From contig JAFTYS010000026.1 in NCBI GenBank assembly GCA_017461285.1, forward strand, positions 1-64,000: a stretch of 64,000 nt of DNA. The letters are read 5' to 3'. The notes under the pieces were generated by a model, which ran no database searches, had not been told where the DNA came from, and worked only from the letters and a program-made list of their open reading frames with translations. The stretch comes from Bacteroidales bacterium (GTDB lineage: Bacteria; Bacteroidota; Bacteroidia; Bacteroidales; UBA932). This document shows, one piece after another, positions 1 through 64,000 of the stretch. Each line of letters opens with the position of its first letter. Within the stretch, counting starts at the first letter, position 1. The translations under genes and the position numbers were made by a program.

Positions 1-117
1 GACCGCAAGCCGAAATACATAGTCGCAGTAGCCTGCTCAAGTCTCTACGGAGATTATTTCACCGGAGGACAGGGGTCTGTAATGTATGTGGATGAATGGG
101 AATTCATGTATAAGTAG
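1..117 (+). CDS. C-terminal end of a PCMD-like surface protein (partial)
   Basis: An open frame runs in from the left edge and ends at TAG (115-117). The last 38 residues include SSLYGDYFTGGQGSVMYVDE. This resembles the final strand of PCMD (putative carbohydrate metabolism) domains in Bacteroidetes cell-surface proteins, which end in a similar SSxxGDYFTGxxGSxxYVD pattern. The signal peptide and most of the domain lie outside the window, so the substrate cannot be guessed. The neighbouring exporter gene is convergent and ends 2 bases further on. Confidence 0.6.
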   Translation, partial: DRKPKYIVAVACSSLYGDYFTGGQGSVMYVDEWEFMYK

Positions 118-119
118 CT

Positions 120-1232
120 TTATACAAATAGCATGGCTCCGAAACCGACGGCAAGGGCTATGACGCAGTTGATGAGCTTCGCATATGCGAAGCTCTTCTT
201 GCTTTCAGCGAGGAGGGGGATCGAGGCATGTCCGTCCTGGGATATGCAGCTTGCCAGGAGAACAGGCATGGGAACCACTCCGGCTGCGTAAAGGGTCACG
301 AATATCATATGCGGGCCGGATTCCGGTATTATGCCTATGACTGTTGCCAGGAGAATCATCAGGGCAGTGTTGTCGCTTATCCAATGACTGATATCGAAAT
401 GCTGCAGAGCGATTCCGAGAACAAGCAGTACTCCGAAAGTCCATGCGAAGATGACAGGCAGATGCTTTCTGACGATATGGTTCCAAAGATGCTCTTCCAC
501 GAAATGGTCCGAAGCGAACAGCAGCACGAAAAGCACGATCACGCTCAGCCCGGCGAACAGCACGTTCATCCAGTCCTCGCTCAGAAGGTCTATGTGCAAT
601 GTCCTTGTCTCATGTTCATGTATGTGACCGTATTCATGTATATTTGCCATATCTTCGGCATGTGCATGATGATGCTCATGGCCCAGATTCCCGGTAGCCA
701 GGGCCGTTATGAAAACCGCCAGCCCGACAAACATTGCCATCCTCTTCCACCCGTAATGCCTCCCTTCATGCCCTTCGTGCACAGCATATCCCGTGTCGCA
801 TCCGGCATCCATTCCGCACTCCTCATGCTCATGCTTTGCGCAATGTCTTGCATGTCTCCTGTCATATATTAAATCCACCGCGACTCCCACAATGACCGCC
901 AGGACAAACAGCCCTGCAAATATCATAAGAGCCTGCTCAGGAATCATGGCAAGCATCACGAAAGCTTCATCTCCCGATGATGCTATCATCATGGCTACAA
1001 GGGCTCCGAAACTGAAAAGACGGTGAGTATAAAGCGATACGGTCGCGAATCCTCCCATGCATCCCGGCACCGAACCAAGCAGGGCAGCCACGACGACCTG
1101 ACCGATCTTTGTCTTTCTCAACCCCTTGAACAACATTCCTCTGGATTCGATGTTCAGTGACTCGATCATCATCATCATCACGACCACCAATCCTGTAATC
1201 AGTATCGAATTCCTTAATATATCTATAAACAT
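120..1232 (-). CDS. Putative heavy-metal/manganese exporter, ArsP_2-like membrane protein
   Basis: A 370-residue polytopic inner-membrane protein with about ten hydrophobic segments. It resembles the putative 10-TM heavy-metal exporter family (ArsP_2), often named putative manganese transporter. Two loops are rich in His, Cys and Glu: about residues 124-160 (CAKHEHEECG, HEGHEGRHY) and about 185-215 (GHEHHHAHAED, HEYGHIHEHE). Such loops commonly bind transition metals in export proteins. The segment PGCMGGF near residue 57 and the related PESGPH in the second half look like paired family motifs. The metal is inferred, not shown. The gene stands alone, with a terminator-like element behind its start. 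Confidence 0.75.
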   Translation of the reverse strand: MFIDILRNSILITGLVVVMMMMIESLNIESRGMLFKGLRKTKIGQVVVAALLGSVPGCMGGFATVSLYTHRLFSFGALVAMMIASSGDEAFVMLAMIPEQALMIFAGLFVLAVIVGVAVDLIYDRRHARHCAKHEHEECGMDAGCDTGYAVHEGHEGRHYGWKRMAMFVGLAVFITALATGNLGHEHHHAHAEDMANIHEYGHIHEHETRTLHIDLLSEDWMNVLFAGLSVIVLFVLLFASDHFVEEHLWNHIVRKHLPVIFAWTFGVLLVLGIALQHFDISHWISDNTALMILLATVIGIIPESGPHMIFVTLYAAGVVPMPVLLASCISQDGHASIPLLAESKKSFAYAKLINCVIALAVGFGAMLFV

Positions 1233-1269
1233 TTTCTATTAATATTAATTGGGGAGAATGAAATACGTA

Positions 1270-1382
1270 GTAGTAATGTGGAACGATTGAAAAACCATGG
1301 CCGCCCGTGGCCTTGTGAACGGGAGGGGCCCGCTGCGTAGCAGTGGGAGGGATTTAGTTTTTCAATCGTTTCACATTACTAC
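1270..1382. terminator. Terminator-like hairpin with a REP-like element in its loop (locus A)
   Basis: Arms of 26 nt (1270-1295 and 1357-1382) pair with one G-U wobble. They enclose a 61-nt loop containing GGGAGGGGCCCGC, a small hairpin, then GGGAGGGATTTAG. On the minus strand it directly follows the DUF1573 gene and should end its transcript. The loop resembles the loops at 45105-45162 and 53000-53060. Confidence 0.6.
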
Positions 1383-1388
1383 CGCAAA

Positions 1389-2486
1389 TTATTCTATATA
1401 TCCTGCAATAAAGAGATTGACGATAGGGCGAAGAGGTGAATTAGTGGTCAGAGTGACGATCACCAGCACCTCACCCGAAGGCATCCCGGTAGTGTCAAGA
1501 TCCACCTTGAAGCTACCTGTCTGACCTCCTTCTACGACAGGTATCTCCCCATGCGACCACCTCGGCGTGTCAGCATCCACCTTATACACCTTGAATGGTT
1601 TCTTTCCCTGATTCTTGAAAGTATATGAGGCATGTATCACCGTGCCCTTCTTCACCTTTCCGAAAGACCATGTGCTGCTCTCGAACATAGGTCTCGGCGC
1701 CGAAGACCTCTCCGCTTCCGTCATATCGTCAAAATTCTCTTTCGTGAAGGCCCAGAAACCGATCTTGTCTGAACCGTCCGGGCCTTTGACAGCCTTGCCG
1801 TTGACAACAGGAGATGCATAGTATGTATTCTTGCCCCAGAGATCTCTGTCTGCGGTCACTGTAAACGACATTTCAGCCGTACCCTGTGCCGGGATGGGAT
1901 TCGGAGATACGCTTATCTTGAGATTCTCCGACACATCCGTGAAATCCACCTTGATAGGGGAGGTTGACAGGTTGGCCACCATCACCGCTTCGCTCTTCAC
2001 TCCTCCTTGTTCAAGATTGCCGCCTTTTATCAGGGACTCGCGCAGTCCCAGAGCTCCGTATTTCACGGGGTACAGTTCCGAGAGAGGCTTCTTCTCTGCA
2101 AGGGATACGCCTCTAACCTTAAGGACTACAGGCTTCTTTACGTCCGACAGATACACCGTAAGATTCTTGTCGAAAGGATAAGCTCCCTCGTCATTTGAAT
2201 AAGTGACGGAAACGGTTCCGGTCTTGCCGGGGCGTATCGGCTCGCGTGTCCATTTTACATCAGTGCATCCGCATGTGCTGACGACATTATAGATCACGGC
2301 AGGCTTGCTGCCGGTATTCTTCAAAGTGAAAGTGCATGACACAGGTCCGCTCTTGTGCATGATCTCGCCGAAATTATGAACCATCTTGTCGAATTCAAGT
2401 CCGTTCCCGACCTGATGTTGCGCCTTTGCACAGAAGCATGAAAGGAGCAGCGCAAGCGCTGCTATGATATGTCTGTTTCCAACCAT
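1389..2486 (-). CDS. DUF1573-domain secreted protein
   Basis: A 365-residue exported protein when started at MVGNRHIIAALALLLS, which gives a proper signal peptide ending near CAKAQ. The longer frame up to 2525 adds 13 residues in front of the signal and is unlikely. Two immunoglobulin-like DUF1573 modules are visible. The first begins FDKMVHNFGEI and contains the family CGC motif (VVSTCGCTDVKW). The second begins FESSTWSFGKVKKG. These proteins are abundant in Bacteroidetes and lie in the periplasm or outer envelope; no activity is known. A TATCTTTG promoter box lies at 2505-2512. The terminator-like hairpin of locus A follows 7 bases after the stop. Confidence 0.8.
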   Translation of the reverse strand: MVGNRHIIAALALLLSCFCAKAQHQVGNGLEFDKMVHNFGEIMHKSGPVSCTFTLKNTGSKPAVIYNVVSTCGCTDVKWTREPIRPGKTGTVSVTYSNDEGAYPFDKNLTVYLSDVKKPVVLKVRGVSLAEKKPLSELYPVKYGALGLRESLIKGGNLEQGGVKSEAVMVANLSTSPIKVDFTDVSENLKISVSPNPIPAQGTAEMSFTVTADRDLWGKNTYYASPVVNGKAVKGPDGSDKIGFWAFTKENFDDMTEAERSSAPRPMFESSTWSFGKVKKGTVIHASYTFKNQGKKPFKVYKVDADTPRWSHGEIPVVEGGQTGSFKVDLDTTGMPSGEVLVIVTLTTNSPLRPIVNLFIAGYIE

Positions 2487-2535
2487 AATCCCAATTATCT
2501 TAGACAAAGATAACATAAATCGCACTATCCTCGTC

Positions 2536-2565
2536 TTTGAATATCAAAATTAATGACTAAATTTG
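2536..2565 (+). promoter_or_regulatory. Bacteroidetes-type promoter for ferredoxin
   Basis: TTTG (2536-2539), an 18-base spacer, then TAAATTTG (2558-2565). This matches the Bacteroidetes primary sigma pattern. The ferredoxin ATG follows 61 bases later. Confidence 0.55.
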
Positions 2566-2614
2566 CACAAAGATTGCCAATGTGACAATTCGGATTGAAA
2601 CATTAACAACTTAA

Positions 2615-2794
<180 letters not shown>

Positions 2795-2812
2795 TCAGTA
2801 CGTTTTAAGAAA

Positions 2813-2849
2813 TAAAAGAGGGACGGTCGATTCGACCGTCCCTCTTTTG
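2813..2849. terminator. Bidirectional intrinsic terminator
   Basis: The stem AAGAGGGACGGTCG pairs with CGACCGTCCCTCTT across a short loop, with A-rich and T-rich flanks on both sides. It lies between the convergent ferredoxin (+) and M16 peptidase (-) genes. Confidence 0.85.
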
Positions 2850-2863
2850 TCTTTCTTACATGC

Positions 2864-5659
2864 CTATTCGGCAGGGAATGAAGCGATGTTGATCACATTG
2901 CCCTGTGAAAGAACATCCTGTACCGCAGCCTTCACATCTTCCGGTGTGAGGGTATTGATGGCATTCTCATACTCTGCGTCATAATCCACACCATGATCGA
3001 ACCATGTCAGGAAGCAGTTCATCCAATAGCTGTTGTTGATACGTGACTCAGGGAGATTCTTCTTGAGGTTCTCGATGGCCATGTTGAAATGCTCCTGTGT
3101 AGGACCGTTTTCGGCAACTTCCTTGAGACCCTTGACCGCAAGCGCGCTGAGCTTCTCCACAGCCTCAGGGTTGGTGTTGAAGTAAACCTGTGTGAGAACT
3201 CTTTCAACAGGTGTCCTCTGAGCTACCATTGAAGTGCCGACTCCGTATGTGCCGCCCTCATCTTCGCGGATGGTCTTGGTATAGATCATGTCCATGATGT
3301 AGTTGGCGACATTCATTGCCACGCTCTTCTTTGTGTCAACAGGCACGTATGCTGAATAGAGCTGGAGGACAGTTGACTTAGGAGCCTGCATCTGAAGCTT
3401 CACGGTCTCGTTCACTTCACCCTTTGCAAATGCGATTATGTTCTCCTCGTTGATTCCTGTCGCCTTCTTACCCTTAGGGAGCGAGCCGATATATTTCTCA
3501 ACCAATGGCTTGAGGGTCTCAAGGTCAACGTTTCCGACTATACGAACCGTCATGCCTGCAGCATCCTTGAAGAGCTCGCGGTAAACCCTTTCGATTGTAG
3601 CGAGGTCAGCCTTGGCGAGAGTCTCGTCAGTGAGATTCACGACACGTGGATTGTTGCCGTAGAGAATGTTGTTCATCTCGTTCTGGAACTGGAAGTCAGG
3701 ATTTGCCTTCAGGTTAGGAAGAAGGGCGTTGATCTGATTGATTCCGGTCATGTATTCGTTCTCGTCGAAACGAGGATCGGTGAAGTAGAGGTATGCGATC
3801 TGGAGAGCCGTCTCGAGATCCTTAGGAGAACTTTCTCCGTTCACACCGTGGCGTGTTCCGCCGATATAAGGGCTGACGGAAAGGGATTTTCCGGCGAGCA
3901 TCTTAGGAACGGTCTTGCCAGGGAACTTGGATATTCCTGAGTTCTGGAGGTAGAGTGTCCAGATGTTGTCTTCAAATGAAGGCATGTCCTCTGTAGCAAT
4001 GAGGGTTCTTCCGCCTTCCTTTGAAATATTGAAGAGCACCTGATCCTGCTTATGCTGCGTAGGGAGCACAACCACCTTCACTCCGTTCTTGAGGATCCAT
4101 TCAGTAGCTCCGTAAAGAGTCTCGGAGCTCTTCTTCACCTTCGAACCCTTGAGTTCCTTGCTGATGAAAGGCTCGTTCACGCTTTCTTCGACATTAGCCT
4201 GTATGTCGGCATTCTTTGCTGCAGCGATCGCGTCAAGAAGTTCCTGTTCTGTAGGGATGACCGAACCTTCCTTTGAAGGGCCGTTGTAAAGAACGACGAG
4301 GTTCTCGTCAGTGATGAGCTGTGCGACTACCTGGTTGAGTACCATTGCGTTGAGCTGCGAACAGATTGCCTGTGCCAGCTGGTATGCCATCTCCGGTGCG
4401 AGATAAGGCTTGTTCTCGTAGAAATTGTTCAGAAGAGGGTTTACGAAATCACTGTTCTTGCGGGTTGGAGCAGCCTCGACAGCCTCTTCATAATGCTTGA
4501 GGATGTTGTCTGTGGCACGCTGTACCTCGCCCTCGTTGAATCCGAATCTCTTCATCTTCTCGACCTCGATCATGAATGCTGTGAGAGCCTTCTGAGCCTC
4601 GCCTTCCTTGAAAATCACCTGACCTCTTGCTGCGTCGCATTCGTAGCAGATAGGATAGAAATAGAATCCTGCGTCGATGAAAGGAGAAGCCGGATCTGAA
4701 GCGATGTCGCCGAACCTTTCAGCCATGATGAGCTGTACATAATCCTTGATGAGCTCAGTCATGAATGCTATGTCGGTGTTGTTGAATTCCTTAGGCATCG
4801 GCTCGCTCTTCCAGAGAAGCTCTACATAAGAGTACTGAGCTTCAGGATCTGTGATGATTCCAACGATAGGCTCGACATTGTCAGCGATCTTCACTACAGG
4901 CTTTTCGTTTGATTCAGCCGGTACTGGAATGTCGCTGAAGAGCGCCTTGATCTTCGCTTCTACAGCATCGACGTCGATGTCTCCGACAACGATTACTGCC
5001 TGATTGTCAGGTCTGTACCACTTGTTGTGGAAGTCGATGAGACTCTGGTGCTCGAAGTTCGCGAGCTGGTCGTAACTTCCGATGAGGGTACGGTCAGCAT
5101 AAGGTGCATCACCATAAAGATATGGACGGGCAGCCATATACATTCTCCAGTCTGCTGCATCACGTGAGCGCTTCTCCTCGATGATCACGACTCTCTCTGC
5201 ATCGATTTCTGCAGGATCGCATGTCACGAAACCTGACCAGTCGTGAAGAACGAGCAGACATGAGTCAACGATGCTTTCCCTTATTACAGGGATGTTGTTG
5301 AGCATATACTGGGTTACTTCAAATCCGGTAGATGCATTGATGTTTCTTCCGAATTCAGCGCCGATGCTCTGAAGATATTCGAGCATTGACTTGCCTGGGA
5401 AATTCTTTGTGCCGTTGAAGCACATGTGCTCGAAGAAGTGGGCGAGACCGTCCTGATGATCCTCTTCCTGATGTGCTCCGGCATCTGTTGCGAGCCAGAA
5501 TTCCGCTCTCTGTGCGGGCTGGTCATTGTGACGGATGTAGTAGGTAAGACCGTTTTCGAGCTTGCCGACCTTTACGGCAGGATCGTTAGGGAGCGGTGTC
5601 TGACCGAACATCATCACTGCGGCAAACATGGCCGCAAATAACATAATGAATCTTTTCAT
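2864..5659 (-). CDS. M16 family (pitrilysin-type) zinc peptidase
   Basis: A 931-residue exported protein: signal peptide of about 20 residues (MKRFIMLFAAMFAAVMMFGQ) followed by two M16 halves. The inverted zinc motif HFFEH is at residues 74-78, in DGLAHFFEHMCFNG, with the usual downstream acidic residues (VVIIEEKRSR). The second half lacks HxxEH and acts as the non-catalytic partner, as in two-domain M16 enzymes. It should cut peptides in the periplasm. A TATATTTG box (minus strand, 5727-5734) lies about 70 bases before the start. A second, shorter-signal M16 gene begins at 63831; the two are only distantly related. Confidence 0.92.
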   Translation of the reverse strand: MKRFIMLFAAMFAAVMMFGQTPLPNDPAVKVGKLENGLTYYIRHNDQPAQRAEFWLATDAGAHQEEDHQDGLAHFFEHMCFNGTKNFPGKSMLEYLQSIGAEFGRNINASTGFEVTQYMLNNIPVIRESIVDSCLLVLHDWSGFVTCDPAEIDAERVVIIEEKRSRDAADWRMYMAARPYLYGDAPYADRTLIGSYDQLANFEHQSLIDFHNKWYRPDNQAVIVVGDIDVDAVEAKIKALFSDIPVPAESNEKPVVKIADNVEPIVGIITDPEAQYSYVELLWKSEPMPKEFNNTDIAFMTELIKDYVQLIMAERFGDIASDPASPFIDAGFYFYPICYECDAARGQVIFKEGEAQKALTAFMIEVEKMKRFGFNEGEVQRATDNILKHYEEAVEAAPTRKNSDFVNPLLNNFYENKPYLAPEMAYQLAQAICSQLNAMVLNQVVAQLITDENLVVLYNGPSKEGSVIPTEQELLDAIAAAKNADIQANVEESVNEPFISKELKGSKVKKSSETLYGATEWILKNGVKVVVLPTQHKQDQVLFNISKEGGRTLIATEDMPSFEDNIWTLYLQNSGISKFPGKTVPKMLAGKSLSVSPYIGGTRHGVNGESSPKDLETALQIAYLYFTDPRFDENEYMTGINQINALLPNLKANPDFQFQNEMNNILYGNNPRVVNLTDETLAKADLATIERVYRELFKDAAGMTVRIVGNVDLETLKPLVEKYIGSLPKGKKATGINEENIIAFAKGEVNETVKLQMQAPKSTVLQLYSAYVPVDTKKSVAMNVANYIMDMIYTKTIREDEGGTYGVGTSMVAQRTPVERVLTQVYFNTNPEAVEKLSALAVKGLKEVAENGPTQEHFNMAIENLKKNLPESRINNSYWMNCFLTWFDHGVDYDAEYENAINTLTPEDVKAAVQDVLSQGNVINIASFPAE

Positions 5660-5726
5660 GTTGAATTATTTAGATGTGTTTGTTTTTCATTTCCACCTTT
5701 AGACGCCATATGCGTCCTACAAACTA

Positions 5727-5734
5727 CAAATATA
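5727..5734 (-). promoter_or_regulatory. Promoter -7 box for the M16 peptidase
   Basis: TATATTTG on the minus strand, 68 bases upstream of the ATG, in the divergent space shared with the LysR gene. The likely opposite box is TATTTTTG at 5759-5766. Confidence 0.45.
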
Positions 5735-5783
5735 CGAAAGATTCTAAAATCTTTTTCCTATTTTTGCGGAAACTAACTGACGG

Positions 5784-6392
5784 ATGGAGGATTTCAGACT
5801 TAAAGTATTCAAGACGGTGATCAATGAAGGCAGTTTCACAAAAGCTGCTCAAGCTCTCGACATAACCCAGCCGGCAGTAAGCCAGCATATAGCTGAATTG
5901 GAAAAAATAACCGGAGTACGCCTGTTCGACAGGCAGAGAGGTGAAGTGATGCTTACTGAACAAGGCCGTGTGTTTCTCGATTACGCCGACAGGATTCTCT
6001 CAGGTTATGAATATGCTTCCGTCTTGTTCACTCCTCTTCAGGAACAGACGGTCAGGATCTCTGTTTCCGAAGAACTCTATTCTTATTTCGTAGCTCCTTC
6101 CATCGGATCTTTTGTCAAGATACATCCGGAAATAACTTTCGTGCGGACAGGTTTCGAGGATGCCGATCTGAGCTTTTCTCTGGTTCCGTCACCGGATTCA
6201 CCGTTTGACATTTATCCTGAAACCATAGCCAAGATCCGTGTATCCGTCGCTCCGGCCCCAAAGAAAATGGGTGACTTTGCAGCCACCCATGAATCTTTGT
6301 CGTATTTCGATGTTCTTTTCAGACCATCGGCAGGCTTCGCTTCCACGAAGCTCTGCCGCGTCCTGAAGTCTTACTTCGCGAGTCTCTTGTAA
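5784..6392 (+). CDS. Short LysR-type transcriptional regulator
   Basis: The N-terminal 60 residues form a clear LysR winged helix-turn-helix (NEGSFTKAAQALDITQPAVSQHIAELE). The protein is only 202 residues, against about 300 for the family, so it holds at most one lobe of the effector-binding domain. It could be a naturally short Bacteroidales variant or a truncated gene. Its last 22 bases overlap the convergent nifJ 3' end. That may mean the stop was acquired by reading into nifJ. It is divergent from the M16 peptidase and convergent with nifJ, so either could be a target; the sequence does not decide. Confidence 0.75.
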   Translation: MEDFRLKVFKTVINEGSFTKAAQALDITQPAVSQHIAELEKITGVRLFDRQRGEVMLTEQGRVFLDYADRILSGYEYASVLFTPLQEQTVRISVSEELYSYFVAPSIGSFVKIHPEITFVRTGFEDADLSFSLVPSPDSPFDIYPETIAKIRVSVAPAPKKMGDFAATHESLSYFDVLFRPSAGFASTKLCRVLKSYFASLL

Positions 6393-9300
6393 GTCTCGAG
6401 TCTTACCTTTGCAAACTCCTCTGTCTTCTGGAGGAGTTCGTCAGCGCTCTCAGGATACATCTTGTAGAGCGATGCGAAACGGACCTCGCCCTTGAGGAAG
6501 TCCTGGAACTTGCTCCAGTCCGGCTCCTTGCTGTCGAGAGTGAACGGATTCTTGTCTGTGCCCTCGAGTGCAGGATTGTATCTGTAGAGATGCCAGTAAC
6601 CGCACTCGACTGCGAGCTTCTCCTCCCTCTGGCTCAGACCCATTCCTGCCTTGAGACCGTGGTTGATACATGGAGCGTAAGCGATCACGAGTGACGGACC
6701 GTCGTAAGCCTCAGCCTCCTTGATCGCGTTGAAGTACTGTGCAGGAGATGCACCCATGGCTACCTGAGCCACATATACATAACCGTAGCTCATTGCCATC
6801 ATTCCGAGGTCCTTCTTACGTACCCTCTTGCCGGAAGCCGCAAACTTCGCGATTGCTCCTGCAGGAGTAGCCTTTGACGACTGTCCGCCGGTGTTAGAGT
6901 AAACCTCTGTGTCAAGCACGAGGATGTTCACATTCTCACCTGAAGCGAGCACATGGTCGAGTCCGCCGTATCCGATGTCGTATGAAGCACCGTCACCACC
7001 GATGATCCACTGGCTGCGTGCAGGAATGAATGTCTTGTATTCTACGAGACCCTTGCATACGTCGCAACCGCAGCCCTCGCAGAGAGGGATGAGCTTGTCT
7101 GCAACCTCGCGGGTGATCTTTGCATCCTCCTTGTTCTCAAGCCACTGAGTGAAGAGAGCCTTCATCTCGTCTGTGCAGCATGAGCATGCAAGGCCTTCCT
7201 CCATGAGCTTGGCAACAGTCATACGGGCTCTGTCAGAACCGAGCTTCATGCCGAGACCGAACTCGCAGAAGTCCTCGAAGAGTGAGTTGGCCCATGACGG
7301 TCCGTGACCGTTCGCATCCTTGCAGTAAGGTGCTGCAGGGAATGACGCACCATAGATAGATGAACATCCGGTAGCGTTGGCGATCATCATGTGGTCACCG
7401 AAGAGCTGTGTGATGGTCTTGATGTATGGAGTCTCACCGCAACCGGCGCAGGCACCTGAGAACTCGAAGAGCGGCTGAGCGAACTGAGCGTTCTTGAGGT
7501 TCTGCTTCTTAGGCTGCACATTGTCCTTGTAACCTACGTGTGCGTGGAGATAGTCGAAGTTCTTCTGCTCTGCCTCCTGGCTCTGGAGCGGCTTCATCAC
7601 GAGAGCCTTTTCCTTAGAAGGGCAGACATCGGCACAGTTGCCGCAACCTGTACAGTCGAGGACAGAAATGCTGAGAGCGAACTTGTAGTCCTTGAATGCA
7701 ACCTTGCCCTGCTGGAGCTTGAGACCCTCAGGAGCGTTTGCAGCCTCCTCCTCAGTGAGAAGGAACGGACGGATAGCAGCGTGAGGACAAACGAATGCAC
7801 AGCTGTTGCACTGGATACAGTTGTCAGCCTGCCACTCCGGAACCTTCACGGCCACACCGCGCTTCTCGTATGCAGAAGTGCCTGCAGGGATTGTTCCGTC
7901 AACATATTCGTTGAATACGCTTACTGGAAGAGTGTCGCCGGCCTGTGCGTTTACCACGTCAGCGATCTCCTTCACGAATGCAGGAGCGAGACGGTCCTTG
8001 TTAGGGTTCTCGAACTTCGCGGTAATGTCCTTCCAGTCGGCAGGAACCTCTACCTTTGTATATTCGCCGCCTCTGTCAACTGCAGCGTAGTTCATGTTCA
8101 CGATGTTCTCACCCTTCTTGCCGTAGCTCTTCACGATAGCCTTCTTCATGTAGTCAACGGCCTCCTCGTAAGGGATGATGCCAGTGATCTTGAAGAATGC
8201 AGACTGGAGGATGGTGTTTGTACGTCCGCCGAGTCCGATCTCGGAAGCGATCTTTGTAGCGTTGATGATATAGAGAGTGATGTTCTTCTTTCCGATCACA
8301 GCCTTCACATGGTCAGGGATTCTCTTGAGGGTCTCTTCCTCGTCCCAGAGGCTGTTAAGAAGGAGAGTACCGTTCTGCTTGATACCTCTGAGCACGTCGT
8401 ACTTTGTGAGGTATGAAGGAACGTGGCAGGCCACGAAGTCAGGGGTACCTACGAGGTATGGAGCCTTGATAGGTGAGTCTCCGAAACGGAGATGCGAACA
8501 GGTGTATCCGCCTGACTTCTTCGAGTCATAGTCGAAATATGCCTGGCAGTACTTAGGTGTGTGGTCACCGATGATCTTGATGGTGTTCTTGTTGGCACCC
8601 ACTGTACCGTCAGATCCGAGTCCGTAGAACTTGCACTCGGTAGTACCAGGCTTCACGATAGAGAACTCCTCTTTCTGTGGGAGCGACTTGAATGTCACGT
8701 CATCCACGATACCGATTGTGAATCCGTCCTTAGGCTCAGCAAGTTCGAGGTTCTCGTAAACAGAGACGATCTGAGCCGGAGTAGTGTCCTTTGAAGAAAG
8801 GCCGTAACGTCCGCCTACTACGAGCGGTGCGTTCTCCATGCCCTGGAAAAGTGCCTTTATGTCGAGGAAGAGAGGCTCTCCGAGTGAGCCGGGCTCCTTG
8901 GTCCTGTCGAGAACAGCGATCCTCTTCACGTTCTTCGGCATAGCCTTCATGAAATATTTAGCTGAGAACGGTCTGTAAAGACGTACGATCATCACGCCGA
9001 CCTTCTTGCCCTGAGCCGCGAGGTAGTCGATGGTCTCCTTGATTGTCTCTGTGGCAGAACCCATTGCAACGATGATGTTCTCTGCCTCCGGATCTCCGTA
9101 GTAGTCGAATGGACGATAGGCACGGCCTGTAAGCTCGCTGATCTCGCCCATATATCTTGCCACGATGTCAGGAACTGCATCGTAGTACTGGTTGCATGCC
9201 TCGCGTGCCTGGAAGTAAACGTCAGCGTTCTGAGCTGTGCCGCGTGTCACAGGAGCGTCCGGTGAAAGTGCCTTTGCGCGGAACTTCGCGAGAGACTTTG

Positions 9301-9895
9301 TGCTCACCATCTCCTTGAGGGCAGCCTCGTCGATGAGCTCGATCTTCTGGATCTCGTGTGAAGTACGGAATCCGTCGAAGAAGTGGAGGAAAGGAATGCT
9401 TGACTTGATGGCAGAAAGATGAGCCACGGCAGCCATGTCGAGAGCCTCCTGAACGGAAGCTGATGCGAGCATTGCGAAACCTGTCTGGCGGCATGCCATT
9501 ACGTCCTGATGGTCACCGAAGATTGAGAGTGCATGCGATGCAAGTGCACGAGCCGATACGTGGAATACTGTAGGAAGCATCTCGCCGGCAATCTTGTACA
9601 TGTTAGGGATCATCAGGAGAAGACCCTGCGAAGCAGTGAATGTGGTGGTGAGGGCACCTGCCTGGAGTGAACCGTGAACTGCACCTGCAGCACCACCCTC
9701 ACTCTGCATTTCTGTTACCTTTACCACCTCACCGAAGAGGTTCTTCTTTCCCTGTGCCGCCCACTCGTCCACGTACTCAGCCATGGTCGAAGAAGGCGTG
9801 ATAGGGTAGATGGCCGCATGCTCACTGAAGAGGTAAGCGATATGCGCCGCTGCCCAGTTACCGTCACAAGTGACGAATTTCTTTTCGTTTGCCAT
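6371..9895 (-). CDS. nifJ: Pyruvate:ferredoxin (flavodoxin) oxidoreductase
   Basis: A 1174-residue single-chain enzyme of the usual length. It oxidises pyruvate and CoA to acetyl-CoA and CO2 and reduces ferredoxin. Visible parts are the N-terminal pyrimidine-binding domain (YPITPSSTMAEY), two [4Fe-4S] motifs near residues 690 and 745 (CIQCNSCAFVCP and CTGCGNCADVCP), the cysteines CAGCGE and CEGCGCDVC, and the thiamine diphosphate site GGDGASYDIGYGG with DTEVYSNTGGQ. It is the central fermentative enzyme of strict anaerobes and acts in the cytoplasm. It is monocistronic. The leader is about 90 bases, with a TAATTTTG box at 9988-9995 on the minus strand. The ferredoxin at 2627 is a likely partner. 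Confidence 0.97.
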   Translation of the reverse strand: MANEKKFVTCDGNWAAAHIAYLFSEHAAIYPITPSSTMAEYVDEWAAQGKKNLFGEVVKVTEMQSEGGAAGAVHGSLQAGALTTTFTASQGLLLMIPNMYKIAGEMLPTVFHVSARALASHALSIFGDHQDVMACRQTGFAMLASASVQEALDMAAVAHLSAIKSSIPFLHFFDGFRTSHEIQKIELIDEAALKEMVSTKSLAKFRAKALSPDAPVTRGTAQNADVYFQAREACNQYYDAVPDIVARYMGEISELTGRAYRPFDYYGDPEAENIIVAMGSATETIKETIDYLAAQGKKVGVMIVRLYRPFSAKYFMKAMPKNVKRIAVLDRTKEPGSLGEPLFLDIKALFQGMENAPLVVGGRYGLSSKDTTPAQIVSVYENLELAEPKDGFTIGIVDDVTFKSLPQKEEFSIVKPGTTECKFYGLGSDGTVGANKNTIKIIGDHTPKYCQAYFDYDSKKSGGYTCSHLRFGDSPIKAPYLVGTPDFVACHVPSYLTKYDVLRGIKQNGTLLLNSLWDEEETLKRIPDHVKAVIGKKNITLYIINATKIASEIGLGGRTNTILQSAFFKITGIIPYEEAVDYMKKAIVKSYGKKGENIVNMNYAAVDRGGEYTKVEVPADWKDITAKFENPNKDRLAPAFVKEIADVVNAQAGDTLPVSVFNEYVDGTIPAGTSAYEKRGVAVKVPEWQADNCIQCNSCAFVCPHAAIRPFLLTEEEAANAPEGLKLQQGKVAFKDYKFALSISVLDCTGCGNCADVCPSKEKALVMKPLQSQEAEQKNFDYLHAHVGYKDNVQPKKQNLKNAQFAQPLFEFSGACAGCGETPYIKTITQLFGDHMMIANATGCSSIYGASFPAAPYCKDANGHGPSWANSLFEDFCEFGLGMKLGSDRARMTVAKLMEEGLACSCCTDEMKALFTQWLENKEDAKITREVADKLIPLCEGCGCDVCKGLVEYKTFIPARSQWIIGGDGASYDIGYGGLDHVLASGENVNILVLDTEVYSNTGGQSSKATPAGAIAKFAASGKRVRKKDLGMMAMSYGYVYVAQVAMGASPAQYFNAIKEAEAYDGPSLVIAYAPCINHGLKAGMGLSQREEKLAVECGYWHLYRYNPALEGTDKNPFTLDSKEPDWSKFQDFLKGEVRFASLYKMYPESADELLQKTEEFAKVRLETYKRLAK

Positions 9896-9987
9896 AATTC
9901 GTTTAATTTTATGTTGTATTTTATTGACTTTCTGTCACGAGATTTTCTTTTTGTCCGAAACTCGGGCCTGAATAAGAAAAAATCATA

Positions 9988-9995
9988 CAAAATTA
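9988..9995 (-). promoter_or_regulatory. Promoter -7 box for nifJ
   Basis: TAATTTTG on the minus strand, about 93 bases before the nifJ ATG. No perfect -33 element is seen. Between here and fabD the only other features are tRNA-Arg and its terminator. Confidence 0.35.
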
Positions 9996-10056
9996 GTGAA
10001 AAATGTCGAGAAAGCTGCGCCTTTTTCTAAAAAATAATAGTGTGTCGCACAAAAGC

Positions 10057-10087
10057 AAAACAAGGAGGCTGATGCCTCCTTGTTTTG
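10057..10087 (-). terminator. Terminator of tRNA-Arg
   Basis: The stem AACAAGGAGGC/GCCTCCTTGTT with a short loop and a T run on the minus strand follows directly after the tRNA 3' end. Confidence 0.75.
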
Positions 10088-10159
10088 TACCCCCATGCGG
10101 AATCGAACCGCAACCGTCAGAACCGGAATCTGAAATTCTATCCATTAAACTATAGGGGC
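10088..10159 (-). tRNA. tRNA-Arg (anticodon CCG)
   Basis: A full cloverleaf on the minus strand, 72 nt. The acceptor GCCCCTA pairs with TGGGGGT including wobbles. The anticodon stem TCAGA/TCTGA encloses TTCCGGT, giving CCG, which reads CGG arginine codons. The T arm is TGCGG-TTCGATT-CCGCA. The 3' CCA is not encoded. Confidence 0.95.
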
Positions 10160-10364
10160 ATATACGAAATTTCACATTGCAATTCTTTTGCAAATATAGT
10201 TAAAAATGAGGATTTCGCCACAAAATAAGCCCGTATTCCCACATGTGGCGAAATCATGTACCCCTCTTTGTCTGAATTTTGTAATTTTGTAACTGTTTAA
10301 TAAATACAGTCCGGACCGGATGTCTGAATAAGTCAGACAGATAGTCCTTAAACAGAATGTAAAA

Positions 10365-11252
10365 ATGAAGAAAGCTTATATTTTCCCCGGCCAGGGATCT
10401 CAGTTTCCGGGAATGGCGAAAGAACTCTATGACACCGATCCTGTAGCCCGTGACCTGTTTGAAAAGGCAAACGAGATACTCGGCTTCAGAATAACAGATA
10501 TCATGTTCGGCGGGACTGCCGAAGATCTCAAGCAGACCAAGGTCACACAGCCGGCCGTCTTTCTGCATTCCGTGATTCAGGCAAAATGCCTTCCTGACTT
10601 CTCACCAGACATGGTAGCCGGTCATTCTTTAGGAGAGTTCTCTGCGTTGGTCGCTTCTGGAGCACTGAGTTTTGAAGACGGTCTGCGTCTCGTGGCGACC
10701 CGTGCTATGGCCATGCAGAAAGCATGTGAAGCCCATCCGGGTGCTATGGCGGCAGTCATAGCTCTGCCAGCAGATGTAGTTGAGAGTGTCTGCGCTTCAT
10801 GCAGTTCGGCCGATTCTGTGGTGGTTGCAGCAAATTACAACTGTGACGGACAGATAGTCATTTCAGGGGCATCGGATGCTGTCGCATCGGCGTGCGTCAA
10901 GATGAAGGAAGCGGGAGCGAAACGTGCCCTTCCTCTGCCTGTCGGTGGCGCATTCCATTCTCCTCTGATGGAAACAGCACGCGAAGAACTGGCAAAAGGT
11001 ATTGAAGCGGCTGAATTCCGTAGTCCTGTCTGTCCTATATATCAGAATGTGACTGCGCTGGCATCAACGGATCCTGATGAAATAAAGACCAACCTTCTTG
11101 CTCAGCTTACTTCTCCTGTAAGATGGACGCAGAGCGTAAAGAATATGATGGCGGATGGAGCCACATGTTTCATCGAAGTCGGTCCCGGCAAGGTCCTGCA
11201 GGGTCTCGTAGCCAAAATCGCCGATGATTCCGTAGAAATCACCGGCGCCTGA
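10365..11252 (+). CDS. fabD: Malonyl-CoA:ACP transacylase
   Basis: A 295-residue cytoplasmic enzyme that moves malonyl from CoA to acyl carrier protein to start fatty-acid elongation. It begins with the family motif IFPGQGSQFPGM. The nucleophile Ser88 sits in GHSLGE, and a conserved His lies in GAFHSPLME. The length is normal. The gene is monocistronic and nearly touches the convergent regulator gene, with 6 bases between the stops. It has no counterpart beside the right arm of the inverted duplication, so the duplication ends between fabD and the regulator. A TAATTTTG box at 10282-10289 may be its promoter. Confidence 0.96.
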   Translation: MKKAYIFPGQGSQFPGMAKELYDTDPVARDLFEKANEILGFRITDIMFGGTAEDLKQTKVTQPAVFLHSVIQAKCLPDFSPDMVAGHSLGEFSALVASGALSFEDGLRLVATRAMAMQKACEAHPGAMAAVIALPADVVESVCASCSSADSVVVAANYNCDGQIVISGASDAVASACVKMKEAGAKRALPLPVGGAFHSPLMETAREELAKGIEAAEFRSPVCPIYQNVTALASTDPDEIKTNLLAQLTSPVRWTQSVKNMMADGATCFIEVGPGKVLQGLVAKIADDSVEITGA

Positions 11253-11258
11253 TATTCT

Positions 11259-11939
11259 CTAAATATTGGGAATAAGCACACCCACGACTCGAAAGATGTT
11301 GATCACATCGCTGAAAGGCAGCTCGAAGTCGGGGAATTCCGCCTGATTCTCTGCGACGAACTTGAGGGTGTCCCCATTGTCGATTATCCTTCTGAGGAAC
11401 ATTCCCTGCGAGGCTGTGTCGACTACATAGATTTCTCCGTTGATGATTGTGGAGTCTTTCGGCATCCTGCGCAGAGCCATCAGATAGCCTCGGCAGATGC
11501 GTGGGGCCATTGCGTCCCCCGGACAGGTGGCAAAGATGTCATGCTTCTGGAAATGAGGTACATGCGGAAGTCTTTCCACGTGTAGCGATCCCATCACATA
11601 ATCATATATGTTGATCTCTGGTGCTCTGAACAGCCTTGCCGGAATCACGGGGATGTCATCGTCATGGTTGAGTTCCGGATGGTCCTCGATGTCATATTCC
11701 TTGACCATGTGGTCGGTTGTGTCAAACATAGGCCCTTCGCCGGTAAGAAGCCAGTTGATCCTGAATCCGAAAGCCTTGTTCCATTTGACGGCTGAATTCT
11801 TTCCGAAAGGGCGGCCGTTGAGCTGATTGCTGACAGCGGCCTGTTGCACATTGAGAATATTGGCCGCATCCTGCTGAGACATTCCGGACTCACTGAAGTA
11901 TTCTTTGATTCTTCTACCTATTTCTATAGGGTTATTCAT
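11259..11939 (-). CDS. XRE-family repressor with inactive S24-like domain (left copy)
   Basis: A 226-residue regulator. Residues about 5-65 form a helix-turn-helix (SQQDAANILNVQQAAVSNQLNG), and residues about 130-225 a LexA/CI-type S24 fold (FATCPGDAMAPRICRGYLMAL, GEIYVVDT, MFLRRI). In active S24 proteins the nucleophile is Ser in GxSM, and a Lys follows later. Here Ala143 replaces the Ser and Arg183 occupies the Lys position. The protein therefore probably cannot cleave itself, and the domain should serve dimerisation or ligand sensing. A palindrome 16 bases before the start suggests autoregulation. The gene is divergent from the small membrane protein. The paralogue is at 44384-45073. Confidence 0.9.
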   Translation of the reverse strand: MNNPIEIGRRIKEYFSESGMSQQDAANILNVQQAAVSNQLNGRPFGKNSAVKWNKAFGFRINWLLTGEGPMFDTTDHMVKEYDIEDHPELNHDDDIPVIPARLFRAPEINIYDYVMGSLHVERLPHVPHFQKHDIFATCPGDAMAPRICRGYLMALRRMPKDSTIINGEIYVVDTASQGMFLRRIIDNGDTLKFVAENQAEFPDFELPFSDVINIFRVVGVLIPNI

Positions 11940-11955
11940 AGTTTTGTGTAGTTGG

Positions 11956-11974
11956 TTTACAAAATTTGTGTAAA
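11956..11974. promoter_or_regulatory. Candidate regulator-binding palindrome (left copy)
   Basis: Read on the minus strand it is TTTACACAAATTTTGTAAA, a 19-base near-palindrome ending 16 bases before the regulator's ATG. The right arm has TTTACACATTTTTTGTAAA at 44351-44369, 14 bases before its ATG. Conservation in otherwise diverged leader DNA suggests an operator. Confidence 0.5.
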
Positions 11975-12012
11975 AAATAACTAAAAAGTGTTGTTTATTA
12001 CAAAAACGGTGT

Positions 12013-12020
12013 TATATTTG
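12013..12020 (+). promoter_or_regulatory. Promoter box for the small membrane protein (left copy)
   Basis: TATATTTG in GTGTTATATTTG, 42 bases before the ATG at 12063. The same stretch in the right arm, on the other strand, has TATGTTTG. Confidence 0.45.
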
Positions 12021-12045
12021 TGGTGATTTCTGTAATAATTCGGTG

Positions 12046-12053
12046 CAAATATA
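12046..12053 (-). promoter_or_regulatory. Promoter box for the XRE/S24 regulator (left copy)
   Basis: TATATTTG on the minus strand in ATGTTATATTTGCACC. The right arm has the nearly identical GTGTTATATTTGCACC at 44269-44284, driving the paralogue. Confidence 0.5.
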
Positions 12054-12062
12054 ACATAAATT

Positions 12063-12284
12063 ATGGGAATTAGATTAAATGTTTCAAAATTTGTAGAGTC
12101 ATGCTCAAAGAGCATAGTCAAGTATTTCTCTACTATGACCCTTGAAAAGGGCTCTTCTCTCGTGTGTTTTACAATGGGCACTGTATTCCTTATTCTTGCA
12201 CTGTTCGGCCCATGGAAATATTATGTAACCATGAGCCTCTGCTACCTTGCAGCCTTTATTGTCACGGAAGACCGGGAAAGATAA
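12063..12284 (+). CDS. Small two-helix membrane protein (left copy)
   Basis: A 73-residue protein with a basic N-terminal third followed by two hydrophobic helices (CFTMGTVFLILALFG and YVTMSLCYLAAFIV) and a charged tail. It resembles no named family I know. The right-arm paralogue (43986-44210) keeps the layout and the pattern TLEK..C..G...LI.AL.G.W, ending FAVGVMISDE. It lies divergent to the repressor-like gene and convergent to the S9 peptidase in both arms, so it may be under that regulator. The function is unknown. Confidence 0.65.
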   Translation: MGIRLNVSKFVESCSKSIVKYFSTMTLEKGSSLVCFTMGTVFLILALFGPWKYYVTMSLCYLAAFIVTEDRER

Positions 12285-12314
12285 AGGTCTGAATGGCGTC
12301 ACCATTCAGACCTT
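12284..12314. terminator. Bidirectional terminator between small membrane protein and S9 peptidase (left)
   Basis: AAGGTCTGAATGG pairs with CCATTCAGACCTT around a 5-base loop. It starts at the last base of the small gene's stop codon and lies 9 bases from the S9 stop. Confidence 0.8.
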
Positions 12315-12322
12315 CAAATACC

Positions 12323-14683
12323 TTAGAGCCATTCAGAAAGCCATCTGAAATACTCCCTGTGCCACATCATCGCGTTCTGCGGTTTGAGAATCCAGTGGTT
12401 CTCATCCGGGAATATGAGCAGTCTTGAAGGCACACCCATCATCTGGGCTGCGTTGTATGCAGCCATTCCCTGATCTACAGGCACTCTGTAGTCCATCGCA
12501 CCATGTATCACCATCAACGGAGTGTTCCACTTCGTGACCTTCTTGTGAGGTGACTCGGCATAATGGCGTACTGCACGAGGTGCATTGCTCCAAGGAGATC
12601 CTCCCTGACGTATGCCGCCGAATGTCTGTCCGTCGCCTGCCGGACCGACAGGAGCTGAAGCCGTTCCCAGACGTGAGTCGAACCATGCCTCATGCAGGCC
12701 GCCGTTGTCGAAGTTAGGGAACCAGAGCTCCTCTGTAGTCATATACATGTGCTCCTGGTTGAAGATTCCCGCATGAGCGATGAAGGCGTCGAACATGCCC
12801 TCGTGGGTTCCGCAAAGATTATATACCGAATATCCTCCGTAGCTTGCACCGCAGGCGGCCATCTTTCCTACGAAAGGCTCTGCCTTGAGTTCGCGTGCAG
12901 CGGCAAGATAGTCCTGCATGTTCAGACCCGGATAATCACCCGAAATCTGCTCTGTCCAATCCTGCCCGAAAGCTGTGGTTCCGCGGCGGTTAGGCAGCAC
13001 GACCACATAGCCCTGATCGGCCATCAGACGGTAGTTCCATCTGTAAGACCATCCCTGGCTGAGGGTTCCCTGGGGACCTCCGAGGCAGATGAGGATTGCC
13101 GGATATTCCTTTGATGCGTCGAACTGAGGAGGGTAGAGAACCCAGGTCAGCATGTCCTTTCCGTCAACGGTCCTTACCATGCGCGCCTCGGTCTCATGTG
13201 GAGTAAGCTGTGAAAGCAGGTGGTCGTTCTCAGCTGTGATCTGCTTGCAGTCCGCAGCTGCTGCCACGCCGTCAGCGGGTACAGTCACAGCAACAAGTTC
13301 GGTAGGGAAGTCCATGCTGCACCATGTCGTGTAAAGAGTCTTGCTTCCATCCTCAGATTCCGCTACATGGAACGGCGAACCGAAATCATACCAGAGGTCA
13401 TCGGCAGTAAGTCTCTCTATTTCCCAAGGGGCAAGCTTCTTTGCAACCGCGGCTTTTCTGAGACCTTCAACTGCTTCTGTAGAAGGACCTTCGGCAACGA
13501 ATATTCCCTGAATACCCTCAGCAAGCGCTGCAAAATATATCTCTTCCGAATCTTCCGACCATACAGGGCCGCTTGCGTTGTATCTGAATGACTCGGTCAC
13601 ATCTGTGATGCCCCAGAACGAAGGCATTCCCTTTCCGTTTCCGGACACTTCCGACCAGTCTGCGTAAGCCACCATAAGTCTCTGCTTGTCAGCCTCGTAG
13701 CCATCGCGGGCCATGCTTATCCATGCAAGTCTTGAACCGTCAGGACTCCATACCGGATCAGTGTCGTATCCGCCCTTCATGTCGATGACGGAGGTCTCGG
13801 CAGTCTTTACATTATATATATAGATTTCGGTATTGGTAGAGAAAGCATATTTCTTACCGACGAGCTTCCTGCATGAATATGCGATGAATCTGCTGTCCGG
13901 GCTCCATGCCAGCTGCTCGATGCCGCTGAAAGGCTCAGTAGGGAGTTCGTAAAGAGCGCCTTCCTCTCCAAGAATGTCAACCGAATTTTCAGCCGAAATG
14001 ACTTTATTGCCTGAGAAGCTGAAATCAGCTATGTATGTATGCGGAATCTCCAGCACGGTATGGTCCCAATGTCTGTAGAGCAGGTCGTCAGTCGTGTAGG
14101 CCGTTGCCTTGTCAAGCTCAGGATAGATGTCCGAAGGTGACTTCACATGGCTCTTCACATAGCTCACATACATGATCTTCTTCTGGTCCGGAGAAAGCTT
14201 GAACTCGCCGACTCCCGAAGGAACGTCGCTGACCTGCTTCATTCCGCTCAGAGTCCATTTGCCACCTTTCTGACCGACCTTTGCCACCCAGACTTGTCCT
14301 CCCATAGTGAAGGCTATCTTCTTGCCGTCATTGCTCCATCGGGCATTGTTCAGGCTCTTTCCTGAAGTAGTGATCTGCTGAGGATCAGACCCGTCAAGGT
14401 TGCATATAAACAGATTGCGCACGCTTCTGTTCTCTTCCACAGAAGTATAGCTTACACCATATAATATATGTTCCCCGTCAGGTGATACCTGCGGATCGGA
14501 AAGTCGTCCGAATGCCAGCAGCACTTCCGGACTCATCTTGCCGTCTTCTACAATCATCGAGCTTCTGCCGATATAGCCTTCGTCGCTCAATCCGTTCTTT
14601 TCTCTTGTCATGACAATCAGGATTCCTGCAGCAATTCCTATCAGGAATGTAAAACCGCAGATAAGTTTAACTCTTTTCTTCAT
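12323..14683 (-). CDS. S9 family prolyl-oligopeptidase-like peptidase (left copy)
   Basis: About 786 residues when started at MKKRVKLICGF; the frame opens 5 codons earlier. An N-terminal hydrophobic anchor (about residues 6-25) places it in the periplasm. A WD40-like beta-propeller region follows (repeated WSPDGS, WSNDGK, LSPDQKK motifs), then an alpha/beta hydrolase domain. The triad is visible: Ser near residue 614 in GASYGG, Asp near 731 in HGAMDYRVP and His near 763 in DENHW. It fits dipeptidyl- or acylaminoacyl-peptidases of family S9. It starts 11 bases after the WYL gene and probably shares its transcript. The paralogue is at 41699-43972. Confidence 0.93.
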   Translation of the reverse strand: MKKRVKLICGFTFLIGIAAGILIVMTREKNGLSDEGYIGRSSMIVEDGKMSPEVLLAFGRLSDPQVSPDGEHILYGVSYTSVEENRSVRNLFICNLDGSDPQQITTSGKSLNNARWSNDGKKIAFTMGGQVWVAKVGQKGGKWTLSGMKQVSDVPSGVGEFKLSPDQKKIMYVSYVKSHVKSPSDIYPELDKATAYTTDDLLYRHWDHTVLEIPHTYIADFSFSGNKVISAENSVDILGEEGALYELPTEPFSGIEQLAWSPDSRFIAYSCRKLVGKKYAFSTNTEIYIYNVKTAETSVIDMKGGYDTDPVWSPDGSRLAWISMARDGYEADKQRLMVAYADWSEVSGNGKGMPSFWGITDVTESFRYNASGPVWSEDSEEIYFAALAEGIQGIFVAEGPSTEAVEGLRKAAVAKKLAPWEIERLTADDLWYDFGSPFHVAESEDGSKTLYTTWCSMDFPTELVAVTVPADGVAAAADCKQITAENDHLLSQLTPHETEARMVRTVDGKDMLTWVLYPPQFDASKEYPAILICLGGPQGTLSQGWSYRWNYRLMADQGYVVVLPNRRGTTAFGQDWTEQISGDYPGLNMQDYLAAARELKAEPFVGKMAACGASYGGYSVYNLCGTHEGMFDAFIAHAGIFNQEHMYMTTEELWFPNFDNGGLHEAWFDSRLGTASAPVGPAGDGQTFGGIRQGGSPWSNAPRAVRHYAESPHKKVTKWNTPLMVIHGAMDYRVPVDQGMAAYNAAQMMGVPSRLLIFPDENHWILKPQNAMMWHREYFRWLSEWL

Positions 14684-14694
14684 ATAAGTGTAAT

Positions 14695-15642
14695 TCATTT
14701 GTTATCTATGCCATAATCCGACACACCGGATTGAAGCTGTTTTGCTACGGCAGTCCTTACCGGCTCAGGCGATAGTACCTCCACCCTTCCGGCAAATTTG
14801 CAGAACTCCATCACAAGGTTTTCATTAGGGCAGACGAAGATGCTGAAGATCACGTCATCTCCTTTCTTTCCGTATCTGTCCATGATTTCCAGCCTCTGGC
14901 GTCCTGTCACTTCTGTCTGGCTGGAATGAACAGGGAGGTCCCTGAGGAATCTTGCCTCCGTAGGTGAAGCCTTGAATAGAATCGTCTGTCCCGGTCCTTC
15001 CGGAAGATAAATTCCAAAACTTGTCGCAAACAGCTCGTCCACATCAAACCCGTCCGGCATCCGGAACTTTCTGTCCGTCACTTCCATGTGCTGGATTCTG
15101 TCCAGTCCGTAAACACGCAGAGCCTCTCTCTCCAGACAATAGCCGATGATATACCATCTCTTGGCAAATTCTTTCACTGCGTACGGTCTTAAAGTGTATT
15201 GACCACCCTGAGAACTGGTGTATTTCTGGTATGTGATGACAATCTCCAGTCCTTCTGTCATTGCTTCAAGGACGGCAGTCAGATGACTGTGTCCCGACGG
15301 AATGTCCTCCACAGACACTCTTCCCGACAGCCTTTCTTTTCCCAGAGCCAGCATGTTGTTGACAGTGAATGTGTTTATCAGCCATGCAGTCTCGGCATTC
15401 TCGTCGCTCACGTCTTCCGAGTATTCGACAAAATATCGGTTCGTGCTGCGGTTGCAACCTATCCTGACTCCGAAGACCTCCTCCACGGCTTCACGATGGT
15501 TGTTGAACGTACGACGCGAATACGGACTGTCAAACCTTTCCTCCCACCTGTCTGAGATATCCTCCAGACTGAGGCCACGCTCTCCGGCCCTGATGAACGT
15601 CTGCACCAGCCAGATGTATTTCCTTAATAACTCCGTTACCAT
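14695..15642 (-). CDS. WYL-domain transcriptional regulator (left copy)
   Basis: A 315-residue protein. The N-terminal part resembles a winged helix (GERGLSLEDISDRW). A WYL domain lies around residues 140-220, with RPYAVKEFAKRWYIIGYC holding the conserved basic and aromatic residues, and a C-terminal WCX-like extension follows. Proteins of this type bind nucleic acid or small ligands and control DNA repair or defence genes in other bacteria. Here it sits between recG and the S9 peptidase on one strand, in the same order as in the right arm. In this arm a short repeat has entered between recG and this gene. The target is unknown. Confidence 0.88.
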   Translation of the reverse strand: MVTELLRKYIWLVQTFIRAGERGLSLEDISDRWEERFDSPYSRRTFNNHREAVEEVFGVRIGCNRSTNRYFVEYSEDVSDENAETAWLINTFTVNNMLALGKERLSGRVSVEDIPSGHSHLTAVLEAMTEGLEIVITYQKYTSSQGGQYTLRPYAVKEFAKRWYIIGYCLEREALRVYGLDRIQHMEVTDRKFRMPDGFDVDELFATSFGIYLPEGPGQTILFKASPTEARFLRDLPVHSSQTEVTGRQRLEIMDRYGKKGDDVIFSIFVCPNENLVMEFCKFAGRVEVLSPEPVRTAVAKQLQSGVSDYGIDNK

Positions 15643-15655
15643 ATCAATATATGTC

Positions 15656-15703
15656 TGTTATCCTGAACATCCTTCTGTCATTCTGAACGAAGTGAAGAAT
15701 CTT
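15656..15703. repeat. Widespread intergenic repeat inserted between recG and WYL
   Basis: The segment contains GTCATTCTGAACGAAGTGAAG (15677-15697). Its complement is the ACTTCGTTCAGAATGAC type of repeat seen in many bacterial genomes. A partial second copy (TATCCTGAACATCC) precedes it. The right arm has only 3 bases between recG and WYL, so this is an insertion seen against its empty site. Confidence 0.7.
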
Positions 15704-17887
15704 TCAACTGATTTTACTATAATCCTTCACCTGATATTTGTCCTTCCGTAATTCATTGCGCAGCAGCTGATTCTGATCCGCATGAAGCGTCGGATCCTCC
15801 CTCAGTACGGCCTCCGCGCAGTCCCTGGCCGCATTGAGTATAAGTCCGTCCTTGGCCAGAGAAGCTATGTTGAGACTTATCGGCAGACCGCTCTGCTGAG
15901 TTCCCTCCAGATCGCCCGGCCCCCTCATCTTCATGTCTTCCTCCGCCAGCTCGAATCCGTTTTCGGTAGCGCACATAAGCTCGATCCTGTGCTTCGACTC
16001 CTTGCTCATCTTGTGTCCTGTCATCAGCACGCAGTACGACTTCTCGCTTCCTCGTCCCACTCGGCCACGCAACTGATGAAGCTGACTGAGTCCGAATCTT
16101 TCCGCGCTCTCAATCACCATCACCGATGCGTTAGGCACATCCACTCCGACTTCGATAACCGAAGTCGCCACAAGAATATCTGCCCTGCCTGCAGCAAAAG
16201 CATCCATATTGAACTTCTTCACATCGTTCTGCTGCTTGCCATGCACCACAGCCGTCTTGTAGTCCGGGAAAGGGAAGTGCTTGATGATATCCTCAGCTCC
16301 GGCTTCAAGGCTCTGGTAGTCAAGCTTCTCTGTTTCGTTGATCAGAGGATAAACCACAAAAATCTGGCGTCCCAGCGCAATCTGGTCCTTCATGAACTTA
16401 TAGAGTGCCGGCCTTTTACCTTCGGTCGCATGAATCGTCTGCACCGGCTTTCTTCCAGGAGGAAGTTCGTCGATAACGGACACATCAAGGTCTCCGTACA
16501 GAGTCATGGCGAGAGTGCGCGGAATAGGCGTCGCCGTCATCACAAGCACATGCGGAGGCGCTCCACAAACTGATTTTCTCCACAGTTTCGACCTCTGTTC
16601 CACACCGAACCTGTGCTGCTCGTCTATGATTGCCAGACCGAGATTGCGGAATACAACATTGTCTTCTATCAACGCATGTGTGCCTACTATGATGCCTATG
16701 CTGCCGTCCTCAAGTCCGGCATGGACCTCTCTTCTCTCAGTGGTCTTGGAACTGCCTGTAAGCAGTGCAGACTTTACGCCTGTCGGCTCCAGGAACTTCT
16801 GAATGTTTTTATAATGCTGCTGGGCAAGCACTTCCGTAGGTGCCATTATGCATGCCTGAAAGCCGTTTCCTATCGCTATCAATGCTGTGAGCACGGCAAC
16901 CATTGTCTTGCCGCTTCCGACATCTCCCTGAAGAAGCCTGTTCATCTGATGCCCGCTCTTCATGTCGTTGCGGATCTCCGTGATCACCCTTTTCTGAGCA
17001 CCTGTGAGAGGGAAGGGAAGTGCCTCGTAACATCTGTTGAATGCATCACCGACCTTTGGCATGATGATGCCCTGCTCAGCCCTGCTCCGCACATATTTCT
17101 GTTTCAGAAGCGATAGCTGCAAATAAAAGAGCTCTTCGAATTTAAGCCTGTATTTCGCCTTTTCAAGCGAAACCATATCCTTCGGGAAATGAATGTTCCT
17201 CAATGCAAAATGTATTGGTACGAGCCCGCACTGCCTCATTATATATTCCGGCAGACTCTCCTCCACGGCCCCAAGAGCCTTGTTGAGCGCCGACTCCATC
17301 AGCTTGTTCATCACCTTGCCGGTCACCCCGCTGTTCTTGAGTCTTTCCGTGCTCTGATAAACTCCCGTCATCGACATCCCGGCACCCGCTCCCGCTGCTG
17401 CTCCTGCCGGCACCGCGTCCACCTCAGGATGCACGATGTTCATCCTGCCGTTAAACGCCGTCGGCTTCCCGAAAAACACCCACTCGCTGCCGCTCTTCAG
17501 CCTCTCATACATCCACTTGATACCCTTGAAGAACACCAGCTCCATCTCTCCGCTTCCGTCGCTTACCCACACACTCATCCTCTTCACCGTGTTGAACTTC
17601 ACGGCCTTTCCGGCGGTTCCTCCAGCAGCTTCTCCTGCAGCCGGACCGTTACCGAACAGATCCACCCTCACGACCCGTGCGCGGAACTGTACATAAGCCA
17701 TGTCCGGTCTCGCGTCGGCAATCCTCATCATAGAACTCCGGTCGATATACCTGAACGGATAAAGCCTCAGGAGTTCCCCCACGTTACCTACGCCAAGCTC
17801 CTTCCGCAGCAGATCGGCCCTCTTCGGCCCGACCCCCGGCAGAAACTGAATATCCATCTCCAGAGCGCTCTTTTCCATATGTGCCAT
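15704..17887 (-). CDS. recG: ATP-dependent DNA helicase RecG (left copy)
   Basis: A 727-residue branch-migration helicase that remodels stalled forks and Holliday junctions. The N-terminal wedge/OB region begins IQFLPGVGPKRADLLRKEL. The Walker A motif is GDVGSGKTMVA, the DEAH-type box is DEQHRFG, then come TATPIPRTLA (motif III), and LHQLRGRVGRG (motif VI). The C-terminal family tail is present. It is somewhat longer than the usual 690-700 residues because of an Ala/Gly-rich linker near residue 165-170 (VPAGAAAGAGAG) that differs from the right copy. The first codons are uncertain (MAHMEKSALEMDIQ). It is transcribed ahead of WYL and divergently from pdxA. Confidence 0.96.
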   Translation of the reverse strand: MAHMEKSALEMDIQFLPGVGPKRADLLRKELGVGNVGELLRLYPFRYIDRSSMMRIADARPDMAYVQFRARVVRVDLFGNGPAAGEAAGGTAGKAVKFNTVKRMSVWVSDGSGEMELVFFKGIKWMYERLKSGSEWVFFGKPTAFNGRMNIVHPEVDAVPAGAAAGAGAGMSMTGVYQSTERLKNSGVTGKVMNKLMESALNKALGAVEESLPEYIMRQCGLVPIHFALRNIHFPKDMVSLEKAKYRLKFEELFYLQLSLLKQKYVRSRAEQGIIMPKVGDAFNRCYEALPFPLTGAQKRVITEIRNDMKSGHQMNRLLQGDVGSGKTMVAVLTALIAIGNGFQACIMAPTEVLAQQHYKNIQKFLEPTGVKSALLTGSSKTTERREVHAGLEDGSIGIIVGTHALIEDNVVFRNLGLAIIDEQHRFGVEQRSKLWRKSVCGAPPHVLVMTATPIPRTLAMTLYGDLDVSVIDELPPGRKPVQTIHATEGKRPALYKFMKDQIALGRQIFVVYPLINETEKLDYQSLEAGAEDIIKHFPFPDYKTAVVHGKQQNDVKKFNMDAFAAGRADILVATSVIEVGVDVPNASVMVIESAERFGLSQLHQLRGRVGRGSEKSYCVLMTGHKMSKESKHRIELMCATENGFELAEEDMKMRGPGDLEGTQQSGLPISLNIASLAKDGLILNAARDCAEAVLREDPTLHADQNQLLRNELRKDKYQVKDYSKIS

Positions 17888-18082
17888 ATCACGGCAAATT
17901 TACAAAACTCTCCCCAAATAATCCATACCTCTGCCCAAAACTTTTGTATGCAACGCTCCCGACCGTCATGTCGCCAACTCCATCACAAGCCTCGCCACCG
18001 CCATTGGCGATTACCGCCACTAGCACCATATCCCAAACCGCTGCTGGAAACATCAAGACTGTGCCATTTCAAATAAAAAAGT

Positions 18083-18090
18083 TATCTTTG
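18083..18090 (+). promoter_or_regulatory. Promoter box for pdxA-rnhA (left copy)
   Basis: TATCTTTG 27 bases before the pdxA ATG. The rest of the 230-base recG-pdxA gap shows nothing else I can support. In the right arm this gap is expanded to about 5.8 kb. Confidence 0.45.
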
Positions 18091-18117
18091 TAAGATATTT
18101 CATAAAAAGTAAATACA

Positions 18118-19200
18118 ATGGCAAAGAAATTAGTCGTGGGAATTACCCAGGGAGACGGGAACGGAATCGGTTATGAAGTGATAATCAAGGCACTGGCTGA
18201 TGAAAGAATGCTTGACCTCTGCACTCCGGTAATCTATGGTTCATCAAAGATATTCGGATTCTACAAAAAGCAGATACATAATCTCGAACAGATAAATACC
18301 AATGTGATATCTTCTGCAAAGGATGTCCACAATAAAAGAGTAAATATAGTCAACTGCCTTCCGGAAAACGTCTTCGTGGAGCCAGGTCAGGCAACCCCTG
18401 AGTCTGCAAAGTCCGCGATGACCGCGCTCGAAAGGGCAGTCGAAGACATAAAGGCGGGATATATCGATGTCCTGGTTACAGCTCCGATCAACAAAAGGGC
18501 AATGGTAAGCGAAGGTTTCAGCTACACAGGCCATACGGAATATCTTGAGAAGGAGTTCGGTGTCGATGAGGTGGCGATGATCATGGTATGCGATCAGCTC
18601 AAGGTGGGTGTGGTGACAGGCCATATATCCCTGAAGGACGTCTGCGGCAGCATCACTCAGGAGAAGATCCTCAAGAAGCTCAGACTGATGAAGGCATCCC
18701 TCCAGAGGGACTTCGGTGTCGATCAGCCGAAGATTGCCGTACTTGGTCTCAACCCTCACTGTGGTGACGGCGGTCTGCTCGGCGACGAGGAACAACAGAT
18801 AATTCTCCCGGCTGTGAAGGCGGCAAATGAAGAAGGCATACTCGCGTTCGGTCCATACTCTCCTGACGGTTTCTTCGGTCTTGGCAATTACAGTAAATAT
18901 GATGCTGTCCTTGCCATGTATCACGACCAGGGCCTGACACCGTTCAAGGCTCTCGCGTTTGAAGAGGGCGTGAATTACACTGCGGGCCTGCCGATCGTCA
19001 GAACATCCCCTGATCATGGCACAGCCTATGAAATGGCCGGTCGCGACCTCGCGGATCCACGTTCGATGATGTCGGCTATCTATACGGCTATTGATATCTT
19101 CAACCGTCGTGCAGACTATGATGATCTTGTGGAAAACCGCATGACAGTCAAGATGCCTGACACTGAAATCAAGCCACGTGGCGGAAGAATCATCGAGTAA
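18118..19200 (+). CDS. pdxA: 4-hydroxythreonine-4-phosphate dehydrogenase (left copy)
   Basis: A 360-residue cytoplasmic enzyme of vitamin B6 synthesis. It oxidises 4-phosphohydroxy-threonine to the aminoketone used by PdxJ. Family features are GITQGDGNGIGYEVI at the start, TGHTEYL, the metal-binding histidines and aspartates in AVLGLNPHCGDGG and AMYHDQGLTPFK, and VRTSPDHGTAYEMAG. The C-terminal tail (TEIKPRGGRIIE) is slightly longer than in proteobacterial enzymes and is shared with the right copy. The stop overlaps the rnhA start (TAATG), so the two are translationally coupled. About 27 residues differ from the paralogue. Confidence 0.96.
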   Translation: MAKKLVVGITQGDGNGIGYEVIIKALADERMLDLCTPVIYGSSKIFGFYKKQIHNLEQINTNVISSAKDVHNKRVNIVNCLPENVFVEPGQATPESAKSAMTALERAVEDIKAGYIDVLVTAPINKRAMVSEGFSYTGHTEYLEKEFGVDEVAMIMVCDQLKVGVVTGHISLKDVCGSITQEKILKKLRLMKASLQRDFGVDQPKIAVLGLNPHCGDGGLLGDEEQQIILPAVKAANEEGILAFGPYSPDGFFGLGNYSKYDAVLAMYHDQGLTPFKALAFEEGVNYTAGLPIVRTSPDHGTAYEMAGRDLADPRSMMSAIYTAIDIFNRRADYDDLVENRMTVKMPDTEIKPRGGRIIE

Positions 19201-19742
19201 TGCCGGAAATTAAAGATACTTCCTCGTCTATGACAACACCATCGAAGAACTCAGCGCCAAAGCCTCCTATCTTCCTATATACGGATGGGGCATCCAGTGG
19301 CAATCCGGGGCCCGGTGGCTATGGAGTTGTCTTGAAATGCGCGGGTGTTGAAAAGGAAATGTCGGAAGGATTCAGTCTGACCACAAATAACAGAATGGAA
19401 CTTCTGGCCGTCATCAAAGGCCTGGAGGCAATCAAGTGGGAGAACGCGGAAGTTCATGTTTACAGCGACTCTTCCTATGTGGTCAAGGCCATCAATGAAG
19501 GCTGGCTTGAGAACTGGAAACGAAAAGGTTTTGCAAAAGTCAAGAATCCGGACCTATGGATGAGATTCGCTCCTCTTCTTCAGAAGCACAGAGTTGCCTT
19601 CCATTGGATAAAAGGACATGCCGGACATCCTGAAAACGAACGTTGTGACGCCCTTGCAGTGGCGGCAGGAGCAGGAGCGGTGGCAGCAGGAAAGGACCTT
19701 CCTCCGGATCCCGGCTACAAGCCTGAAGATACACTTCTGTAG
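19200..19742 (+). CDS. rnhA: Ribonuclease HI (left copy)
   Basis: A 180-residue cytoplasmic nuclease that cuts RNA in RNA-DNA hybrids. The four acidic catalytic residues are present: Asp in YTDGASSGNPG, Glu in NNRMELLAV, Asp in VYSDSSYVV and Asp in ENERCDALA. The first 25 residues (Ser/Thr/Lys-rich) precede the fold and are longer than in the right copy (168 residues). The start shown overlaps the pdxA stop by one base. An internal ATG ten codons in (MTTPSKN) is an alternative. The C-terminus has an Ala/Gly-rich stretch (AVAAGAGAVAAGK) common to both copies. Confidence 0.95.
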   Translation: MPEIKDTSSSMTTPSKNSAPKPPIFLYTDGASSGNPGPGGYGVVLKCAGVEKEMSEGFSLTTNNRMELLAVIKGLEAIKWENAEVHVYSDSSYVVKAINEGWLENWKRKGFAKVKNPDLWMRFAPLLQKHRVAFHWIKGHAGHPENERCDALAVAAGAGAVAAGKDLPPDPGYKPEDTLL

Positions 19743-19906
19743 CACTTTGTCGTCTCCCAGCAAGATTGGCTTATCCCTGCAATAGCAGGCATGAGCATGC
19801 TGCAGTCGCTTTAAAAACATCAGATAAAAGAATCGGCGTCTGTGGAAATGCAGTGATCTGTGAAGATATGAGGTACACGCAAAATTATTAAAAACTGATT
19901 ATAATT

Positions 19907-20461
19907 ATGAATATAATCCAGACTGAGATACCGGGTGTGGTGATCATCGAACCGAAAGTGTTCGGCGACAGCCGCGGCTATTTCTTTGAGTCGTTCTCAG
20001 AAAGAGAATTTACGGAAAAGGTTTCCCAGACCCATTTCGTTCAGGATAACCAGAGCAAGTCCTGCTATGGCGTAGTGCGCGGACTCCATTTCCAGAAACC
20101 ACCTCACACTCAGGCCAAGCTTGTACGTGTAGTCAAAGGAAGGGTTCTCGATGTGGCAGTGGATGTCAGGAAAGGTTCTCCGACCTATGGAAAGCATGTG
20201 GCAGTCGAACTGACCGAAGATAACCATCGTCAGTTCTTCGTTCCGCGCGGATTCGCTCATGGCTTTGCAGTACTTTCTGAAGAAGCTGTGTTCCAATACA
20301 AATGCGACAATTACTACGCTCCTCAGAGTGAAGGTGCCGTCGCCTGGGATGATCCGGACCTGGGGATAGACTGGGGTGTGCCTGCAGACAAGGTCATGCT
20401 TTCAGAAAAAGACTCCAGACACCCTCGACTGAAGGATGCGGACATTCCGTTTGAATATTAA
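19907..20461 (+). CDS. rfbC: dTDP-4-dehydrorhamnose 3,5-epimerase (left copy)
   Basis: A 184-residue cupin enzyme that epimerises dTDP-4-keto-6-deoxyglucose at C3 and C5 for dTDP-L-rhamnose, used in surface polysaccharide. Typical motifs are VFGDSRGYFFESF, the catalytic His in VRGLHFQKPPH, KLVRVVKGRVLDVAVDVR, and the Asp/Tyr region FVPRGFAHGF and VFQYKCDNYYAP. A 164-base gap separates it from rnhA here, while the right copy overlaps rnhA by 4 bases. It is followed after 24 bases by rfbD. rfbA and rfbB are not in the window. Confidence 0.96.
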   Translation: MNIIQTEIPGVVIIEPKVFGDSRGYFFESFSEREFTEKVSQTHFVQDNQSKSCYGVVRGLHFQKPPHTQAKLVRVVKGRVLDVAVDVRKGSPTYGKHVAVELTEDNHRQFFVPRGFAHGFAVLSEEAVFQYKCDNYYAPQSEGAVAWDDPDLGIDWGVPADKVMLSEKDSRHPRLKDADIPFEY

Positions 20462-20485
20462 GAACAACTCTCCCGTCAAAGAGAA

Positions 20486-21391
20486 ATGAGGATACTGGTG
20501 ACAGGCAGCAGTGGCCAGCTTGGTCAGGCGATATTGAATTCGTCTCATGATCTGGATCATGAGATTGTGTTCACTGCGCGTACCATAGTGCCAGGCCCTT
20601 CATGCTCTTCAAGCCGTCATCAGTTGCTTCAGCTCGATGTTACCGATTCCGAAGCCGTTTCTGAACTTGTGAGGGAACAGGGTATAGAAGTCATAATAAA
20701 CTGCGCAGGCTATACAGATGTCGCCAGAGCTGAAACCGAACCTGAAAAGGCGTATCTCCTGAATGAACATGCTGCAGCCAATCTTGCCAGGGCAGCCAGG
20801 GAAAACGATGCTGTGCTGATACATATTTCCACAGACTATATATTTGACGGGCAGTCATCAATTCCATACCGTGAAGAAGACCATGCGGAGCCTCTCGGAG
20901 AATACGGCCGGTCAAAACTGGCAGGAGAAAATGCCGTAATCGCTTCCGGATGCAGATACTTCATACTGAGGACCGCCTGGCTTTTCAGCCGGTTCGGACG
21001 CAACTTCCTCAAGACCATCCTGAAGAAGTCTTCGGAACAGTCCATGCTGAATGTTGTGGCTGATCAGATAGGTACCCCGACTTATGCACCGGATCTTGTC
21101 GAGGCCATCTTCACAATCATTGATGAAGGGATGCTGGACATGACAGGCATCTACAATTTTACCAATGAAGGGGTCTGCTCATGGTATGACTTCGCCAAGG
21201 AAATATGCGAGGTGTCGGGAAGCCTATGTACTGTAATGCCATGCAGCACAGATGATTATCCGACCAATGTCAGCCGTCCGCATTATTCCGTGCTTGACAA
21301 GAGGAAATTCAAGGAAACCTTTGGAACGGAAATATCCCATTGGAAGGATTCTGTCGCATTCTGTGTCACTGAAATTGAAAAATTTGGGTAA
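20486..21391 (+). CDS. rfbD: dTDP-4-dehydrorhamnose reductase (left copy)
   Basis: A 301-residue NAD(P)-dependent short-chain-type reductase giving dTDP-L-rhamnose, the last step after RfbC. It has the nucleotide-binding motif VTGSSGQLGQAI, the family motifs NCAGYTDVARAE and HISTDYIFDG, and the catalytic Tyr-x3-Lys in YGRSKLAGE. Then come RTAWLFS and the C-terminal NFTNEGVCSWYDFA. The length is normal. It probably shares the rfbC transcript; secA downstream has its own promoter overlapping the rfbD 3' end. Confidence 0.96.
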   Translation: MRILVTGSSGQLGQAILNSSHDLDHEIVFTARTIVPGPSCSSSRHQLLQLDVTDSEAVSELVREQGIEVIINCAGYTDVARAETEPEKAYLLNEHAAANLARAARENDAVLIHISTDYIFDGQSSIPYREEDHAEPLGEYGRSKLAGENAVIASGCRYFILRTAWLFSRFGRNFLKTILKKSSEQSMLNVVADQIGTPTYAPDLVEAIFTIIDEGMLDMTGIYNFTNEGVCSWYDFAKEICEVSGSLCTVMPCSTDDYPTNVSRPHYSVLDKRKFKETFGTEISHWKDSVAFCVTEIEKFG

Positions 21392-21414
21392 ATACTTATT
21401 TGTCATTATATTTG
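21383..21414 (+). promoter_or_regulatory. secA promoter (left copy)
   Basis: TTTG (21383-21386), a 20-base spacer, then TATATTTG (21407-21414). The right copy has exactly the same elements and spacing. It overlaps the end of rfbD. Confidence 0.75.
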
Positions 21415-21415
21415 T

Positions 21416-21447
21416 AGGTTGTTTGTGCCGTGTCGTACAGACGACCT
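21416..21447 (+). promoter_or_regulatory. secA leader hairpin (left copy)
   Basis: AGGTTGTTTGT pairs with ACAGACGACCT over a 10-base loop (11 pairs, two G-U). It starts directly behind the -7 box, so it would form the very 5' end of the secA mRNA, 25 bases before the ATG. The right copy keeps the 5' arm but changes the 3' arm while staying fully paired. Confidence 0.6.
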
Positions 21448-21472
21448 ATTTTTGAATATAAAAAGTATAGAT

Positions 21473-24748
<3,276 letters not shown>

Positions 24749-24796
24749 AAAATCTTTGAGAATAATCGCAAACAATAATACTAAAAATAAGAAGTT

Positions 24797-25249
24797 ATGG
24801 CAAAAACAGAACCTGTAGTAAACGTGAATTCCATCAGCAGGATTTCTGCGGGTACTATCATCAAGGGAGAAATCCTTTCTCCTTACGATATCCGTATCGA
24901 CGGAACATTCGAGGGCAAGGTTCAGACAAAGGGACGTGTCGTAGTGGGAGAGTCTGCAAATGTGAAGGGTGACGTGATCTGCGAAAATATCGATCTCTGG
25001 GGCAAACTGGAGGGTAATGTCTATGTTAAGAATACTCTGGCTCTCAAGGATGGATGTGCTGTTGACGGTAACCTCAATGTGAGAAGGCTTTCAGTCGAGC
25101 TCGGCTCTTCATTCAACGGAAACTGCCGTATGATCAACGAAGAGGAATTCGACAAGATCGCAGGCATCATCGAGAAGGATCACGCTTCTCAGAACCAGAA
25201 GCAGCACGCGCCGCAGCAGAAGGCTCAGCCTGCCGCTCCTGCCAACTGA
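24797..25249 (+). CDS. Bactofilin, polymer-forming cytoskeletal protein (left copy)
   Basis: A 150-residue protein whose residues about 12-115 form the repetitive beta-helix of bactofilins: GTIIKGEILSPYDIRIDG, FEGKVQTKGRVVVGESA, VKGDVICENIDLWGKLEG, NLNVRRLSVELGSSF. The tail is Gln/Ala/Pro-rich (HAPQQKAQPAAPAN), typical of the flexible end. Bactofilins self-assemble into filaments without nucleotide and organise envelope or cell-shape machinery. It lies behind secA, perhaps co-transcribed, and ends at a bidirectional terminator shared with ssrA. The right copy (25911-26324) is 13 residues shorter, only in the tail. Confidence 0.92.
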   Translation: MAKTEPVVNVNSISRISAGTIIKGEILSPYDIRIDGTFEGKVQTKGRVVVGESANVKGDVICENIDLWGKLEGNVYVKNTLALKDGCAVDGNLNVRRLSVELGSSFNGNCRMINEEEFDKIAGIIEKDHASQNQKQHAPQQKAQPAAPAN

Positions 25250-25272
25250 TGAAAAAGGACGCTTATCTCCAC

Positions 25273-25303
25273 AAAAAAAGAGACCATCCGGTCTCTTTTT
25301 TTT
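25273..25303. terminator. Bidirectional terminator between bactofilin and ssrA
   Basis: AAAAAAGAGACC pairs with GGTCTCTTTTTT around a 4-base loop, with A and T runs for both directions. It ends the secA-bactofilin transcript (+) and ssrA (-). Confidence 0.9.
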
Positions 25304-25306
25304 GTG

Positions 25307-25702
25307 TGGAGATGGGCGGACTCGAACCGCCGTCCAAACACCGCACCAGAAAGCTTTCTACACGCTTAGTCTTCCTTTGGTTTTCGACGCACGGCTGCCG
25401 GGAGACAGGCCATCGTACGCTTATCCTCTAAGTCTTAGCGAAGTTTAAAGGAGTCCCTTCGAGCATCCGGTTTGAATGATACCCCGGATTCTGACCATAA
25501 CCGGCATAAAGGTCAGAGGGATACTCGTCGGCGACGCAGCCTTGGCGTCGCGGATTAAGGTAGTGTGCTTAGCAGACTACGCAGCGAGTGCATAAGAGTT
25601 GTTGCCAACTAAAAGTTCGAAGGCCGAGATTAACGGGCAAACCTACAACGCCCGGCGTGCTTACCGTCCAATGTCTGATGCTGTCAAAACCAAAACATCC
25701 CC
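25307..25702 (-). ncRNA. ssrA: Transfer-messenger RNA (tmRNA)
   Basis: 396 nt on the minus strand. The 5' end GGGGATGTTTTGG pairs with the 3' CATCTCC plus discriminator A to form the tRNA-like acceptor, and the T arm reads GGCGGTTCGAGTCCGCC. CCA is not encoded. The tag reading frame is at 25577-25606 and encodes GNNSYALAA followed by TAG, the Bacteroidetes type ending in YALAA. Several pseudoknot-like complementary stretches follow. It rescues stalled ribosomes. It lies at the axis of the inverted duplication and exists once in the window. Confidence 0.96.
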
Positions 25703-25710
25703 ATAGACGA

Positions 25711-25738
25711 AAAAAGCTGCTTCGTCGAAGCAGCTTTT
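25711..25738 (-). terminator. Hairpin between tRNA-Val and ssrA
   Basis: AAAAGCTGCTTC pairs with GAAGCAGCTTTT. On the minus strand it lies just after tRNA-Val and before ssrA, so it either terminates the tRNA or serves as a processing hairpin in a joint transcript. Confidence 0.65.
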
Positions 25739-25741
25739 CGG

Positions 25742-25816
25742 TGGGAGCAGAGGGAGTCGAACCCCCGACCCTCTGCTTGTAAGGCAGATGCTCTAAACCA
25801 ACTGAGCTATGCTCCC
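25742..25816 (-). tRNA. tRNA-Val (anticodon TAC)
   Basis: A 75-nt cloverleaf on the minus strand. The acceptor GGGAGCA pairs with TGCTCCC, discriminator A. The anticodon stem TCTGC/GCAGA encloses CTTACAA, giving TAC. The T arm is GGGGG-TTCGACT-CCCTC. CCA is not encoded. It sits with ssrA at the axis of the duplication. Confidence 0.95.
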
Positions 25817-25831
25817 TTTAAAACAGGACTG

Positions 25832-25862
25832 CAAATATACGGCTATTTTTCGGAATTCCAAA
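25832..25862 (-). promoter_or_regulatory. Promoter for tRNA-Val (and possibly ssrA)
   Basis: On the minus strand TTTG (25859-25862), a 19-base spacer, then TATATTTG (25832-25839), 15 bases before the tRNA 5' end. Confidence 0.7.
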
Positions 25863-25910
25863 AAATATTCCAAAAATTTCCAGATTGTCCTGTTAAAGAT
25901 TCCTCTGACA

Positions 25911-26324
25911 CTAGTTTGCAGGGGCTGGGGCTGGCTGCTGTGCAGGAGCCTTTGCTCCGACCACTCTGTCAAAGTCAGCCTCGCTGATCATCTTGCAGTT
26001 TCCGTTGAATGTAGCGCCGAGCTCTACAGAGAGCTTGCGGATGTTCAGGTTACCGTTGACTGTACATCCTTCCTTGAGGTTGAGGGTGTCCTTCACGAAC
26101 ACGTTGCCTTCAACCTTTCCCCAAAGGTCGATGCTGTCACATACGATGTCGCCCTTGATGTGTGCGCTCTCGCCCACTACCACGCGGCCCTTGCTCTGGA
26201 TCTTGCCTTCGAAGGTTCCGTCGATGCGGATGTCGCATGGAGAAAGGATCTCGCCCTTGATCACGGTGCCTGCAGATATCCTGCTGATCGCATTTGCGTT
26301 TACTACCGGTTCCATCTTTGCCAT
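25911..26324 (-). CDS. Bactofilin (right copy)
   Basis: A 137-residue polymer-forming cytoskeletal protein with the same beta-helix as the left copy (GTVIKGEILSPCDIRIDG, GRVVVGESAHIKGDIV, LNIRKLSVELGATFNG) and a shorter Ala/Pro/Gln tail. Core substitutions are mostly conservative. It follows secA after 30 bases, which is tighter than in the left arm. Its 3' end faces the tRNA-Val promoter, and no clear terminator is seen between them. Confidence 0.92.
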   Translation of the reverse strand: MAKMEPVVNANAISRISAGTVIKGEILSPCDIRIDGTFEGKIQSKGRVVVGESAHIKGDIVCDSIDLWGKVEGNVFVKDTLNLKEGCTVNGNLNIRKLSVELGATFNGNCKMISEADFDRVVGAKAPAQQPAPAPAN

Positions 26325-26354
26325 AGTCTATAGTTTTGTTTGTTAATATTCTTG

Positions 26355-29300
26355 TTAAGCCTGCTTGCCGTGGCAGTTCTTGTACTTTTTGCCGGAACCG
26401 CATGGGCATGGGTCGTTACGTCCGACCTGCTTCTCCACATGGACAGGGGCATTGCTCTTCGGCTGGCCTCCGTTGGTCACCAGGTCGGTCCTGCTGGTCT
26501 GAAGCTGGCTCAAGTCAGGGGTCTGGCGGCGAGGCTGAGGAGGCGCCTGGCGAGGCGTTGTCGCATCAGCGAGCGGAATCTGCGCCCTGAGCAGGAACGA
26601 AAGCACGTTCTTGTTCAGATCCTCGAGCATCTGGCTGAAGAGGTTGAAGCTCTCGAACTTATAGATGAGGAGAGGATCCTTCTGCTCGTATGTCGCATTC
26701 TGCACCGACTGCTTCAGGTCATCCATGTCACGAAGATGCTCCTTCCACTTATCGTCGATCTCGAAGAGGGTGATCGTCTTGCTGAGCGCCCTCGCAATCT
26801 CCTTGCCGTCAGACTCATAGGCCTTGGCAAGATCGACAGGAAGGTGGAGTCCCTTGCGACCGTCGGAGATAGGGATGGTCACCCTTGTGCCGGATGCGGT
26901 CTCCTCGTATTTCCTGTACATCTCCCTGATGAAAGGAAGAGCCCTCTGCGCCATGGTATCCATACGGCGCTGGTATGTCTTCAGCATGTTATCCTGAAGT
27001 GCCTCGACGAGAGCCTTAGAGTTCGAACTGTTGTAGAACGCTTCATCGAAGCCAGGCTCGATAGAGAGCGACATCATCACATTCTCGGCGAACTCGTCGT
27101 ACGACATGCCTTCCGACCTTTCCACGAGGATCTGCGCGATGTCCTGCATCATGTTCATGACGTCGATCTCGACACGTTCTCCCGAGAGGGCGTTGCGTCT
27201 CTTGGTGTAGATCACCTCACGCTGCGAGTTCATCACGTCGTCGTATTCGAGGAGTCTCTTACGGGTTCCGAAATGGTTCTCCTCTACCTTCTTCTGTGCA
27301 TTTTCTATTGACTTGCTGAGCATCGGTGCCTCGAGTGCCTCATGCTCCTCAAGTCCGAGACGGTCCACCACTCCCGCGATCTTCTCAGATCCGAAGAGAC
27401 GCATGAGCTTGTCCTCCAATGAGATGAAGAATATCGACGAGCCCGGGTCTCCCTGACGGCCGGAACGTCCGCGGAGCTGTCTGTCGACGCGGCGGCTGTC
27501 GTGGCGCTCGGTACCGATGATCGCGAGTCCGCCCGCTTCCTTGACTTCGTCCGGAAGCTTGATGTCGGTACCACGACCGGCCATGTTCGTCGCGATGGTC
27601 ACGGTCGACGGCTCACCCGCATGTTTAACGACCTCGGCCTCGCGGGCATGCTGCTTCGCATTGAGGACCTGGTGGTCGATGCCGCGCAGGCGGAGCATGC
27701 GGCTGAGGAGTTCGGACGTCTCGACATCGGTAGTACCGACGAGGACAGGACGTCCTTCCTTCGTGAGCTCGACGATCTTTGCGATCACGGCTTCGTATTT
27801 CGCCTTCTTTGTCTTGTATATCAGGTCGTTATGATCCTTTCTTGCAATCGGCCTGTTGGTCGGGATAACGACAACGTCGAGCTTGTAGATCGACCAGAAC
27901 TCGCCCGCCTCCGTCTCCGCCGTACCGGTCATACCGGCAAGCTTGTGGTACATGCGGAAGTAGTTCTGGAGGGTGATGGTCGCGAATGTCTGGGTCGCTG
28001 CCTCCACCTTCACGTTTTCCTTCGCCTCGACCGCCTGGTGGAGTCCGTCGCTCCAGCGGCGTCCTTCCATGATACGGCCGGTCTGCTCGTCGACGATCTT
28101 GATCTTTCCGTCCTGGATGATGTAGTCGATCTCCTTGTCGAACATCGTGTAGGCCTTAAGGAGCTGGTTCACAGTGTGTACACGCTCCGACTTGAGGGCG
28201 AAGTCGGCGAGGATGTCGTCTTTCTTCACCTGTTTTTCTTCTGCGGTCAGGCCGGAGTCCTTCTGGACTTCGGCGATGGCCGCTCCCACGTCCGGAAGGA
28301 CGAAGAAGTTAGGGTCTGACAGGTTGCCTGTTATGAGGTCACGACCCTTGTCGGTCATGTCGACGGTATGCATCTTTTCGTTCACGACGAAAAAGAGTTC
28401 GTCTGTGATGAAAGGCATTTCGCGCTCGTTGTCCTGGATGTAATAATTCTCGACCTTCTGGAGGAGCTGCTTCATGCCCGGCTCGCTGAGGAACTTGATC
28501 AGAGGCTTGTATTTAGGATAGCCCTTGAACGCTCTGAAGAGGAGGACGCCTCCGTCCTTCTCGTTGCCTTCTGAGATAAGTTTCTTTGCTTCGTTAAGGA
28601 GCTGGTTCACAAGGGTCTTCTGGTTTGCATAGAGACGCTCCACAAGCGGCTTGAACTCCATGAACTGCTGGTCCTCTCCCTTCGGAACCGGACCTGAGAT
28701 GATCAGAGGAGTACGGGCATCGTCGATGAGGACGGAGTCCACCTCATCGACAATCGCGAAATGGTGCTTGCGCTGCACGAGGTCCTTCTGGGACATCGCC
28801 ATATTGTCACGGAGGTAGTCGAAACCGAACTCGGTGTTTGTTCCGAATGTAATGTTGCATGCGTATGCCTTCTTGCGGGCATCGCTGTTCGGCTGATGCT
28901 TGTCGATGCAGTCAACGCTGAGTCCGTGGAACATGTAGAGAGGTCCCATCCACTCGGAGTCTCGCTTCGAGAGGTAGTCGTTCACTGTAACGACGTGCAC
29001 ACCCTTGCCTGCCAGTGCGTTAAGGAATACAGGGAGGGTAGCCACGAGGGTCTTTCCTTCTCCCGTCGCCATCTCGGCGATCTTTCCCTGATGGAGTACG
29101 ATACCTCCGATGAGCTGGACATCATAATGGATCATGTCCCATGTCACCTCGTTTCCGCCGGCCATCCAATGGTTCTGCCATACGGCGGTTTCGCCTTCGA
29201 TTGTCACGAATTCCTTTGTGGTACTGAGGTTGCGGTCGAAGTCTGTGGCCTTTACCCTGATGGTTTCGTTCTGGGTGAATCGGCGGGCGGTAGACTTCAT

Positions 29301-29642
29301 GATGGCGAATGCTTCAGGAAGGATCTCGTCGAGAACTTTCTCTATCGTCTCGTCAATCTTCTTGACGAGCTTATCCTGCTCTGTAGCAAGGGCTTCCTTC
29401 TGGCTGAGAGGGATTTCCTTCTCAAGCTCTTCCTTGATCTGGGCTACGCGGGCCTCGTCTGCGGCTATCGCTTCCCGGATCTTGTCCTTGAGGGCCTGGC
29501 ACCTTGCTCTGAGAGCATCGTCGTCCAGAGTGTCTATCGTCTTGTAGGCTTCAAGCACCTTGTCTAGGGTAGGCTTGATAGCCTTCATGTCTCGGTCCGC
29601 CTTGGTTCCGAATATCTTCTTGAAAACGTCTGCAAATGACAT
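26355..29642 (-). CDS. secA: Preprotein translocase ATPase SecA (right copy)
   Basis: 1095 residues, collinear with the left copy. It has the intact Walker A ([14 protein letters not shown]), [35 protein letters not shown] and zinc tail [13 protein letters not shown]. The core looks about 95% identical to the left copy. The N-terminal 180 residues (about 85%) and the stretch before the zinc tail vary most. Both copies appear able to function. SecA is normally single and essential. A second SecA in some Gram-positives serves accessory export, but those are far more divergent. Nothing here suggests a specialised SecA2. Confidence 0.96.
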
Positions 29643-29669
29643 ATCTTATATTGTTTTAATCAAAAATAC

Positions 29670-29701
29670 AGGTTGCCCGTACATTACAGTACAAACAACC
29701 T
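29670..29701 (-). promoter_or_regulatory. secA leader hairpin (right copy)
   Basis: On the minus strand AGGTTGTTTGTAC pairs with GTACGGGCAACCT (13 pairs, three G-U) directly downstream of the -7 box. It is homologous to 21416-21447 with compensating changes in the 3' arm. Confidence 0.6.
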
Positions 29702-29702
29702 A

Positions 29703-29734
29703 CAAATATAGTGACAATCTGTGATTTATCCAAA
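29703..29734 (-). promoter_or_regulatory. secA promoter (right copy)
   Basis: On the minus strand TTTG (29731-29734), a 20-base spacer, then TATATTTG (29703-29710), identical in layout to the left copy. Confidence 0.75.
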
Positions 29735-29744
29735 AACAGAGGGA

Positions 29745-30623
29745 TTATCTGACAATTTGGCAGATACAATGGCGAAGAGAATCTTTCCAGTACGGGATTT
29801 CGATGTCGAATGTCCGCTTGACCTTGGACTTGCTGAGGACGGAGTAATGCGGACGGGCAGCCTTGACAGGGTACTCCCCTGTTCCGCATGGGGTCACTTC
29901 ACAGAGATTGCCGCTCAGGTGACAGACCTCGCACGCGAGGTCGAACCATGAGCAGACGCCTTCGTTGGAATAGTGATATATGCCTTCCTTCCTGAGATTA
30001 TACGGTTCAAGCAGAGTAAGGATGAATCCGGCAAGGTCTCCGGCATAGGTCGGGGTGCCGACCTGATCGGAGACGACCTTGAGCATCGCGTGACTCCGGC
30101 TCTTCGAGAGGATGGTCTTCACGAAGTTCTTTCCGTATGGACTGTAAAGCCATGAGGTTCTAATTATTATGTGGCGGCATCCGGAGGCGAGGACAGCAAG
30201 CTCGCCTGCGAGCTTGGAACGCCCGTAGGCGTTCAGCGGCGCCAGCGCCGCGTCCTCGCCGTATGGCTCGGACTGACGACCGTCAAAGACATAATCGGTA
30301 GACATGTGGATGAGCGTTGCGTCGCAGGCCCTGGCGGTTTCCGCCAGCAGGCCTGCCGCTTCCGCATTCAGGCGGAACGCGGTTTCCTCTTCAGACTCAG
30401 CCTTCTCCACGTCCGTGTATCCGGCGCAGTTGACGATGACATCTATCGAATTGTCCTCGACGATCCGTCTGACAGCGTCCTTGTCCGTAATGTCCAGCTG
30501 CACCATACCTTCATGATCCTGTGAATTCATGTAGGTATAGATAAACCTGTGTTCAGATCCCTTGGCCACATCCATGATGGTGCGCCCAAGCTGCCCGCTG
30601 CCTCCTGTCACCAATACATTCAT
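29745..30623 (-). CDS. rfbD: dTDP-4-dehydrorhamnose reductase (right copy)
   Basis: A 292-residue reductase with VTGGSGQLGRTI, NCAGYTDVEKAE, HMSTDYVFDG, the catalytic YGRSKLAGE and the C-terminal HYSNEGVCSWFDLA. It is nine residues shorter than the left copy. It starts 2 bases after the rfbC stop and is therefore translationally coupled, unlike the left copy with its 24-base gap. Divergence from the left copy is greater than for SecA or PdxA, as expected for a surface-polysaccharide enzyme. Confidence 0.96.
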   Translation of the reverse strand: MNVLVTGGSGQLGRTIMDVAKGSEHRFIYTYMNSQDHEGMVQLDITDKDAVRRIVEDNSIDVIVNCAGYTDVEKAESEEETAFRLNAEAAGLLAETARACDATLIHMSTDYVFDGRQSEPYGEDAALAPLNAYGRSKLAGELAVLASGCRHIIIRTSWLYSPYGKNFVKTILSKSRSHAMLKVVSDQVGTPTYAGDLAGFILTLLEPYNLRKEGIYHYSNEGVCSWFDLACEVCHLSGNLCEVTPCGTGEYPVKAARPHYSVLSKSKVKRTFDIEIPYWKDSLRHCICQIVR

Positions 30624-30625
30624 AC

Positions 30626-31198
30626 CTATATATAATAGTCTACAGAATAATCAAAAAGCTCCGCAGCATCCTTCAGTCTAGGATGCTTCCTGTCCTTTTC
30701 TGAAAGTATCACATCCTCCATCGGGATGCCCCAGTCTATGCCCAGTTCGGGATCGTTCCATGCAACAGCGCCCTCACATTCAGGCGCATAGAAATCGTCA
30801 CACTTGTACTGGAACACAGCCTCGTCAGACAGCACTACAAAGCCATGTGCAAAGCCTCTAGGGATGAAGAACTGTCGGTGGTTCTCCTCCGAAAGCTCGA
30901 CAGCAACATGCTTTCCAAAAGTCGGCGAACCGCGTCGGATGTCCACAGCAACGTCCAGAACACGCCCTTTCACGACACGCACGAGCTTGCTCTGAGCATG
31001 AGGGGGCTTCTGGAAATGCAGACCTCGGAGCACTCCGTAGCACGATTTGCTCTCATTGTCCTGCACAAACCTGACTTCGCGCACCTCTGCAGCAAAGTCC
31101 CTCTCAGAGAACGATTCAAAGAAATATCCGCGATGGTCGCCGAACACCCTAGGCTCGATGATCATCACTTCAGGTATGTCTGTCTTTATTACTTTCAT
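30626..31198 (-). CDS. rfbC: dTDP-4-dehydrorhamnose 3,5-epimerase (right copy)
   Basis: A 190-residue epimerase. All family motifs of the left copy are present (VFGDHRGYFFESF, LRGLHFQKPPH, FIPRGFAHGF, QYKCDDFYAP). The C-terminus runs six residues further (SVDYYI). About 45 of 184 aligned residues differ from the left copy. Its ATG overlaps the rnhA stop by 4 bases (ATGA), giving a tight pdxA-rnhA-rfbC-rfbD operon in this arm. Confidence 0.96.
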   Translation of the reverse strand: MKVIKTDIPEVMIIEPRVFGDHRGYFFESFSERDFAAEVREVRFVQDNESKSCYGVLRGLHFQKPPHAQSKLVRVVKGRVLDVAVDIRRGSPTFGKHVAVELSEENHRQFFIPRGFAHGFVVLSDEAVFQYKCDDFYAPECEGAVAWNDPELGIDWGIPMEDVILSEKDRKHPRLKDAAELFDYSVDYYI

Positions 31199-31701
31199 AT
31201 CAGTCCTGGTTCTTCCGGCCGGTAGCCCGGGTCGGGCGGCAGCGGCTTGCCCGCTGCCACAGCGCCCGCCCCGGCCGCTACCGCCAATGCGTCACACCTC
31301 TCGTTTTCAGGATGCCCTGCATGTCCCTTTATCCAATGAAATGAAACCCTGTGCAGTCTGTACAGATTGGCGAACCTCATCCAGAGGTCAGGGTTCTTCA
31401 CCTTGGCAAAGCCTTTTCTCTGCCAGCCTTCCAGCCATCCCTTGTTGATGGCATTAACGACATATGACGAATCGCTGTACACATGGACCTCAGCGTTCTG
31501 CCACCTGATGGCCTCCAGGCCCCTGATGACCGCCAGGAGTTCCATGCGGTTGTTCGTCGTGAGGCTGAATCCGCCCGACATCTCCATCTCCCTTCCGGCA
31601 CATTTGAGGACCACCCCATAGCCGCCAGGGCCGGGGTTTCCGCTTGATGCGCCGTCCGTGAAAAGGAATATCGGAGGCCTCTGCTGAGTGGTTTCCGCCA
31701 T
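31195..31701 (-). CDS. rnhA: Ribonuclease HI (right copy)
   Basis: 168 residues. The catalytic acidic residues are present in FTDGASSGNPG, NNRMELLAV, VYSDSSYVV and ENERCDALA. The N-terminal leader is short (MAETTQQRPP), in contrast to the 25-residue Ser/Thr-rich leader of the left copy. It begins one base after the pdxA stop and overlaps rfbC by 4 bases. Both copies should degrade RNA-DNA hybrids. Confidence 0.95.
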   Translation of the reverse strand: MAETTQQRPPIFLFTDGASSGNPGPGGYGVVLKCAGREMEMSGGFSLTTNNRMELLAVIRGLEAIRWQNAEVHVYSDSSYVVNAINKGWLEGWQRKGFAKVKNPDLWMRFANLYRLHRVSFHWIKGHAGHPENERCDALAVAAGAGAVAAGKPLPPDPGYRPEEPGLI

Positions 31702-31702
31702 G

Positions 31703-32785
31703 CTACTCGATGATCCTGCCGCCCTTAGGCTTGATTTCGGTATCCGGCATCTTTATGGTCATGCGGTTTTCCACGAGATCGTCGTAGGCCGCACGCCTGT
31801 TGTAGATGTCGATGGCGGTGTAGATCGAAGCTATCATCGAGCGAGGGTCCGCAAGATCTCGTCCGGCCATCTCGTATGCTGTACCATGGTCCGGAGATGT
31901 CCTCACGATAGGAAGTCCTGCGGTATAGTTCACGCCATCCTCGAATGCGAGGGCCTTGAACGGAGTCAGTCCCTGGTCATGGTACATGGCAAGAACCGCG
32001 TCAAACTTGCTGTAGTTGCCCAGGCCGAAGAATCCGTCAGGAGAATACGGGCCAAACGCCAGGATGCCTTCCTCGTTTGCAGCCTTGACAGCAGGAAGGA
32101 TGATCTGCTGCTCCTCGTCGCCGAGAAGGCCGCCGTCGCCGCAATGCGGATTGAGGCCGAGCACAGCTATCTTCGGCTGGTCCACTCCGAAATCCCTCTG
32201 AAGCGAAGCCTTCATGAGGCGGAGCTTGCTCATGATCTTTTCCTGTGTTATGCTGCCGCAGACGTCCTTGAGCGAGATGTGGCCGGTGAGGACGCCGACC
32301 TTCAGGCGGTCGCACACCATGATCATCGCAACCTCATCGACACCGAATTCCTTCTCAAGATACTCTGTATGGCCGGTGTAGCCGAAACCTTCACTTGCCA
32401 TCGCCCTCTTGTTGAAAGGTGCGGTCACAAGGACGTCTATATAGCCGTCCTTGATGTCCTGGACCGCTCTTTCAAGCGATGTCATCGCGGCCTTAGCCGA
32501 CTCAGGAGTCGGCTGGCCCGGCTCCACGAACACGTTCTCCGGCAGACAGTTGACGATGTTCACACGCTTCTGGTGGACATCCTTTGCCGATGATATGACA
32601 TGAGTGTTGATCTGGTCAATGTTATGTATCTGCTTCTTGTAGAATCCGAAGATCTTTGACGAGCCGTAAATCACCGGCGTGCACATGTCAAGGATCCTCT
32701 CGTCTGCAAGCGCCTTGATGATGACTTCATATCCGATACCGTTTCCGTCACCCTGTGTGATTCCGACCACTAATTTCTTTGCCAT
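31703..32785 (-). CDS. pdxA: 4-hydroxythreonine-4-phosphate dehydrogenase (right copy)
   Basis: 360 residues from MAKKLVVGITQGDGNG. The open frame continues 35 codons upstream into AT-rich DNA without family similarity, so the internal start, identical to the left copy, is chosen. All active-site motifs are present (TGHTEYL, NPHCGDGG, MYHDQGLTPFK, SPDHGTAYEMAG). About 92% identical to the left copy. It is the first gene of the coupled pdxA-rnhA-rfbC-rfbD operon. A TATATTTG box lies at 32888-32895 (minus strand). Confidence 0.96.
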   Translation of the reverse strand: MAKKLVVGITQGDGNGIGYEVIIKALADERILDMCTPVIYGSSKIFGFYKKQIHNIDQINTHVISSAKDVHQKRVNIVNCLPENVFVEPGQPTPESAKAAMTSLERAVQDIKDGYIDVLVTAPFNKRAMASEGFGYTGHTEYLEKEFGVDEVAMIMVCDRLKVGVLTGHISLKDVCGSITQEKIMSKLRLMKASLQRDFGVDQPKIAVLGLNPHCGDGGLLGDEEQQIILPAVKAANEEGILAFGPYSPDGFFGLGNYSKFDAVLAMYHDQGLTPFKALAFEDGVNYTAGLPIVRTSPDHGTAYEMAGRDLADPRSMIASIYTAIDIYNRRAAYDDLVENRMTIKMPDTEIKPKGGRIIE

Positions 32786-32887
32786 AGCTTTATCCTTTAT
32801 TATTTTTAACTTATTAATTATCTGATACTTATCTTTTTTGTCCCCCTCTTTGATTCCTCCCAAGGCACAATACGACAAAATAATTAG

Positions 32888-32895
32888 CAAATATA
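32888..32895 (-). promoter_or_regulatory. Promoter box for pdxA operon (right copy)
   Basis: TATATTTG on the minus strand about 100 bases before the pdxA ATG. No good -33 element at the usual distance is seen. The spacer between this box and 32985 holds a 16-base sequence, ACTGGCGGCACCGTCG (32938-32953), repeated at 35291-35306. Confidence 0.4.
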
Positions 32896-32984
32896 ACTAT
32901 AATTTTTCAACCTTGAGGCAACGACCAGGATAAAACAACTGGCGGCACCGTCGGGCGGTTGGGACGTGTGGTGGGACGGTGCGC

Positions 32985-33091
32985 GTGGCAGCTATTGTGC
33001 TGGTTTTCTGGATTTTAGATAAAGATGCCTGCTGCGTTTTGCAGCAGGCATCTTCATCTAAAACCTTGTACAGCAACTGATTAGGCGCCAC
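32985..33091 (+). repeat. Long-hairpin repeat, copy E1
   Basis: A 107-base element bounded by GTGGC and GCCAC. The central stem has an invariant inner part (TGCCTGCTGC/GCAGCAGGCA) and a variable outer part. It ends in CAACTGATTAGGCGCCA. The second copy E2 at 35853-35958 is about 80% identical, same orientation, with compensating changes in the outer stem. The rest of the 379-base gap between pdxA and the next gene shows no gene. Confidence 0.75.
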
Positions 33092-33164
33092 GTTCTAACA
33101 TCGCATTGTCCCAAAATCTGTAAGCACATTAGGCAGGGTACCGATGCTTGTCGATCAGATAAAT

Positions 33165-34592
33165 TTACTTGCTGTTCATCCGTTTTCCAGGTGCAGGATA
33201 TTTTTTGGATGCATCATCCAGCACCAGTACCCAGTCCATTGCTTCGCCCGGTGTCGGAGGCATGAATGAACGTTCTTTCCCGTCATTAGTGAATTTTCCT
33301 ATTTCTGTAGCTTCTCCTGTTCTTGGACAGTACCACCATGCAATGATTCTTTCGCCTTGCAACATGCTGGTGTTCACGGAGAAAGAACGGCCGATAGGAG
33401 CATAGACCATTGCATATGAACCTTCTTCGTCCATAGTGGCAGCGAAGTGGTAACGTCCTGCGCCCGGAACTGAAGACTGGACCTCATCCTGAACGATGAA
33501 ATCCGGTGATGGTTTACGTGTGAAGTATGGCCTTGATTCCATCAGGTTCTTCAAATGAACCGCTTGCCCGGCTGCAGGTTGGTCAATTGCTTCGTGCCAA
33601 GGCATGAGAGGTCGGTTTATCGGGTAACGTCCCTTTTCAGCATCGAACATCTGCCATACTGAATGATGACCGTATGTCACACCGGCTGAGCCGTAGAATA
33701 CGCTCCAGTATAAAGTCCTTCTGACATCCCAGGCATTGGAATGACCGTCATTGTCAGGAGTGAATTCCAAAGGATGGTCTTCATAGAGAGGCTCGAGTTC
33801 CATAATAGGTTTGACCGGTGTCCTGAAGAAGTCATTCATGACCTTTCTGTTAGAATCGAAACGTTGGTTATGTCCGCTCTGTCTTCCGTTGAAATCAAGC
33901 CACTCATCATTATGGAACCATTTTGAAGAAGAGTTCCATCCAGTCGGATGAAATGTCATGAGATTCTCTTTATCCACACTTCGGATACCTTTGGCCATGG
34001 CACGGATTATTGCCTGCTTTTCCGGATTGTCAGGGTTGCGGTCTCCGCCCATTATCCAGATTATGTCACAATTACTATATCGTTCTGCGATCCAGCGGCC
34101 GTAAATCTCAGCGTTATACTCGTCAAATATAGGGTCATTGTCATTCCACCATCTTCCCCATGTAGGCAGTAGTCCGACGTACATCGCATTTTCATTGGCC
34201 TGTCTGATTATATGATCTACATGATCCCAATAATCATTGTCATCGCCCTCCTTGATGTCCGGACGTGCCGGATTTCTGTCAATCAGAGGCTTATGACCAT
34301 ATGAATTAGGGACATCTATGCCATCAACTTCAGACAGGACGACAGCCTGAATCACGTTATATCCTTTTCCCGCACGGTCTTGCAGATATAGTTCCGCTTC
34401 TTCACGTGTCGTGCGGTGGAACAGCTCCCATGCAGTGTCTCCTAAATAGAAGAATGGTTTGCCGTCTGAATATTGCAGATAGTGTCCGTTTTCTGAAACT
34501 TCCAATGACTGAAGGCTTGTTGTATCTGATGGCTTGGTGCAGGAAGCCAGTGCTAAAGCTACTGCAGAAAAAATGAACTGTCGCGTTTTCAT
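33165..34592 (-). CDS. DUF4038-type glycoside hydrolase lipoprotein (GH140-like)
   Basis: A 475-residue lipoprotein: signal with lipobox LASC (Cys18), then a TIM-barrel-like DUF4038 domain (GKPFFYLGDTAWELFHRTTREEA, IIWIMGGDRNP, PIMELEPLYEDH) and a C-terminal putative collagen-binding-type domain (GRSFSVNTSMLQG, WYCPRTGEATEIGKF, GEAMDWVLVLDD). Characterised relatives in GH140 are apiosidases acting on rhamnogalacturonan II; the substrate here is only inferred. It is the sole metabolic gene in the insertion that splits the right arm and has no operon partner. It was probably acquired with the repeats around it. Confidence 0.85.
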   Translation of the reverse strand: MKTRQFIFSAVALALASCTKPSDTTSLQSLEVSENGHYLQYSDGKPFFYLGDTAWELFHRTTREEAELYLQDRAGKGYNVIQAVVLSEVDGIDVPNSYGHKPLIDRNPARPDIKEGDDNDYWDHVDHIIRQANENAMYVGLLPTWGRWWNDNDPIFDEYNAEIYGRWIAERYSNCDIIWIMGGDRNPDNPEKQAIIRAMAKGIRSVDKENLMTFHPTGWNSSSKWFHNDEWLDFNGRQSGHNQRFDSNRKVMNDFFRTPVKPIMELEPLYEDHPLEFTPDNDGHSNAWDVRRTLYWSVFYGSAGVTYGHHSVWQMFDAEKGRYPINRPLMPWHEAIDQPAAGQAVHLKNLMESRPYFTRKPSPDFIVQDEVQSSVPGAGRYHFAATMDEEGSYAMVYAPIGRSFSVNTSMLQGERIIAWWYCPRTGEATEIGKFTNDGKERSFMPPTPGEAMDWVLVLDDASKKYPAPGKRMNSK

Positions 34593-34923
34593 AGATAGTT
34601 AGTTAATATGTGGTGTACTTCTCTTTATTTTAGTAAGATACATGTGACTTGTCTTCACTGTTTGCGAAAGATAGCATAATATGTCTGTAATTGCAAATGA
34701 ATGATCCAGCCTGCGAAATGAGGCATGGAAACGGTAATTATAGTTACAGAAGACGGGGGCAATAACCATTTGGCACAGCCGCACTTATAACTTATTATAT
34801 ACCAAGCATTTGCAAGCCAAAGCATGGAAGACCACTTAAAGGTAGAAGCGTTATATGGTCCTAGGTAATCAAAAGAAGTTAAGATCTCTGTAATAAGGAG
34901 ACTATGTAGCATCTGAAAGTAAA

Positions 34924-35031
34924 GTGAACCACAGAAATGGAATCCCATCACGTGGTTCACTACATCCAATCTGTCCATTGTGATTAAAAACATCAAATGA
35001 ACCACCCATACCGAGACGAATCAAGTGGTTC
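34924..35031 (+). repeat. Pair of GAACCAC hairpin repeats
   Basis: GAACCAC, 19 bases, GTGGTTC occurs at 34926-34958 and again at 34999-35031. Both are exactly 33 bases with different loops, 73 bases apart start to start. This is a small palindromic repeat family of REP type. Confidence 0.6.
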
Positions 35032-35302
35032 GTATCACATCATCTCCAAAACAGGAGAACCTCTACGGAGTACCTGTCCGAAAATCGAGGAAAATATACG
35101 AATACTGGGAACTTTAAAGGATGCTTCTCCGGAAAGCCTGGGAGATATAAGTGATTTGGAAATCTAGAGGGACATACGGATACTTGAACTGTGCATGTTC
35201 GGAAATTATAGGAGTTTTACTGACAGTGGATGTTTGATGTTTGTCTAGACATTGGGTGATATTAGAGATGTTCTAGACTACATATTACTGACTGGCGGCA
35301 CC

Positions 35303-35495
35303 GTCGCCGGAATATATCGTCTCCGGCGACTACAGATCAAGCGCTCCGGGCGGCTGGACCCAAAGGGCCGTCCTCGCGCTTGACTGTTGCCTGTAACGTC
35401 TCGGCTAGCAAGCACCACCTGGCGGGAGGACGGCCCCTTGGCCGAGCCGCCCGGACCGGAGTGTGGAGCCTCTGGCTGGCGTATTTGCCAGAGGC
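35303..35495. repeat. Cluster of three GC-rich foldbacks
   Basis: GTCGCCGG/CCGGCGAC (35303-35330). Then a long imperfect inverted repeat whose arms contain CCGGGCGGCT and AGCCGCCCGG, GGGCCGTCCTC and GAGGACGGCCC (about 35342-35461). Then GCCTCTGGC/GCCAGAGGC (35468-35495). This differs sharply in composition from the AT-rich surroundings. Confidence 0.6.
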
Positions 35496-35609
35496 GGTGC
35501 TTTCAGATAGGTTACCTGTTCTCATCATAGCTATAAAGACATTACCCTACCAGACATCGTGGTTATATGGGGAGGGTGATTATAGTTTTTCTTGACAATA
35601 GACTCCGGT

Positions 35610-35730
35610 GTGGCTAGGGGTATTAGTTTGAATAGCCCTAGCCACAGAGGTTATTCGTAAGCGGTTATCTAGCAAGTGCTTACAAAAACACGGCGTGCCT
35701 AGGGGTAACTTTTTCTGTAGCCCTAGCCAC
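35610..35730 (+). repeat. Double-palindrome unit (BIME-like), upstream copy
   Basis: Two 36-base palindromes, GTGGCTAGGG...CCCTAGCCAC at 35610-35645 and its one-mismatch form at 35695-35730. They are joined by a 49-base spacer that itself folds (GTAAGC/GCTTAC). The 122-base sister unit lies at 38007-38128 in the same orientation. The two flank the Y1 transposase gene. Confidence 0.8.
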
Positions 35731-35852
35731 GGTGGGCTCATAGAAATTGGACATATTTACTTATCTATCGTAAATAGAGAAATTCCACTAACTATAAAAA
35801 TAACGTGGCTAGTAACAGAAATGAAAGATACGGTAATAAAGAGTCGCAAAGA

Positions 35853-35958
35853 GTGGCAGCTATGTTACTGGCTTTCTGAATGTTAGTGGTATATGCCTGC
35901 TGCATTTTGCAGCAGGCATATACCACTAACACCCTGCTCAACAACTGATTAGGCGCCA
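35853..35958 (+). repeat. Long-hairpin repeat, copy E2
   Basis: This is the sister of E1 (32985-33091). The inner stem TGCCTGCTGC/GCAGCAGGCA is identical. The outer stem is GTTAGTGGTATA/TATACCACTAAC instead of E1's TTTAGATAAAGA/TCTTCATCTAAA. It again ends CAACTGATTAGGCGCCA. Confidence 0.75.
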
Positions 35959-36147
35959 TGCCTACGAGATTAATAATCCAAAAACCGAAGCGGGAAATCT
36001 CAAAGAGATAAACGCGCAACATAAGCGCCGTGCGGTATAATTAACTAATTCTCAGAAGATTACGCATTTTGCCTGCCACGTCAGGACAGCATGCAAAACA
36101 TCTAATCAGTTATCCATCAGGAATTTACGCCGCACAGCATCAGAGGC

Positions 36148-36312
36148 GGCAACGCCTAGGGGCAACGCTGGGCAGCAACGCTGGTGGGAAACTACTATGG
36201 CAACGCTGGGAGCAACGCTAAGAGGTATCAACGAGAAGCAACACCTGAGGGAAACACCTGAGGGCAAGGCTGGGGGCAACGCTTAGGAGTAACGCCTGGG
36301 GCAATATTGGGA
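36148..36312 (+). repeat. Degenerate tandem repeat, about 13 units of 12-14 bases
   Basis: The unit is close to GGCAACGCTGGG, with many substitutions and length changes (GGCAACGCCTAGG, AGCAACACCTGAG). An open frame across it on the minus strand reads Pro-rich sequence but has no start context, and I do not count it as a gene. Confidence 0.6.
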
Positions 36313-36484
36313 GGGACGGATGGAGGAATTTTGTCATGGAAATTTGTTTGATTTTTTATAAAAATTGAACAAATTTTTGGAGATAAATCCTGCTCTGAGA
36401 TATCTGTAAAGGCGATTTTCAAAATTATCCGCATACTTTTTCGGTATGCGGATAATCATTCGGAACTTTGCAAAAAAAGAAATA

Positions 36485-37345
36485 ATGGCTAAAGAAAGAT
36501 TTTACCACATCTACACCAAAGGACTGGAAGACATGGTCATATTCCTAGATCGTGAAGATTATATTGCCGGTATGAACTATATCGCCATATGCGTACATCT
36601 GACTTCAATTGACTTATTGGCATTTGTATTGATGTCCAATCATTTCCATTTCGTTACGAAATCCGGACACGATGATGCGGTAAGATTCATTAACTTATTC
36701 AAACAGTTGATAGCGTCTTATCTAAGAAATAAATATGGAATAGTCAAAGCTTTACATCAATGCATTGCCGAATGTAAAGAAATCGATCTGACGGATGAAG
36801 GTCTCAAGAAAATCATAGCATACATTCTCAATAATCCTGTAAAGGCCGGTATCAACTGCGCTCCACAAAATTATGAATGGAGCAGTTGCAGATGCTACTT
36901 TTCAAATATCGGGACAAGTAAGCATCTCACTCCGATCAGCAGTTTAGGCACTAGGAAAGCCAGGAGAATCTTACATAGTAAATGTCAACTGAACGATAGT
37001 TATCTTATTAATGAAGATGGATATATCGAACCGGCATCATATATAAATATTCAATTTGTAGAAAAACTCTTTAAGAGAGCAAGTTCACTAGGATACTTCT
37101 TGAATTCTTCGAGTAGGACAGATCGAAAGGAAATGCCTGTTTCGTACAGTGACAGCACAATAATATCATGTCTTAAAGAGATTCTGGAAAAGCAGTATGA
37201 TTCATTGAGTATCAGCGAACTTCCTGAAGAAAGTGTCATAAGAATCATAAGATATCTTAAAAACAAGTTAGCATGCTCACCAAAGCAGATAGCAAGGATA
37301 TTGAACCTAGAAGTGAAAAGAGTAATACAGGTAATAAATATTTAA
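36485..37345 (+). CDS. REP-associated Y1 (IS200-like) transposase
   Basis: 286 residues from MAKERFYHIYTKG; the frame opens 13 codons earlier. The HUH metal motif NHFHF is at residues 52-56 (His53, His55). The catalytic Tyr113 lies in AYILNNPVKAGI, the typical RAYT form. A C-terminal region (residues about 235-286) resembles a DNA-binding helix set (SELPEESVIRIIRYLK, SPKQIARILNL). Such single-strand transposases are tied to palindromic REP elements and are often domesticated. No IS terminal repeats are seen. Two BIME-like units lie about 0.75 kb before and 0.66 kb after it. The HRDC gene follows 21 bases downstream, probably on the same transcript. Confidence 0.88.
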   Translation: MAKERFYHIYTKGLEDMVIFLDREDYIAGMNYIAICVHLTSIDLLAFVLMSNHFHFVTKSGHDDAVRFINLFKQLIASYLRNKYGIVKALHQCIAECKEIDLTDEGLKKIIAYILNNPVKAGINCAPQNYEWSSCRCYFSNIGTSKHLTPISSLGTRKARRILHSKCQLNDSYLINEDGYIEPASYINIQFVEKLFKRASSLGYFLNSSSRTDRKEMPVSYSDSTIISCLKEILEKQYDSLSISELPEESVIRIIRYLKNKLACSPKQIARILNLEVKRVIQVINI

Positions 37346-37366
37346 ACCATTTAAAATCGAATCATT

Positions 37367-37912
37367 ATGTTGTACAAAGAAGAATTGATCAGAGTTTACG
37401 AAGAGGCAATTGCAGTAGCCAGGTTTGAGGCTAAGATTGAGGCCAGGATGAGAGTAGCGTTGTCGATGCTTGAAAGTGAAATGAGTTACGAAGAGATTGA
37501 GAAGTTTACCGGGGTGACCAAGGATGAAATCGAATATGAAATCGAAAGTAACATGGATTGGGATACCGAGTGGGACAGTGACTGGAGAGCTGAACATGAT
37601 TGTGTTCATGGAAATAAAATGGACGACCGAGCTAGGAAAACCACAGCAGATGTGGTAAGGGAAGCTACACCAAAGCCGGAGGATCTGCCGATTGTCAATA
37701 TCGGGTTGGAGATACGGCTCAAGGAATGGAGGTCTAAGCATTACAAGGCGTTGAACATACCGGCTTATAGAGTAATTCCGAACAAGACTCTTACAGAGAT
37801 CGCCACCAAGATTCCTCGGACTCGCGAAGAGCTGATGGCGATCAACGGATTTGGAGAAGCAAGATGGGAAAAGTTCGGAGAAGAGATTCTGGCTATCACG
37901 TCTGAATTTTAA
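37367..37912 (+). CDS. HRDC-domain protein next to the transposase
   Basis: 181 residues. The C-terminal 65 residues form an HRDC domain, the nucleic-acid-binding module of RecQ helicases and RNase D (LKEWRSKHYKALNIPAYRV, LTEIATKIPRTREELMAING, WEKFGEEILAI). The first 60 residues are helical and charged (EEAIAVARFEAKIEARMRVA, MSYEEIEKFTGVTKDEIE). They resemble the C-terminal tail of Rpn/PD-(D/E)XK transposase-like proteins, but no nuclease domain is present. It starts 21 bases after the transposase stop. I infer a DNA-binding accessory to the transposase; there is no direct evidence. No terminator is obvious before the repeats at 38007. Confidence 0.75.
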   Translation: MLYKEELIRVYEEAIAVARFEAKIEARMRVALSMLESEMSYEEIEKFTGVTKDEIEYEIESNMDWDTEWDSDWRAEHDCVHGNKMDDRARKTTADVVREATPKPEDLPIVNIGLEIRLKEWRSKHYKALNIPAYRVIPNKTLTEIATKIPRTREELMAINGFGEARWEKFGEEILAITSEF

Positions 37913-38006
37913 CATAGGTATCAAGGTTAATAACTATATTATTATAGATAAAAGCGTATGTATTAGTAGATAAGACCAGCTATAGATACACACAACGGGC
38001 ATAAGT

Positions 38007-38128
38007 GTGGCTAGGGGTGGGGTTTGTCTGAGCCCTAGACACAGGGACTTTTTTGTAAGGCATTATTAAACAGCAAATTACAAACCAGGTATGTGGCTAG
38101 GGCTTCCTTAAAATGAAGCCCTAGCCAC
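38007..38128 (+). repeat. Double-palindrome unit (BIME-like), downstream copy
   Basis: 36-base palindromes at 38007-38042 and 38093-38128 (GTGGCTAGGG with CCCTAGACAC or CCCTAGCCAC), with a 50-base spacer folding by TTGTAA/TTACAA. The last palindrome is perfect including the inner GGGCTTC/GAAGCCC. Three of the four palindromes keep a G-G mismatch at the same inner position. Confidence 0.8.
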
Positions 38129-38205
38129 ACCTTAAAACGGAAAATGGTCAAAAGTATCCGATCAAAGAAGCTAAAGAAGGAAACGGACACAGAAACTGAA
38201 AAGAA

Positions 38206-38283
38206 GAAACTGGATAAGGAACCTGAACGAAGGGATGGAGGAAAGAAACTGAATAAGGAACCTGAACGAAGGGATGGAGGGAA
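38206..38283 (+). repeat. 39-base direct tandem repeat in purine-rich tract
   Basis: Two nearly identical 39-base units containing AAGGAACCTGAACGAAGGG, within a roughly 370-base tract in which the plus strand is overwhelmingly A and G. Confidence 0.75.
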
Positions 38284-38546
38284 GGAGCAAGACAAGAAAT
38301 CTGAGAGAAACACGATAGTTGGAAGATGGAGATGAAAAGAGAAGATGGTCGAGGAAGAGGAAGATGGAAGAGGAAGATGGAAGTAAGGGACGAACGAGGA
38401 GATGGGACAAGAAATGCGAGAGGATGTTGAGAGAGAAGGTAGAAGAGAAAAAGGAAGAAGAGACGAACAGGAGATGAAGAGACGAACAGGAGACTAACGG
38501 GAGATGAAGAGGGGATTTGGAATTAATTTATTATATTTGCTGTATT

Positions 38547-40724
38547 ATGGCACATGGACTGGATATGGAGATTCAATTTCTGCCGGGGGTGGGGCCTAAG
38601 AGGGCTGAACTTCTGCGGAAGGAGCTGGCAGTGGAGACTGTCGGCGATCTTTTGCGTCTGTACCCTTTCAGGTACATCGACAAGAGTTCCATTGTCAGGA
38701 TCTGTGATGCGAGACCGGACATGGCATACCTTCAGGTCCGTGCAAGGGTCACCAGGGTAGACCTCTACGGTTCCAACGGACAGGCTGAAACCGACACACT
38801 GAAGTTCAACACCATACGTAGAATGAGTGTTTGGGTGGAAGACGGTACCGGAGAGATGGAGATGGTCTTCTTCAAGGGCATCAAGTGGATGCACGAGAAG
38901 CTGAAGCCGGGAACGGAGTTCATCTTTTTCGGCAAGCCGACCGCATTCAACGGACGCATCAACATGGTCCATCCTGAAGTCGACGCAGTCCCAGTCCAAA
39001 AGTCCCAGCTCCCATCGGGACAGACGGGGGAACTGGGTGGCTATGGGGCACCGAAGATGACGGGAGTGTATGCTAGTACTGAGAGGTTGAAGAATGCGGG
39101 GGTCACCGGGAAGGTTATGAACAAGATGATGGAGGCGGCGCTGGACAGGGGGCTTCCTTACATCGAGGAGTCGCTTCCGGAGTATGTCATGAAGCAGTGC
39201 GGACTTGTGCCTCTGCATTATGCGCTCCGCAACATCCACTTCCCTACCGACATGCTCGCCCTTGAGAAGGCCAAATACAGACTGAAGTTCGAGGAGCTGT
39301 TCTATCTCCAGCTCTCGCTTCTGAAACAGAAATACATACGCAGCAGAGCCGAGCAGGGAATCGCCATGCCTAAGGTGGGCGAGGCGTTCAACCTCTGCTA
39401 CAATGCTCTCCCCTTCCCTCTCACGGGAGCCCAGAAAAGGGTGATAACGGAGATAAGGAACGACATGAAGAGCGGCCACCAGATGAACCGCCTGCTTCAG
39501 GGAGACGTGGGCAGCGGAAAGACCATGGTAGCTGTGCTTACGGCTCTGATAGCGATAGGCAACGGTTTCCAGGCATGCATAATGGCCCCTACCGAGGTCC
39601 TCGCACAGCAGCACTTCAAGAACATCCAGAAGTTCCTGGCGCCGACTGGCGTGAAGTCCGCGCTTCTTACCGGAAGCAGCAAGGCTTCCGAGAGGCGCGA
39701 GGTGCATGCAGGCCTTGAGGACGGCTCCATAGGCATAATTGTCGGCACGCACGCTCTCATCGAGGACAATGTCATCTTCCGCAATCTGGGTCTTGCGATC
39801 ATCGACGAGCAGCACAGGTTCGGCGTGGAGCAGAGGTCGAAGCTCTGGCGGAAGGCTTCATGCGGGGCTCCGCCGCATGTGCTCGTGATGACGGCCACGC
39901 CTATCCCGAGGACATTGGCCATGACCCTGTACGGCGATCTGGATGTATCAGTGATAGACGAGCTTCCTCCTGGAAGAAAGCCGGTTCAGACGATACATGC
40001 GACCGAAGGAAAGCGTCCTGCGATGTACCGGTTCATGAAGGAGGAGATCGCGAAAGGAAGGCAGATATTCATTGTCTATCCGCTGATAAACGAAACAGAA
40101 AAACTTGACTATCAGAGTCTTGAAGCAGGAGCAGAGGAGATCATGCAGAAATTCCCGTTCCCGGACTACAAGACGGCTGTCGTGCACGGAAAGCAGCTGA
40201 ACGATGTCAAGAAATTCAACATGGACGCCTTCGCGGAAGGCAGGGCGGACATCCTGGTCGCGACCTCGGTGATCGAGGTCGGAGTGGATGTCCCGAACGC
40301 TTCTGTAATGATAATAGAGAGCGCCGAGAGGTTCGGACTGAGCCAGCTCCATCAGCTGAGGGGGCGAGTGGGACGAGGAAGCGAGAAGTCTTACTGCGTG
40401 CTGATGACAGGCCATAAGCTCAGCAAGGAGTCGAAGCACAGGATAGAGCTGATGTGCGCGACAGAGAACGGCTTCGAGCTGGCTGAAGAGGACATGAAGA
40501 TGAGAGGCCCTGGAGACCTTGAAGGAACGCAGCAGAGCGGACTCCCTATCAGCCTCAACATCGCATCCCTGGCAAAGGACGGCATGATACTTAACGCCGC
40601 AAGAGACTGCGCGGAAGCGATTCTGAAGGAGGACCCGACCCTCACGTCAGACCGTAACCAGCTGCTGCGCAAGGAACTGAGAAAAGACAAATATCAGATA
40701 AAGGACTATAGCAAAATCAGTTAG
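38547..40724 (+). CDS. recG: ATP-dependent DNA helicase RecG (right copy)
   Basis: 725 residues from MAHGLDMEIQFLPGVGPKRA. The frame opens ten codons earlier without family similarity. It carries the same motifs as the left copy: GDVGSGKTMVA, DEQHRFG, TATPIPRTLA, LHQLRGRVGRG. The linker before the helicase core differs (KSQLPSGQTGELGGYG against the Ala/Gly stretch of the left copy). The helicase domains are nearly identical. It is followed 3 bases later by the WYL gene, which shows the ancestral spacing that the left arm has lost. Confidence 0.96.
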   Translation: MAHGLDMEIQFLPGVGPKRAELLRKELAVETVGDLLRLYPFRYIDKSSIVRICDARPDMAYLQVRARVTRVDLYGSNGQAETDTLKFNTIRRMSVWVEDGTGEMEMVFFKGIKWMHEKLKPGTEFIFFGKPTAFNGRINMVHPEVDAVPVQKSQLPSGQTGELGGYGAPKMTGVYASTERLKNAGVTGKVMNKMMEAALDRGLPYIEESLPEYVMKQCGLVPLHYALRNIHFPTDMLALEKAKYRLKFEELFYLQLSLLKQKYIRSRAEQGIAMPKVGEAFNLCYNALPFPLTGAQKRVITEIRNDMKSGHQMNRLLQGDVGSGKTMVAVLTALIAIGNGFQACIMAPTEVLAQQHFKNIQKFLAPTGVKSALLTGSSKASERREVHAGLEDGSIGIIVGTHALIEDNVIFRNLGLAIIDEQHRFGVEQRSKLWRKASCGAPPHVLVMTATPIPRTLAMTLYGDLDVSVIDELPPGRKPVQTIHATEGKRPAMYRFMKEEIAKGRQIFIVYPLINETEKLDYQSLEAGAEEIMQKFPFPDYKTAVVHGKQLNDVKKFNMDAFAEGRADILVATSVIEVGVDVPNASVMIIESAERFGLSQLHQLRGRVGRGSEKSYCVLMTGHKLSKESKHRIELMCATENGFELAEEDMKMRGPGDLEGTQQSGLPISLNIASLAKDGMILNAARDCAEAILKEDPTLTSDRNQLLRKELRKDKYQIKDYSKIS

Positions 40725-40727
40725 ACC

Positions 40728-41672
40728 ATGGTAACGGAACTGCTGAAGAAATACTTATGGCTGGTGCAGACCTTCATCCGCGCAGGAGAGAGGGGCCTCA
40801 GTCTCGACGAGATCACATACCGGTGGGAGGAAAGGTTCGGCACGGACTATTCGCGCCGCACGTTCAACAACCACAGGGAAGCTGTGTTCGAAGTCTTCGG
40901 AATCGACATAAAATGCAACAGGAGCACGAACCGCTACTTCATCGAATACTCCGAGGATGTGGCGGACGAGAACGCAGAAACAGCCTGGCTCATAAACACT
41001 TTCACCGTCAACAGCATGCTCTCGATGGGAAAGGAAAGGCTTTCGGGAAGAATCTCCGTGGAGGACATCCCTTCGGGCCACAGGCACCTTACAAGCATCA
41101 TGGAGGCGATGAACGAGAACTGCGAGATGGTCATCGGATACCGCAAGTACACCAGTGAGGAGACAGGCACATACACATTGCGCCCATACGCGGTCAAGGA
41201 GTTTGCAAAGAGGTGGTACCTGGTCGGATACTGCATCGAACGCGACGCGATGAGGATCTACGGACTGGACCGAATCATGAGCCTGGAGATGACAGGAAAC
41301 AGGTTCAAGATGCCTAAGGACTTCGACGTGGACAGGATATTTGCGACGAGCTTCGGCCCGTACATACCGGAATCGAAGGGTCAGACGGTAGTCTTCCGCA
41401 CGACGCGGAAGGAGGCGAACTTCCTCCGCGACCTGCCGGTCCACGGCAGCCAGAGGGAGCTGTCGCCGGCAGAGGCACGGAAGCATGTGCCCGGACTGAA
41501 TCCGCTGGATGAGAGCGTGTATTTCGAGATATTCGTATGCCCGAACGACTCTCTGATTATGGAGTTCTGCAAGCATGGGGCCCGGCTGGAGGTCGTGAGC
41601 CCGGCGAGCGTACGCGAGGCTGTCGGAGCGGAGCTCCGGAAGGCAGCCGAGCAATACGCGCACGAAAGCTGA
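40728..41672 (+). CDS. WYL-domain transcriptional regulator (right copy)
   Basis: 314 residues. It shares the winged-helix start (GERGLSLDEITYRWEERFG), the WYL core (RPYAVKEFAKRWYLVGYC) and the WCX-like tail with the left copy. It is more divergent towards the C-terminus (HVPGLNPLDESVYFEIFVCP). It starts 3 bases after recG and precedes the S9 peptidase by 26 bases, so recG-WYL-S9 is likely one transcript. The ligand and targets are unknown. Confidence 0.88.
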   Translation: MVTELLKKYLWLVQTFIRAGERGLSLDEITYRWEERFGTDYSRRTFNNHREAVFEVFGIDIKCNRSTNRYFIEYSEDVADENAETAWLINTFTVNSMLSMGKERLSGRISVEDIPSGHRHLTSIMEAMNENCEMVIGYRKYTSEETGTYTLRPYAVKEFAKRWYLVGYCIERDAMRIYGLDRIMSLEMTGNRFKMPKDFDVDRIFATSFGPYIPESKGQTVVFRTTRKEANFLRDLPVHGSQRELSPAEARKHVPGLNPLDESVYFEIFVCPNDSLIMEFCKHGARLEVVSPASVREAVGAELRKAAEQYAHES

Positions 41673-41698
41673 AAATAATCAAACGTTAAACTACAAAT

Positions 41699-43972
41699 AT
41701 GAAAACAACCGGAAAAGTGGTCAGCTTTACAGCGCTGGCAGCAATCGCAATCGGATTATTTATTTTTATGAAAAAGGACAGACAGGAAATCAGCAGCGAA
41801 GGATTCATCGGCAGAAGCACGATAGCCATCGAAGATGGCAAGATGGGTCCGGAGGCACTCCTGGCCTTCGGCCGAGTGTCGGACCCGCAGGTCTCGCCTG
41901 ACGGAAAGCATGTCATATATGGTGTGAGCTACACGTCAGTGGAGGAGAACCGCAGCGTGCGCAACCTGTACATCTGCAATCTGGACGGATCTGACAATCA
42001 GCTGCTCACCAAAGCCGGCAAAAGCATCTCCAACGCACGCTGGAGCAATGACGGCAGGAAGCTAGCGTTCCTCTACGGAGGCCAGATCTGGACGGCGGAC
42101 ATCAGACATGGAAAGAAGGGCTGGAGCCTTAAGAACATGAAGAAGATCAGCGACGTGGCCAACGGCATCGGCGAGTTCAAGATCTCCCCAGACGGAAAGA
42201 AGGTGATGTACATCAGCTACATAAAGAGCGCCGTGAAATCTCCGACAGACTGCTACAGCGACCTTGACAAGGCGACCGCATACACGACCGACGACCTGAT
42301 GTACCGCCATTGGGACCACACCGTGATGGAGATTCCGCACACTTTCGTCGCAGACATCGACCTGGAGGAAGGGACAACAGGCGCTCCGAAGGACATACTC
42401 GAAGGGGAGAAGGAGCTCTACGAACTTCCTACAGAGCCGTTCGGCGGTCTGGAACAGCTGTCATGGAGCCCCGACAGCAGATATATAGCATATTCATGCC
42501 GCAAGCTGGCAGGAAAGAAGTACGCCTTCTCGACCAACACGGAGATATACATATATGATGTAGAGACCGGCCAGACAGAGATGATCGAGATGGGCGGAGG
42601 ATACGATACCGATCCTGTCTGGAGCCCTGACGGAAAGAAACTGTGCTGGATCAGCATGGAGAGGGACGGTTATGAGGCTGACAAGCAGAGGCTTATCGTC
42701 GCTGAGATGACAACAGAGGAAGGACAGATGCCGAAGGCAGAGAAGATCCAGGACATCACCGTGGACTTCAAGTACAACGCATCGTCGCCGGTATGGGCCG
42801 ATGATTCGAAGAGCATCTGGTTCGCCAGCCTCGCCGAAGGCCTCCAGGGCATATTCAGGGCATACGAGGACGCAGAGAGCTGGGATATCGAGCGCATCAC
42901 AGGAGATGATTTGTGGTACGATTTCGGCTCGCCTTTCTATGTAGCTGACAGCGAGGACGGCGGAAAGACGCTCTACACGACATGGTGCAGCATGGACTTC
43001 CCTACCGAACTCGTGGCCGTAAACATAAACGGAACCGGACTCTCATGCAGCCAGATAACCGACGAGAACGGCCACATCCTCGATCAGCTTGCCGAGCATA
43101 AGACTGAAGCGAGATACGTGAAGACCGTGGACGGCAAGGATATGCTGACATGGGTGCTCTACCCTCCTCAGTTCGACCCTTCGAAGGAATATCCTTCGAT
43201 CCTGATCTGCCTCGGAGGCCCTCAGGGCACATTGAGCCAGGGATGGTCATACCGCTGGAACTACCGTCTGATGGCGTCGCAGGGCTATGTGGTCGTGCTT
43301 CCGAACCGTCGCGGAACAACGGCGTTCGGCCAGGAATGGACGGAGCAGATCTCGGGCGACTACCCGGGCCTCAACATGCAGGACTATCTGGCCGCAGCCC
43401 GCGAGCTGAAGGCGGAGCCGTATGTGGGCAAGATGGCGGCGTGCGGAGCAAGCTACGGCGGCTATTCGGTATACTACCTCTGCGGCACACATGAGAACAC
43501 ATTCGACGCATTCATCGCGCATGCGGGTATATTCAACGAGGAGCATATGTACATGACCACTGAAGAGATGTGGTTCCCGAATTTCGACAACGGCGGTCTG
43601 CATGAGACCGTCATCGACCCGAGGGTAGGCACGCCGGACGGTCCGGTCGGTCCTGCAGGAGACGGAGTGACTTTCGGAGGAATAAAGCAGGGCGGCTCGC
43701 CATGGAGCAACGATCCGAAGGCTGTGCGCCACTACGCTCTGTCGCCGCACAAGCTCGTCACAAAGTGGCACACGCCGCTGATGGTGATACACGGAGGAAT
43801 GGACTACAGGGTTCCGGTAGACGAAGGAATGGCCGCATACAATGCCGCACAGATGATGGGAGTTCCGTCAAGGCTCCTTATCTTCCCTGACGAGAACCAC
43901 TGGATACTCAAGCCGCAGAACGCGATGCTGTGGCACAGGGAATATTTCAGATGGCTTAATGAATGGCTGTAA
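41699..43972 (+). CDS. S9 family prolyl-oligopeptidase-like peptidase (right copy)
   Basis: 757 residues: an N-terminal membrane anchor (VVSFTALAAIAIGLFIFM), beta-propeller repeats (WSPDSRYIAYS, WSPDGKKLCWI) and hydrolase domain. The triad is present in GASYGG, HGGMDYRVP and DENHW. It is about 30 residues shorter than the left copy, mainly through a shorter propeller loop (the left copy has an additional VEGLRKAAVAKKL stretch). It is a periplasmic peptidase with an unknown peptide substrate. Its terminator lies inside the end of the convergent small gene. Confidence 0.93.
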   Translation: MKTTGKVVSFTALAAIAIGLFIFMKKDRQEISSEGFIGRSTIAIEDGKMGPEALLAFGRVSDPQVSPDGKHVIYGVSYTSVEENRSVRNLYICNLDGSDNQLLTKAGKSISNARWSNDGRKLAFLYGGQIWTADIRHGKKGWSLKNMKKISDVANGIGEFKISPDGKKVMYISYIKSAVKSPTDCYSDLDKATAYTTDDLMYRHWDHTVMEIPHTFVADIDLEEGTTGAPKDILEGEKELYELPTEPFGGLEQLSWSPDSRYIAYSCRKLAGKKYAFSTNTEIYIYDVETGQTEMIEMGGGYDTDPVWSPDGKKLCWISMERDGYEADKQRLIVAEMTTEEGQMPKAEKIQDITVDFKYNASSPVWADDSKSIWFASLAEGLQGIFRAYEDAESWDIERITGDDLWYDFGSPFYVADSEDGGKTLYTTWCSMDFPTELVAVNINGTGLSCSQITDENGHILDQLAEHKTEARYVKTVDGKDMLTWVLYPPQFDPSKEYPSILICLGGPQGTLSQGWSYRWNYRLMASQGYVVVLPNRRGTTAFGQEWTEQISGDYPGLNMQDYLAAARELKAEPYVGKMAACGASYGGYSVYYLCGTHENTFDAFIAHAGIFNEEHMYMTTEEMWFPNFDNGGLHETVIDPRVGTPDGPVGPAGDGVTFGGIKQGGSPWSNDPKAVRHYALSPHKLVTKWHTPLMVIHGGMDYRVPVDEGMAAYNAAQMMGVPSRLLIFPDENHWILKPQNAMLWHREYFRWLNEWL

Positions 43973-43980
43973 ACCAGATG

Positions 43981-44008
43981 AAGCGTCACTGTTTGTGACG
44001 CTTTTTTT
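43981..44008. terminator. Terminator behind S9 peptidase, overlapping the small gene's 3' end (right)
   Basis: AAGCGTCAC pairs with GTGACGCTT followed by seven T. The last codons and stop of the convergent small membrane protein gene lie inside this hairpin. Confidence 0.85.
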
Positions 44009-44210
44009 CTTGCTCATCGTCATCTGCCTCGTCAGAGATCATGACACCGACAGCGAAGCATATGCCCATGGTAAAGAAATGACGCCATAGACCGAGCAAA
44101 GCTACAATAAGGCATGCTATTCCGGAAAGGAAGCAGATCGCGGCAAGCACCTTCTCCAAGGTAATGCGTACCGGCCTGTTGTTAATATTGATCGTCATTG
44201 CCATACTCAA
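43986..44210 (-). CDS. Small two-helix membrane protein (right copy)
   Basis: 74 residues: a short basic N-terminus, two hydrophobic helices (VLAAICFLSGIACLIVALLG and FFTMGICFAVGVMI), and a charged tail (DEADDDEQEKKRHKQ). It is homologous to 12063-12284 in helix pattern and position, but more divergent than any other pair. The tail is encoded by the terminator hairpin of the neighbouring S9 gene, so part of it may be shaped by RNA structure rather than protein function. The start could be any of three close ATGs. The function is unknown. Confidence 0.65.
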   Translation of the reverse strand: MSMAMTININNRPVRITLEKVLAAICFLSGIACLIVALLGLWRHFFTMGICFAVGVMISDEADDDEQEKKRHKQ

Positions 44211-44272
44211 CCAAATTTACAATATCTGTATACTTTTCACTCTATAATCTGGGTAAAATTCACAAAATGTGT

Positions 44273-44280
44273 TATATTTG
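44273..44280 (+). promoter_or_regulatory. Promoter box for the XRE/S24 regulator (right copy)
   Basis: TATATTTG in GTGTTATATTTGCACC, about 100 bases before the ATG. The counterpart is 12046-12053. Confidence 0.5.
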
Positions 44281-44303
44281 CACCCAGTTACTGAAGCTCT
44301 TTG

Positions 44304-44311
44304 CAAACATA
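44304..44311 (-). promoter_or_regulatory. Promoter box for the small membrane protein (right copy)
   Basis: TATGTTTG on the minus strand in GTGTTATGTTTGC. The counterpart is 12013-12020. Confidence 0.4.
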
Positions 44312-44350
44312 ACACCAAAATTGTAAACTTTCAACACTTTTGTGAACTTT

Positions 44351-44369
44351 TTTACACATTTTTTGTAAA
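44351..44369. promoter_or_regulatory. Candidate regulator-binding palindrome (right copy)
   Basis: TTTACACATTTTTTGTAAA, 14 bases before the regulator's ATG, matching the left-arm site at 11956-11974. Confidence 0.5.
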
Positions 44370-44383
44370 GTATATCACCGAAT

Positions 44384-45073
44384 ATGTTAAACGCACTTGA
44401 AATAGGCAAGAAAATCAAGGAATATTTCTCCGAAGCCGGCATCTCCCAGACAGATGTGGCCAAGACGCTCGACGTCCAGCCTGCGGCCGTGAGCAATCAG
44501 CTGAACGGCCGCCCATTCGGAAAGAACTCGGCAGCAAAATGGAGCAATGCATTCGGGTTCAGGACCAATTGGCTCCTGACAGGAGAAGGCCCCATGTTCG
44601 ACCCGCAGGACATCCCCCACACCGACGGCATGCTGGACGACCATCCTGAACTTAACCATGAAGACGACATCCCCGTAGTTCCAGCAAGACTTTTCAGAGC
44701 ACCTGACATCAACATTTACGATTATGTGATTTCATCGTCTTCTGTCGACAGGCTTCCGCCTGTGCCTCACTTCCAGAAGCACGACATCTTCGCCACCTGC
44801 CCGGGCGATGCGATGGCCCCAAGAATCTGCAGAGGCTACCTTGTGGCTCTCAGAAGAATGCCTAAAGGATCGACTATAATCAACGGAGAAGTCTATGTAG
44901 TGGACACCAAGTCCAGCGGCATGTTCCTCCGAAAGATCGTAGACAACGGTCCGGAAGCCGGCACACTGACATTCATAGCAGAGAACCAGCAGGACTTCCC
45001 GGACTTCGAACTCCCCTACAACGACATAATCAATGTCTTCCGCGTAGTCGGAGTCCTCATCACGAACATCTAG
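44384..45073 (+). CDS. XRE-family repressor with inactive S24-like domain (right copy)
   Basis: 229 residues. It has the same helix-turn-helix (SQTDVAKTLDVQPAAVSNQL) and S24-like domain as the left copy. The nucleophile position is again Ala (Ala143 in CPGDAMAP) and the general-base position again Arg (Arg183 in MFLRKI), though a Lys follows directly. Identical loss in both copies shows that the change is old and tolerated. The protein is expected to repress without RecA-stimulated self-cleavage. It ends the right arm of the inverted duplication. A convergent GH97 gene follows across a long terminator. Confidence 0.9.
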   Translation: MLNALEIGKKIKEYFSEAGISQTDVAKTLDVQPAAVSNQLNGRPFGKNSAAKWSNAFGFRTNWLLTGEGPMFDPQDIPHTDGMLDDHPELNHEDDIPVVPARLFRAPDINIYDYVISSSSVDRLPPVPHFQKHDIFATCPGDAMAPRICRGYLVALRRMPKGSTIINGEVYVVDTKSSGMFLRKIVDNGPEAGTLTFIAENQQDFPDFELPYNDIINVFRVVGVLITNI

Positions 45074-45082
45074 CACACGACA

Positions 45083-45184
45083 AAAGTCCAGCAGCCTGCT
45101 GTTTTTGAGCGACATTGGCTCCCGAAAAGGGAGGGGACCCACGGAGTGGGGAGGATCGCCGGAAACAGCAGGCTGCTGGACTTT
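45083..45184. terminator. Terminator with REP-like element in its loop (locus B)
   Basis: 22-base perfectly paired arms (45083-45104 and 45163-45184, AAAGTCCAGCAGCCTGCTG...) around a 58-base loop containing GGGAGGGGACCCACGG and GTGGGGAGGATCGC. It lies between the convergent regulator (+) and GH97 (-) genes. Confidence 0.75.
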
Positions 45185-45193
45185 GTAGAAGGA

Positions 45194-47182
45194 CTATCCG
45201 ATAATCAGGACAGCTGCATCATTCTTTGCTACAGAAATCTTCTTCGGAGCCTTTCCTTCCTTAGGCTCGTTTCCGCCGTCGATCAGGCGCACATCCGCCT
45301 TCCCGGCGCCGAGAGTCCTGAGGACATCATCGACATTGACTTCAAGCGGAGCATCCACGGCATTCACTGCAGCAACATACCACTTGTCGCCGTGCCTGCG
45401 GGCGAGAACCACATTCTCGCCAGGCTGGCCGGCGATATAACGCGTCTCATCCCATGTGGTCGGCACTTCCTTGATGAAGTCAAGGCAGACCTTCGGAGCA
45501 TCAGTAAGATTGTTCGGAGTAATGGCGATGTTCTGCACAGCGTTCTGGTAGAGAACCAGCGTGGCGATCTGGAACACGTCGGTCGTACGGCGTACAGTGC
45601 CATGAGCGTTCGAACGGCTGAGACGCCTGTTCAGGAAGCATCCTCCGAACTCCATCGATCCGACCGTGTTGCGGATGAACGGATGAAGGCATGCAGCCTG
45701 AGCCTCCTGGTCGCACTCGTACTGCGAGAACACGAGGTTCTCCGAAGCACGCACAGCTTCGCTTCCAAGATAATTCGGATAAAGTTTCTCCCATCCGCGA
45801 GGAAGGGTGCAGCCGTGGAAGATGCACATCAGGCCGTTGTCATCGGCGTCGCTGAGGATGGACTCGTAATAGAGCATGGTCTCCTGCTTGTCACCACCGA
45901 AGAAGTCTATCTTTATACCCTTCACGCCGATTTCCTTCATCCAGCGCATGTCCCTCTTGCGGAGGATAGGGTTGCTCATCACGTGGTCTGGTCCCTGCCC
46001 GATGTCGTTCCACCATCCGCTCGAGCTGTACCACAGGAAGAGGTCGACCTTCTTCGATTTCGCGTAGGCAGCGAGCTCCTCGATGCCGTCATATCCGAGA
46101 TTTGCGTCCCAGAGGGCGTCAACGAGGAGATACTCGAAGCCCATTTCGGATGCGAGGTCGACATATTTCTTCTGGTCCGGCATGTTCATGCTGGCATCCT
46201 GCCATACTATCCAGCTCCATGCAGACTTTCCGAACTTATAGTTCCTGTCGGTCTTGTAGAGAGGTTCGATGTGGTCCCATGCGACTGTCGTCTCCACTAT
46301 CGGCGCCAGAGTCTCACCCAAAGTTATTGTCCTCCAAGGAGTTCCGCCAGGGATGGCGATTCCTGGCTCGGATGTTCCATTGCCGTTGTTCTCTTCCGCC
46401 ATAGGATATTCGATCTTGTACGAAGCGCCGACACAGCCCTGGAAGTTTCCGGAAGTCTGATAATGCTCGCTCAGCCTTGAACCGCAGAAACGTCCGTCCA
46501 CTCCTGTCTCGCTGACAAGCACCCATCCGTTTCCACCCAGCTGGAAAAGTGCCGGGAATGTATAGCCGTGGCCATATCCGCTTGGAGCAGTCACAGGCTT
46601 TCCTATGCCATAGTACTCCTCATAACTAGGCTTCGTACGCTTCCAGCCGATCAGGGCGTGGCTCTGAGGGGTAAGATATGTCTTCAGATAGTCATGTTCC
46701 GGCGTATCATTGAAGCTGAACTCGGTAAGCTCTTCAAGGATCCTGACGCTTCCTGTCTCACCTTCCTTCGGGATGAAGTAACGGAAAGCCACATCATTAC
46801 GCCCTACCCTGAACTCGACCTGAAGAGTCTTGCCCTCCTTATTCTTGAAAGTACATACGGCCTTTGTCACATCATAAGACATCTCGGAAGCCTTGCTTCT
46901 GTCCATCTGATACGTTCCGCCGATACGTTCCTGGTCCATTGAAACAAATTCAAGTTCGGAAAAATCAAAGGCATTCGTACGGAGACCCAGACGTGATGTG
47001 CTCACAAACGGCTCGCTGTTGTGCTCGACCTGATAAAATGCCCTTCCGTCCTGCGTAAAGACATAGACAGAGGTAACTCCGTACGGACTAGGGATATAGG
47101 CATCATAGAAGTCCGCCTTTAACACGATGGCCGCGGAGATATTCACCACGGCCACCAATATTGTAGAAATCAGTCTTTTCAT
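45194..47182 (-). CDS. Glycoside hydrolase family 97 enzyme
   Basis: A 662-residue exported protein: short signal (MKRLISTILVAVVNISAAIV), N-terminal beta-sandwich typical of GH97, then a TIM barrel (WSWIVWQDASMNM, YLLVDALWDAN, GIKIDFFGGDKQ) and a C-terminal beta domain. Asp426 in KIDF sits where retaining GH97 alpha-galactosidases carry their nucleophile; inverting SusB-type members differ there. A retaining alpha-glycosidase, perhaps alpha-galactosidase, is therefore more likely than SusB-type alpha-glucosidase. Metal-binding Glu residues of the family appear in YIPKEGET-like and DETRY regions but were not all verified. Only 12 bases separate it from the downstream transketolase start, and the two genes probably share a transcript, transketolase first. 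Confidence 0.88.
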   Translation of the reverse strand: MKRLISTILVAVVNISAAIVLKADFYDAYIPSPYGVTSVYVFTQDGRAFYQVEHNSEPFVSTSRLGLRTNAFDFSELEFVSMDQERIGGTYQMDRSKASEMSYDVTKAVCTFKNKEGKTLQVEFRVGRNDVAFRYFIPKEGETGSVRILEELTEFSFNDTPEHDYLKTYLTPQSHALIGWKRTKPSYEEYYGIGKPVTAPSGYGHGYTFPALFQLGGNGWVLVSETGVDGRFCGSRLSEHYQTSGNFQGCVGASYKIEYPMAEENNGNGTSEPGIAIPGGTPWRTITLGETLAPIVETTVAWDHIEPLYKTDRNYKFGKSAWSWIVWQDASMNMPDQKKYVDLASEMGFEYLLVDALWDANLGYDGIEELAAYAKSKKVDLFLWYSSSGWWNDIGQGPDHVMSNPILRKRDMRWMKEIGVKGIKIDFFGGDKQETMLYYESILSDADDNGLMCIFHGCTLPRGWEKLYPNYLGSEAVRASENLVFSQYECDQEAQAACLHPFIRNTVGSMEFGGCFLNRRLSRSNAHGTVRRTTDVFQIATLVLYQNAVQNIAITPNNLTDAPKVCLDFIKEVPTTWDETRYIAGQPGENVVLARRHGDKWYVAAVNAVDAPLEVNVDDVLRTLGAGKADVRLIDGGNEPKEGKAPKKISVAKNDAAVLIIG

Positions 47183-47194
47183 GCTTTCAGAAGA

Positions 47195-49210
47195 CTAGAA
47201 CATGGCTTTAACCTGATTATAGACATTCTGAGCAGTGAAGCCAAGCTTCTCATCAAGCACCTTGTAAGGAGCTGAGAAACCGAAGCTTTCGAGACCGAAT
47301 ACCTTTCCGTTGCATCCAACGAGACCCTCGAGGTTGACAGGAAGACCTGCTGTAAGACCGAAGATCTTCGCTCCGCAAGGGAGGACTGCCTGCTGGTACT
47401 CCTTAGGCTGGGTGCGGAAGAGTCCTTCTGAAGGGCAGCTTACGATGCGCACCTTGAGGCCGTCTTCACGGAGGAGGGCTGCACCTGCAACGAGGGTAGC
47501 GACCTCAGAACCAGATGCCACGAGGATTACGTCAGGATTTTCCTCTGAACCTGCAACGACGTATGCGCCCTTTTCTGCCTGGGTATAGTCGTTTCCTTCA
47601 GGAAGCTGCTCGATGTTCTGGCGTGAGAAGATGAGGGCAGTAGGAGTATCGACGTTCTCCATCGCCATCTTCCAGCACTGCGTTGTCTCGACCGAGTCTG
47701 CAGGACGGAGCACGAGAACCGAGTTCTTTCCATGGTGGTTCTTGAGCTTCTCCATGAGGCGGATCTGTGCCTCCTGCTCTACCGGCTCGTGAGTAGGGCC
47801 GTCTTCACCTACGCGGAATGCGTCATGTGTCCAGATGAACTTCACAGGGAGCTCCATGAGGGCAGCCATGCGCACCGCTGGCTTCATGTAGTCAGAGAAC
47901 ACGAAGAATGTACCGCAAGCCGCGATCACACCGCCGTGGAGAGCCATACCGATGCAGCAGCATGCCATTGTGAGCTCTGCGACACCTGCCTGGAAGAATG
48001 CTCCACTGAAGTCGCCTGATGTGAATGCCTTGGTTTCCTTGAGGAATCCGTCTGTCTTGTCTGAGTTAGAGAGGTCGGCCGATGCGCAGACCATGTTAGG
48101 AACCTGCTTTGCAAGCTGGCTGAGAACGGCTGCAGATGCGTTTCTTGTAGCATCGCCGGCCTTCTGCTGCACTGCAGACCAGTCTACCTTAGGAGCAGCT
48201 CCGCTGAACCACTCTGCCTGTGCGGCAGCCTTTTCAGGATTTGCTTCAGCCCATGCCTTCTCCTCAGCATAACGCTCTGCAACCACTGCCTTGAGCTCTT
48301 CAGCACGCTTTGCGTAAAGAGCCTTCACTTCGTCGAAGATCACGAAAGGATTCTCAGGATCGCCGCCGAGGTTCGCCACAGTGTTCTTGAAAGCGTCGCC
48401 GCCGAGAGGCGCGCCGTGGGTCTTGCAGTTGCGCTCGTATGACGAGCCGTCAGCCTTGAGGGCACCCTTGCCCATCACGCACTTTCCGATGATGAGGACA
48501 GGACGGTCGCTTACGGTCTTTGCCTCGTCGAGAGCTGCGCGGATCTGGTCGCAGTCGTTACCGTTGATGGTGATGACATGCCATCCCCATGCGCGGTACT
48601 TCATCTCTGTGTCTTCGGTCATCACCTCGCCGCACTCTGTAGAGAGCTGGATGTCGTTCGAGTCGTAGAACATCACGAGGTTGCCGAGGCCGAGGTGGCC
48701 TGCTATGCGGCCTGCACCCTGAGATATCTCCTCCTGTACGCCGCCGTCAGAAATATATGCATAAATTGTCTCCTTTGCGAAGGTAGGGTTTCCGGTGCGG
48801 GCTGCAAGGAACTTGGCAGCGATCGCCGCTCCCACTGCGAACACATGACCCTGTCCGAGAGGACCTGATGTATTCTCGATTCCGCGCATGATGTCCACTT
48901 CTGGGTGGCCAGGAGTCGGAGACTCCCACTGGCGGAGCTGCTGGAGCTCTTCAAGAGAGAACTTGCCTGCGAGAGCAAGCTGCGAATAAAGCATCGGTGC
49001 CATGTGGCCCGGGTCAAGGAAGAAACGGTCACGGCCTTCCCACTTAGGGTTTTCCGGGTCATACTGGAGATACTCCGAATAGAGCACGTTGATGAAGTCT
49101 GCTCCTCCCATGGCTCCGCCAGGATGTCCCGACTTCGCTTTTTCCACCATTGAGGCTGCGAGAATTCTGATATTGTCCGCAGCCATGTTCATAACTTTCT
49201 TGTCGTTCAT
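47195..49210 (-). CDS. tkt: Transketolase
   Basis: A 671-residue cytoplasmic enzyme of the non-oxidative pentose phosphate pathway, which moves two-carbon units between sugar phosphates. Motifs are GHPGGAMGGADF, DPGHMAPMLYS, the thiamine diphosphate site ISDGGVQEEIS (the GDG motif is varied to SDG), HEPVEQEAQIRLME and GEDGPTHEPVE in the pyrimidine domain, and a C-terminal domain. The usual length is about 670. It would process xylulose 5-phosphate from the xylan genes downstream. It is divergent from the sugar symporter, with a 205-base shared upstream region. Confidence 0.95.
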   Translation of the reverse strand: MNDKKVMNMAADNIRILAASMVEKAKSGHPGGAMGGADFINVLYSEYLQYDPENPKWEGRDRFFLDPGHMAPMLYSQLALAGKFSLEELQQLRQWESPTPGHPEVDIMRGIENTSGPLGQGHVFAVGAAIAAKFLAARTGNPTFAKETIYAYISDGGVQEEISQGAGRIAGHLGLGNLVMFYDSNDIQLSTECGEVMTEDTEMKYRAWGWHVITINGNDCDQIRAALDEAKTVSDRPVLIIGKCVMGKGALKADGSSYERNCKTHGAPLGGDAFKNTVANLGGDPENPFVIFDEVKALYAKRAEELKAVVAERYAEEKAWAEANPEKAAAQAEWFSGAAPKVDWSAVQQKAGDATRNASAAVLSQLAKQVPNMVCASADLSNSDKTDGFLKETKAFTSGDFSGAFFQAGVAELTMACCCIGMALHGGVIAACGTFFVFSDYMKPAVRMAALMELPVKFIWTHDAFRVGEDGPTHEPVEQEAQIRLMEKLKNHHGKNSVLVLRPADSVETTQCWKMAMENVDTPTALIFSRQNIEQLPEGNDYTQAEKGAYVVAGSEENPDVILVASGSEVATLVAGAALLREDGLKVRIVSCPSEGLFRTQPKEYQQAVLPCGAKIFGLTAGLPVNLEGLVGCNGKVFGLESFGFSAPYKVLDEKLGFTAQNVYNQVKAMF

Positions 49211-49372
49211 GTTATTATAATTAGGATTAGTTTAGTTACATGTATTTTAAAAATCGAATAAAGATAAGCATTTTCTTCGACTTTCTAAACAGATTCCATC
49301 GATGAATGGCCAAATGTTACATTATTGATATAAAATGAAATCATTCTTGGCAGACTAACAAATAAAAATGCA

Positions 49373-49380
49373 TAACTTTG
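49373..49380 (+). promoter_or_regulatory. Promoter box for the xylan-use operon
   Basis: TAACTTTG, with a TTG 23 bases upstream (49347-49349). The symporter ATG is 35 bases downstream. The spacing is a little long. Confidence 0.45.
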
Positions 49381-49415
49381 TATGAAGAAGAATATAATAG
49401 CTAAAACTAAATACC

Positions 49416-50837
49416 ATGGCACAGAACAACAATGCAAATGAAGCTAAAGGCTTCTACAAGCTTTCATGGATTCAGCGCATCGGCTTCGGCAGCGGAGACA
49501 TGGCGCAGAACCTCATCTACCAGACAGTCAGCATCTGGCTGCTCTTCTTCTACACCAATGTATACGGCATCAGCCCGGGCGCAGCTGCCCTGATGTTCCT
49601 TGTGGTGCGTCTGGTGGACGTATTGTGGGACCCTATCGTAGGAGCATTCGTGGACAAGAGCAACCCTAAATGGGGAAAATACCGTTCATGGCTGATCCTC
49701 GGAGGTATTCCGCTCGCAGGACTTGCAATCCTCTGCTTCTGGAACCAGTTCAGCGGTTCCCTCGTATATGCCTATATTACATATGTAGGAATGAGCATGT
49801 GCTACACTTTGGTTAATGTCCCTTACGGAGCGCTCAACTCTTCTCTTACAAGAGACACAGAGGAGATCACAGTCCTCACTTCGACCAGAATGTTCATGGC
49901 CAACCTCGGCGCCCTCATAGTGAAGTCACTTCCTATGGTTCTCGCGATCTTCGCGCCTATGGCTGCTGACGGCACGGCTATCATCGACAAGCCTGAATCG
50001 GCTTCAGCATGGTTCATCACAATGGCGATCTTCGCGCTTGCCGGACTCGCACTCCTCGTGTTCTGCTTTGCGCAGTGCAAGGAAAGAGTGGTGATGGATG
50101 CGAAGGAGTCGGAGAATGTGAAGGTAAGCGACCTCTGGATGGAGTTCCTCCGCAACAGGCCTTTGAGAGTCCTCGCATTCTTCTTCATCACTGCTTTCGC
50201 AATGATGAGCATCGGAAATGCCGCTGACGCATATTTCATGACATATAACGTAGGTGCGACTCCTGTGATGACGACAGCATTCATGTGGCTCGGCACCATC
50301 CCTGCATTCATCTTCATGCCTCTCGTTCCAGCAATCAAGCGCAAGATCGGAAAGAAAGGAATGTTCTACCTCTTCCTCGGAACAGCGGTAGTGGGCATGG
50401 CGATGATGTACACATTCGTACAGGTCGAGGCTCTTAAGCAGTTCTGGCTCCTCTGCATCGCGCAGTTCGTGAAGAGCACAGGTATCATCGTGGCGACAGG
50501 CTACATGTGGGCCCTCGTTCCTGAAGTGGTCTCATACGGCGAGTACACATCAGGAAAGCGTATCGCAGGTATCGTCAACGCCCTTACAGGCATCTTCTTC
50601 AAGGCCGGCATGGCACTCGGCGGAGTGGTTCCGGGCCTCGTGCTTTCAATCGTGAAGTTCGATGCAGCACTTCCTCAGCAGACAGCGCTTGCAGAGCAGG
50701 GTATCCTCTGGCTCGTATGCGTAATCCCTGCAGTCCTCCTCCTTCTCGCTATGTTCATAATCTCGAAATACGAGCTTGAGGACGACGTGATCGACAAGAT
50801 CAACATGGAGATCGAAGAAAGGGTCAAGAACGCATAA
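49416..50837 (+). CDS. GPH-family sugar:cation symporter
   Basis: A 473-residue protein with about twelve transmembrane helices of the glycoside-pentoside-hexuronide (MelB/XynB-like) family. Characteristic motifs are GFGSGDMAQN near the start, RLVDVLWDPIVGAFVDKSNPKWGKYRSW (helix 2-3 loop), NVPYGALNSSLTRD and the C-terminal charged tail. Being followed directly by a GH10 lipoprotein gene and a GH43 enzyme, it most likely imports xylo-oligosaccharides or glucuronylated xylose chains. The substrate is inferred from context. Transcribed with the next two genes; 17 bases to the GH10 start. Confidence 0.92.
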   Translation: MAQNNNANEAKGFYKLSWIQRIGFGSGDMAQNLIYQTVSIWLLFFYTNVYGISPGAAALMFLVVRLVDVLWDPIVGAFVDKSNPKWGKYRSWLILGGIPLAGLAILCFWNQFSGSLVYAYITYVGMSMCYTLVNVPYGALNSSLTRDTEEITVLTSTRMFMANLGALIVKSLPMVLAIFAPMAADGTAIIDKPESASAWFITMAIFALAGLALLVFCFAQCKERVVMDAKESENVKVSDLWMEFLRNRPLRVLAFFFITAFAMMSIGNAADAYFMTYNVGATPVMTTAFMWLGTIPAFIFMPLVPAIKRKIGKKGMFYLFLGTAVVGMAMMYTFVQVEALKQFWLLCIAQFVKSTGIIVATGYMWALVPEVVSYGEYTSGKRIAGIVNALTGIFFKAGMALGGVVPGLVLSIVKFDAALPQQTALAEQGILWLVCVIPAVLLLLAMFIISKYELEDDVIDKINMEIEERVKNA

Positions 50838-50854
50838 GCCATTGACACACAGCC

Positions 50855-51937
50855 ATGAAAAGAATTTCAATAATCGCCGCGATCCTGGCGACAGTATCCT
50901 GCAGTGCACCTGCAGAGAAAGGCCTGAAGGACGTCTTCGCTGACAAGTTCTACATCGGAGCCGCAATCAACGAGGATGAGATCCGCGGAACAGACACAGA
51001 AGGAGTAGAGATCCTCAAGAAGCATTTCAGTTCCATCGTTGCAGAGAACTGCATGAAGTCTGAAGAAATCCACCCTGAAGAAGGAGTATACAACTTCGAG
51101 CTTGCCGACAAGTTCGTTGAGTTCGGTGAAGCGAACGACATGTTCATCATAGGCCACTGCCTCATATGGCACTCGCAGCTCGCTCCTTGGTTCCCATACG
51201 ACGACAAGGGCGAACTTGTGAGCCCCGAAGTCCTCAAGCAGAGGATGAAGGACCACATAACCACCATCGTGACACGCTACAAGGGCAGAGTCAACGGTTG
51301 GGACGTGGTGAACGAGGCGATCGTGGAGGACGGCTCATACAGGAACAGCCCGTTCTACCAGATCCTCGGCGAGGAGTTCATCCCGCTCGCATTCCAGTAT
51401 GCCCACGAGGCTGACCCTGATGCAGAGCTTTACCTGAACGACTACGGAATGAACGTGAAGGGAAGACGCGAGACATATGTGAAGATCATCAAGGATCTCC
51501 AGGCACGCGGCCTGCGCATCGACGGCATCGGAATGCAGGGGCATATGGGAATGGACTATCCTGATTTCGGAGAATTCGAGGAAAGCCTTCTCGCATATGC
51601 AGGCACAGGCATCAACGTTATGATCACAGAGTGGGACATGTCCGCGATCCCTACCGTAAACACAGGAGCGAACGTAAGCGACACAGAGGCCTACAGGAAG
51701 GCTCTGGACCCTTACGCGGACGGACTTCCAGCAGAGGTTGCAGAAGAGTGGAACGCTCGCATGAAGACGTGCATGGACCTTTTCCTGAAGCATGCCGACG
51801 TGATCACAAGAGTGACCGCATGGGGCGTGAGCGACAACGATTCATGGAAGAACGACTGGCCGGTGGAAGGACGTACAGACTACCCTCTCCTCTTCGACCG
51901 CAACCTCGAACTCAAACCATTCCTTAAAGAATATTAG
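50855..51937 (+). CDS. GH10 endo-beta-1,4-xylanase lipoprotein
   Basis: A 360-residue single-domain GH10 enzyme. The lipobox VSC (Cys16) predicts attachment to the envelope. The acid/base Glu154 lies in WDVVNEAI and the nucleophile Glu259 in MITEWDM. The conserved [13 protein letters not shown] and WGVSDNDSW segments line the substrate cleft. It cuts xylan backbones to oligosaccharides that the upstream symporter and downstream GH43 enzyme would handle. The length equals a bare catalytic domain without a carbohydrate-binding module. Confidence 0.96.
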
Positions 51938-51985
51938 AGTTCAACAAGTTAGGAACTAATAATTAATGCACAAAAACAACAAAAC

Positions 51986-52966
51986 ATGAAGACACCTAAA
52001 AGATATCTGGTCCCTGAGGACTTTATGGCAGACCCATCGGTACACGTATGGGACGGCAAGATCTATATTTACCCTTCACACGACTGGGAACCTGAGGATT
52101 TCGTAGAGAACGACAACGGAGACCACTTCAACATGAAGGACTACCATGTGTTCAGCCTCGAGGGCAACGATCCTATGACAGCAGAGGTAACAGACCACGG
52201 CAAGGTTCTCGACGTTGCAGACATCCCATGGGCAGGACGCCAGCTCTGGGACTGCGAAGTGGCAAGAAAAGACGGAAAGTACTACATGTACTTCCCTCTC
52301 AAGGACAGGAACGACATCTTCCGTCTCGGAGTTGCCATCAGCGACAAGCCTGAAGGACCTTTCATCCCTCAGCCGGATCCTGTAAAGGGCAGCTACAGCA
52401 TCGACCCTGCCATCTTCGAGGAGGACGGAAACTATTACATGTATTTCGGAGGTCTTTGGGGCGGCCAGCTTCAGAGATACAAGGACAACAAGGCTCTCGA
52501 GTGCGCTTATCTTCCTGAAGGAAAGGAGCCTGCGCTTCCAGGACGAGTTGTACGTCTCAGCGAGGATATGCTCGGTTTCGCAGAGGATCCTAAGCCAATA
52601 GTCATTCTCGACGAGGAAGGCAAGCCTCTCACAGCTGACAACCCTTACAGATTCTTCGAGGCATCATGGATGCACAAGTACAACGGCAAGTACTATTTCT
52701 CATATTCGACAGGTGACACCCATTACCTTTGCTACGCGGTAGGTGACAACCCTTACGGACCTTTCACATACAAGGGCGTGATCATGACTCCGGTAGTGGG
52801 ATGGACAACTCACCACTCTATCGTCGAGTTCGGCGGAAAATGGTGGCTCTTCCATCATGACAGCGTTCCTTCAGGCGGAAAGACCTGGCTCAGGAGCCTC
52901 AAGGTCTGCGAGCTCAAGTACAATGAGGACGGTACGATCCAGCCTATCGAAGGTCTTGACGAGTAG
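51986..52966 (+). CDS. GH43 beta-xylosidase/arabinofuranosidase
   Basis: A 326-residue five-bladed propeller enzyme without a signal peptide, so probably cytoplasmic. The catalytic trio is visible: Asp16 (base, FMADPSVHV), Asp140 (pKa modulator, SIDPAIF) and Glu225 (acid, FFEASWM). It is similar to GH43 subfamily 1 enzymes. It lacks the C-terminal beta-sandwich of some beta-xylosidases. It would release xylose or arabinose from imported oligosaccharides. Last gene of the symporter-GH10-GH43 unit; locus C terminator follows. Confidence 0.93.
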   Translation: MKTPKRYLVPEDFMADPSVHVWDGKIYIYPSHDWEPEDFVENDNGDHFNMKDYHVFSLEGNDPMTAEVTDHGKVLDVADIPWAGRQLWDCEVARKDGKYYMYFPLKDRNDIFRLGVAISDKPEGPFIPQPDPVKGSYSIDPAIFEEDGNYYMYFGGLWGGQLQRYKDNKALECAYLPEGKEPALPGRVVRLSEDMLGFAEDPKPIVILDEEGKPLTADNPYRFFEASWMHKYNGKYYFSYSTGDTHYLCYAVGDNPYGPFTYKGVIMTPVVGWTTHHSIVEFGGKWWLFHHDSVPSGGKTWLRSLKVCELKYNEDGTIQPIEGLDE

Positions 52967-52978
52967 TCTGCACCGATT

Positions 52979-53081
52979 ATAAAACAAGCCGGTATTGATT
53001 ACAGTGACCCCCTCCTGCCTGCGGCAGGGTCCCCCTAGCCGGGGGTGGCATGTCACTTACATCAATACCGGCTTGTTTTAT
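52979..53081. terminator. Terminator with REP-like element in its loop (locus C)
   Basis: 21-base perfectly paired arms (52979-52999 and 53061-53081, AACAAGCCGGTATTGAT) around a 61-base loop with an extra inner pair AGTGAC/GTCACT and GC-rich core (CCCCCTCCTGCCTGCGG). It lies between the convergent GH43 (+) and uxuA (-) genes. Confidence 0.75.
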
Positions 53082-53108
53082 TTATACTGTCTACTCGTAT
53101 TATACTCT

Positions 53109-54338
53109 CTACTGATAGAAGCCGGTCAGTCGGTATGGGAGGTTGAGCTCGCGGTCGACTGTTGCGAGGATGCCCTGGACCTGTCCCATTGCGAACATTC
53201 TGCCGAGGAAGGAATAGCCTGCGTTATAGCCTTTGTCTCCGTCTCCGAGCATGGTCATTCCATGGTCGACACGCATCGGAAGGGCCGGATTCTCTTTCTC
53301 GAAGATGCGTACAAGCTCGATGATGTCCGCACGCCCGCCGAGGTGGCTGGCTTCGGTGAAGTCTCCGTTTTCGAATATATGGCAAGAGCGCAGATGGACG
53401 AAATGGGTACGCGAAGCGTATTTGCGGGCCATTTCCACGACATTGTTCTGCGCGCCGGCAGACAATGATCCTGCGCAGAAGGTCAGGCCGTTATGAGGAT
53501 TGTCGACTGCTCCCAGGAACCATTCGATGTCCTCGTCCGATGTCACGATGCGCGGAAGGCCGAGCACAGGGAACGGAGGGTCGTCAGGATGGACGCACAT
53601 GTTCATTCCGCATTCTTCGCAGACCGGCATGATGGCCGAAAGGAAGTAGCGCATATTCTCGCGAAGCTGGTCTTTTGTGATGCCGTCGTAGAGGGAGAGA
53701 AGCTGGCGGAAGAGCTCGATCGGGTGCTCGTCGTCTTCGCGGATATTGCCGCTGACGAAGCCCTGGGTCTTCACGATTATGTTCTCGACAAGCTTGTGCT
53801 CCCCTTCCGGAGTCATCTTCGCGCGGAGTTCCTCGACTTCCGCAAGGATATCGCGCTCGACTTCAAGACCTGGAACCTTGAAGGCCGCCCATTCTTCCTT
53901 CGCGCCTTCCCTACCTACTATATATATGTCGAAATAGGCGAATTCAGAGTAGGAGAAGTAGAGGTTTGTCGTGCCGTTAGGATTCGGGTGGTCAAGGTCT
54001 GTACGGGCCCAGTCCAGTACCGGCATGAAGTTATAGCAGATGGTATGTATGCCTTCTGCTGAAAGGTTGCGGAGGCTCTGCCTGTAGTTCTCTATCAGCT
54101 GGTCACGGTCTGCTCCTCCATACTTTATGCTCTCACATACAGGTAGACTTTCCACAACAGACCATCTCATGCCGTAGCTTTCTATGTATTCGCGCAGATC
54201 GCGTATCTTTTCACGTGTCCACACTTCACCGTTAGGAACATCGTGCAGCGCCGTCACGATGCCTTCTACTCCGATTTCCCTTAACATGGCAAGAGTGATC
54301 TTATCCTTCTTGCCGAACCATCTCCATGTTCTTTCCAT
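53109..54338 (-). CDS. uxuA: Mannonate dehydratase
   Basis: A 409-residue TIM-barrel enzyme converting D-mannonate to 2-keto-3-deoxygluconate in glucuronate catabolism. It begins with the typical MERTWRWFGKKDKITLAMLREIGVEGIVTALHDVP. Metal ligands are seen in MNMCVHPDDPP, FCAGSLSAG, VHLRSCHIF and MRVDHGMTM. It is slightly longer than the E. coli enzyme (394). It is divergent from the esterase-SDR-DJ-1 group, with 88 bases between starts, and is likely co-regulated with the mannonate oxidoreductase-like SDR at 55889. Confidence 0.95.
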   Translation of the reverse strand: MERTWRWFGKKDKITLAMLREIGVEGIVTALHDVPNGEVWTREKIRDLREYIESYGMRWSVVESLPVCESIKYGGADRDQLIENYRQSLRNLSAEGIHTICYNFMPVLDWARTDLDHPNPNGTTNLYFSYSEFAYFDIYIVGREGAKEEWAAFKVPGLEVERDILAEVEELRAKMTPEGEHKLVENIIVKTQGFVSGNIREDDEHPIELFRQLLSLYDGITKDQLRENMRYFLSAIMPVCEECGMNMCVHPDDPPFPVLGLPRIVTSDEDIEWFLGAVDNPHNGLTFCAGSLSAGAQNNVVEMARKYASRTHFVHLRSCHIFENGDFTEASHLGGRADIIELVRIFEKENPALPMRVDHGMTMLGDGDKGYNAGYSFLGRMFAMGQVQGILATVDRELNLPYRLTGFYQ

Positions 54339-54426
54339 ATTGTACGATTAATCTCCCCAAAATTACAAGTTTTTTATTAAATTTGTATGATTTAACGGAA
54401 GATTAACACTGAAACTGATATATACA

Positions 54427-55875
54427 ATGAAAAGAATCATCACAATCATCCTCCTTGCCTGCATGTGCTTGGCTGCGGAGGCAAAACTTACCCTTTCAAG
54501 CTTATGCAGCGACGGAATGGTGCTGCAGCAGAAGACAGAGGCCGCAATCTGGGGATTTGCAACGCCTGGCGCACAGATCAGCGTAACGACTTCATGGGAC
54601 GGGAAGACCTATCGTGCGAAGGCTGATGCTGACGGAAGATGGACTGCAAAGGTTGCGACTCCGGCAGCAAGCTACAAGCCGTACACAGTCACTGTAAAGG
54701 GCGACGGTTCAAGCCTCAAGATAAACGACGTTCTCGTCGGAGAAGTATGGCTTGCTTCCGGACAGAGCAATATGGAGATGCCGATGAAGGGTTTCTACAA
54801 CTGCCCTGTGGAAAATGCCCAGGCATACATCTGCGCCCCTGCGGCAAAGGAGAAGATCAGGATGTTCACGATACGCCCGACCCAGTCTTACGAGCCTCTC
54901 GACAATGCAGACGACAGCAGATGGGAAGGTGCGGAACCATCTACCATACAGTGGATGAGCGCGACTGCATATTTCTTCGCGCACCAGCTGAACAGGATGC
55001 TTGACGTTCCTGTCGGCATCGTTTCAATCGCCTATGGCGGCGCACGCGTCGAGAGCTGGACTCCGAAGGAAATCCTCGAGACTTATCCGGACGAAAACCT
55101 TGACAAGGCCCATATCGAGGCCATGACACACTACCACAGGCCATATCTGGCATACAACGCGATGCTTAATCCTGTAAAGGGTTATACCATCAAGGGATTC
55201 ATCTGGTACCAGGGATGCTCTAACGTGGGCTTCCACGAGCAGTTCGTTGAGCGCATGGGCAATATGGTAAGCCATTGGAGAGAGTGCTGGAACGATACAG
55301 AGGCAGAACTTCCGTTCTATATGGTGGAGATCGCTCCATACCGCTACAAGCCAGAAACCGCAGTCAGCTACGCTTCCCTGCTCCGTCAGGCGCAGCATGA
55401 TGCCGCGAAGGCTATTCCTAACAGCGCAATCGTCGTTACCAACGACCTCGTGGAGAGCTACGAGAAGGACAACATCCATCCTGCGAAGAAGTTCGAGGTG
55501 GGCGACAGGCTTGCACGTCTTGCCCTCAACCGCGACTACGGATTCGACGCTGTAGCATGCTACAGTCCTGAAGCTGTGAGATGCTATAACTACAGAGACC
55601 TGCCGAACGAGCTCGCTGTGGAGTTCACGAACATGGACAACGGCATCAGCAGATGGATGGAGATCGAGGGACTCGAAGTGGCAGGCAGCGAAGGCATATT
55701 CTATCCTGTCACTTACGCATATTTCGAATATGAGCCTAAGGTATTGAGGATCAGATGCGAGAAGGTATGGGACCCATGCGAGGTACGTTACGGCTGGGGA
55801 GACTTCAACCCTGGCAACCTCAAGAACTCTGACGGCATGCCGGTAGCTCCGTTCTGGATCAAGTTGGACAAATAA
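54427..55875 (+). CDS. Sialate O-acetylesterase-type SGNH hydrolase
   Basis: A 482-residue exported esterase: signal peptide ending near AAEAK, then an N-terminal beta domain. The SGNH catalytic domain carries Ser114 in WLASGQSNMEMPM and a late His in ENDN-IHPAKKFEVGDRLA-type context (residues about 355-370). Family relatives remove acetyl groups from sialic acid or from xylan. Given the neighbouring xylan and glucuronate genes, deacetylation of acetylated glucuronoxylan is the likelier role; this is inference. The SDR gene follows after 13 bases, so the two are co-transcribed. Confidence 0.88.
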   Translation: MKRIITIILLACMCLAAEAKLTLSSLCSDGMVLQQKTEAAIWGFATPGAQISVTTSWDGKTYRAKADADGRWTAKVATPAASYKPYTVTVKGDGSSLKINDVLVGEVWLASGQSNMEMPMKGFYNCPVENAQAYICAPAAKEKIRMFTIRPTQSYEPLDNADDSRWEGAEPSTIQWMSATAYFFAHQLNRMLDVPVGIVSIAYGGARVESWTPKEILETYPDENLDKAHIEAMTHYHRPYLAYNAMLNPVKGYTIKGFIWYQGCSNVGFHEQFVERMGNMVSHWRECWNDTEAELPFYMVEIAPYRYKPETAVSYASLLRQAQHDAAKAIPNSAIVVTNDLVESYEKDNIHPAKKFEVGDRLARLALNRDYGFDAVACYSPEAVRCYNYRDLPNELAVEFTNMDNGISRWMEIEGLEVAGSEGIFYPVTYAYFEYEPKVLRIRCEKVWDPCEVRYGWGDFNPGNLKNSDGMPVAPFWIKLDK

Positions 55876-55888
55876 ATGAGATAGACAT

Positions 55889-56701
55889 ATGAACAAGCTT
55901 TTTGACATTACAGGAAAAGTCGTTGTGATTACCGGAGGTACAGGCATCCTCGGTAAGGCAATCGCAAAGTATCTGGCGCTCGAGGGTGCCAAGGTGGTGA
56001 TTCTCGGCCGCAGGGCTGAAGCCGGAGAGGCTATCGTTGCCGACATCAAGGCAGCAGGCGGAGAGGCGATGTTCCTCAAGACCGATGTGATGAACCAGGA
56101 GGTTCTCGAGCAGAATCTTGCGGACATCGTAGCAGCTTACGGCCGCGTGGATTCGCTCCTCAACGCCGCAGGCGGAAACATGCCGGGAGCTACGATCGCT
56201 CCGACAGGAACATTCTTCGACCTCAAGCCGGAGGAATTCCAGAAGGTGCTTGACCTCAACCTCACAGGAACCGTGATCCCGTCACAGGTGTTCCTGAAGC
56301 AGATGGTGGAGCAGGGAGAAGGAACGATAGTGAACTTCTCAAGCATGGCGGCCTTCCGCCCTATGACACGTGTGGCAGGCTATGCCGCAGCCAAGGCAGG
56401 CATCAGCAACTTCACGGCATTCCTCGCTACAGAGGTCGCGAAGAAGTTCGGAGAGAAGATCCGCGTCAATGCGATAGCTCCGGGATTCTTCCTCACAGAG
56501 CAGAACCGCACACTTCTTACAAATCCTGACGGTTCATGGACACAGAGAGGTGCCGACGTGATCCGCCAGACTCCGTTCGGACGCATGGGCGAGCCGGAAG
56601 AGCTTTGCGGAACCATCCATTACCTCATCAGCGACGCATCGAAGTTCGTTACAGGAACTGTCGCTGTCGTGGACGGAGGATTCAACACATTCGCAATGTA
56701 G
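55889..56701 (+). CDS. SDR oxidoreductase, probable D-mannonate oxidoreductase
   Basis: 270 residues. The classical SDR nucleotide site ITGGTGILGKAIAK, NAAGGNMPGA, the catalytic Ser in VNFSSMAAF, YAAAKAG (Tyr-x3-Lys) and the C-terminal VVDGGFNTFAM are present. Relatives beside uxuA interconvert fructuronate and mannonate, the step before mannonate dehydratase. The proximity to uxuA (53109) supports this role. The product fits cytoplasmic glucuronate catabolism with the xylan genes. Confidence 0.88.
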   Translation: MNKLFDITGKVVVITGGTGILGKAIAKYLALEGAKVVILGRRAEAGEAIVADIKAAGGEAMFLKTDVMNQEVLEQNLADIVAAYGRVDSLLNAAGGNMPGATIAPTGTFFDLKPEEFQKVLDLNLTGTVIPSQVFLKQMVEQGEGTIVNFSSMAAFRPMTRVAGYAAAKAGISNFTAFLATEVAKKFGEKIRVNAIAPGFFLTEQNRTLLTNPDGSWTQRGADVIRQTPFGRMGEPEELCGTIHYLISDASKFVTGTVAVVDGGFNTFAM

Positions 56702-56707
56702 TCTGAC

Positions 56708-57283
56708 ATGAAAGGAGTATACGTATTTCTGGCCGACGGCTTCGAGGTTTCCGAAGCCCTTACGACCGTGAACATGCTTCGCAGAGGCGGAGTGAATGTC
56801 AAGACCGTATCAATCTATGACGACAGGATCGTCACAAGTTCAAACAGGATTCCGGTCGTGGCCGACATGGCTTTCGGAGAATTCAGGGCATCGACTTCGT
56901 TCGGTCCATGCCTTCCTTCGGATGTGATGATATTTCCTGGCGGAATGCCGGGTTCGTCGAACCTTGCGGCATTCGGCAAGCTGATGGACATCATGCAGCA
57001 GCATTACACAGAAGGTGGCACTCTTGCAGCCATCTGTGCAGCACCAAGCGTCGTATTGAGTCTTCTTCCTGATCTTCAGGGCAAGAGGATGACATGCTAC
57101 GACGGCTTCGAAGAGGCTCTGACCGCCAAAGGAGCTGAGTATGTCAAGGAAGGCGTCGTAACCGACGGCCAGCTCATTACCGGACGCGGTCCGGGCTGGG
57201 CCGTCGACTTCGGCCTGGCGATCCTGGCCAAACTCAAAGGCCAGGAAGTCGCCGACAAAGTCAAGGCAGGTCTGATGCTGTAA
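56708..57283 (+). CDS. DJ-1/PfpI family protein (YajL-like)
   Basis: A 191-residue flavodoxin-like protein. The nucleophile Cys110 lies in AAICAAPSVV, and an N-terminal conserved Glu13 in ADGFEVSEAL is the usual partner of that Cys. Members act as deglycases, glyoxalases or redox-linked chaperones; the exact activity is debated. It begins 6 bases after the SDR gene, so it ends that transcript, closed by the terminator at 57337. Confidence 0.92.
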   Translation: MKGVYVFLADGFEVSEALTTVNMLRRGGVNVKTVSIYDDRIVTSSNRIPVVADMAFGEFRASTSFGPCLPSDVMIFPGGMPGSSNLAAFGKLMDIMQQHYTEGGTLAAICAAPSVVLSLLPDLQGKRMTCYDGFEEALTAKGAEYVKEGVVTDGQLITGRGPGWAVDFGLAILAKLKGQEVADKVKAGLML

Positions 57284-57336
57284 CCGTAATTCTGTTTCAG
57301 AATAATAAAAAACGGAAAAAAGAATAAAAAAAAGAA

Positions 57337-57375
57337 AAATGTGACGAAAATCGGCAACGTTTTCCGTCACATTTT
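57337..57375 (+). terminator. Terminator of the esterase-SDR-DJ-1 unit
   Basis: AAAATGTGACG pairs with CGTCACATTTT around an 18-base loop, followed by a T-rich run. Confidence 0.75.
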
Positions 57376-57408
57376 CCTTTTTTGACCTACCTTTATAAAT
57401 GGATAGTG

Positions 57409-57438
57409 AAATGATTTTTAAACCCTTAAAATCATTTT
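57409..57438. promoter_or_regulatory. Palindrome directly before the GHKL gene
   Basis: AAATGATTTT and AAAATCATTT form a 30-base inverted repeat ending 4 bases before the ATG at 57442. It could be an operator or an RNA hairpin limiting translation. Confidence 0.4.
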
Positions 57439-57441
57439 GCT

Positions 57442-58227
57442 ATGAAACATTCAATCAGAATCAGCGACATCAGCCAGTGGCTGCCCGCAATTGCGGAAAT
57501 CATCACAGCAAATTTTTCTGCAAACGATGAAGTACAGATCGACTTCAAAGAGATTCCGTACGAACAGTTTACCCCTATCCACATCTCATCAATCGCATGT
57601 GTGAAGTGCTTTCTGGAAAAGCGAGGGATCAAATGCAGTTGTCAGCATGTGCCTAGACCGACTTTGAGTATTTCAAAAGGTTTTAACTTATGGCAACTGG
57701 ACAAAGCATATCTGGAAACATATTCACACAACATATGTAGGATTCTTAAACAAAGTTTTTATCCGGATAAGGATCTCTCTGCGGTCAAAGGATGTCTTAA
57801 TGAGGCTCTATACAATGTATTTGATCATGCAGAAGCAAAAGACATTGCATTCATATGTTTATCATTAGATCCGATTACTGACAGGCTCTGTGTTGCAGTA
57901 TGCGACCTTGGATTGGGCATAGCGAAGAAAATCAGAAGCCATTTCCCTGAAATACTGAACGACACAAAGGCTGTGGCCATGGCAGTAGAAAACAGTTTCA
58001 CGACCAAATCAAGAAAGCATAACAGAGGATACGGTCTGGACAACATATTGTCATGCTGTAATGATGATGATACGTTCAAAATAATTTCAAATGGAGCATC
58101 ATATATTGCCGTAAACGATAAAATCAGTACTTTTGCACTTGACTACGAATTTCCGGGCACGCTTTTATATTTTGAAATCTCAATATACATGCTACCGGAA
58201 GACGAAGACATATTTGAAGAAATATAG
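57442..58227 (+). CDS. GHKL-type ATP-binding protein (anti-sigma-kinase-like)
   Basis: 261 residues. The C-terminal two thirds show the GHKL/HATPase fold: N-box NEALYNVFDHAEAKD (residues about 118-132), G1 box CDLGLGIAKKI, an ENSFTTKS loop and G2 box RGYGLDNI. The first 90 residues (ISDISQWLPAIAEII, VQIDFKEIPYEQFTPIHIS) look like a STAS-like or receiver-like fold but I cannot name them. There is no signal or membrane segment. It is followed after 4 bases by a STAS-like gene, a layout resembling anti-sigma kinase and antagonist pairs. There is no sigma factor nearby. The function is unknown. Confidence 0.72.
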   Translation: MKHSIRISDISQWLPAIAEIITANFSANDEVQIDFKEIPYEQFTPIHISSIACVKCFLEKRGIKCSCQHVPRPTLSISKGFNLWQLDKAYLETYSHNICRILKQSFYPDKDLSAVKGCLNEALYNVFDHAEAKDIAFICLSLDPITDRLCVAVCDLGLGIAKKIRSHFPEILNDTKAVAMAVENSFTTKSRKHNRGYGLDNILSCCNDDDTFKIISNGASYIAVNDKISTFALDYEFPGTLLYFEISIYMLPEDEDIFEEI

Positions 58228-58231
58228 TATT

Positions 58232-58522
58232 ATGTGCATTATCAGATTGGAAGATATAATGAAGCGGCACCAGCACTATCCTGATGCCGGCACCGCATTA
58301 TACGCTGAAATCGTCAGTAATCTTCAAGATGAACAGATTATCATTGATTCAGAGAACGTAAGAGGTATTCCCACACTTATGCTGAACACATCCATAGGAA
58401 GACTTATTGATGAGTTCGGCTACAGCAGGATAAAAGGCAGAATCTGTTTCAAGCATATGGGCAAGACAGACGCAGAGACCCTGAGGAAATACATCAGTCA
58501 TTATATATCTAAGACTGTCTGA
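58232..58522 (+). CDS. STAS-like DUF4325 protein
   Basis: 96 residues from MCIIRLEDIMKRHQHYP. The longer open frame upstream lies inside the GHKL gene and is rejected. It resembles DUF4325, a STAS-like domain of unknown function (GTALYAEIVSN, IIIDSENVRGIPTLMLNTSIGRLIDEFG, KGRICFKHMG). It would act with the GHKL protein encoded 4 bases upstream, perhaps as its phosphorylatable or binding partner; no biochemical role is known. Its last 14 bases overlap the convergent permease gene. Confidence 0.7.
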   Translation: MCIIRLEDIMKRHQHYPDAGTALYAEIVSNLQDEQIIIDSENVRGIPTLMLNTSIGRLIDEFGYSRIKGRICFKHMGKTDAETLRKYISHYISKTV

Positions 58523-59297
58523 TGAAGAGGATGGCCATCAGCGGAAGCGCTATGATGGCCATTGTTGCGCTTATAGGCAGGTAAATCCCGAAATTCACAT
58601 GAGTCGCCACAAGATAGGTTATCAGCAGCAGGCCGACGCCCATGGCACTGGATATAAGATAATGCTTCCTGATATCGGTGCTCTTGCAGAGGATGCGGCT
58701 GAGATTCGGCACGCCGAGGGATATGAATCCTATCGGACCGCAGATCGATACTGAGCTGGTAACGAGGAACATGATGGCCAGCAGGAGAAGGGCCTTGCGC
58801 ATGCGGTTGAGCTCGATTTCCCCCTTCATATGCCTGGTCAGTTCTCCGGCTGTCCAGAGGGCCGCCGCAAGGCCGGCGGCAAAGAGGACAAGCGAGAAGG
58901 CGATGTCTCCCGCTGTGACTCCTTCAAGATTGAAATTGGCTGCTCCCCACAGGTAATACTGCTTCAGGAGGTCTCCGTTCGGAGCATTGGTCACAACTAT
59001 GGTTCCAAGGGAGCCTATGAAGGTTCCGAAGAGGATTCCGAATGTGATGAGGTTCTGGGTACTGACTTTAAGGGTCACGAAAAAGCAGACAGCCGTACAG
59101 ATGAGGGTACATATGAAGCTGCCAACGGTAAGGGAGCACCAGCCTGACATCGTGGCAGCAGCCGCGCCAAGACAAGCGGCGCTGCCGAGACCCAGGCTGT
59201 AGACGTCTCCAAGCTGGTTTCTCCAGAGATACTGCATCTGTACCCCGCCTATCGGCAGGGCGATGCCGGAAATAAGTACATATAAAAGACTCAGCAT
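58509..59297 (-). CDS. FecCD-type ABC permease, short form (probable cobalamin or heme uptake)
   Basis: 262 residues with about seven to eight helices. It aligns with FecCD/BtuC permeases from GVQMQYLWRNQLGDVYSLGLGSA onward (family pattern GxxxQxxxRNPLAxPxxLG) and includes the coupling region GPIGFISLGVPNLSRIL. Usual members are about 330 residues. Here the first one or two helices and the PR motif are absent, and the start lies only 3 bases after the receptor stop. It could be a genuine short permease or an N-terminally eroded one. No BtuD ATPase or BtuF binding protein is adjacent. It is cotranscribed with the receptor under the cobalamin riboswitch. Confidence 0.8.
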   Translation of the reverse strand: MLSLLYVLISGIALPIGGVQMQYLWRNQLGDVYSLGLGSAACLGAAAATMSGWCSLTVGSFICTLICTAVCFFVTLKVSTQNLITFGILFGTFIGSLGTIVVTNAPNGDLLKQYYLWGAANFNLEGVTAGDIAFSLVLFAAGLAAALWTAGELTRHMKGEIELNRMRKALLLLAIMFLVTSSVSICGPIGFISLGVPNLSRILCKSTDIRKHYLISSAMGVGLLLITYLVATHVNFGIYLPISATMAIIALPLMAILFIRQS

Positions 59298-59300
59298 GAT

Positions 59301-61112
59301 CTAGAATTTGAATTCGACACCTGCGATGAAATTTCTGCCCGGCATAGGATAGCCGCTGACTGTCTCATACCTGCAGTCAAGCAGGTTGCGGGCCGAGGCC
59401 TTCAGCAGTACATTGCCATACTTCTTGAGAGGGAATGACCTGGCAAGAGTCAGGTCCAACGTGTTCCAGTCCGGAAGTTCCCCTGTCCCGTCGCTCCTAC
59501 CTGCCCTCATCTGCCACACAGGATCAAGAATCCATCCCTTCCATGACACGTTGCCGCTCACCACAATGACATGACGGGCTATATATGGAATCTGCTGTCC
59601 GTATGTATCTGCATCAGGGGTCATGTCAAGAGCTGACTGGTAAGAATACTTCAGGTCTAGCGAATAGTCCCACTCCCCTTCATGGGCAAGGCCGGCGGCG
59701 GCATCCATGCCCGCCGAGCGCACCTTGCCGATATTGTATGGAGCCCATACTGCGGGATCTTCCGGAGTCGGTGCAGAGGTTATCTTGTCTGTCAGAAGAT
59801 TCAGGAATCCGTCGAGCCTTGCCTTGACTGACCATGAATCCCCGAAAGTGCGGACATAGTCTACGGCAACATCGGTCAGCCATGCATCTTCAGGCCGGAG
59901 ATCAGGATTTCCATACCCGGCATAATAAAGTTCGTTGAATGTCGGCACCCTGTAGGCCCGGCGTGCGAACGCAACAATATCAAGCCCGTCAGACAGGTTC
60001 AGACGAAGATTAGCCGACGGAGAGAATGCCTGTCGTGAGCGGGCGCCGCGATCGAACGCTCCGTTATACTCCAATGCGACATCGGCAGAAAACGGACCTG
60101 TACGGAAAGAAGATGCCAGGGCCGAGAAAGCCGTAAGGCGCGAGGCCTCATAGCTTGTGGACTCAAGTCCGTCCCACTGGATGTCGGCTGCAAGGGAGAG
60201 CTTCCACCAGCGCCTGATCTGGAAGTCGTGTGCTGAGTTCAGCTGGAATTCGGTCTGGGCGTATCTGCTGTCTCCCCATGCGCTTGAATAGGAGATGTCG
60301 TCATACGATGCCTTACCGCTGATACGGAGGGTATAGAGATGAGTGAAATTCTTGCGCAGGCCCCCCTGGACAAAGGCGTTGCGGTCGGCCTGGCGGTCTT
60401 CAGACGGCCAGGCGGTCGAGCCCGGCGTTCCGCGCTCGACCCCGTTGAAATATGCCTTGACATGGTAATCTCCGCCGGTGAGCGACCCGAAGAGGTCGAG
60501 GCCGGCACGTACCTGGCTCACGTCATTGTTCTGACGCACCAGACCTTCTCCATACCGGAAATCACCTTTGCTGAAGACTCCGGATGTGCTTGCTGAAAGA
60601 GAGATCCTGTCAGACAGACGGAAGTCCAGTCTTGCATATGGAAGCCATGTACCGAAAGAACCTCCCGACAGGCGGACATGGGATGCAACCGGTCCGTCCG
60701 CAAAGACCGGACGTGCTGTGTTGAAGGAAACACTGTTCTGGGCGTAGTCCACGACGACAGAACCAAGATTGTCAGACATGACCATTCCAAGGTCATTCTG
60801 TCCTGACTGGACATTGCCGACACGAAGTCCGTCTATATAGACGGCAGTGTGGGCGCTTCCGAGACCTCTGAGGCTCACGGTCTTAAGGCCGGCAGAGCCT
60901 CCGTTGTCACCGACATGAAAGCCGGAGCTCTTAAGCAGGATGTCTGATACTGAAAATGAATTGCCGACCTTGAGTGTATCTGTTCTCGATACAGTAAGAC
61001 CTTTGTCGGCTGTGATCGTGACCGCATGAAGCGAGTCTAGAACCGGTTCTTCAAAACCGGAAGGCAGGTCTGAAATCAGCAGACCTGCGGAAAGCAGAAT
61101 TGTTGTTAACAT
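59301..61112 (-). CDS. btuB: TonB-dependent receptor, BtuB-like
   Basis: About 603 residues from MLTTILLSAGLL; the frame also opens with GTG at 61151, right at the riboswitch. It has a signal peptide, a plug domain (SVSDILLKSSGFHVGDNGG, LKTVSLRGLGSAHTAVYIDGLRVGNVQSGQNDLG) and a 22-strand barrel ending in an aromatic residue (NFIAGVEFKF). The size and the cobalamin riboswitch upstream make vitamin B12 or another corrinoid the likely ligand. The last residue Phe fits outer-membrane insertion. The permease follows after 3 bases. Confidence 0.9.
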   Translation of the reverse strand: MLTTILLSAGLLISDLPSGFEEPVLDSLHAVTITADKGLTVSRTDTLKVGNSFSVSDILLKSSGFHVGDNGGSAGLKTVSLRGLGSAHTAVYIDGLRVGNVQSGQNDLGMVMSDNLGSVVVDYAQNSVSFNTARPVFADGPVASHVRLSGGSFGTWLPYARLDFRLSDRISLSASTSGVFSKGDFRYGEGLVRQNNDVSQVRAGLDLFGSLTGGDYHVKAYFNGVERGTPGSTAWPSEDRQADRNAFVQGGLRKNFTHLYTLRISGKASYDDISYSSAWGDSRYAQTEFQLNSAHDFQIRRWWKLSLAADIQWDGLESTSYEASRLTAFSALASSFRTGPFSADVALEYNGAFDRGARSRQAFSPSANLRLNLSDGLDIVAFARRAYRVPTFNELYYAGYGNPDLRPEDAWLTDVAVDYVRTFGDSWSVKARLDGFLNLLTDKITSAPTPEDPAVWAPYNIGKVRSAGMDAAAGLAHEGEWDYSLDLKYSYQSALDMTPDADTYGQQIPYIARHVIVVSGNVSWKGWILDPVWQMRAGRSDGTGELPDWNTLDLTLARSFPLKKYGNVLLKASARNLLDCRYETVSGYPMPGRNFIAGVEFKF

Positions 61113-61129
61113 TAAATGACGCCTTAACG

Positions 61130-61266
61130 GAAACCTGTCCCCGGGCTTCACCTGTTTGACTTATCCTGGCAGGTATTCGGACTCGTTTCCGCTTATCGCG
61201 TCGCAGAACTTACCGTTGCGGGCACAGCTCCGGGCTTTCACCGGATTCCCCTGTTCCAAGATCCCG
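61130..61266 (-). promoter_or_regulatory. Cobalamin riboswitch
   Basis: On the minus strand the conserved core reads GGGAATCCGGTGAAAGCC, then AGCTGTGCCCGCAACGGTAA, then the B12 box CCGAATACCTGCCAGGA. It lies directly before the TonB receptor gene. Its first half overlaps the final codons of the phosphatase gene (stop at 61210). A TATCTTTG box at 61270-61277 just before it suggests an internal promoter. AdoCbl binding is expected to shut off receptor and permease. Confidence 0.93.
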
Positions 61267-61746
61267 GGACAAAGATAGCAAAAGATTCTGACAAGCTTCC
61301 TCAAGCAGGTCCAGAACATGTGAAAAGCCTTCAGCACCCATATAATAAGGGTCCGGGATATATGAGATCTTATGAGTGGTAAGGTAGTCTGCCATCCTGC
61401 GGATCTTGCGCGAGTCTTCTACCGAAGGAGCCAGCTGCATCAGGTCTTCATAGTTCTGATCGTCCATGGCTATGACAAGATCAAAGTCAGGAAAGTCCAT
61501 GGCGCGGACCTGACGGGCGATATGGGTCACCGCAAAGCCTCTGTAGAGGGCTGCGGTGCGCATGCGGCGGTCGGGCGGGTTACCCCTGTGCCCGCCGTAG
61601 ATGCCGGCCGAGTCCGCCTGAATCCGGTCCTGCAGACCGGCTTCGCGGACATAATGTTCAAATACCGCCTGTGCCGCAGGAGACCTGCAGATATTGCCCA
61701 GGCACACGAAAAGTACTTTGTATTTATTGTTTACTTTTTCCATCAT
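61210..61746 (-). CDS. Low-molecular-weight protein tyrosine phosphatase
   Basis: 178 residues from MMEKVNNKYKVLFVCLGNICRSP. The active-site loop is C(X)5R (Cys15 to Arg21), and the general acid Asp lies in IPDPYYMG. Family members end about 18 residues earlier. The additional tail (SRDLGTGESGESPELCPQR) is encoded by the 5' half of the cobalamin riboswitch, so it looks like read-through into RNA-structure DNA. The start overlaps the alr stop by 4 bases (ATGA), so alr and this gene are coupled. The longer open frame up to 61962 lies within alr and is rejected. Confidence 0.9.
   Translation of the reverse strand: MMEKVNNKYKVLFVCLGNICRSPAAQAVFEHYVREAGLQDRIQADSAGIYGGHRGNPPDRRMRTAALYRGFAVTHIARQVRAMDFPDFDLVIAMDDQNYEDLMQLAPSVEDSRKIRRMADYLTTHKISYIPDPYYMGAEGFSHVLDLLEEACQNLLLSLSRDLGTGESGESPELCPQR
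61270..61277 (-). promoter_or_regulatory. Possible internal promoter for the cobalamin-uptake unit
   Basis: TATCTTTG on the minus strand inside the 3' part of the phosphatase gene, just before the riboswitch core. The nearest TTG is 14 bases upstream, closer than normal, so support is moderate. Confidence 0.4.
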
Positions 61747-62852
61747 TTTACGATTATGCGTTCGATACGGCGTGGGACTGAGGTAAGGATCTCGTATGGG
61801 ATCGTGCCAAGGATGTCGGCAAGTTCGGTTATGGTCGGATCCTCGCCGAAGATCGTCACGGTGTCCCCTACCTTTACATCGAGTCCCGTCACATCGAGCA
61901 TAGACATGTCCATGCAGATGTTTCCGATGGTCGGAACGCGGTGGCCGTTTATCGAGAAGCATGCCTTGCCGCAGCTCAGATGCCGGTCCACTCCGTCAGC
62001 ATAACCTACCGGTATCGTTGCTATTACCGTGCCTTCAGGAGCAATCTTTCCATGACGGCCGTAGCCGATGGTTCCGTCTCCGGGAGCGAGGTTCTTGACC
62101 TGAAGCACCTTGCACTTGAATGACGCGACCGGAGAGAGATGATTGCCAGGGATGGCGCTCACTCCGTAGATGCCGATTCCCAGACGGACCATATCGAACT
62201 GATACTGCGGGAACCTCTCTATGCCGGCAGAATTGAGGATATGGTACATAGGCCTGTAGCCCACCGCCTCAGAAAGCGAATCCGCATTCTTCTTGAAAAG
62301 GTCTATCTGGCCAAGGGTGAAATCATCACATGAAGGGTCGTCTGCGGCCGCCAGATGCGAATAGATGGACTTTACCTTGACATACCGGCAGTCCTTCAGG
62401 AAATCTTCCAGTTCCCGGAGCTCCTCAGTCACGAATCCGAGGCGGTGCATGCCCGAATCCAGCTTGATATGCACAGGAAAATCACGCATACCCCTCTTTT
62501 CGAGCACGGAGCATAGCTCCTTGAGCGAGAAAAGGTTAGGGATGCCCGGTTCGAGTCCGTAATTCACTATCTGCTCGAATGAATCCGTACCGGCGGTAAG
62601 TACTATGATAGGCGACTTTATGCCTGCCTGGCGCAGCTCTATGCCCTCTACGGGATAGGCGACCGCCAGATAATCTGCACCCGCATCTTCCATGAGGGTG
62701 GCGAACTCGACGGCTCCATGGCCATAGGCGTTGGCCTTTACCAGGACAAGGAGCTTAGTCCTGTCCTCGAGCTTCGAGCGGAAGTATCTATAATTGTCAA
62801 GGCAGCCTTTGAGACTGATCTCAAGCCTTGAGAAGTCACTGTTGATATACAT
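61743..62852 (-). CDS. alr: Alanine racemase
   Basis: A 369-residue PLP enzyme producing D-alanine for peptidoglycan. The start at MYINSDFSRLEISLKG is chosen because the 15 upstream codons show no family similarity. Lys39 in VLVKANAYGHG binds PLP. The second catalytic residue, Tyr, lies in VGYADGVDRHLS. The C-terminal beta domain includes VGDTVTIFG and EILTSVPRRIERI. It is coupled by a 4-base overlap to the phosphatase gene. A TATATTTG-like region precedes it in the divergent gap to the zinc peptidase. Confidence 0.96.
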   Translation of the reverse strand: MYINSDFSRLEISLKGCLDNYRYFRSKLEDRTKLLVLVKANAYGHGAVEFATLMEDAGADYLAVAYPVEGIELRQAGIKSPIIVLTAGTDSFEQIVNYGLEPGIPNLFSLKELCSVLEKRGMRDFPVHIKLDSGMHRLGFVTEELRELEDFLKDCRYVKVKSIYSHLAAADDPSCDDFTLGQIDLFKKNADSLSEAVGYRPMYHILNSAGIERFPQYQFDMVRLGIGIYGVSAIPGNHLSPVASFKCKVLQVKNLAPGDGTIGYGRHGKIAPEGTVIATIPVGYADGVDRHLSCGKACFSINGHRVPTIGNICMDMSMLDVTGLDVKVGDTVTIFGEDPTITELADILGTIPYEILTSVPRRIERIIVK

Positions 62853-62975
62853 GTCGCAAATATACGGAATAAATTTTGCATATATATGCGCCGGCAAAAT
62901 AATTACTGCTTTCGGACATTTTGTCAGTTATTAAGACTATATTTACAGATTATTAACAATAAAACCTTTTTAGAC

Positions 62976-63647
62976 ATGAACATCTGGTTTATATTGATAG
63001 CCATAACGGTGCTGAGCTTTATCGTGCAGCATATGCTCCAGAGCCGTTTCAGCAAGTATTCGAAGGTCGGGCTTCCTTCAGGAATGACAGGTGCACAAGT
63101 AGCTCAGAAGATGCTCCAGGACCATGGCATATATAATGTCAAGGTGGTTCCTACCCAAGGAATGCTTACAGACCATTTCAATCCTCAGACCATGACCATA
63201 GCTCTCAGCGAAGGCGTATACTCCAGCAGAAGCGTGGCGGCTGCAGCGGTTGCCGCACACGAGTGCGGCCATGCCGTGCAGCATGCGATGGGATATGCCC
63301 CGTTGAGGATGCGTTCGGCGCTCGTGCCGGTGGTGAACTTCGCGTCGAACATCGTGCAGTGGGTTCTCCTTCTCGGTGTGATCCTCATGAACGTGTTCCC
63401 TGGCCTCCTTTGGTTCGGAATCATCCTGTTCGCCACCACTACCCTTTTCAGTTTCGTGACCCTTCCGGTCGAGATCAATGCCAGCAGCAGGGCCATCACA
63501 TGGCTTTCGCAGACAGGAATCACCGACGGCCAGACACGTCCGATGGCGATCGACGCCCTGAAATGGGCCGCATATACATATGTGATCGCCGCCCTCGGAT
63601 CTCTCGCTACCCTCCTGTACTACATCGGCCTCGCCCGCCGCGACTGA
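62976..63647 (+). CDS. Membrane zinc metallopeptidase (YugP-like, Zn_peptidase_2)
   Basis: 223 residues from MNIWFILIAITVLSF. The frame opens 30 codons earlier without similarity. It has an N-terminal helix, a soluble segment with the zinc motif HECGH (residues 95-99), then three hydrophobic helices (WVLLLGVILMNVFPGLL, and others) and the conserved PVEINASSRAITWL. The family is widespread, and its substrate is unknown. It acts in the inner membrane. The gene is monocistronic and divergent from alr. Confidence 0.93.
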   Translation: MNIWFILIAITVLSFIVQHMLQSRFSKYSKVGLPSGMTGAQVAQKMLQDHGIYNVKVVPTQGMLTDHFNPQTMTIALSEGVYSSRSVAAAAVAAHECGHAVQHAMGYAPLRMRSALVPVVNFASNIVQWVLLLGVILMNVFPGLLWFGIILFATTTLFSFVTLPVEINASSRAITWLSQTGITDGQTRPMAIDALKWAAYTYVIAALGSLATLLYYIGLARRD

Positions 63648-63706
63648 TTCATGTCCTCGAACCATTTGACAGTTATAATATCTTAATTTGAGCGAAGCAA
63701 TAGCAA

Positions 63707-63743
63707 GTCCCCTCTCCGAGAGAGGGGATTTAGGGGAGAGGTA
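63707..63743. repeat. REP-like GC-rich hairpin (locus D)
   Basis: TCCCCTCT/AGAGGGGA hairpin followed by TTTAGGGGAGAGG. This type of intergenic repeat is common in Bacteroidetes and resembles the loop elements of loci A to C. It lies between the zinc peptidase and the M16 lipoprotein gene. Confidence 0.6.
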
Positions 63744-63830
63744 ACGTAGACATATTTTCATATTTATGCACGACCTCGAACCATGTGACATGTTGACTGA
63801 AAATATATTAACAACTAAATGTCAGAAAAT

Positions 63831-64000
63831 ATGAAACGAATCTTACTTCTGGCAGCAGGAGCGATGATGCTTCTGCTCGCTTCATGTTCACAGTACAAGT
63901 ACGAGACTGTGAAAGACGATCCTCTCGGAACGAAGATCTATACGCTCGACAACGGTTTGAAGGTCTACATGAGCGTAAACAAGGAGACACCCCGCATCCA
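63831..64000 (+). CDS. M16-family peptidase lipoprotein, N-terminal part (runs off the window)
   Basis: Begins [20 protein letters not shown] with lipobox LASC, then [20 protein letters not shown]. This is the first strand pair of an M16 domain (compare KLENGLTYYIRHN in the gene at 2864). The HxxEH motif lies beyond the window. An ATG four codons upstream (63819) is in frame but gives a poorer signal. It is only distantly related to the M16 peptidase at 2864. Confidence 0.75.

Follow-up and report, generated by a model that had tools for sequence, protein, structure and literature searches.

The window, by which we mean the whole 64-kb stretch of DNA analysed here, carries a block of genes in two copies arranged as a mirror image. 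Comparison of its open reading frames with each other yielded 10 clear gene pairs, with order and strand both mirrored, which span 11.3–25.2 kb and 25.9–45.1 kb. The axis between these two arms is occupied by ssrA and a tRNA-Val gene. Judged by protein similarity, the source of the window is Candidatus Cryptobacteroides or a close relative; in a scan with PdxA, the best relatives were metagenome-assembled Bacteroidales genomes, and two of the best five are named Candidatus Cryptobacteroides. The features are listed below, with nucleotide identities to G240, a genome recovered among 400 when the axis region was used as query; G029 is a second relative. The assignment of the halves to a species A and a species B is the highly probable one argued for in the later sections.

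1–25,305: left half, assigned to species A; left flank, left arm and the bactofilin–ssrA spacer; 16 genes with 64.7–88.0% nucleotide identity to G240
Within 1–25,305: left flank with an ArsP_2 transporter, a DUF1573 protein, an M16 peptidase, a LysR-type HTH protein, PFOR, tRNA-Arg and an acyltransferase
11,259–25,249: left arm with S24, a small ORF, S9, WYL, recG, pdxA, rnhA, rfbC, rfbD, secA and bactofilin
25,306–25,702, minus strand: ssrA (tmRNA, tag GNNSYALAA), inside which the two species very probably meet
25,526–25,702: ssrA segment shared without mismatch by the window, G240 and G029
25,740–25,816, minus strand: tRNA-Val(tac), identical in G240
25,703–64,000: right half, assigned to species B, a sister of G240; right arm and right flank; 24 backbone genes with 84.9–97.7% nucleotide identity to G240
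25,911–45,073: right arm in mirror order, defined by ORF pairing with the left arm
32,786–38,516: extra DNA of the right arm between pdxA and recG, with an apiosidase-like enzyme, two ORFs without Pfam family and an HRDC protein
45,194–63,647: right flank, assigned to species B, with GH97, transketolase, MFS, GH10, GH43, UxuA, SASA esterase, SDR, PfpI and others

Between the arms, the encoded proteins share 75% (S24), 72% (S9), 66% (WYL), 84% (RecG), 92.5% (PdxA), 84% (RnhA), 75.5% (RfbC), 53% (RfbD), 87% (SecA), and 75% (bactofilin) identity. The original prediction had put the differences at about 27 of 360 residues in PdxA and about 45 of 184 in RfbC, and both figures are exact. It had also counted 11 mirrored pairs, of which the 10 above are clear in order and strand, while the eleventh is weak. 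Specifically, the eleventh pair consists of two small proteins of 73 and 74 residues beside S9 (12,063–12,284, plus strand; 43,986–44,210, minus strand), which are 33% identical over 48 residues; no Pfam family was found for them. At the DNA level, 20 blocks of 71–2341 bases are complementary between the arms. As their complementarity is only 71–84%, a simple fold-back artefact is rejected, in agreement with what had been expected from the divergence of the arms.

The mirrored order has one gap, in that the right arm holds ca. 5.7 kb of extra DNA between pdxA and recG (32.8–38.5 kb). This segment is variable cargo. Its HRDC protein is 98.3% identical to that of G029 and 37.6% to that of G240, hyp36 is 46.7% identical to its G240 match at the amino acid level, and hyp34 has no match in G240. 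No match to the apiosidase-like enzyme (apio) was found in the pieces of G240 and G029 that were compared. RfbD (20,486–21,391 and 29,745–30,623) stands apart from its neighbours in another way. Aside from the low identity between the arms, its left or right copy is only 34.8–57.9% identical to those of many relatives, far below the values of the neighbouring genes, which may reflect either fast evolution or replacement.

Copy number and ssrA orientation in relatives

In two related loci, L001 and L003, the block is present once. Its order there is PFOR, acyltransferase and tRNA-Arg, S24, S9, WYL, recG, pdxA, rnhA, rfbC, rfbD, secA, and bactofilin, which is the order of flank and arm in the left half of the window. 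SecA was matched in 187 of 200 genomes of the genus, and among the matches listed (down to ca. 1580 bits, 187 genomes) only G063 has two full-length secA copies. These are located on separate contigs (C87 and C46), each with its own tRNA-Arg, acyltransferase, and PFOR. Since each version of the block has its own contig and its own flanks, G063 is probably a bin of two species. With the right SecA as query, the 10 genomes searched gave one full copy each. In six relatives whose ssrA is intact and linked to bactofilin (G141, G249, G190, G260, G290, and G136), the 2–23 kb retrieved on the far side of ssrA contained no second arm. This statement is based on a listing of every hit, as the locus maps give only the best hit for each gene and second copies would not appear in them. 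G141 and G190 each have one rfbC homologue beyond ssrA.

The position of ssrA is conserved downstream of bactofilin in 18 genomes, but its orientation is not: the two genes are on the same strand in 13 and on opposite strands in five. The tally has one count per genome and includes loci with both bactofilin and ssrA; the genomes are among the best matches of earlier searches rather than a random sample, and G002 was left out. The left arm of the window is of the opposite-strand type, with bactofilin and ssrA 57 bases apart, compared with 64, 70, 92, 338, and 918 bases by the same measure in the five relatives. In the right arm, as in G240, G141, and G249, the two genes share a strand and tRNA-Val lies in between. 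Hence, the mirror shape arises because the window joins one arm of each orientation type. The tRNA-Val gene also shifts in place and strand downstream of bactofilin among the 18 Cryptobacteroides genomes, so that this appears to be a locally rearranging spot.

Nearest relatives of the two halves

The right half is colinear in runs with two contigs of G240, C12 and C52. C12 (8117 bases) carries pdxA to ssrA, and its SecA, PdxA, and bactofilin are 99.0%, 98.6%, and 97.1% identical to those of the right arm, respectively. C52 is 90–92% identical in nucleotides to the outer right arm, and matches the window from 44,302 to 63,669 in a single run at 91%. On the basis of these identities, G240 is taken to be a sister species of the right half. 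The left half differs: its flank is 73% identical over 6.8 kb to its own G240 counterpart, and PFOR is 87% identical on a second G240 contig. Across the window, all 24 right backbone genes fall within the higher range listed above for G240 and are largely colinear with it, whereas all 16 left-half genes fall within the lower range. The right tally was made without the four cargo genes (apio, hyp34, hyp36, and HRDC), and some of the identities cover part of a gene (LysR, 121 of 609 bases; the right recG, recG_R, 1667 of 2208; transketolase, TKT, 1404 of 2016).

A three-way comparison of the window, G240, and G029, covering 34 of 44 genes, gives the same division. For 15 of 16 left genes, the exception being LysR, the G240 and G029 versions resemble each other more than either resembles that of the window; in the M16 peptidase, for instance, identity is 94.1% between these two genomes and 65% to the window. 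For 14 of 18 right genes, the window version is nearer to that of G240 than the G029 version is, the exceptions being rnhA, MFS, GH10, and GH43. In the secA tree, the right copy joins G240 (100/98) and then G029 (100/100), and the left copy is placed outside. In the recG tree, which has 18 rows and was built without G240, the right copy joins G029 (100/99). The nearest relative therefore switches at one point, and does so beyond the repeated genes as well, since both flanks follow the split. GC3 is higher in the right copy for all 10 arm pairs.

Several observations count against a chimeric origin of the window. LysR, rnhA, MFS, GH10, and GH43 depart from the split pattern, and GC3 of the left-flank genes is similar to that of their G240 orthologues. 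Tetranucleotide profiles, whose comparison had been proposed beforehand as a check on the arms, separate the halves weakly; the value is 0.87 within the left half, 0.84 within the right half, and 0.83 between them, which is just a slight difference. For MFS, GH10, and GH43 (49,416–52,966), identity is 98.5–98.9% between G240 and G029 but 91–94% to the window, a pattern that perhaps results from exchange between the G240 and G029 species.

We also searched for a genome of species A, and obtained no close match. No match above 81% nucleotide identity to the left block was found among the matches listed, with 245 of the 400 genomes scored. When S9 was compared with 155 further genomes, presumably the unscored ones, the best full-length match was 77% identical at the amino acid level.

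The junction inside ssrA and its explanations

The species split falls inside ssrA. Within this gene, the window shares an identical stretch of 177 bases with G240 and of 178 bases with G029. The G240, G029, and G307 contigs terminate at 25,526, 25,525, and 25,524 in window coordinates, i.e., within 3 bases of each other. The G015 contig ends near 25,495. From the other side, contigs of G338, G358, and G034 end near 25,639, 25,572, and 25,410, respectively, and the G125 contig also ends inside ssrA. Altogether, of the 18 contigs on which bactofilin and ssrA are linked, eight stop within ssrA. The PFOR gene, which is also conserved, is broken up in a similar way in G240 and G029, with its parts at contig ends.

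Three explanations had been listed in the original prediction with no choice among them, namely an old segmental inverted duplication, capture of a relative's block at ssrA, and the joining of two related genomes at ssrA during assembly. The third is favoured by our results. We conclude with high confidence that the window is a chimeric metagenome contig, in which two related Cryptobacteroides species of the gut have been mis-joined at ssrA. The mirror duplication is thus most likely an assembly error and not a new kind of genome structure. The sequence from position 1 to ca. 25.5 kb would derive from species A, and that from ca. 25.5–25.7 kb to 64 kb from species B, the sister of G240. The assembler probably walked from A into B via an ssrA stretch common to both and longer than its k-mer; species A would accordingly share this stretch. 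As ssrA would be convergent with bactofilin in A and co-directional in B, the walk would return along the B copy of the block, and the product would be an inverted repeat with species-level divergence. The source is presumably a short-read assembly, and the join a computational one made by the assembler.

One study states that de Bruijn-type assemblers are unable to choose the right contig for a join when a conserved region exceeds k in length (PMC11443906). The window agrees with such a mis-join in that the join lies in a conserved RNA gene with more than 170 bases identical between species. It differs in that the cassette has opposite orientations in the two species, which makes the product mimic a mirror duplication. 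In a mock-community study, Salmonella/E. coli chimeric contigs, which combine two genera, are described with the chimeric parts always at contig ends (PMC8172020). The join in the window is instead inside a contig of at least 64 kb, which counts against a chimera.

An alternative is that a real species A genome gained core chromosome of a G240-like species, at least 38 kb in length and mirrored across ssrA. If so, there would be a living Cryptobacteroides strain in which secA, recG, pdxA, and eight other genes each occur as two diverged copies. Such a capture would yield the same sequence, and tmRNA genes are reported to be frequent island sites (PMC11915505); in islands integrated at ssrA (e.g., PMC3146451, PMC11915505), as in the window, the gene lies at the boundary of DNA of two origins. 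In G002, 28 bases beside bactofilin (locus L254, G002:C2, 196–223) repeat the ssrA 3′ end exactly, and the full ssrA is on another contig (G002:C12); the piece looks like an attachment-site remnant. The ssrA 3′ end of the window gave a single match in the 64 kb with up to three mismatches allowed, so that no second 3′ end is present there, and no integrase or transposase was found among the 37 distinct window proteins scanned. Integration usually uses the 3′ end of ssrA, whereas the G240-like side of the window is the 5′ side. Core genes are in native order on both sides, and the switch sits where other assemblies break. We consider capture at ssrA improbable.

An old inverted duplication inside one genome, with the arms diverged since, would account for the mirror order of genes and strands and for the divergence of the arms. 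It is contradicted by the secA and recG trees and by the flanks. The right arm resembles G240 far more than it does the left arm, with right SecA 99.0% identical to that of G240 as opposed to 87% to its left copy. Moreover, the flanks on either side, which are not duplicated, are divided in the same way, and, apart from G063, the relatives searched have a single secA among the matches listed. The right arm and the flanks group with another species rather than with the left arm, which makes this explanation very unlikely. The sequence would also be the same if the molecule had been joined before assembly, by ligation or template switching during library preparation, and template switching too favours shared stretches, but random ligation is not expected inside ssrA where other contigs end, and we regard such a join as the least likely origin of all.

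With a mis-join by the assembler as the preferred reading, the window illustrates well how a chimera could escape ordinary contig checks, because its halves are from one genus or close kin, have G+C contents of 50.2% and 51.5%, and are similar in tetranucleotide profile. The mis-join looks like a mirror duplication of core genes because the orientation of ssrA beside bactofilin flips between species. Read support is needed wherever a duplication of core blocks around conserved RNA genes is claimed from metagenome contigs.

Two smaller features were seen in the comparison with G240 and G029. The recG gene of G240 (C52, ca. 112,011–115,922) matches the window in three pieces, with extra stretches of ca. 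400 bases between them. An intergenic repeat at window positions 1287–1365 is dispersed over at least 17 places in G240 and G029, in full or in part, at 81–93% identity, and similar short repeats are located near 52.97–53.09, 57.30–57.35, and 63.69–63.84 kb of the window.
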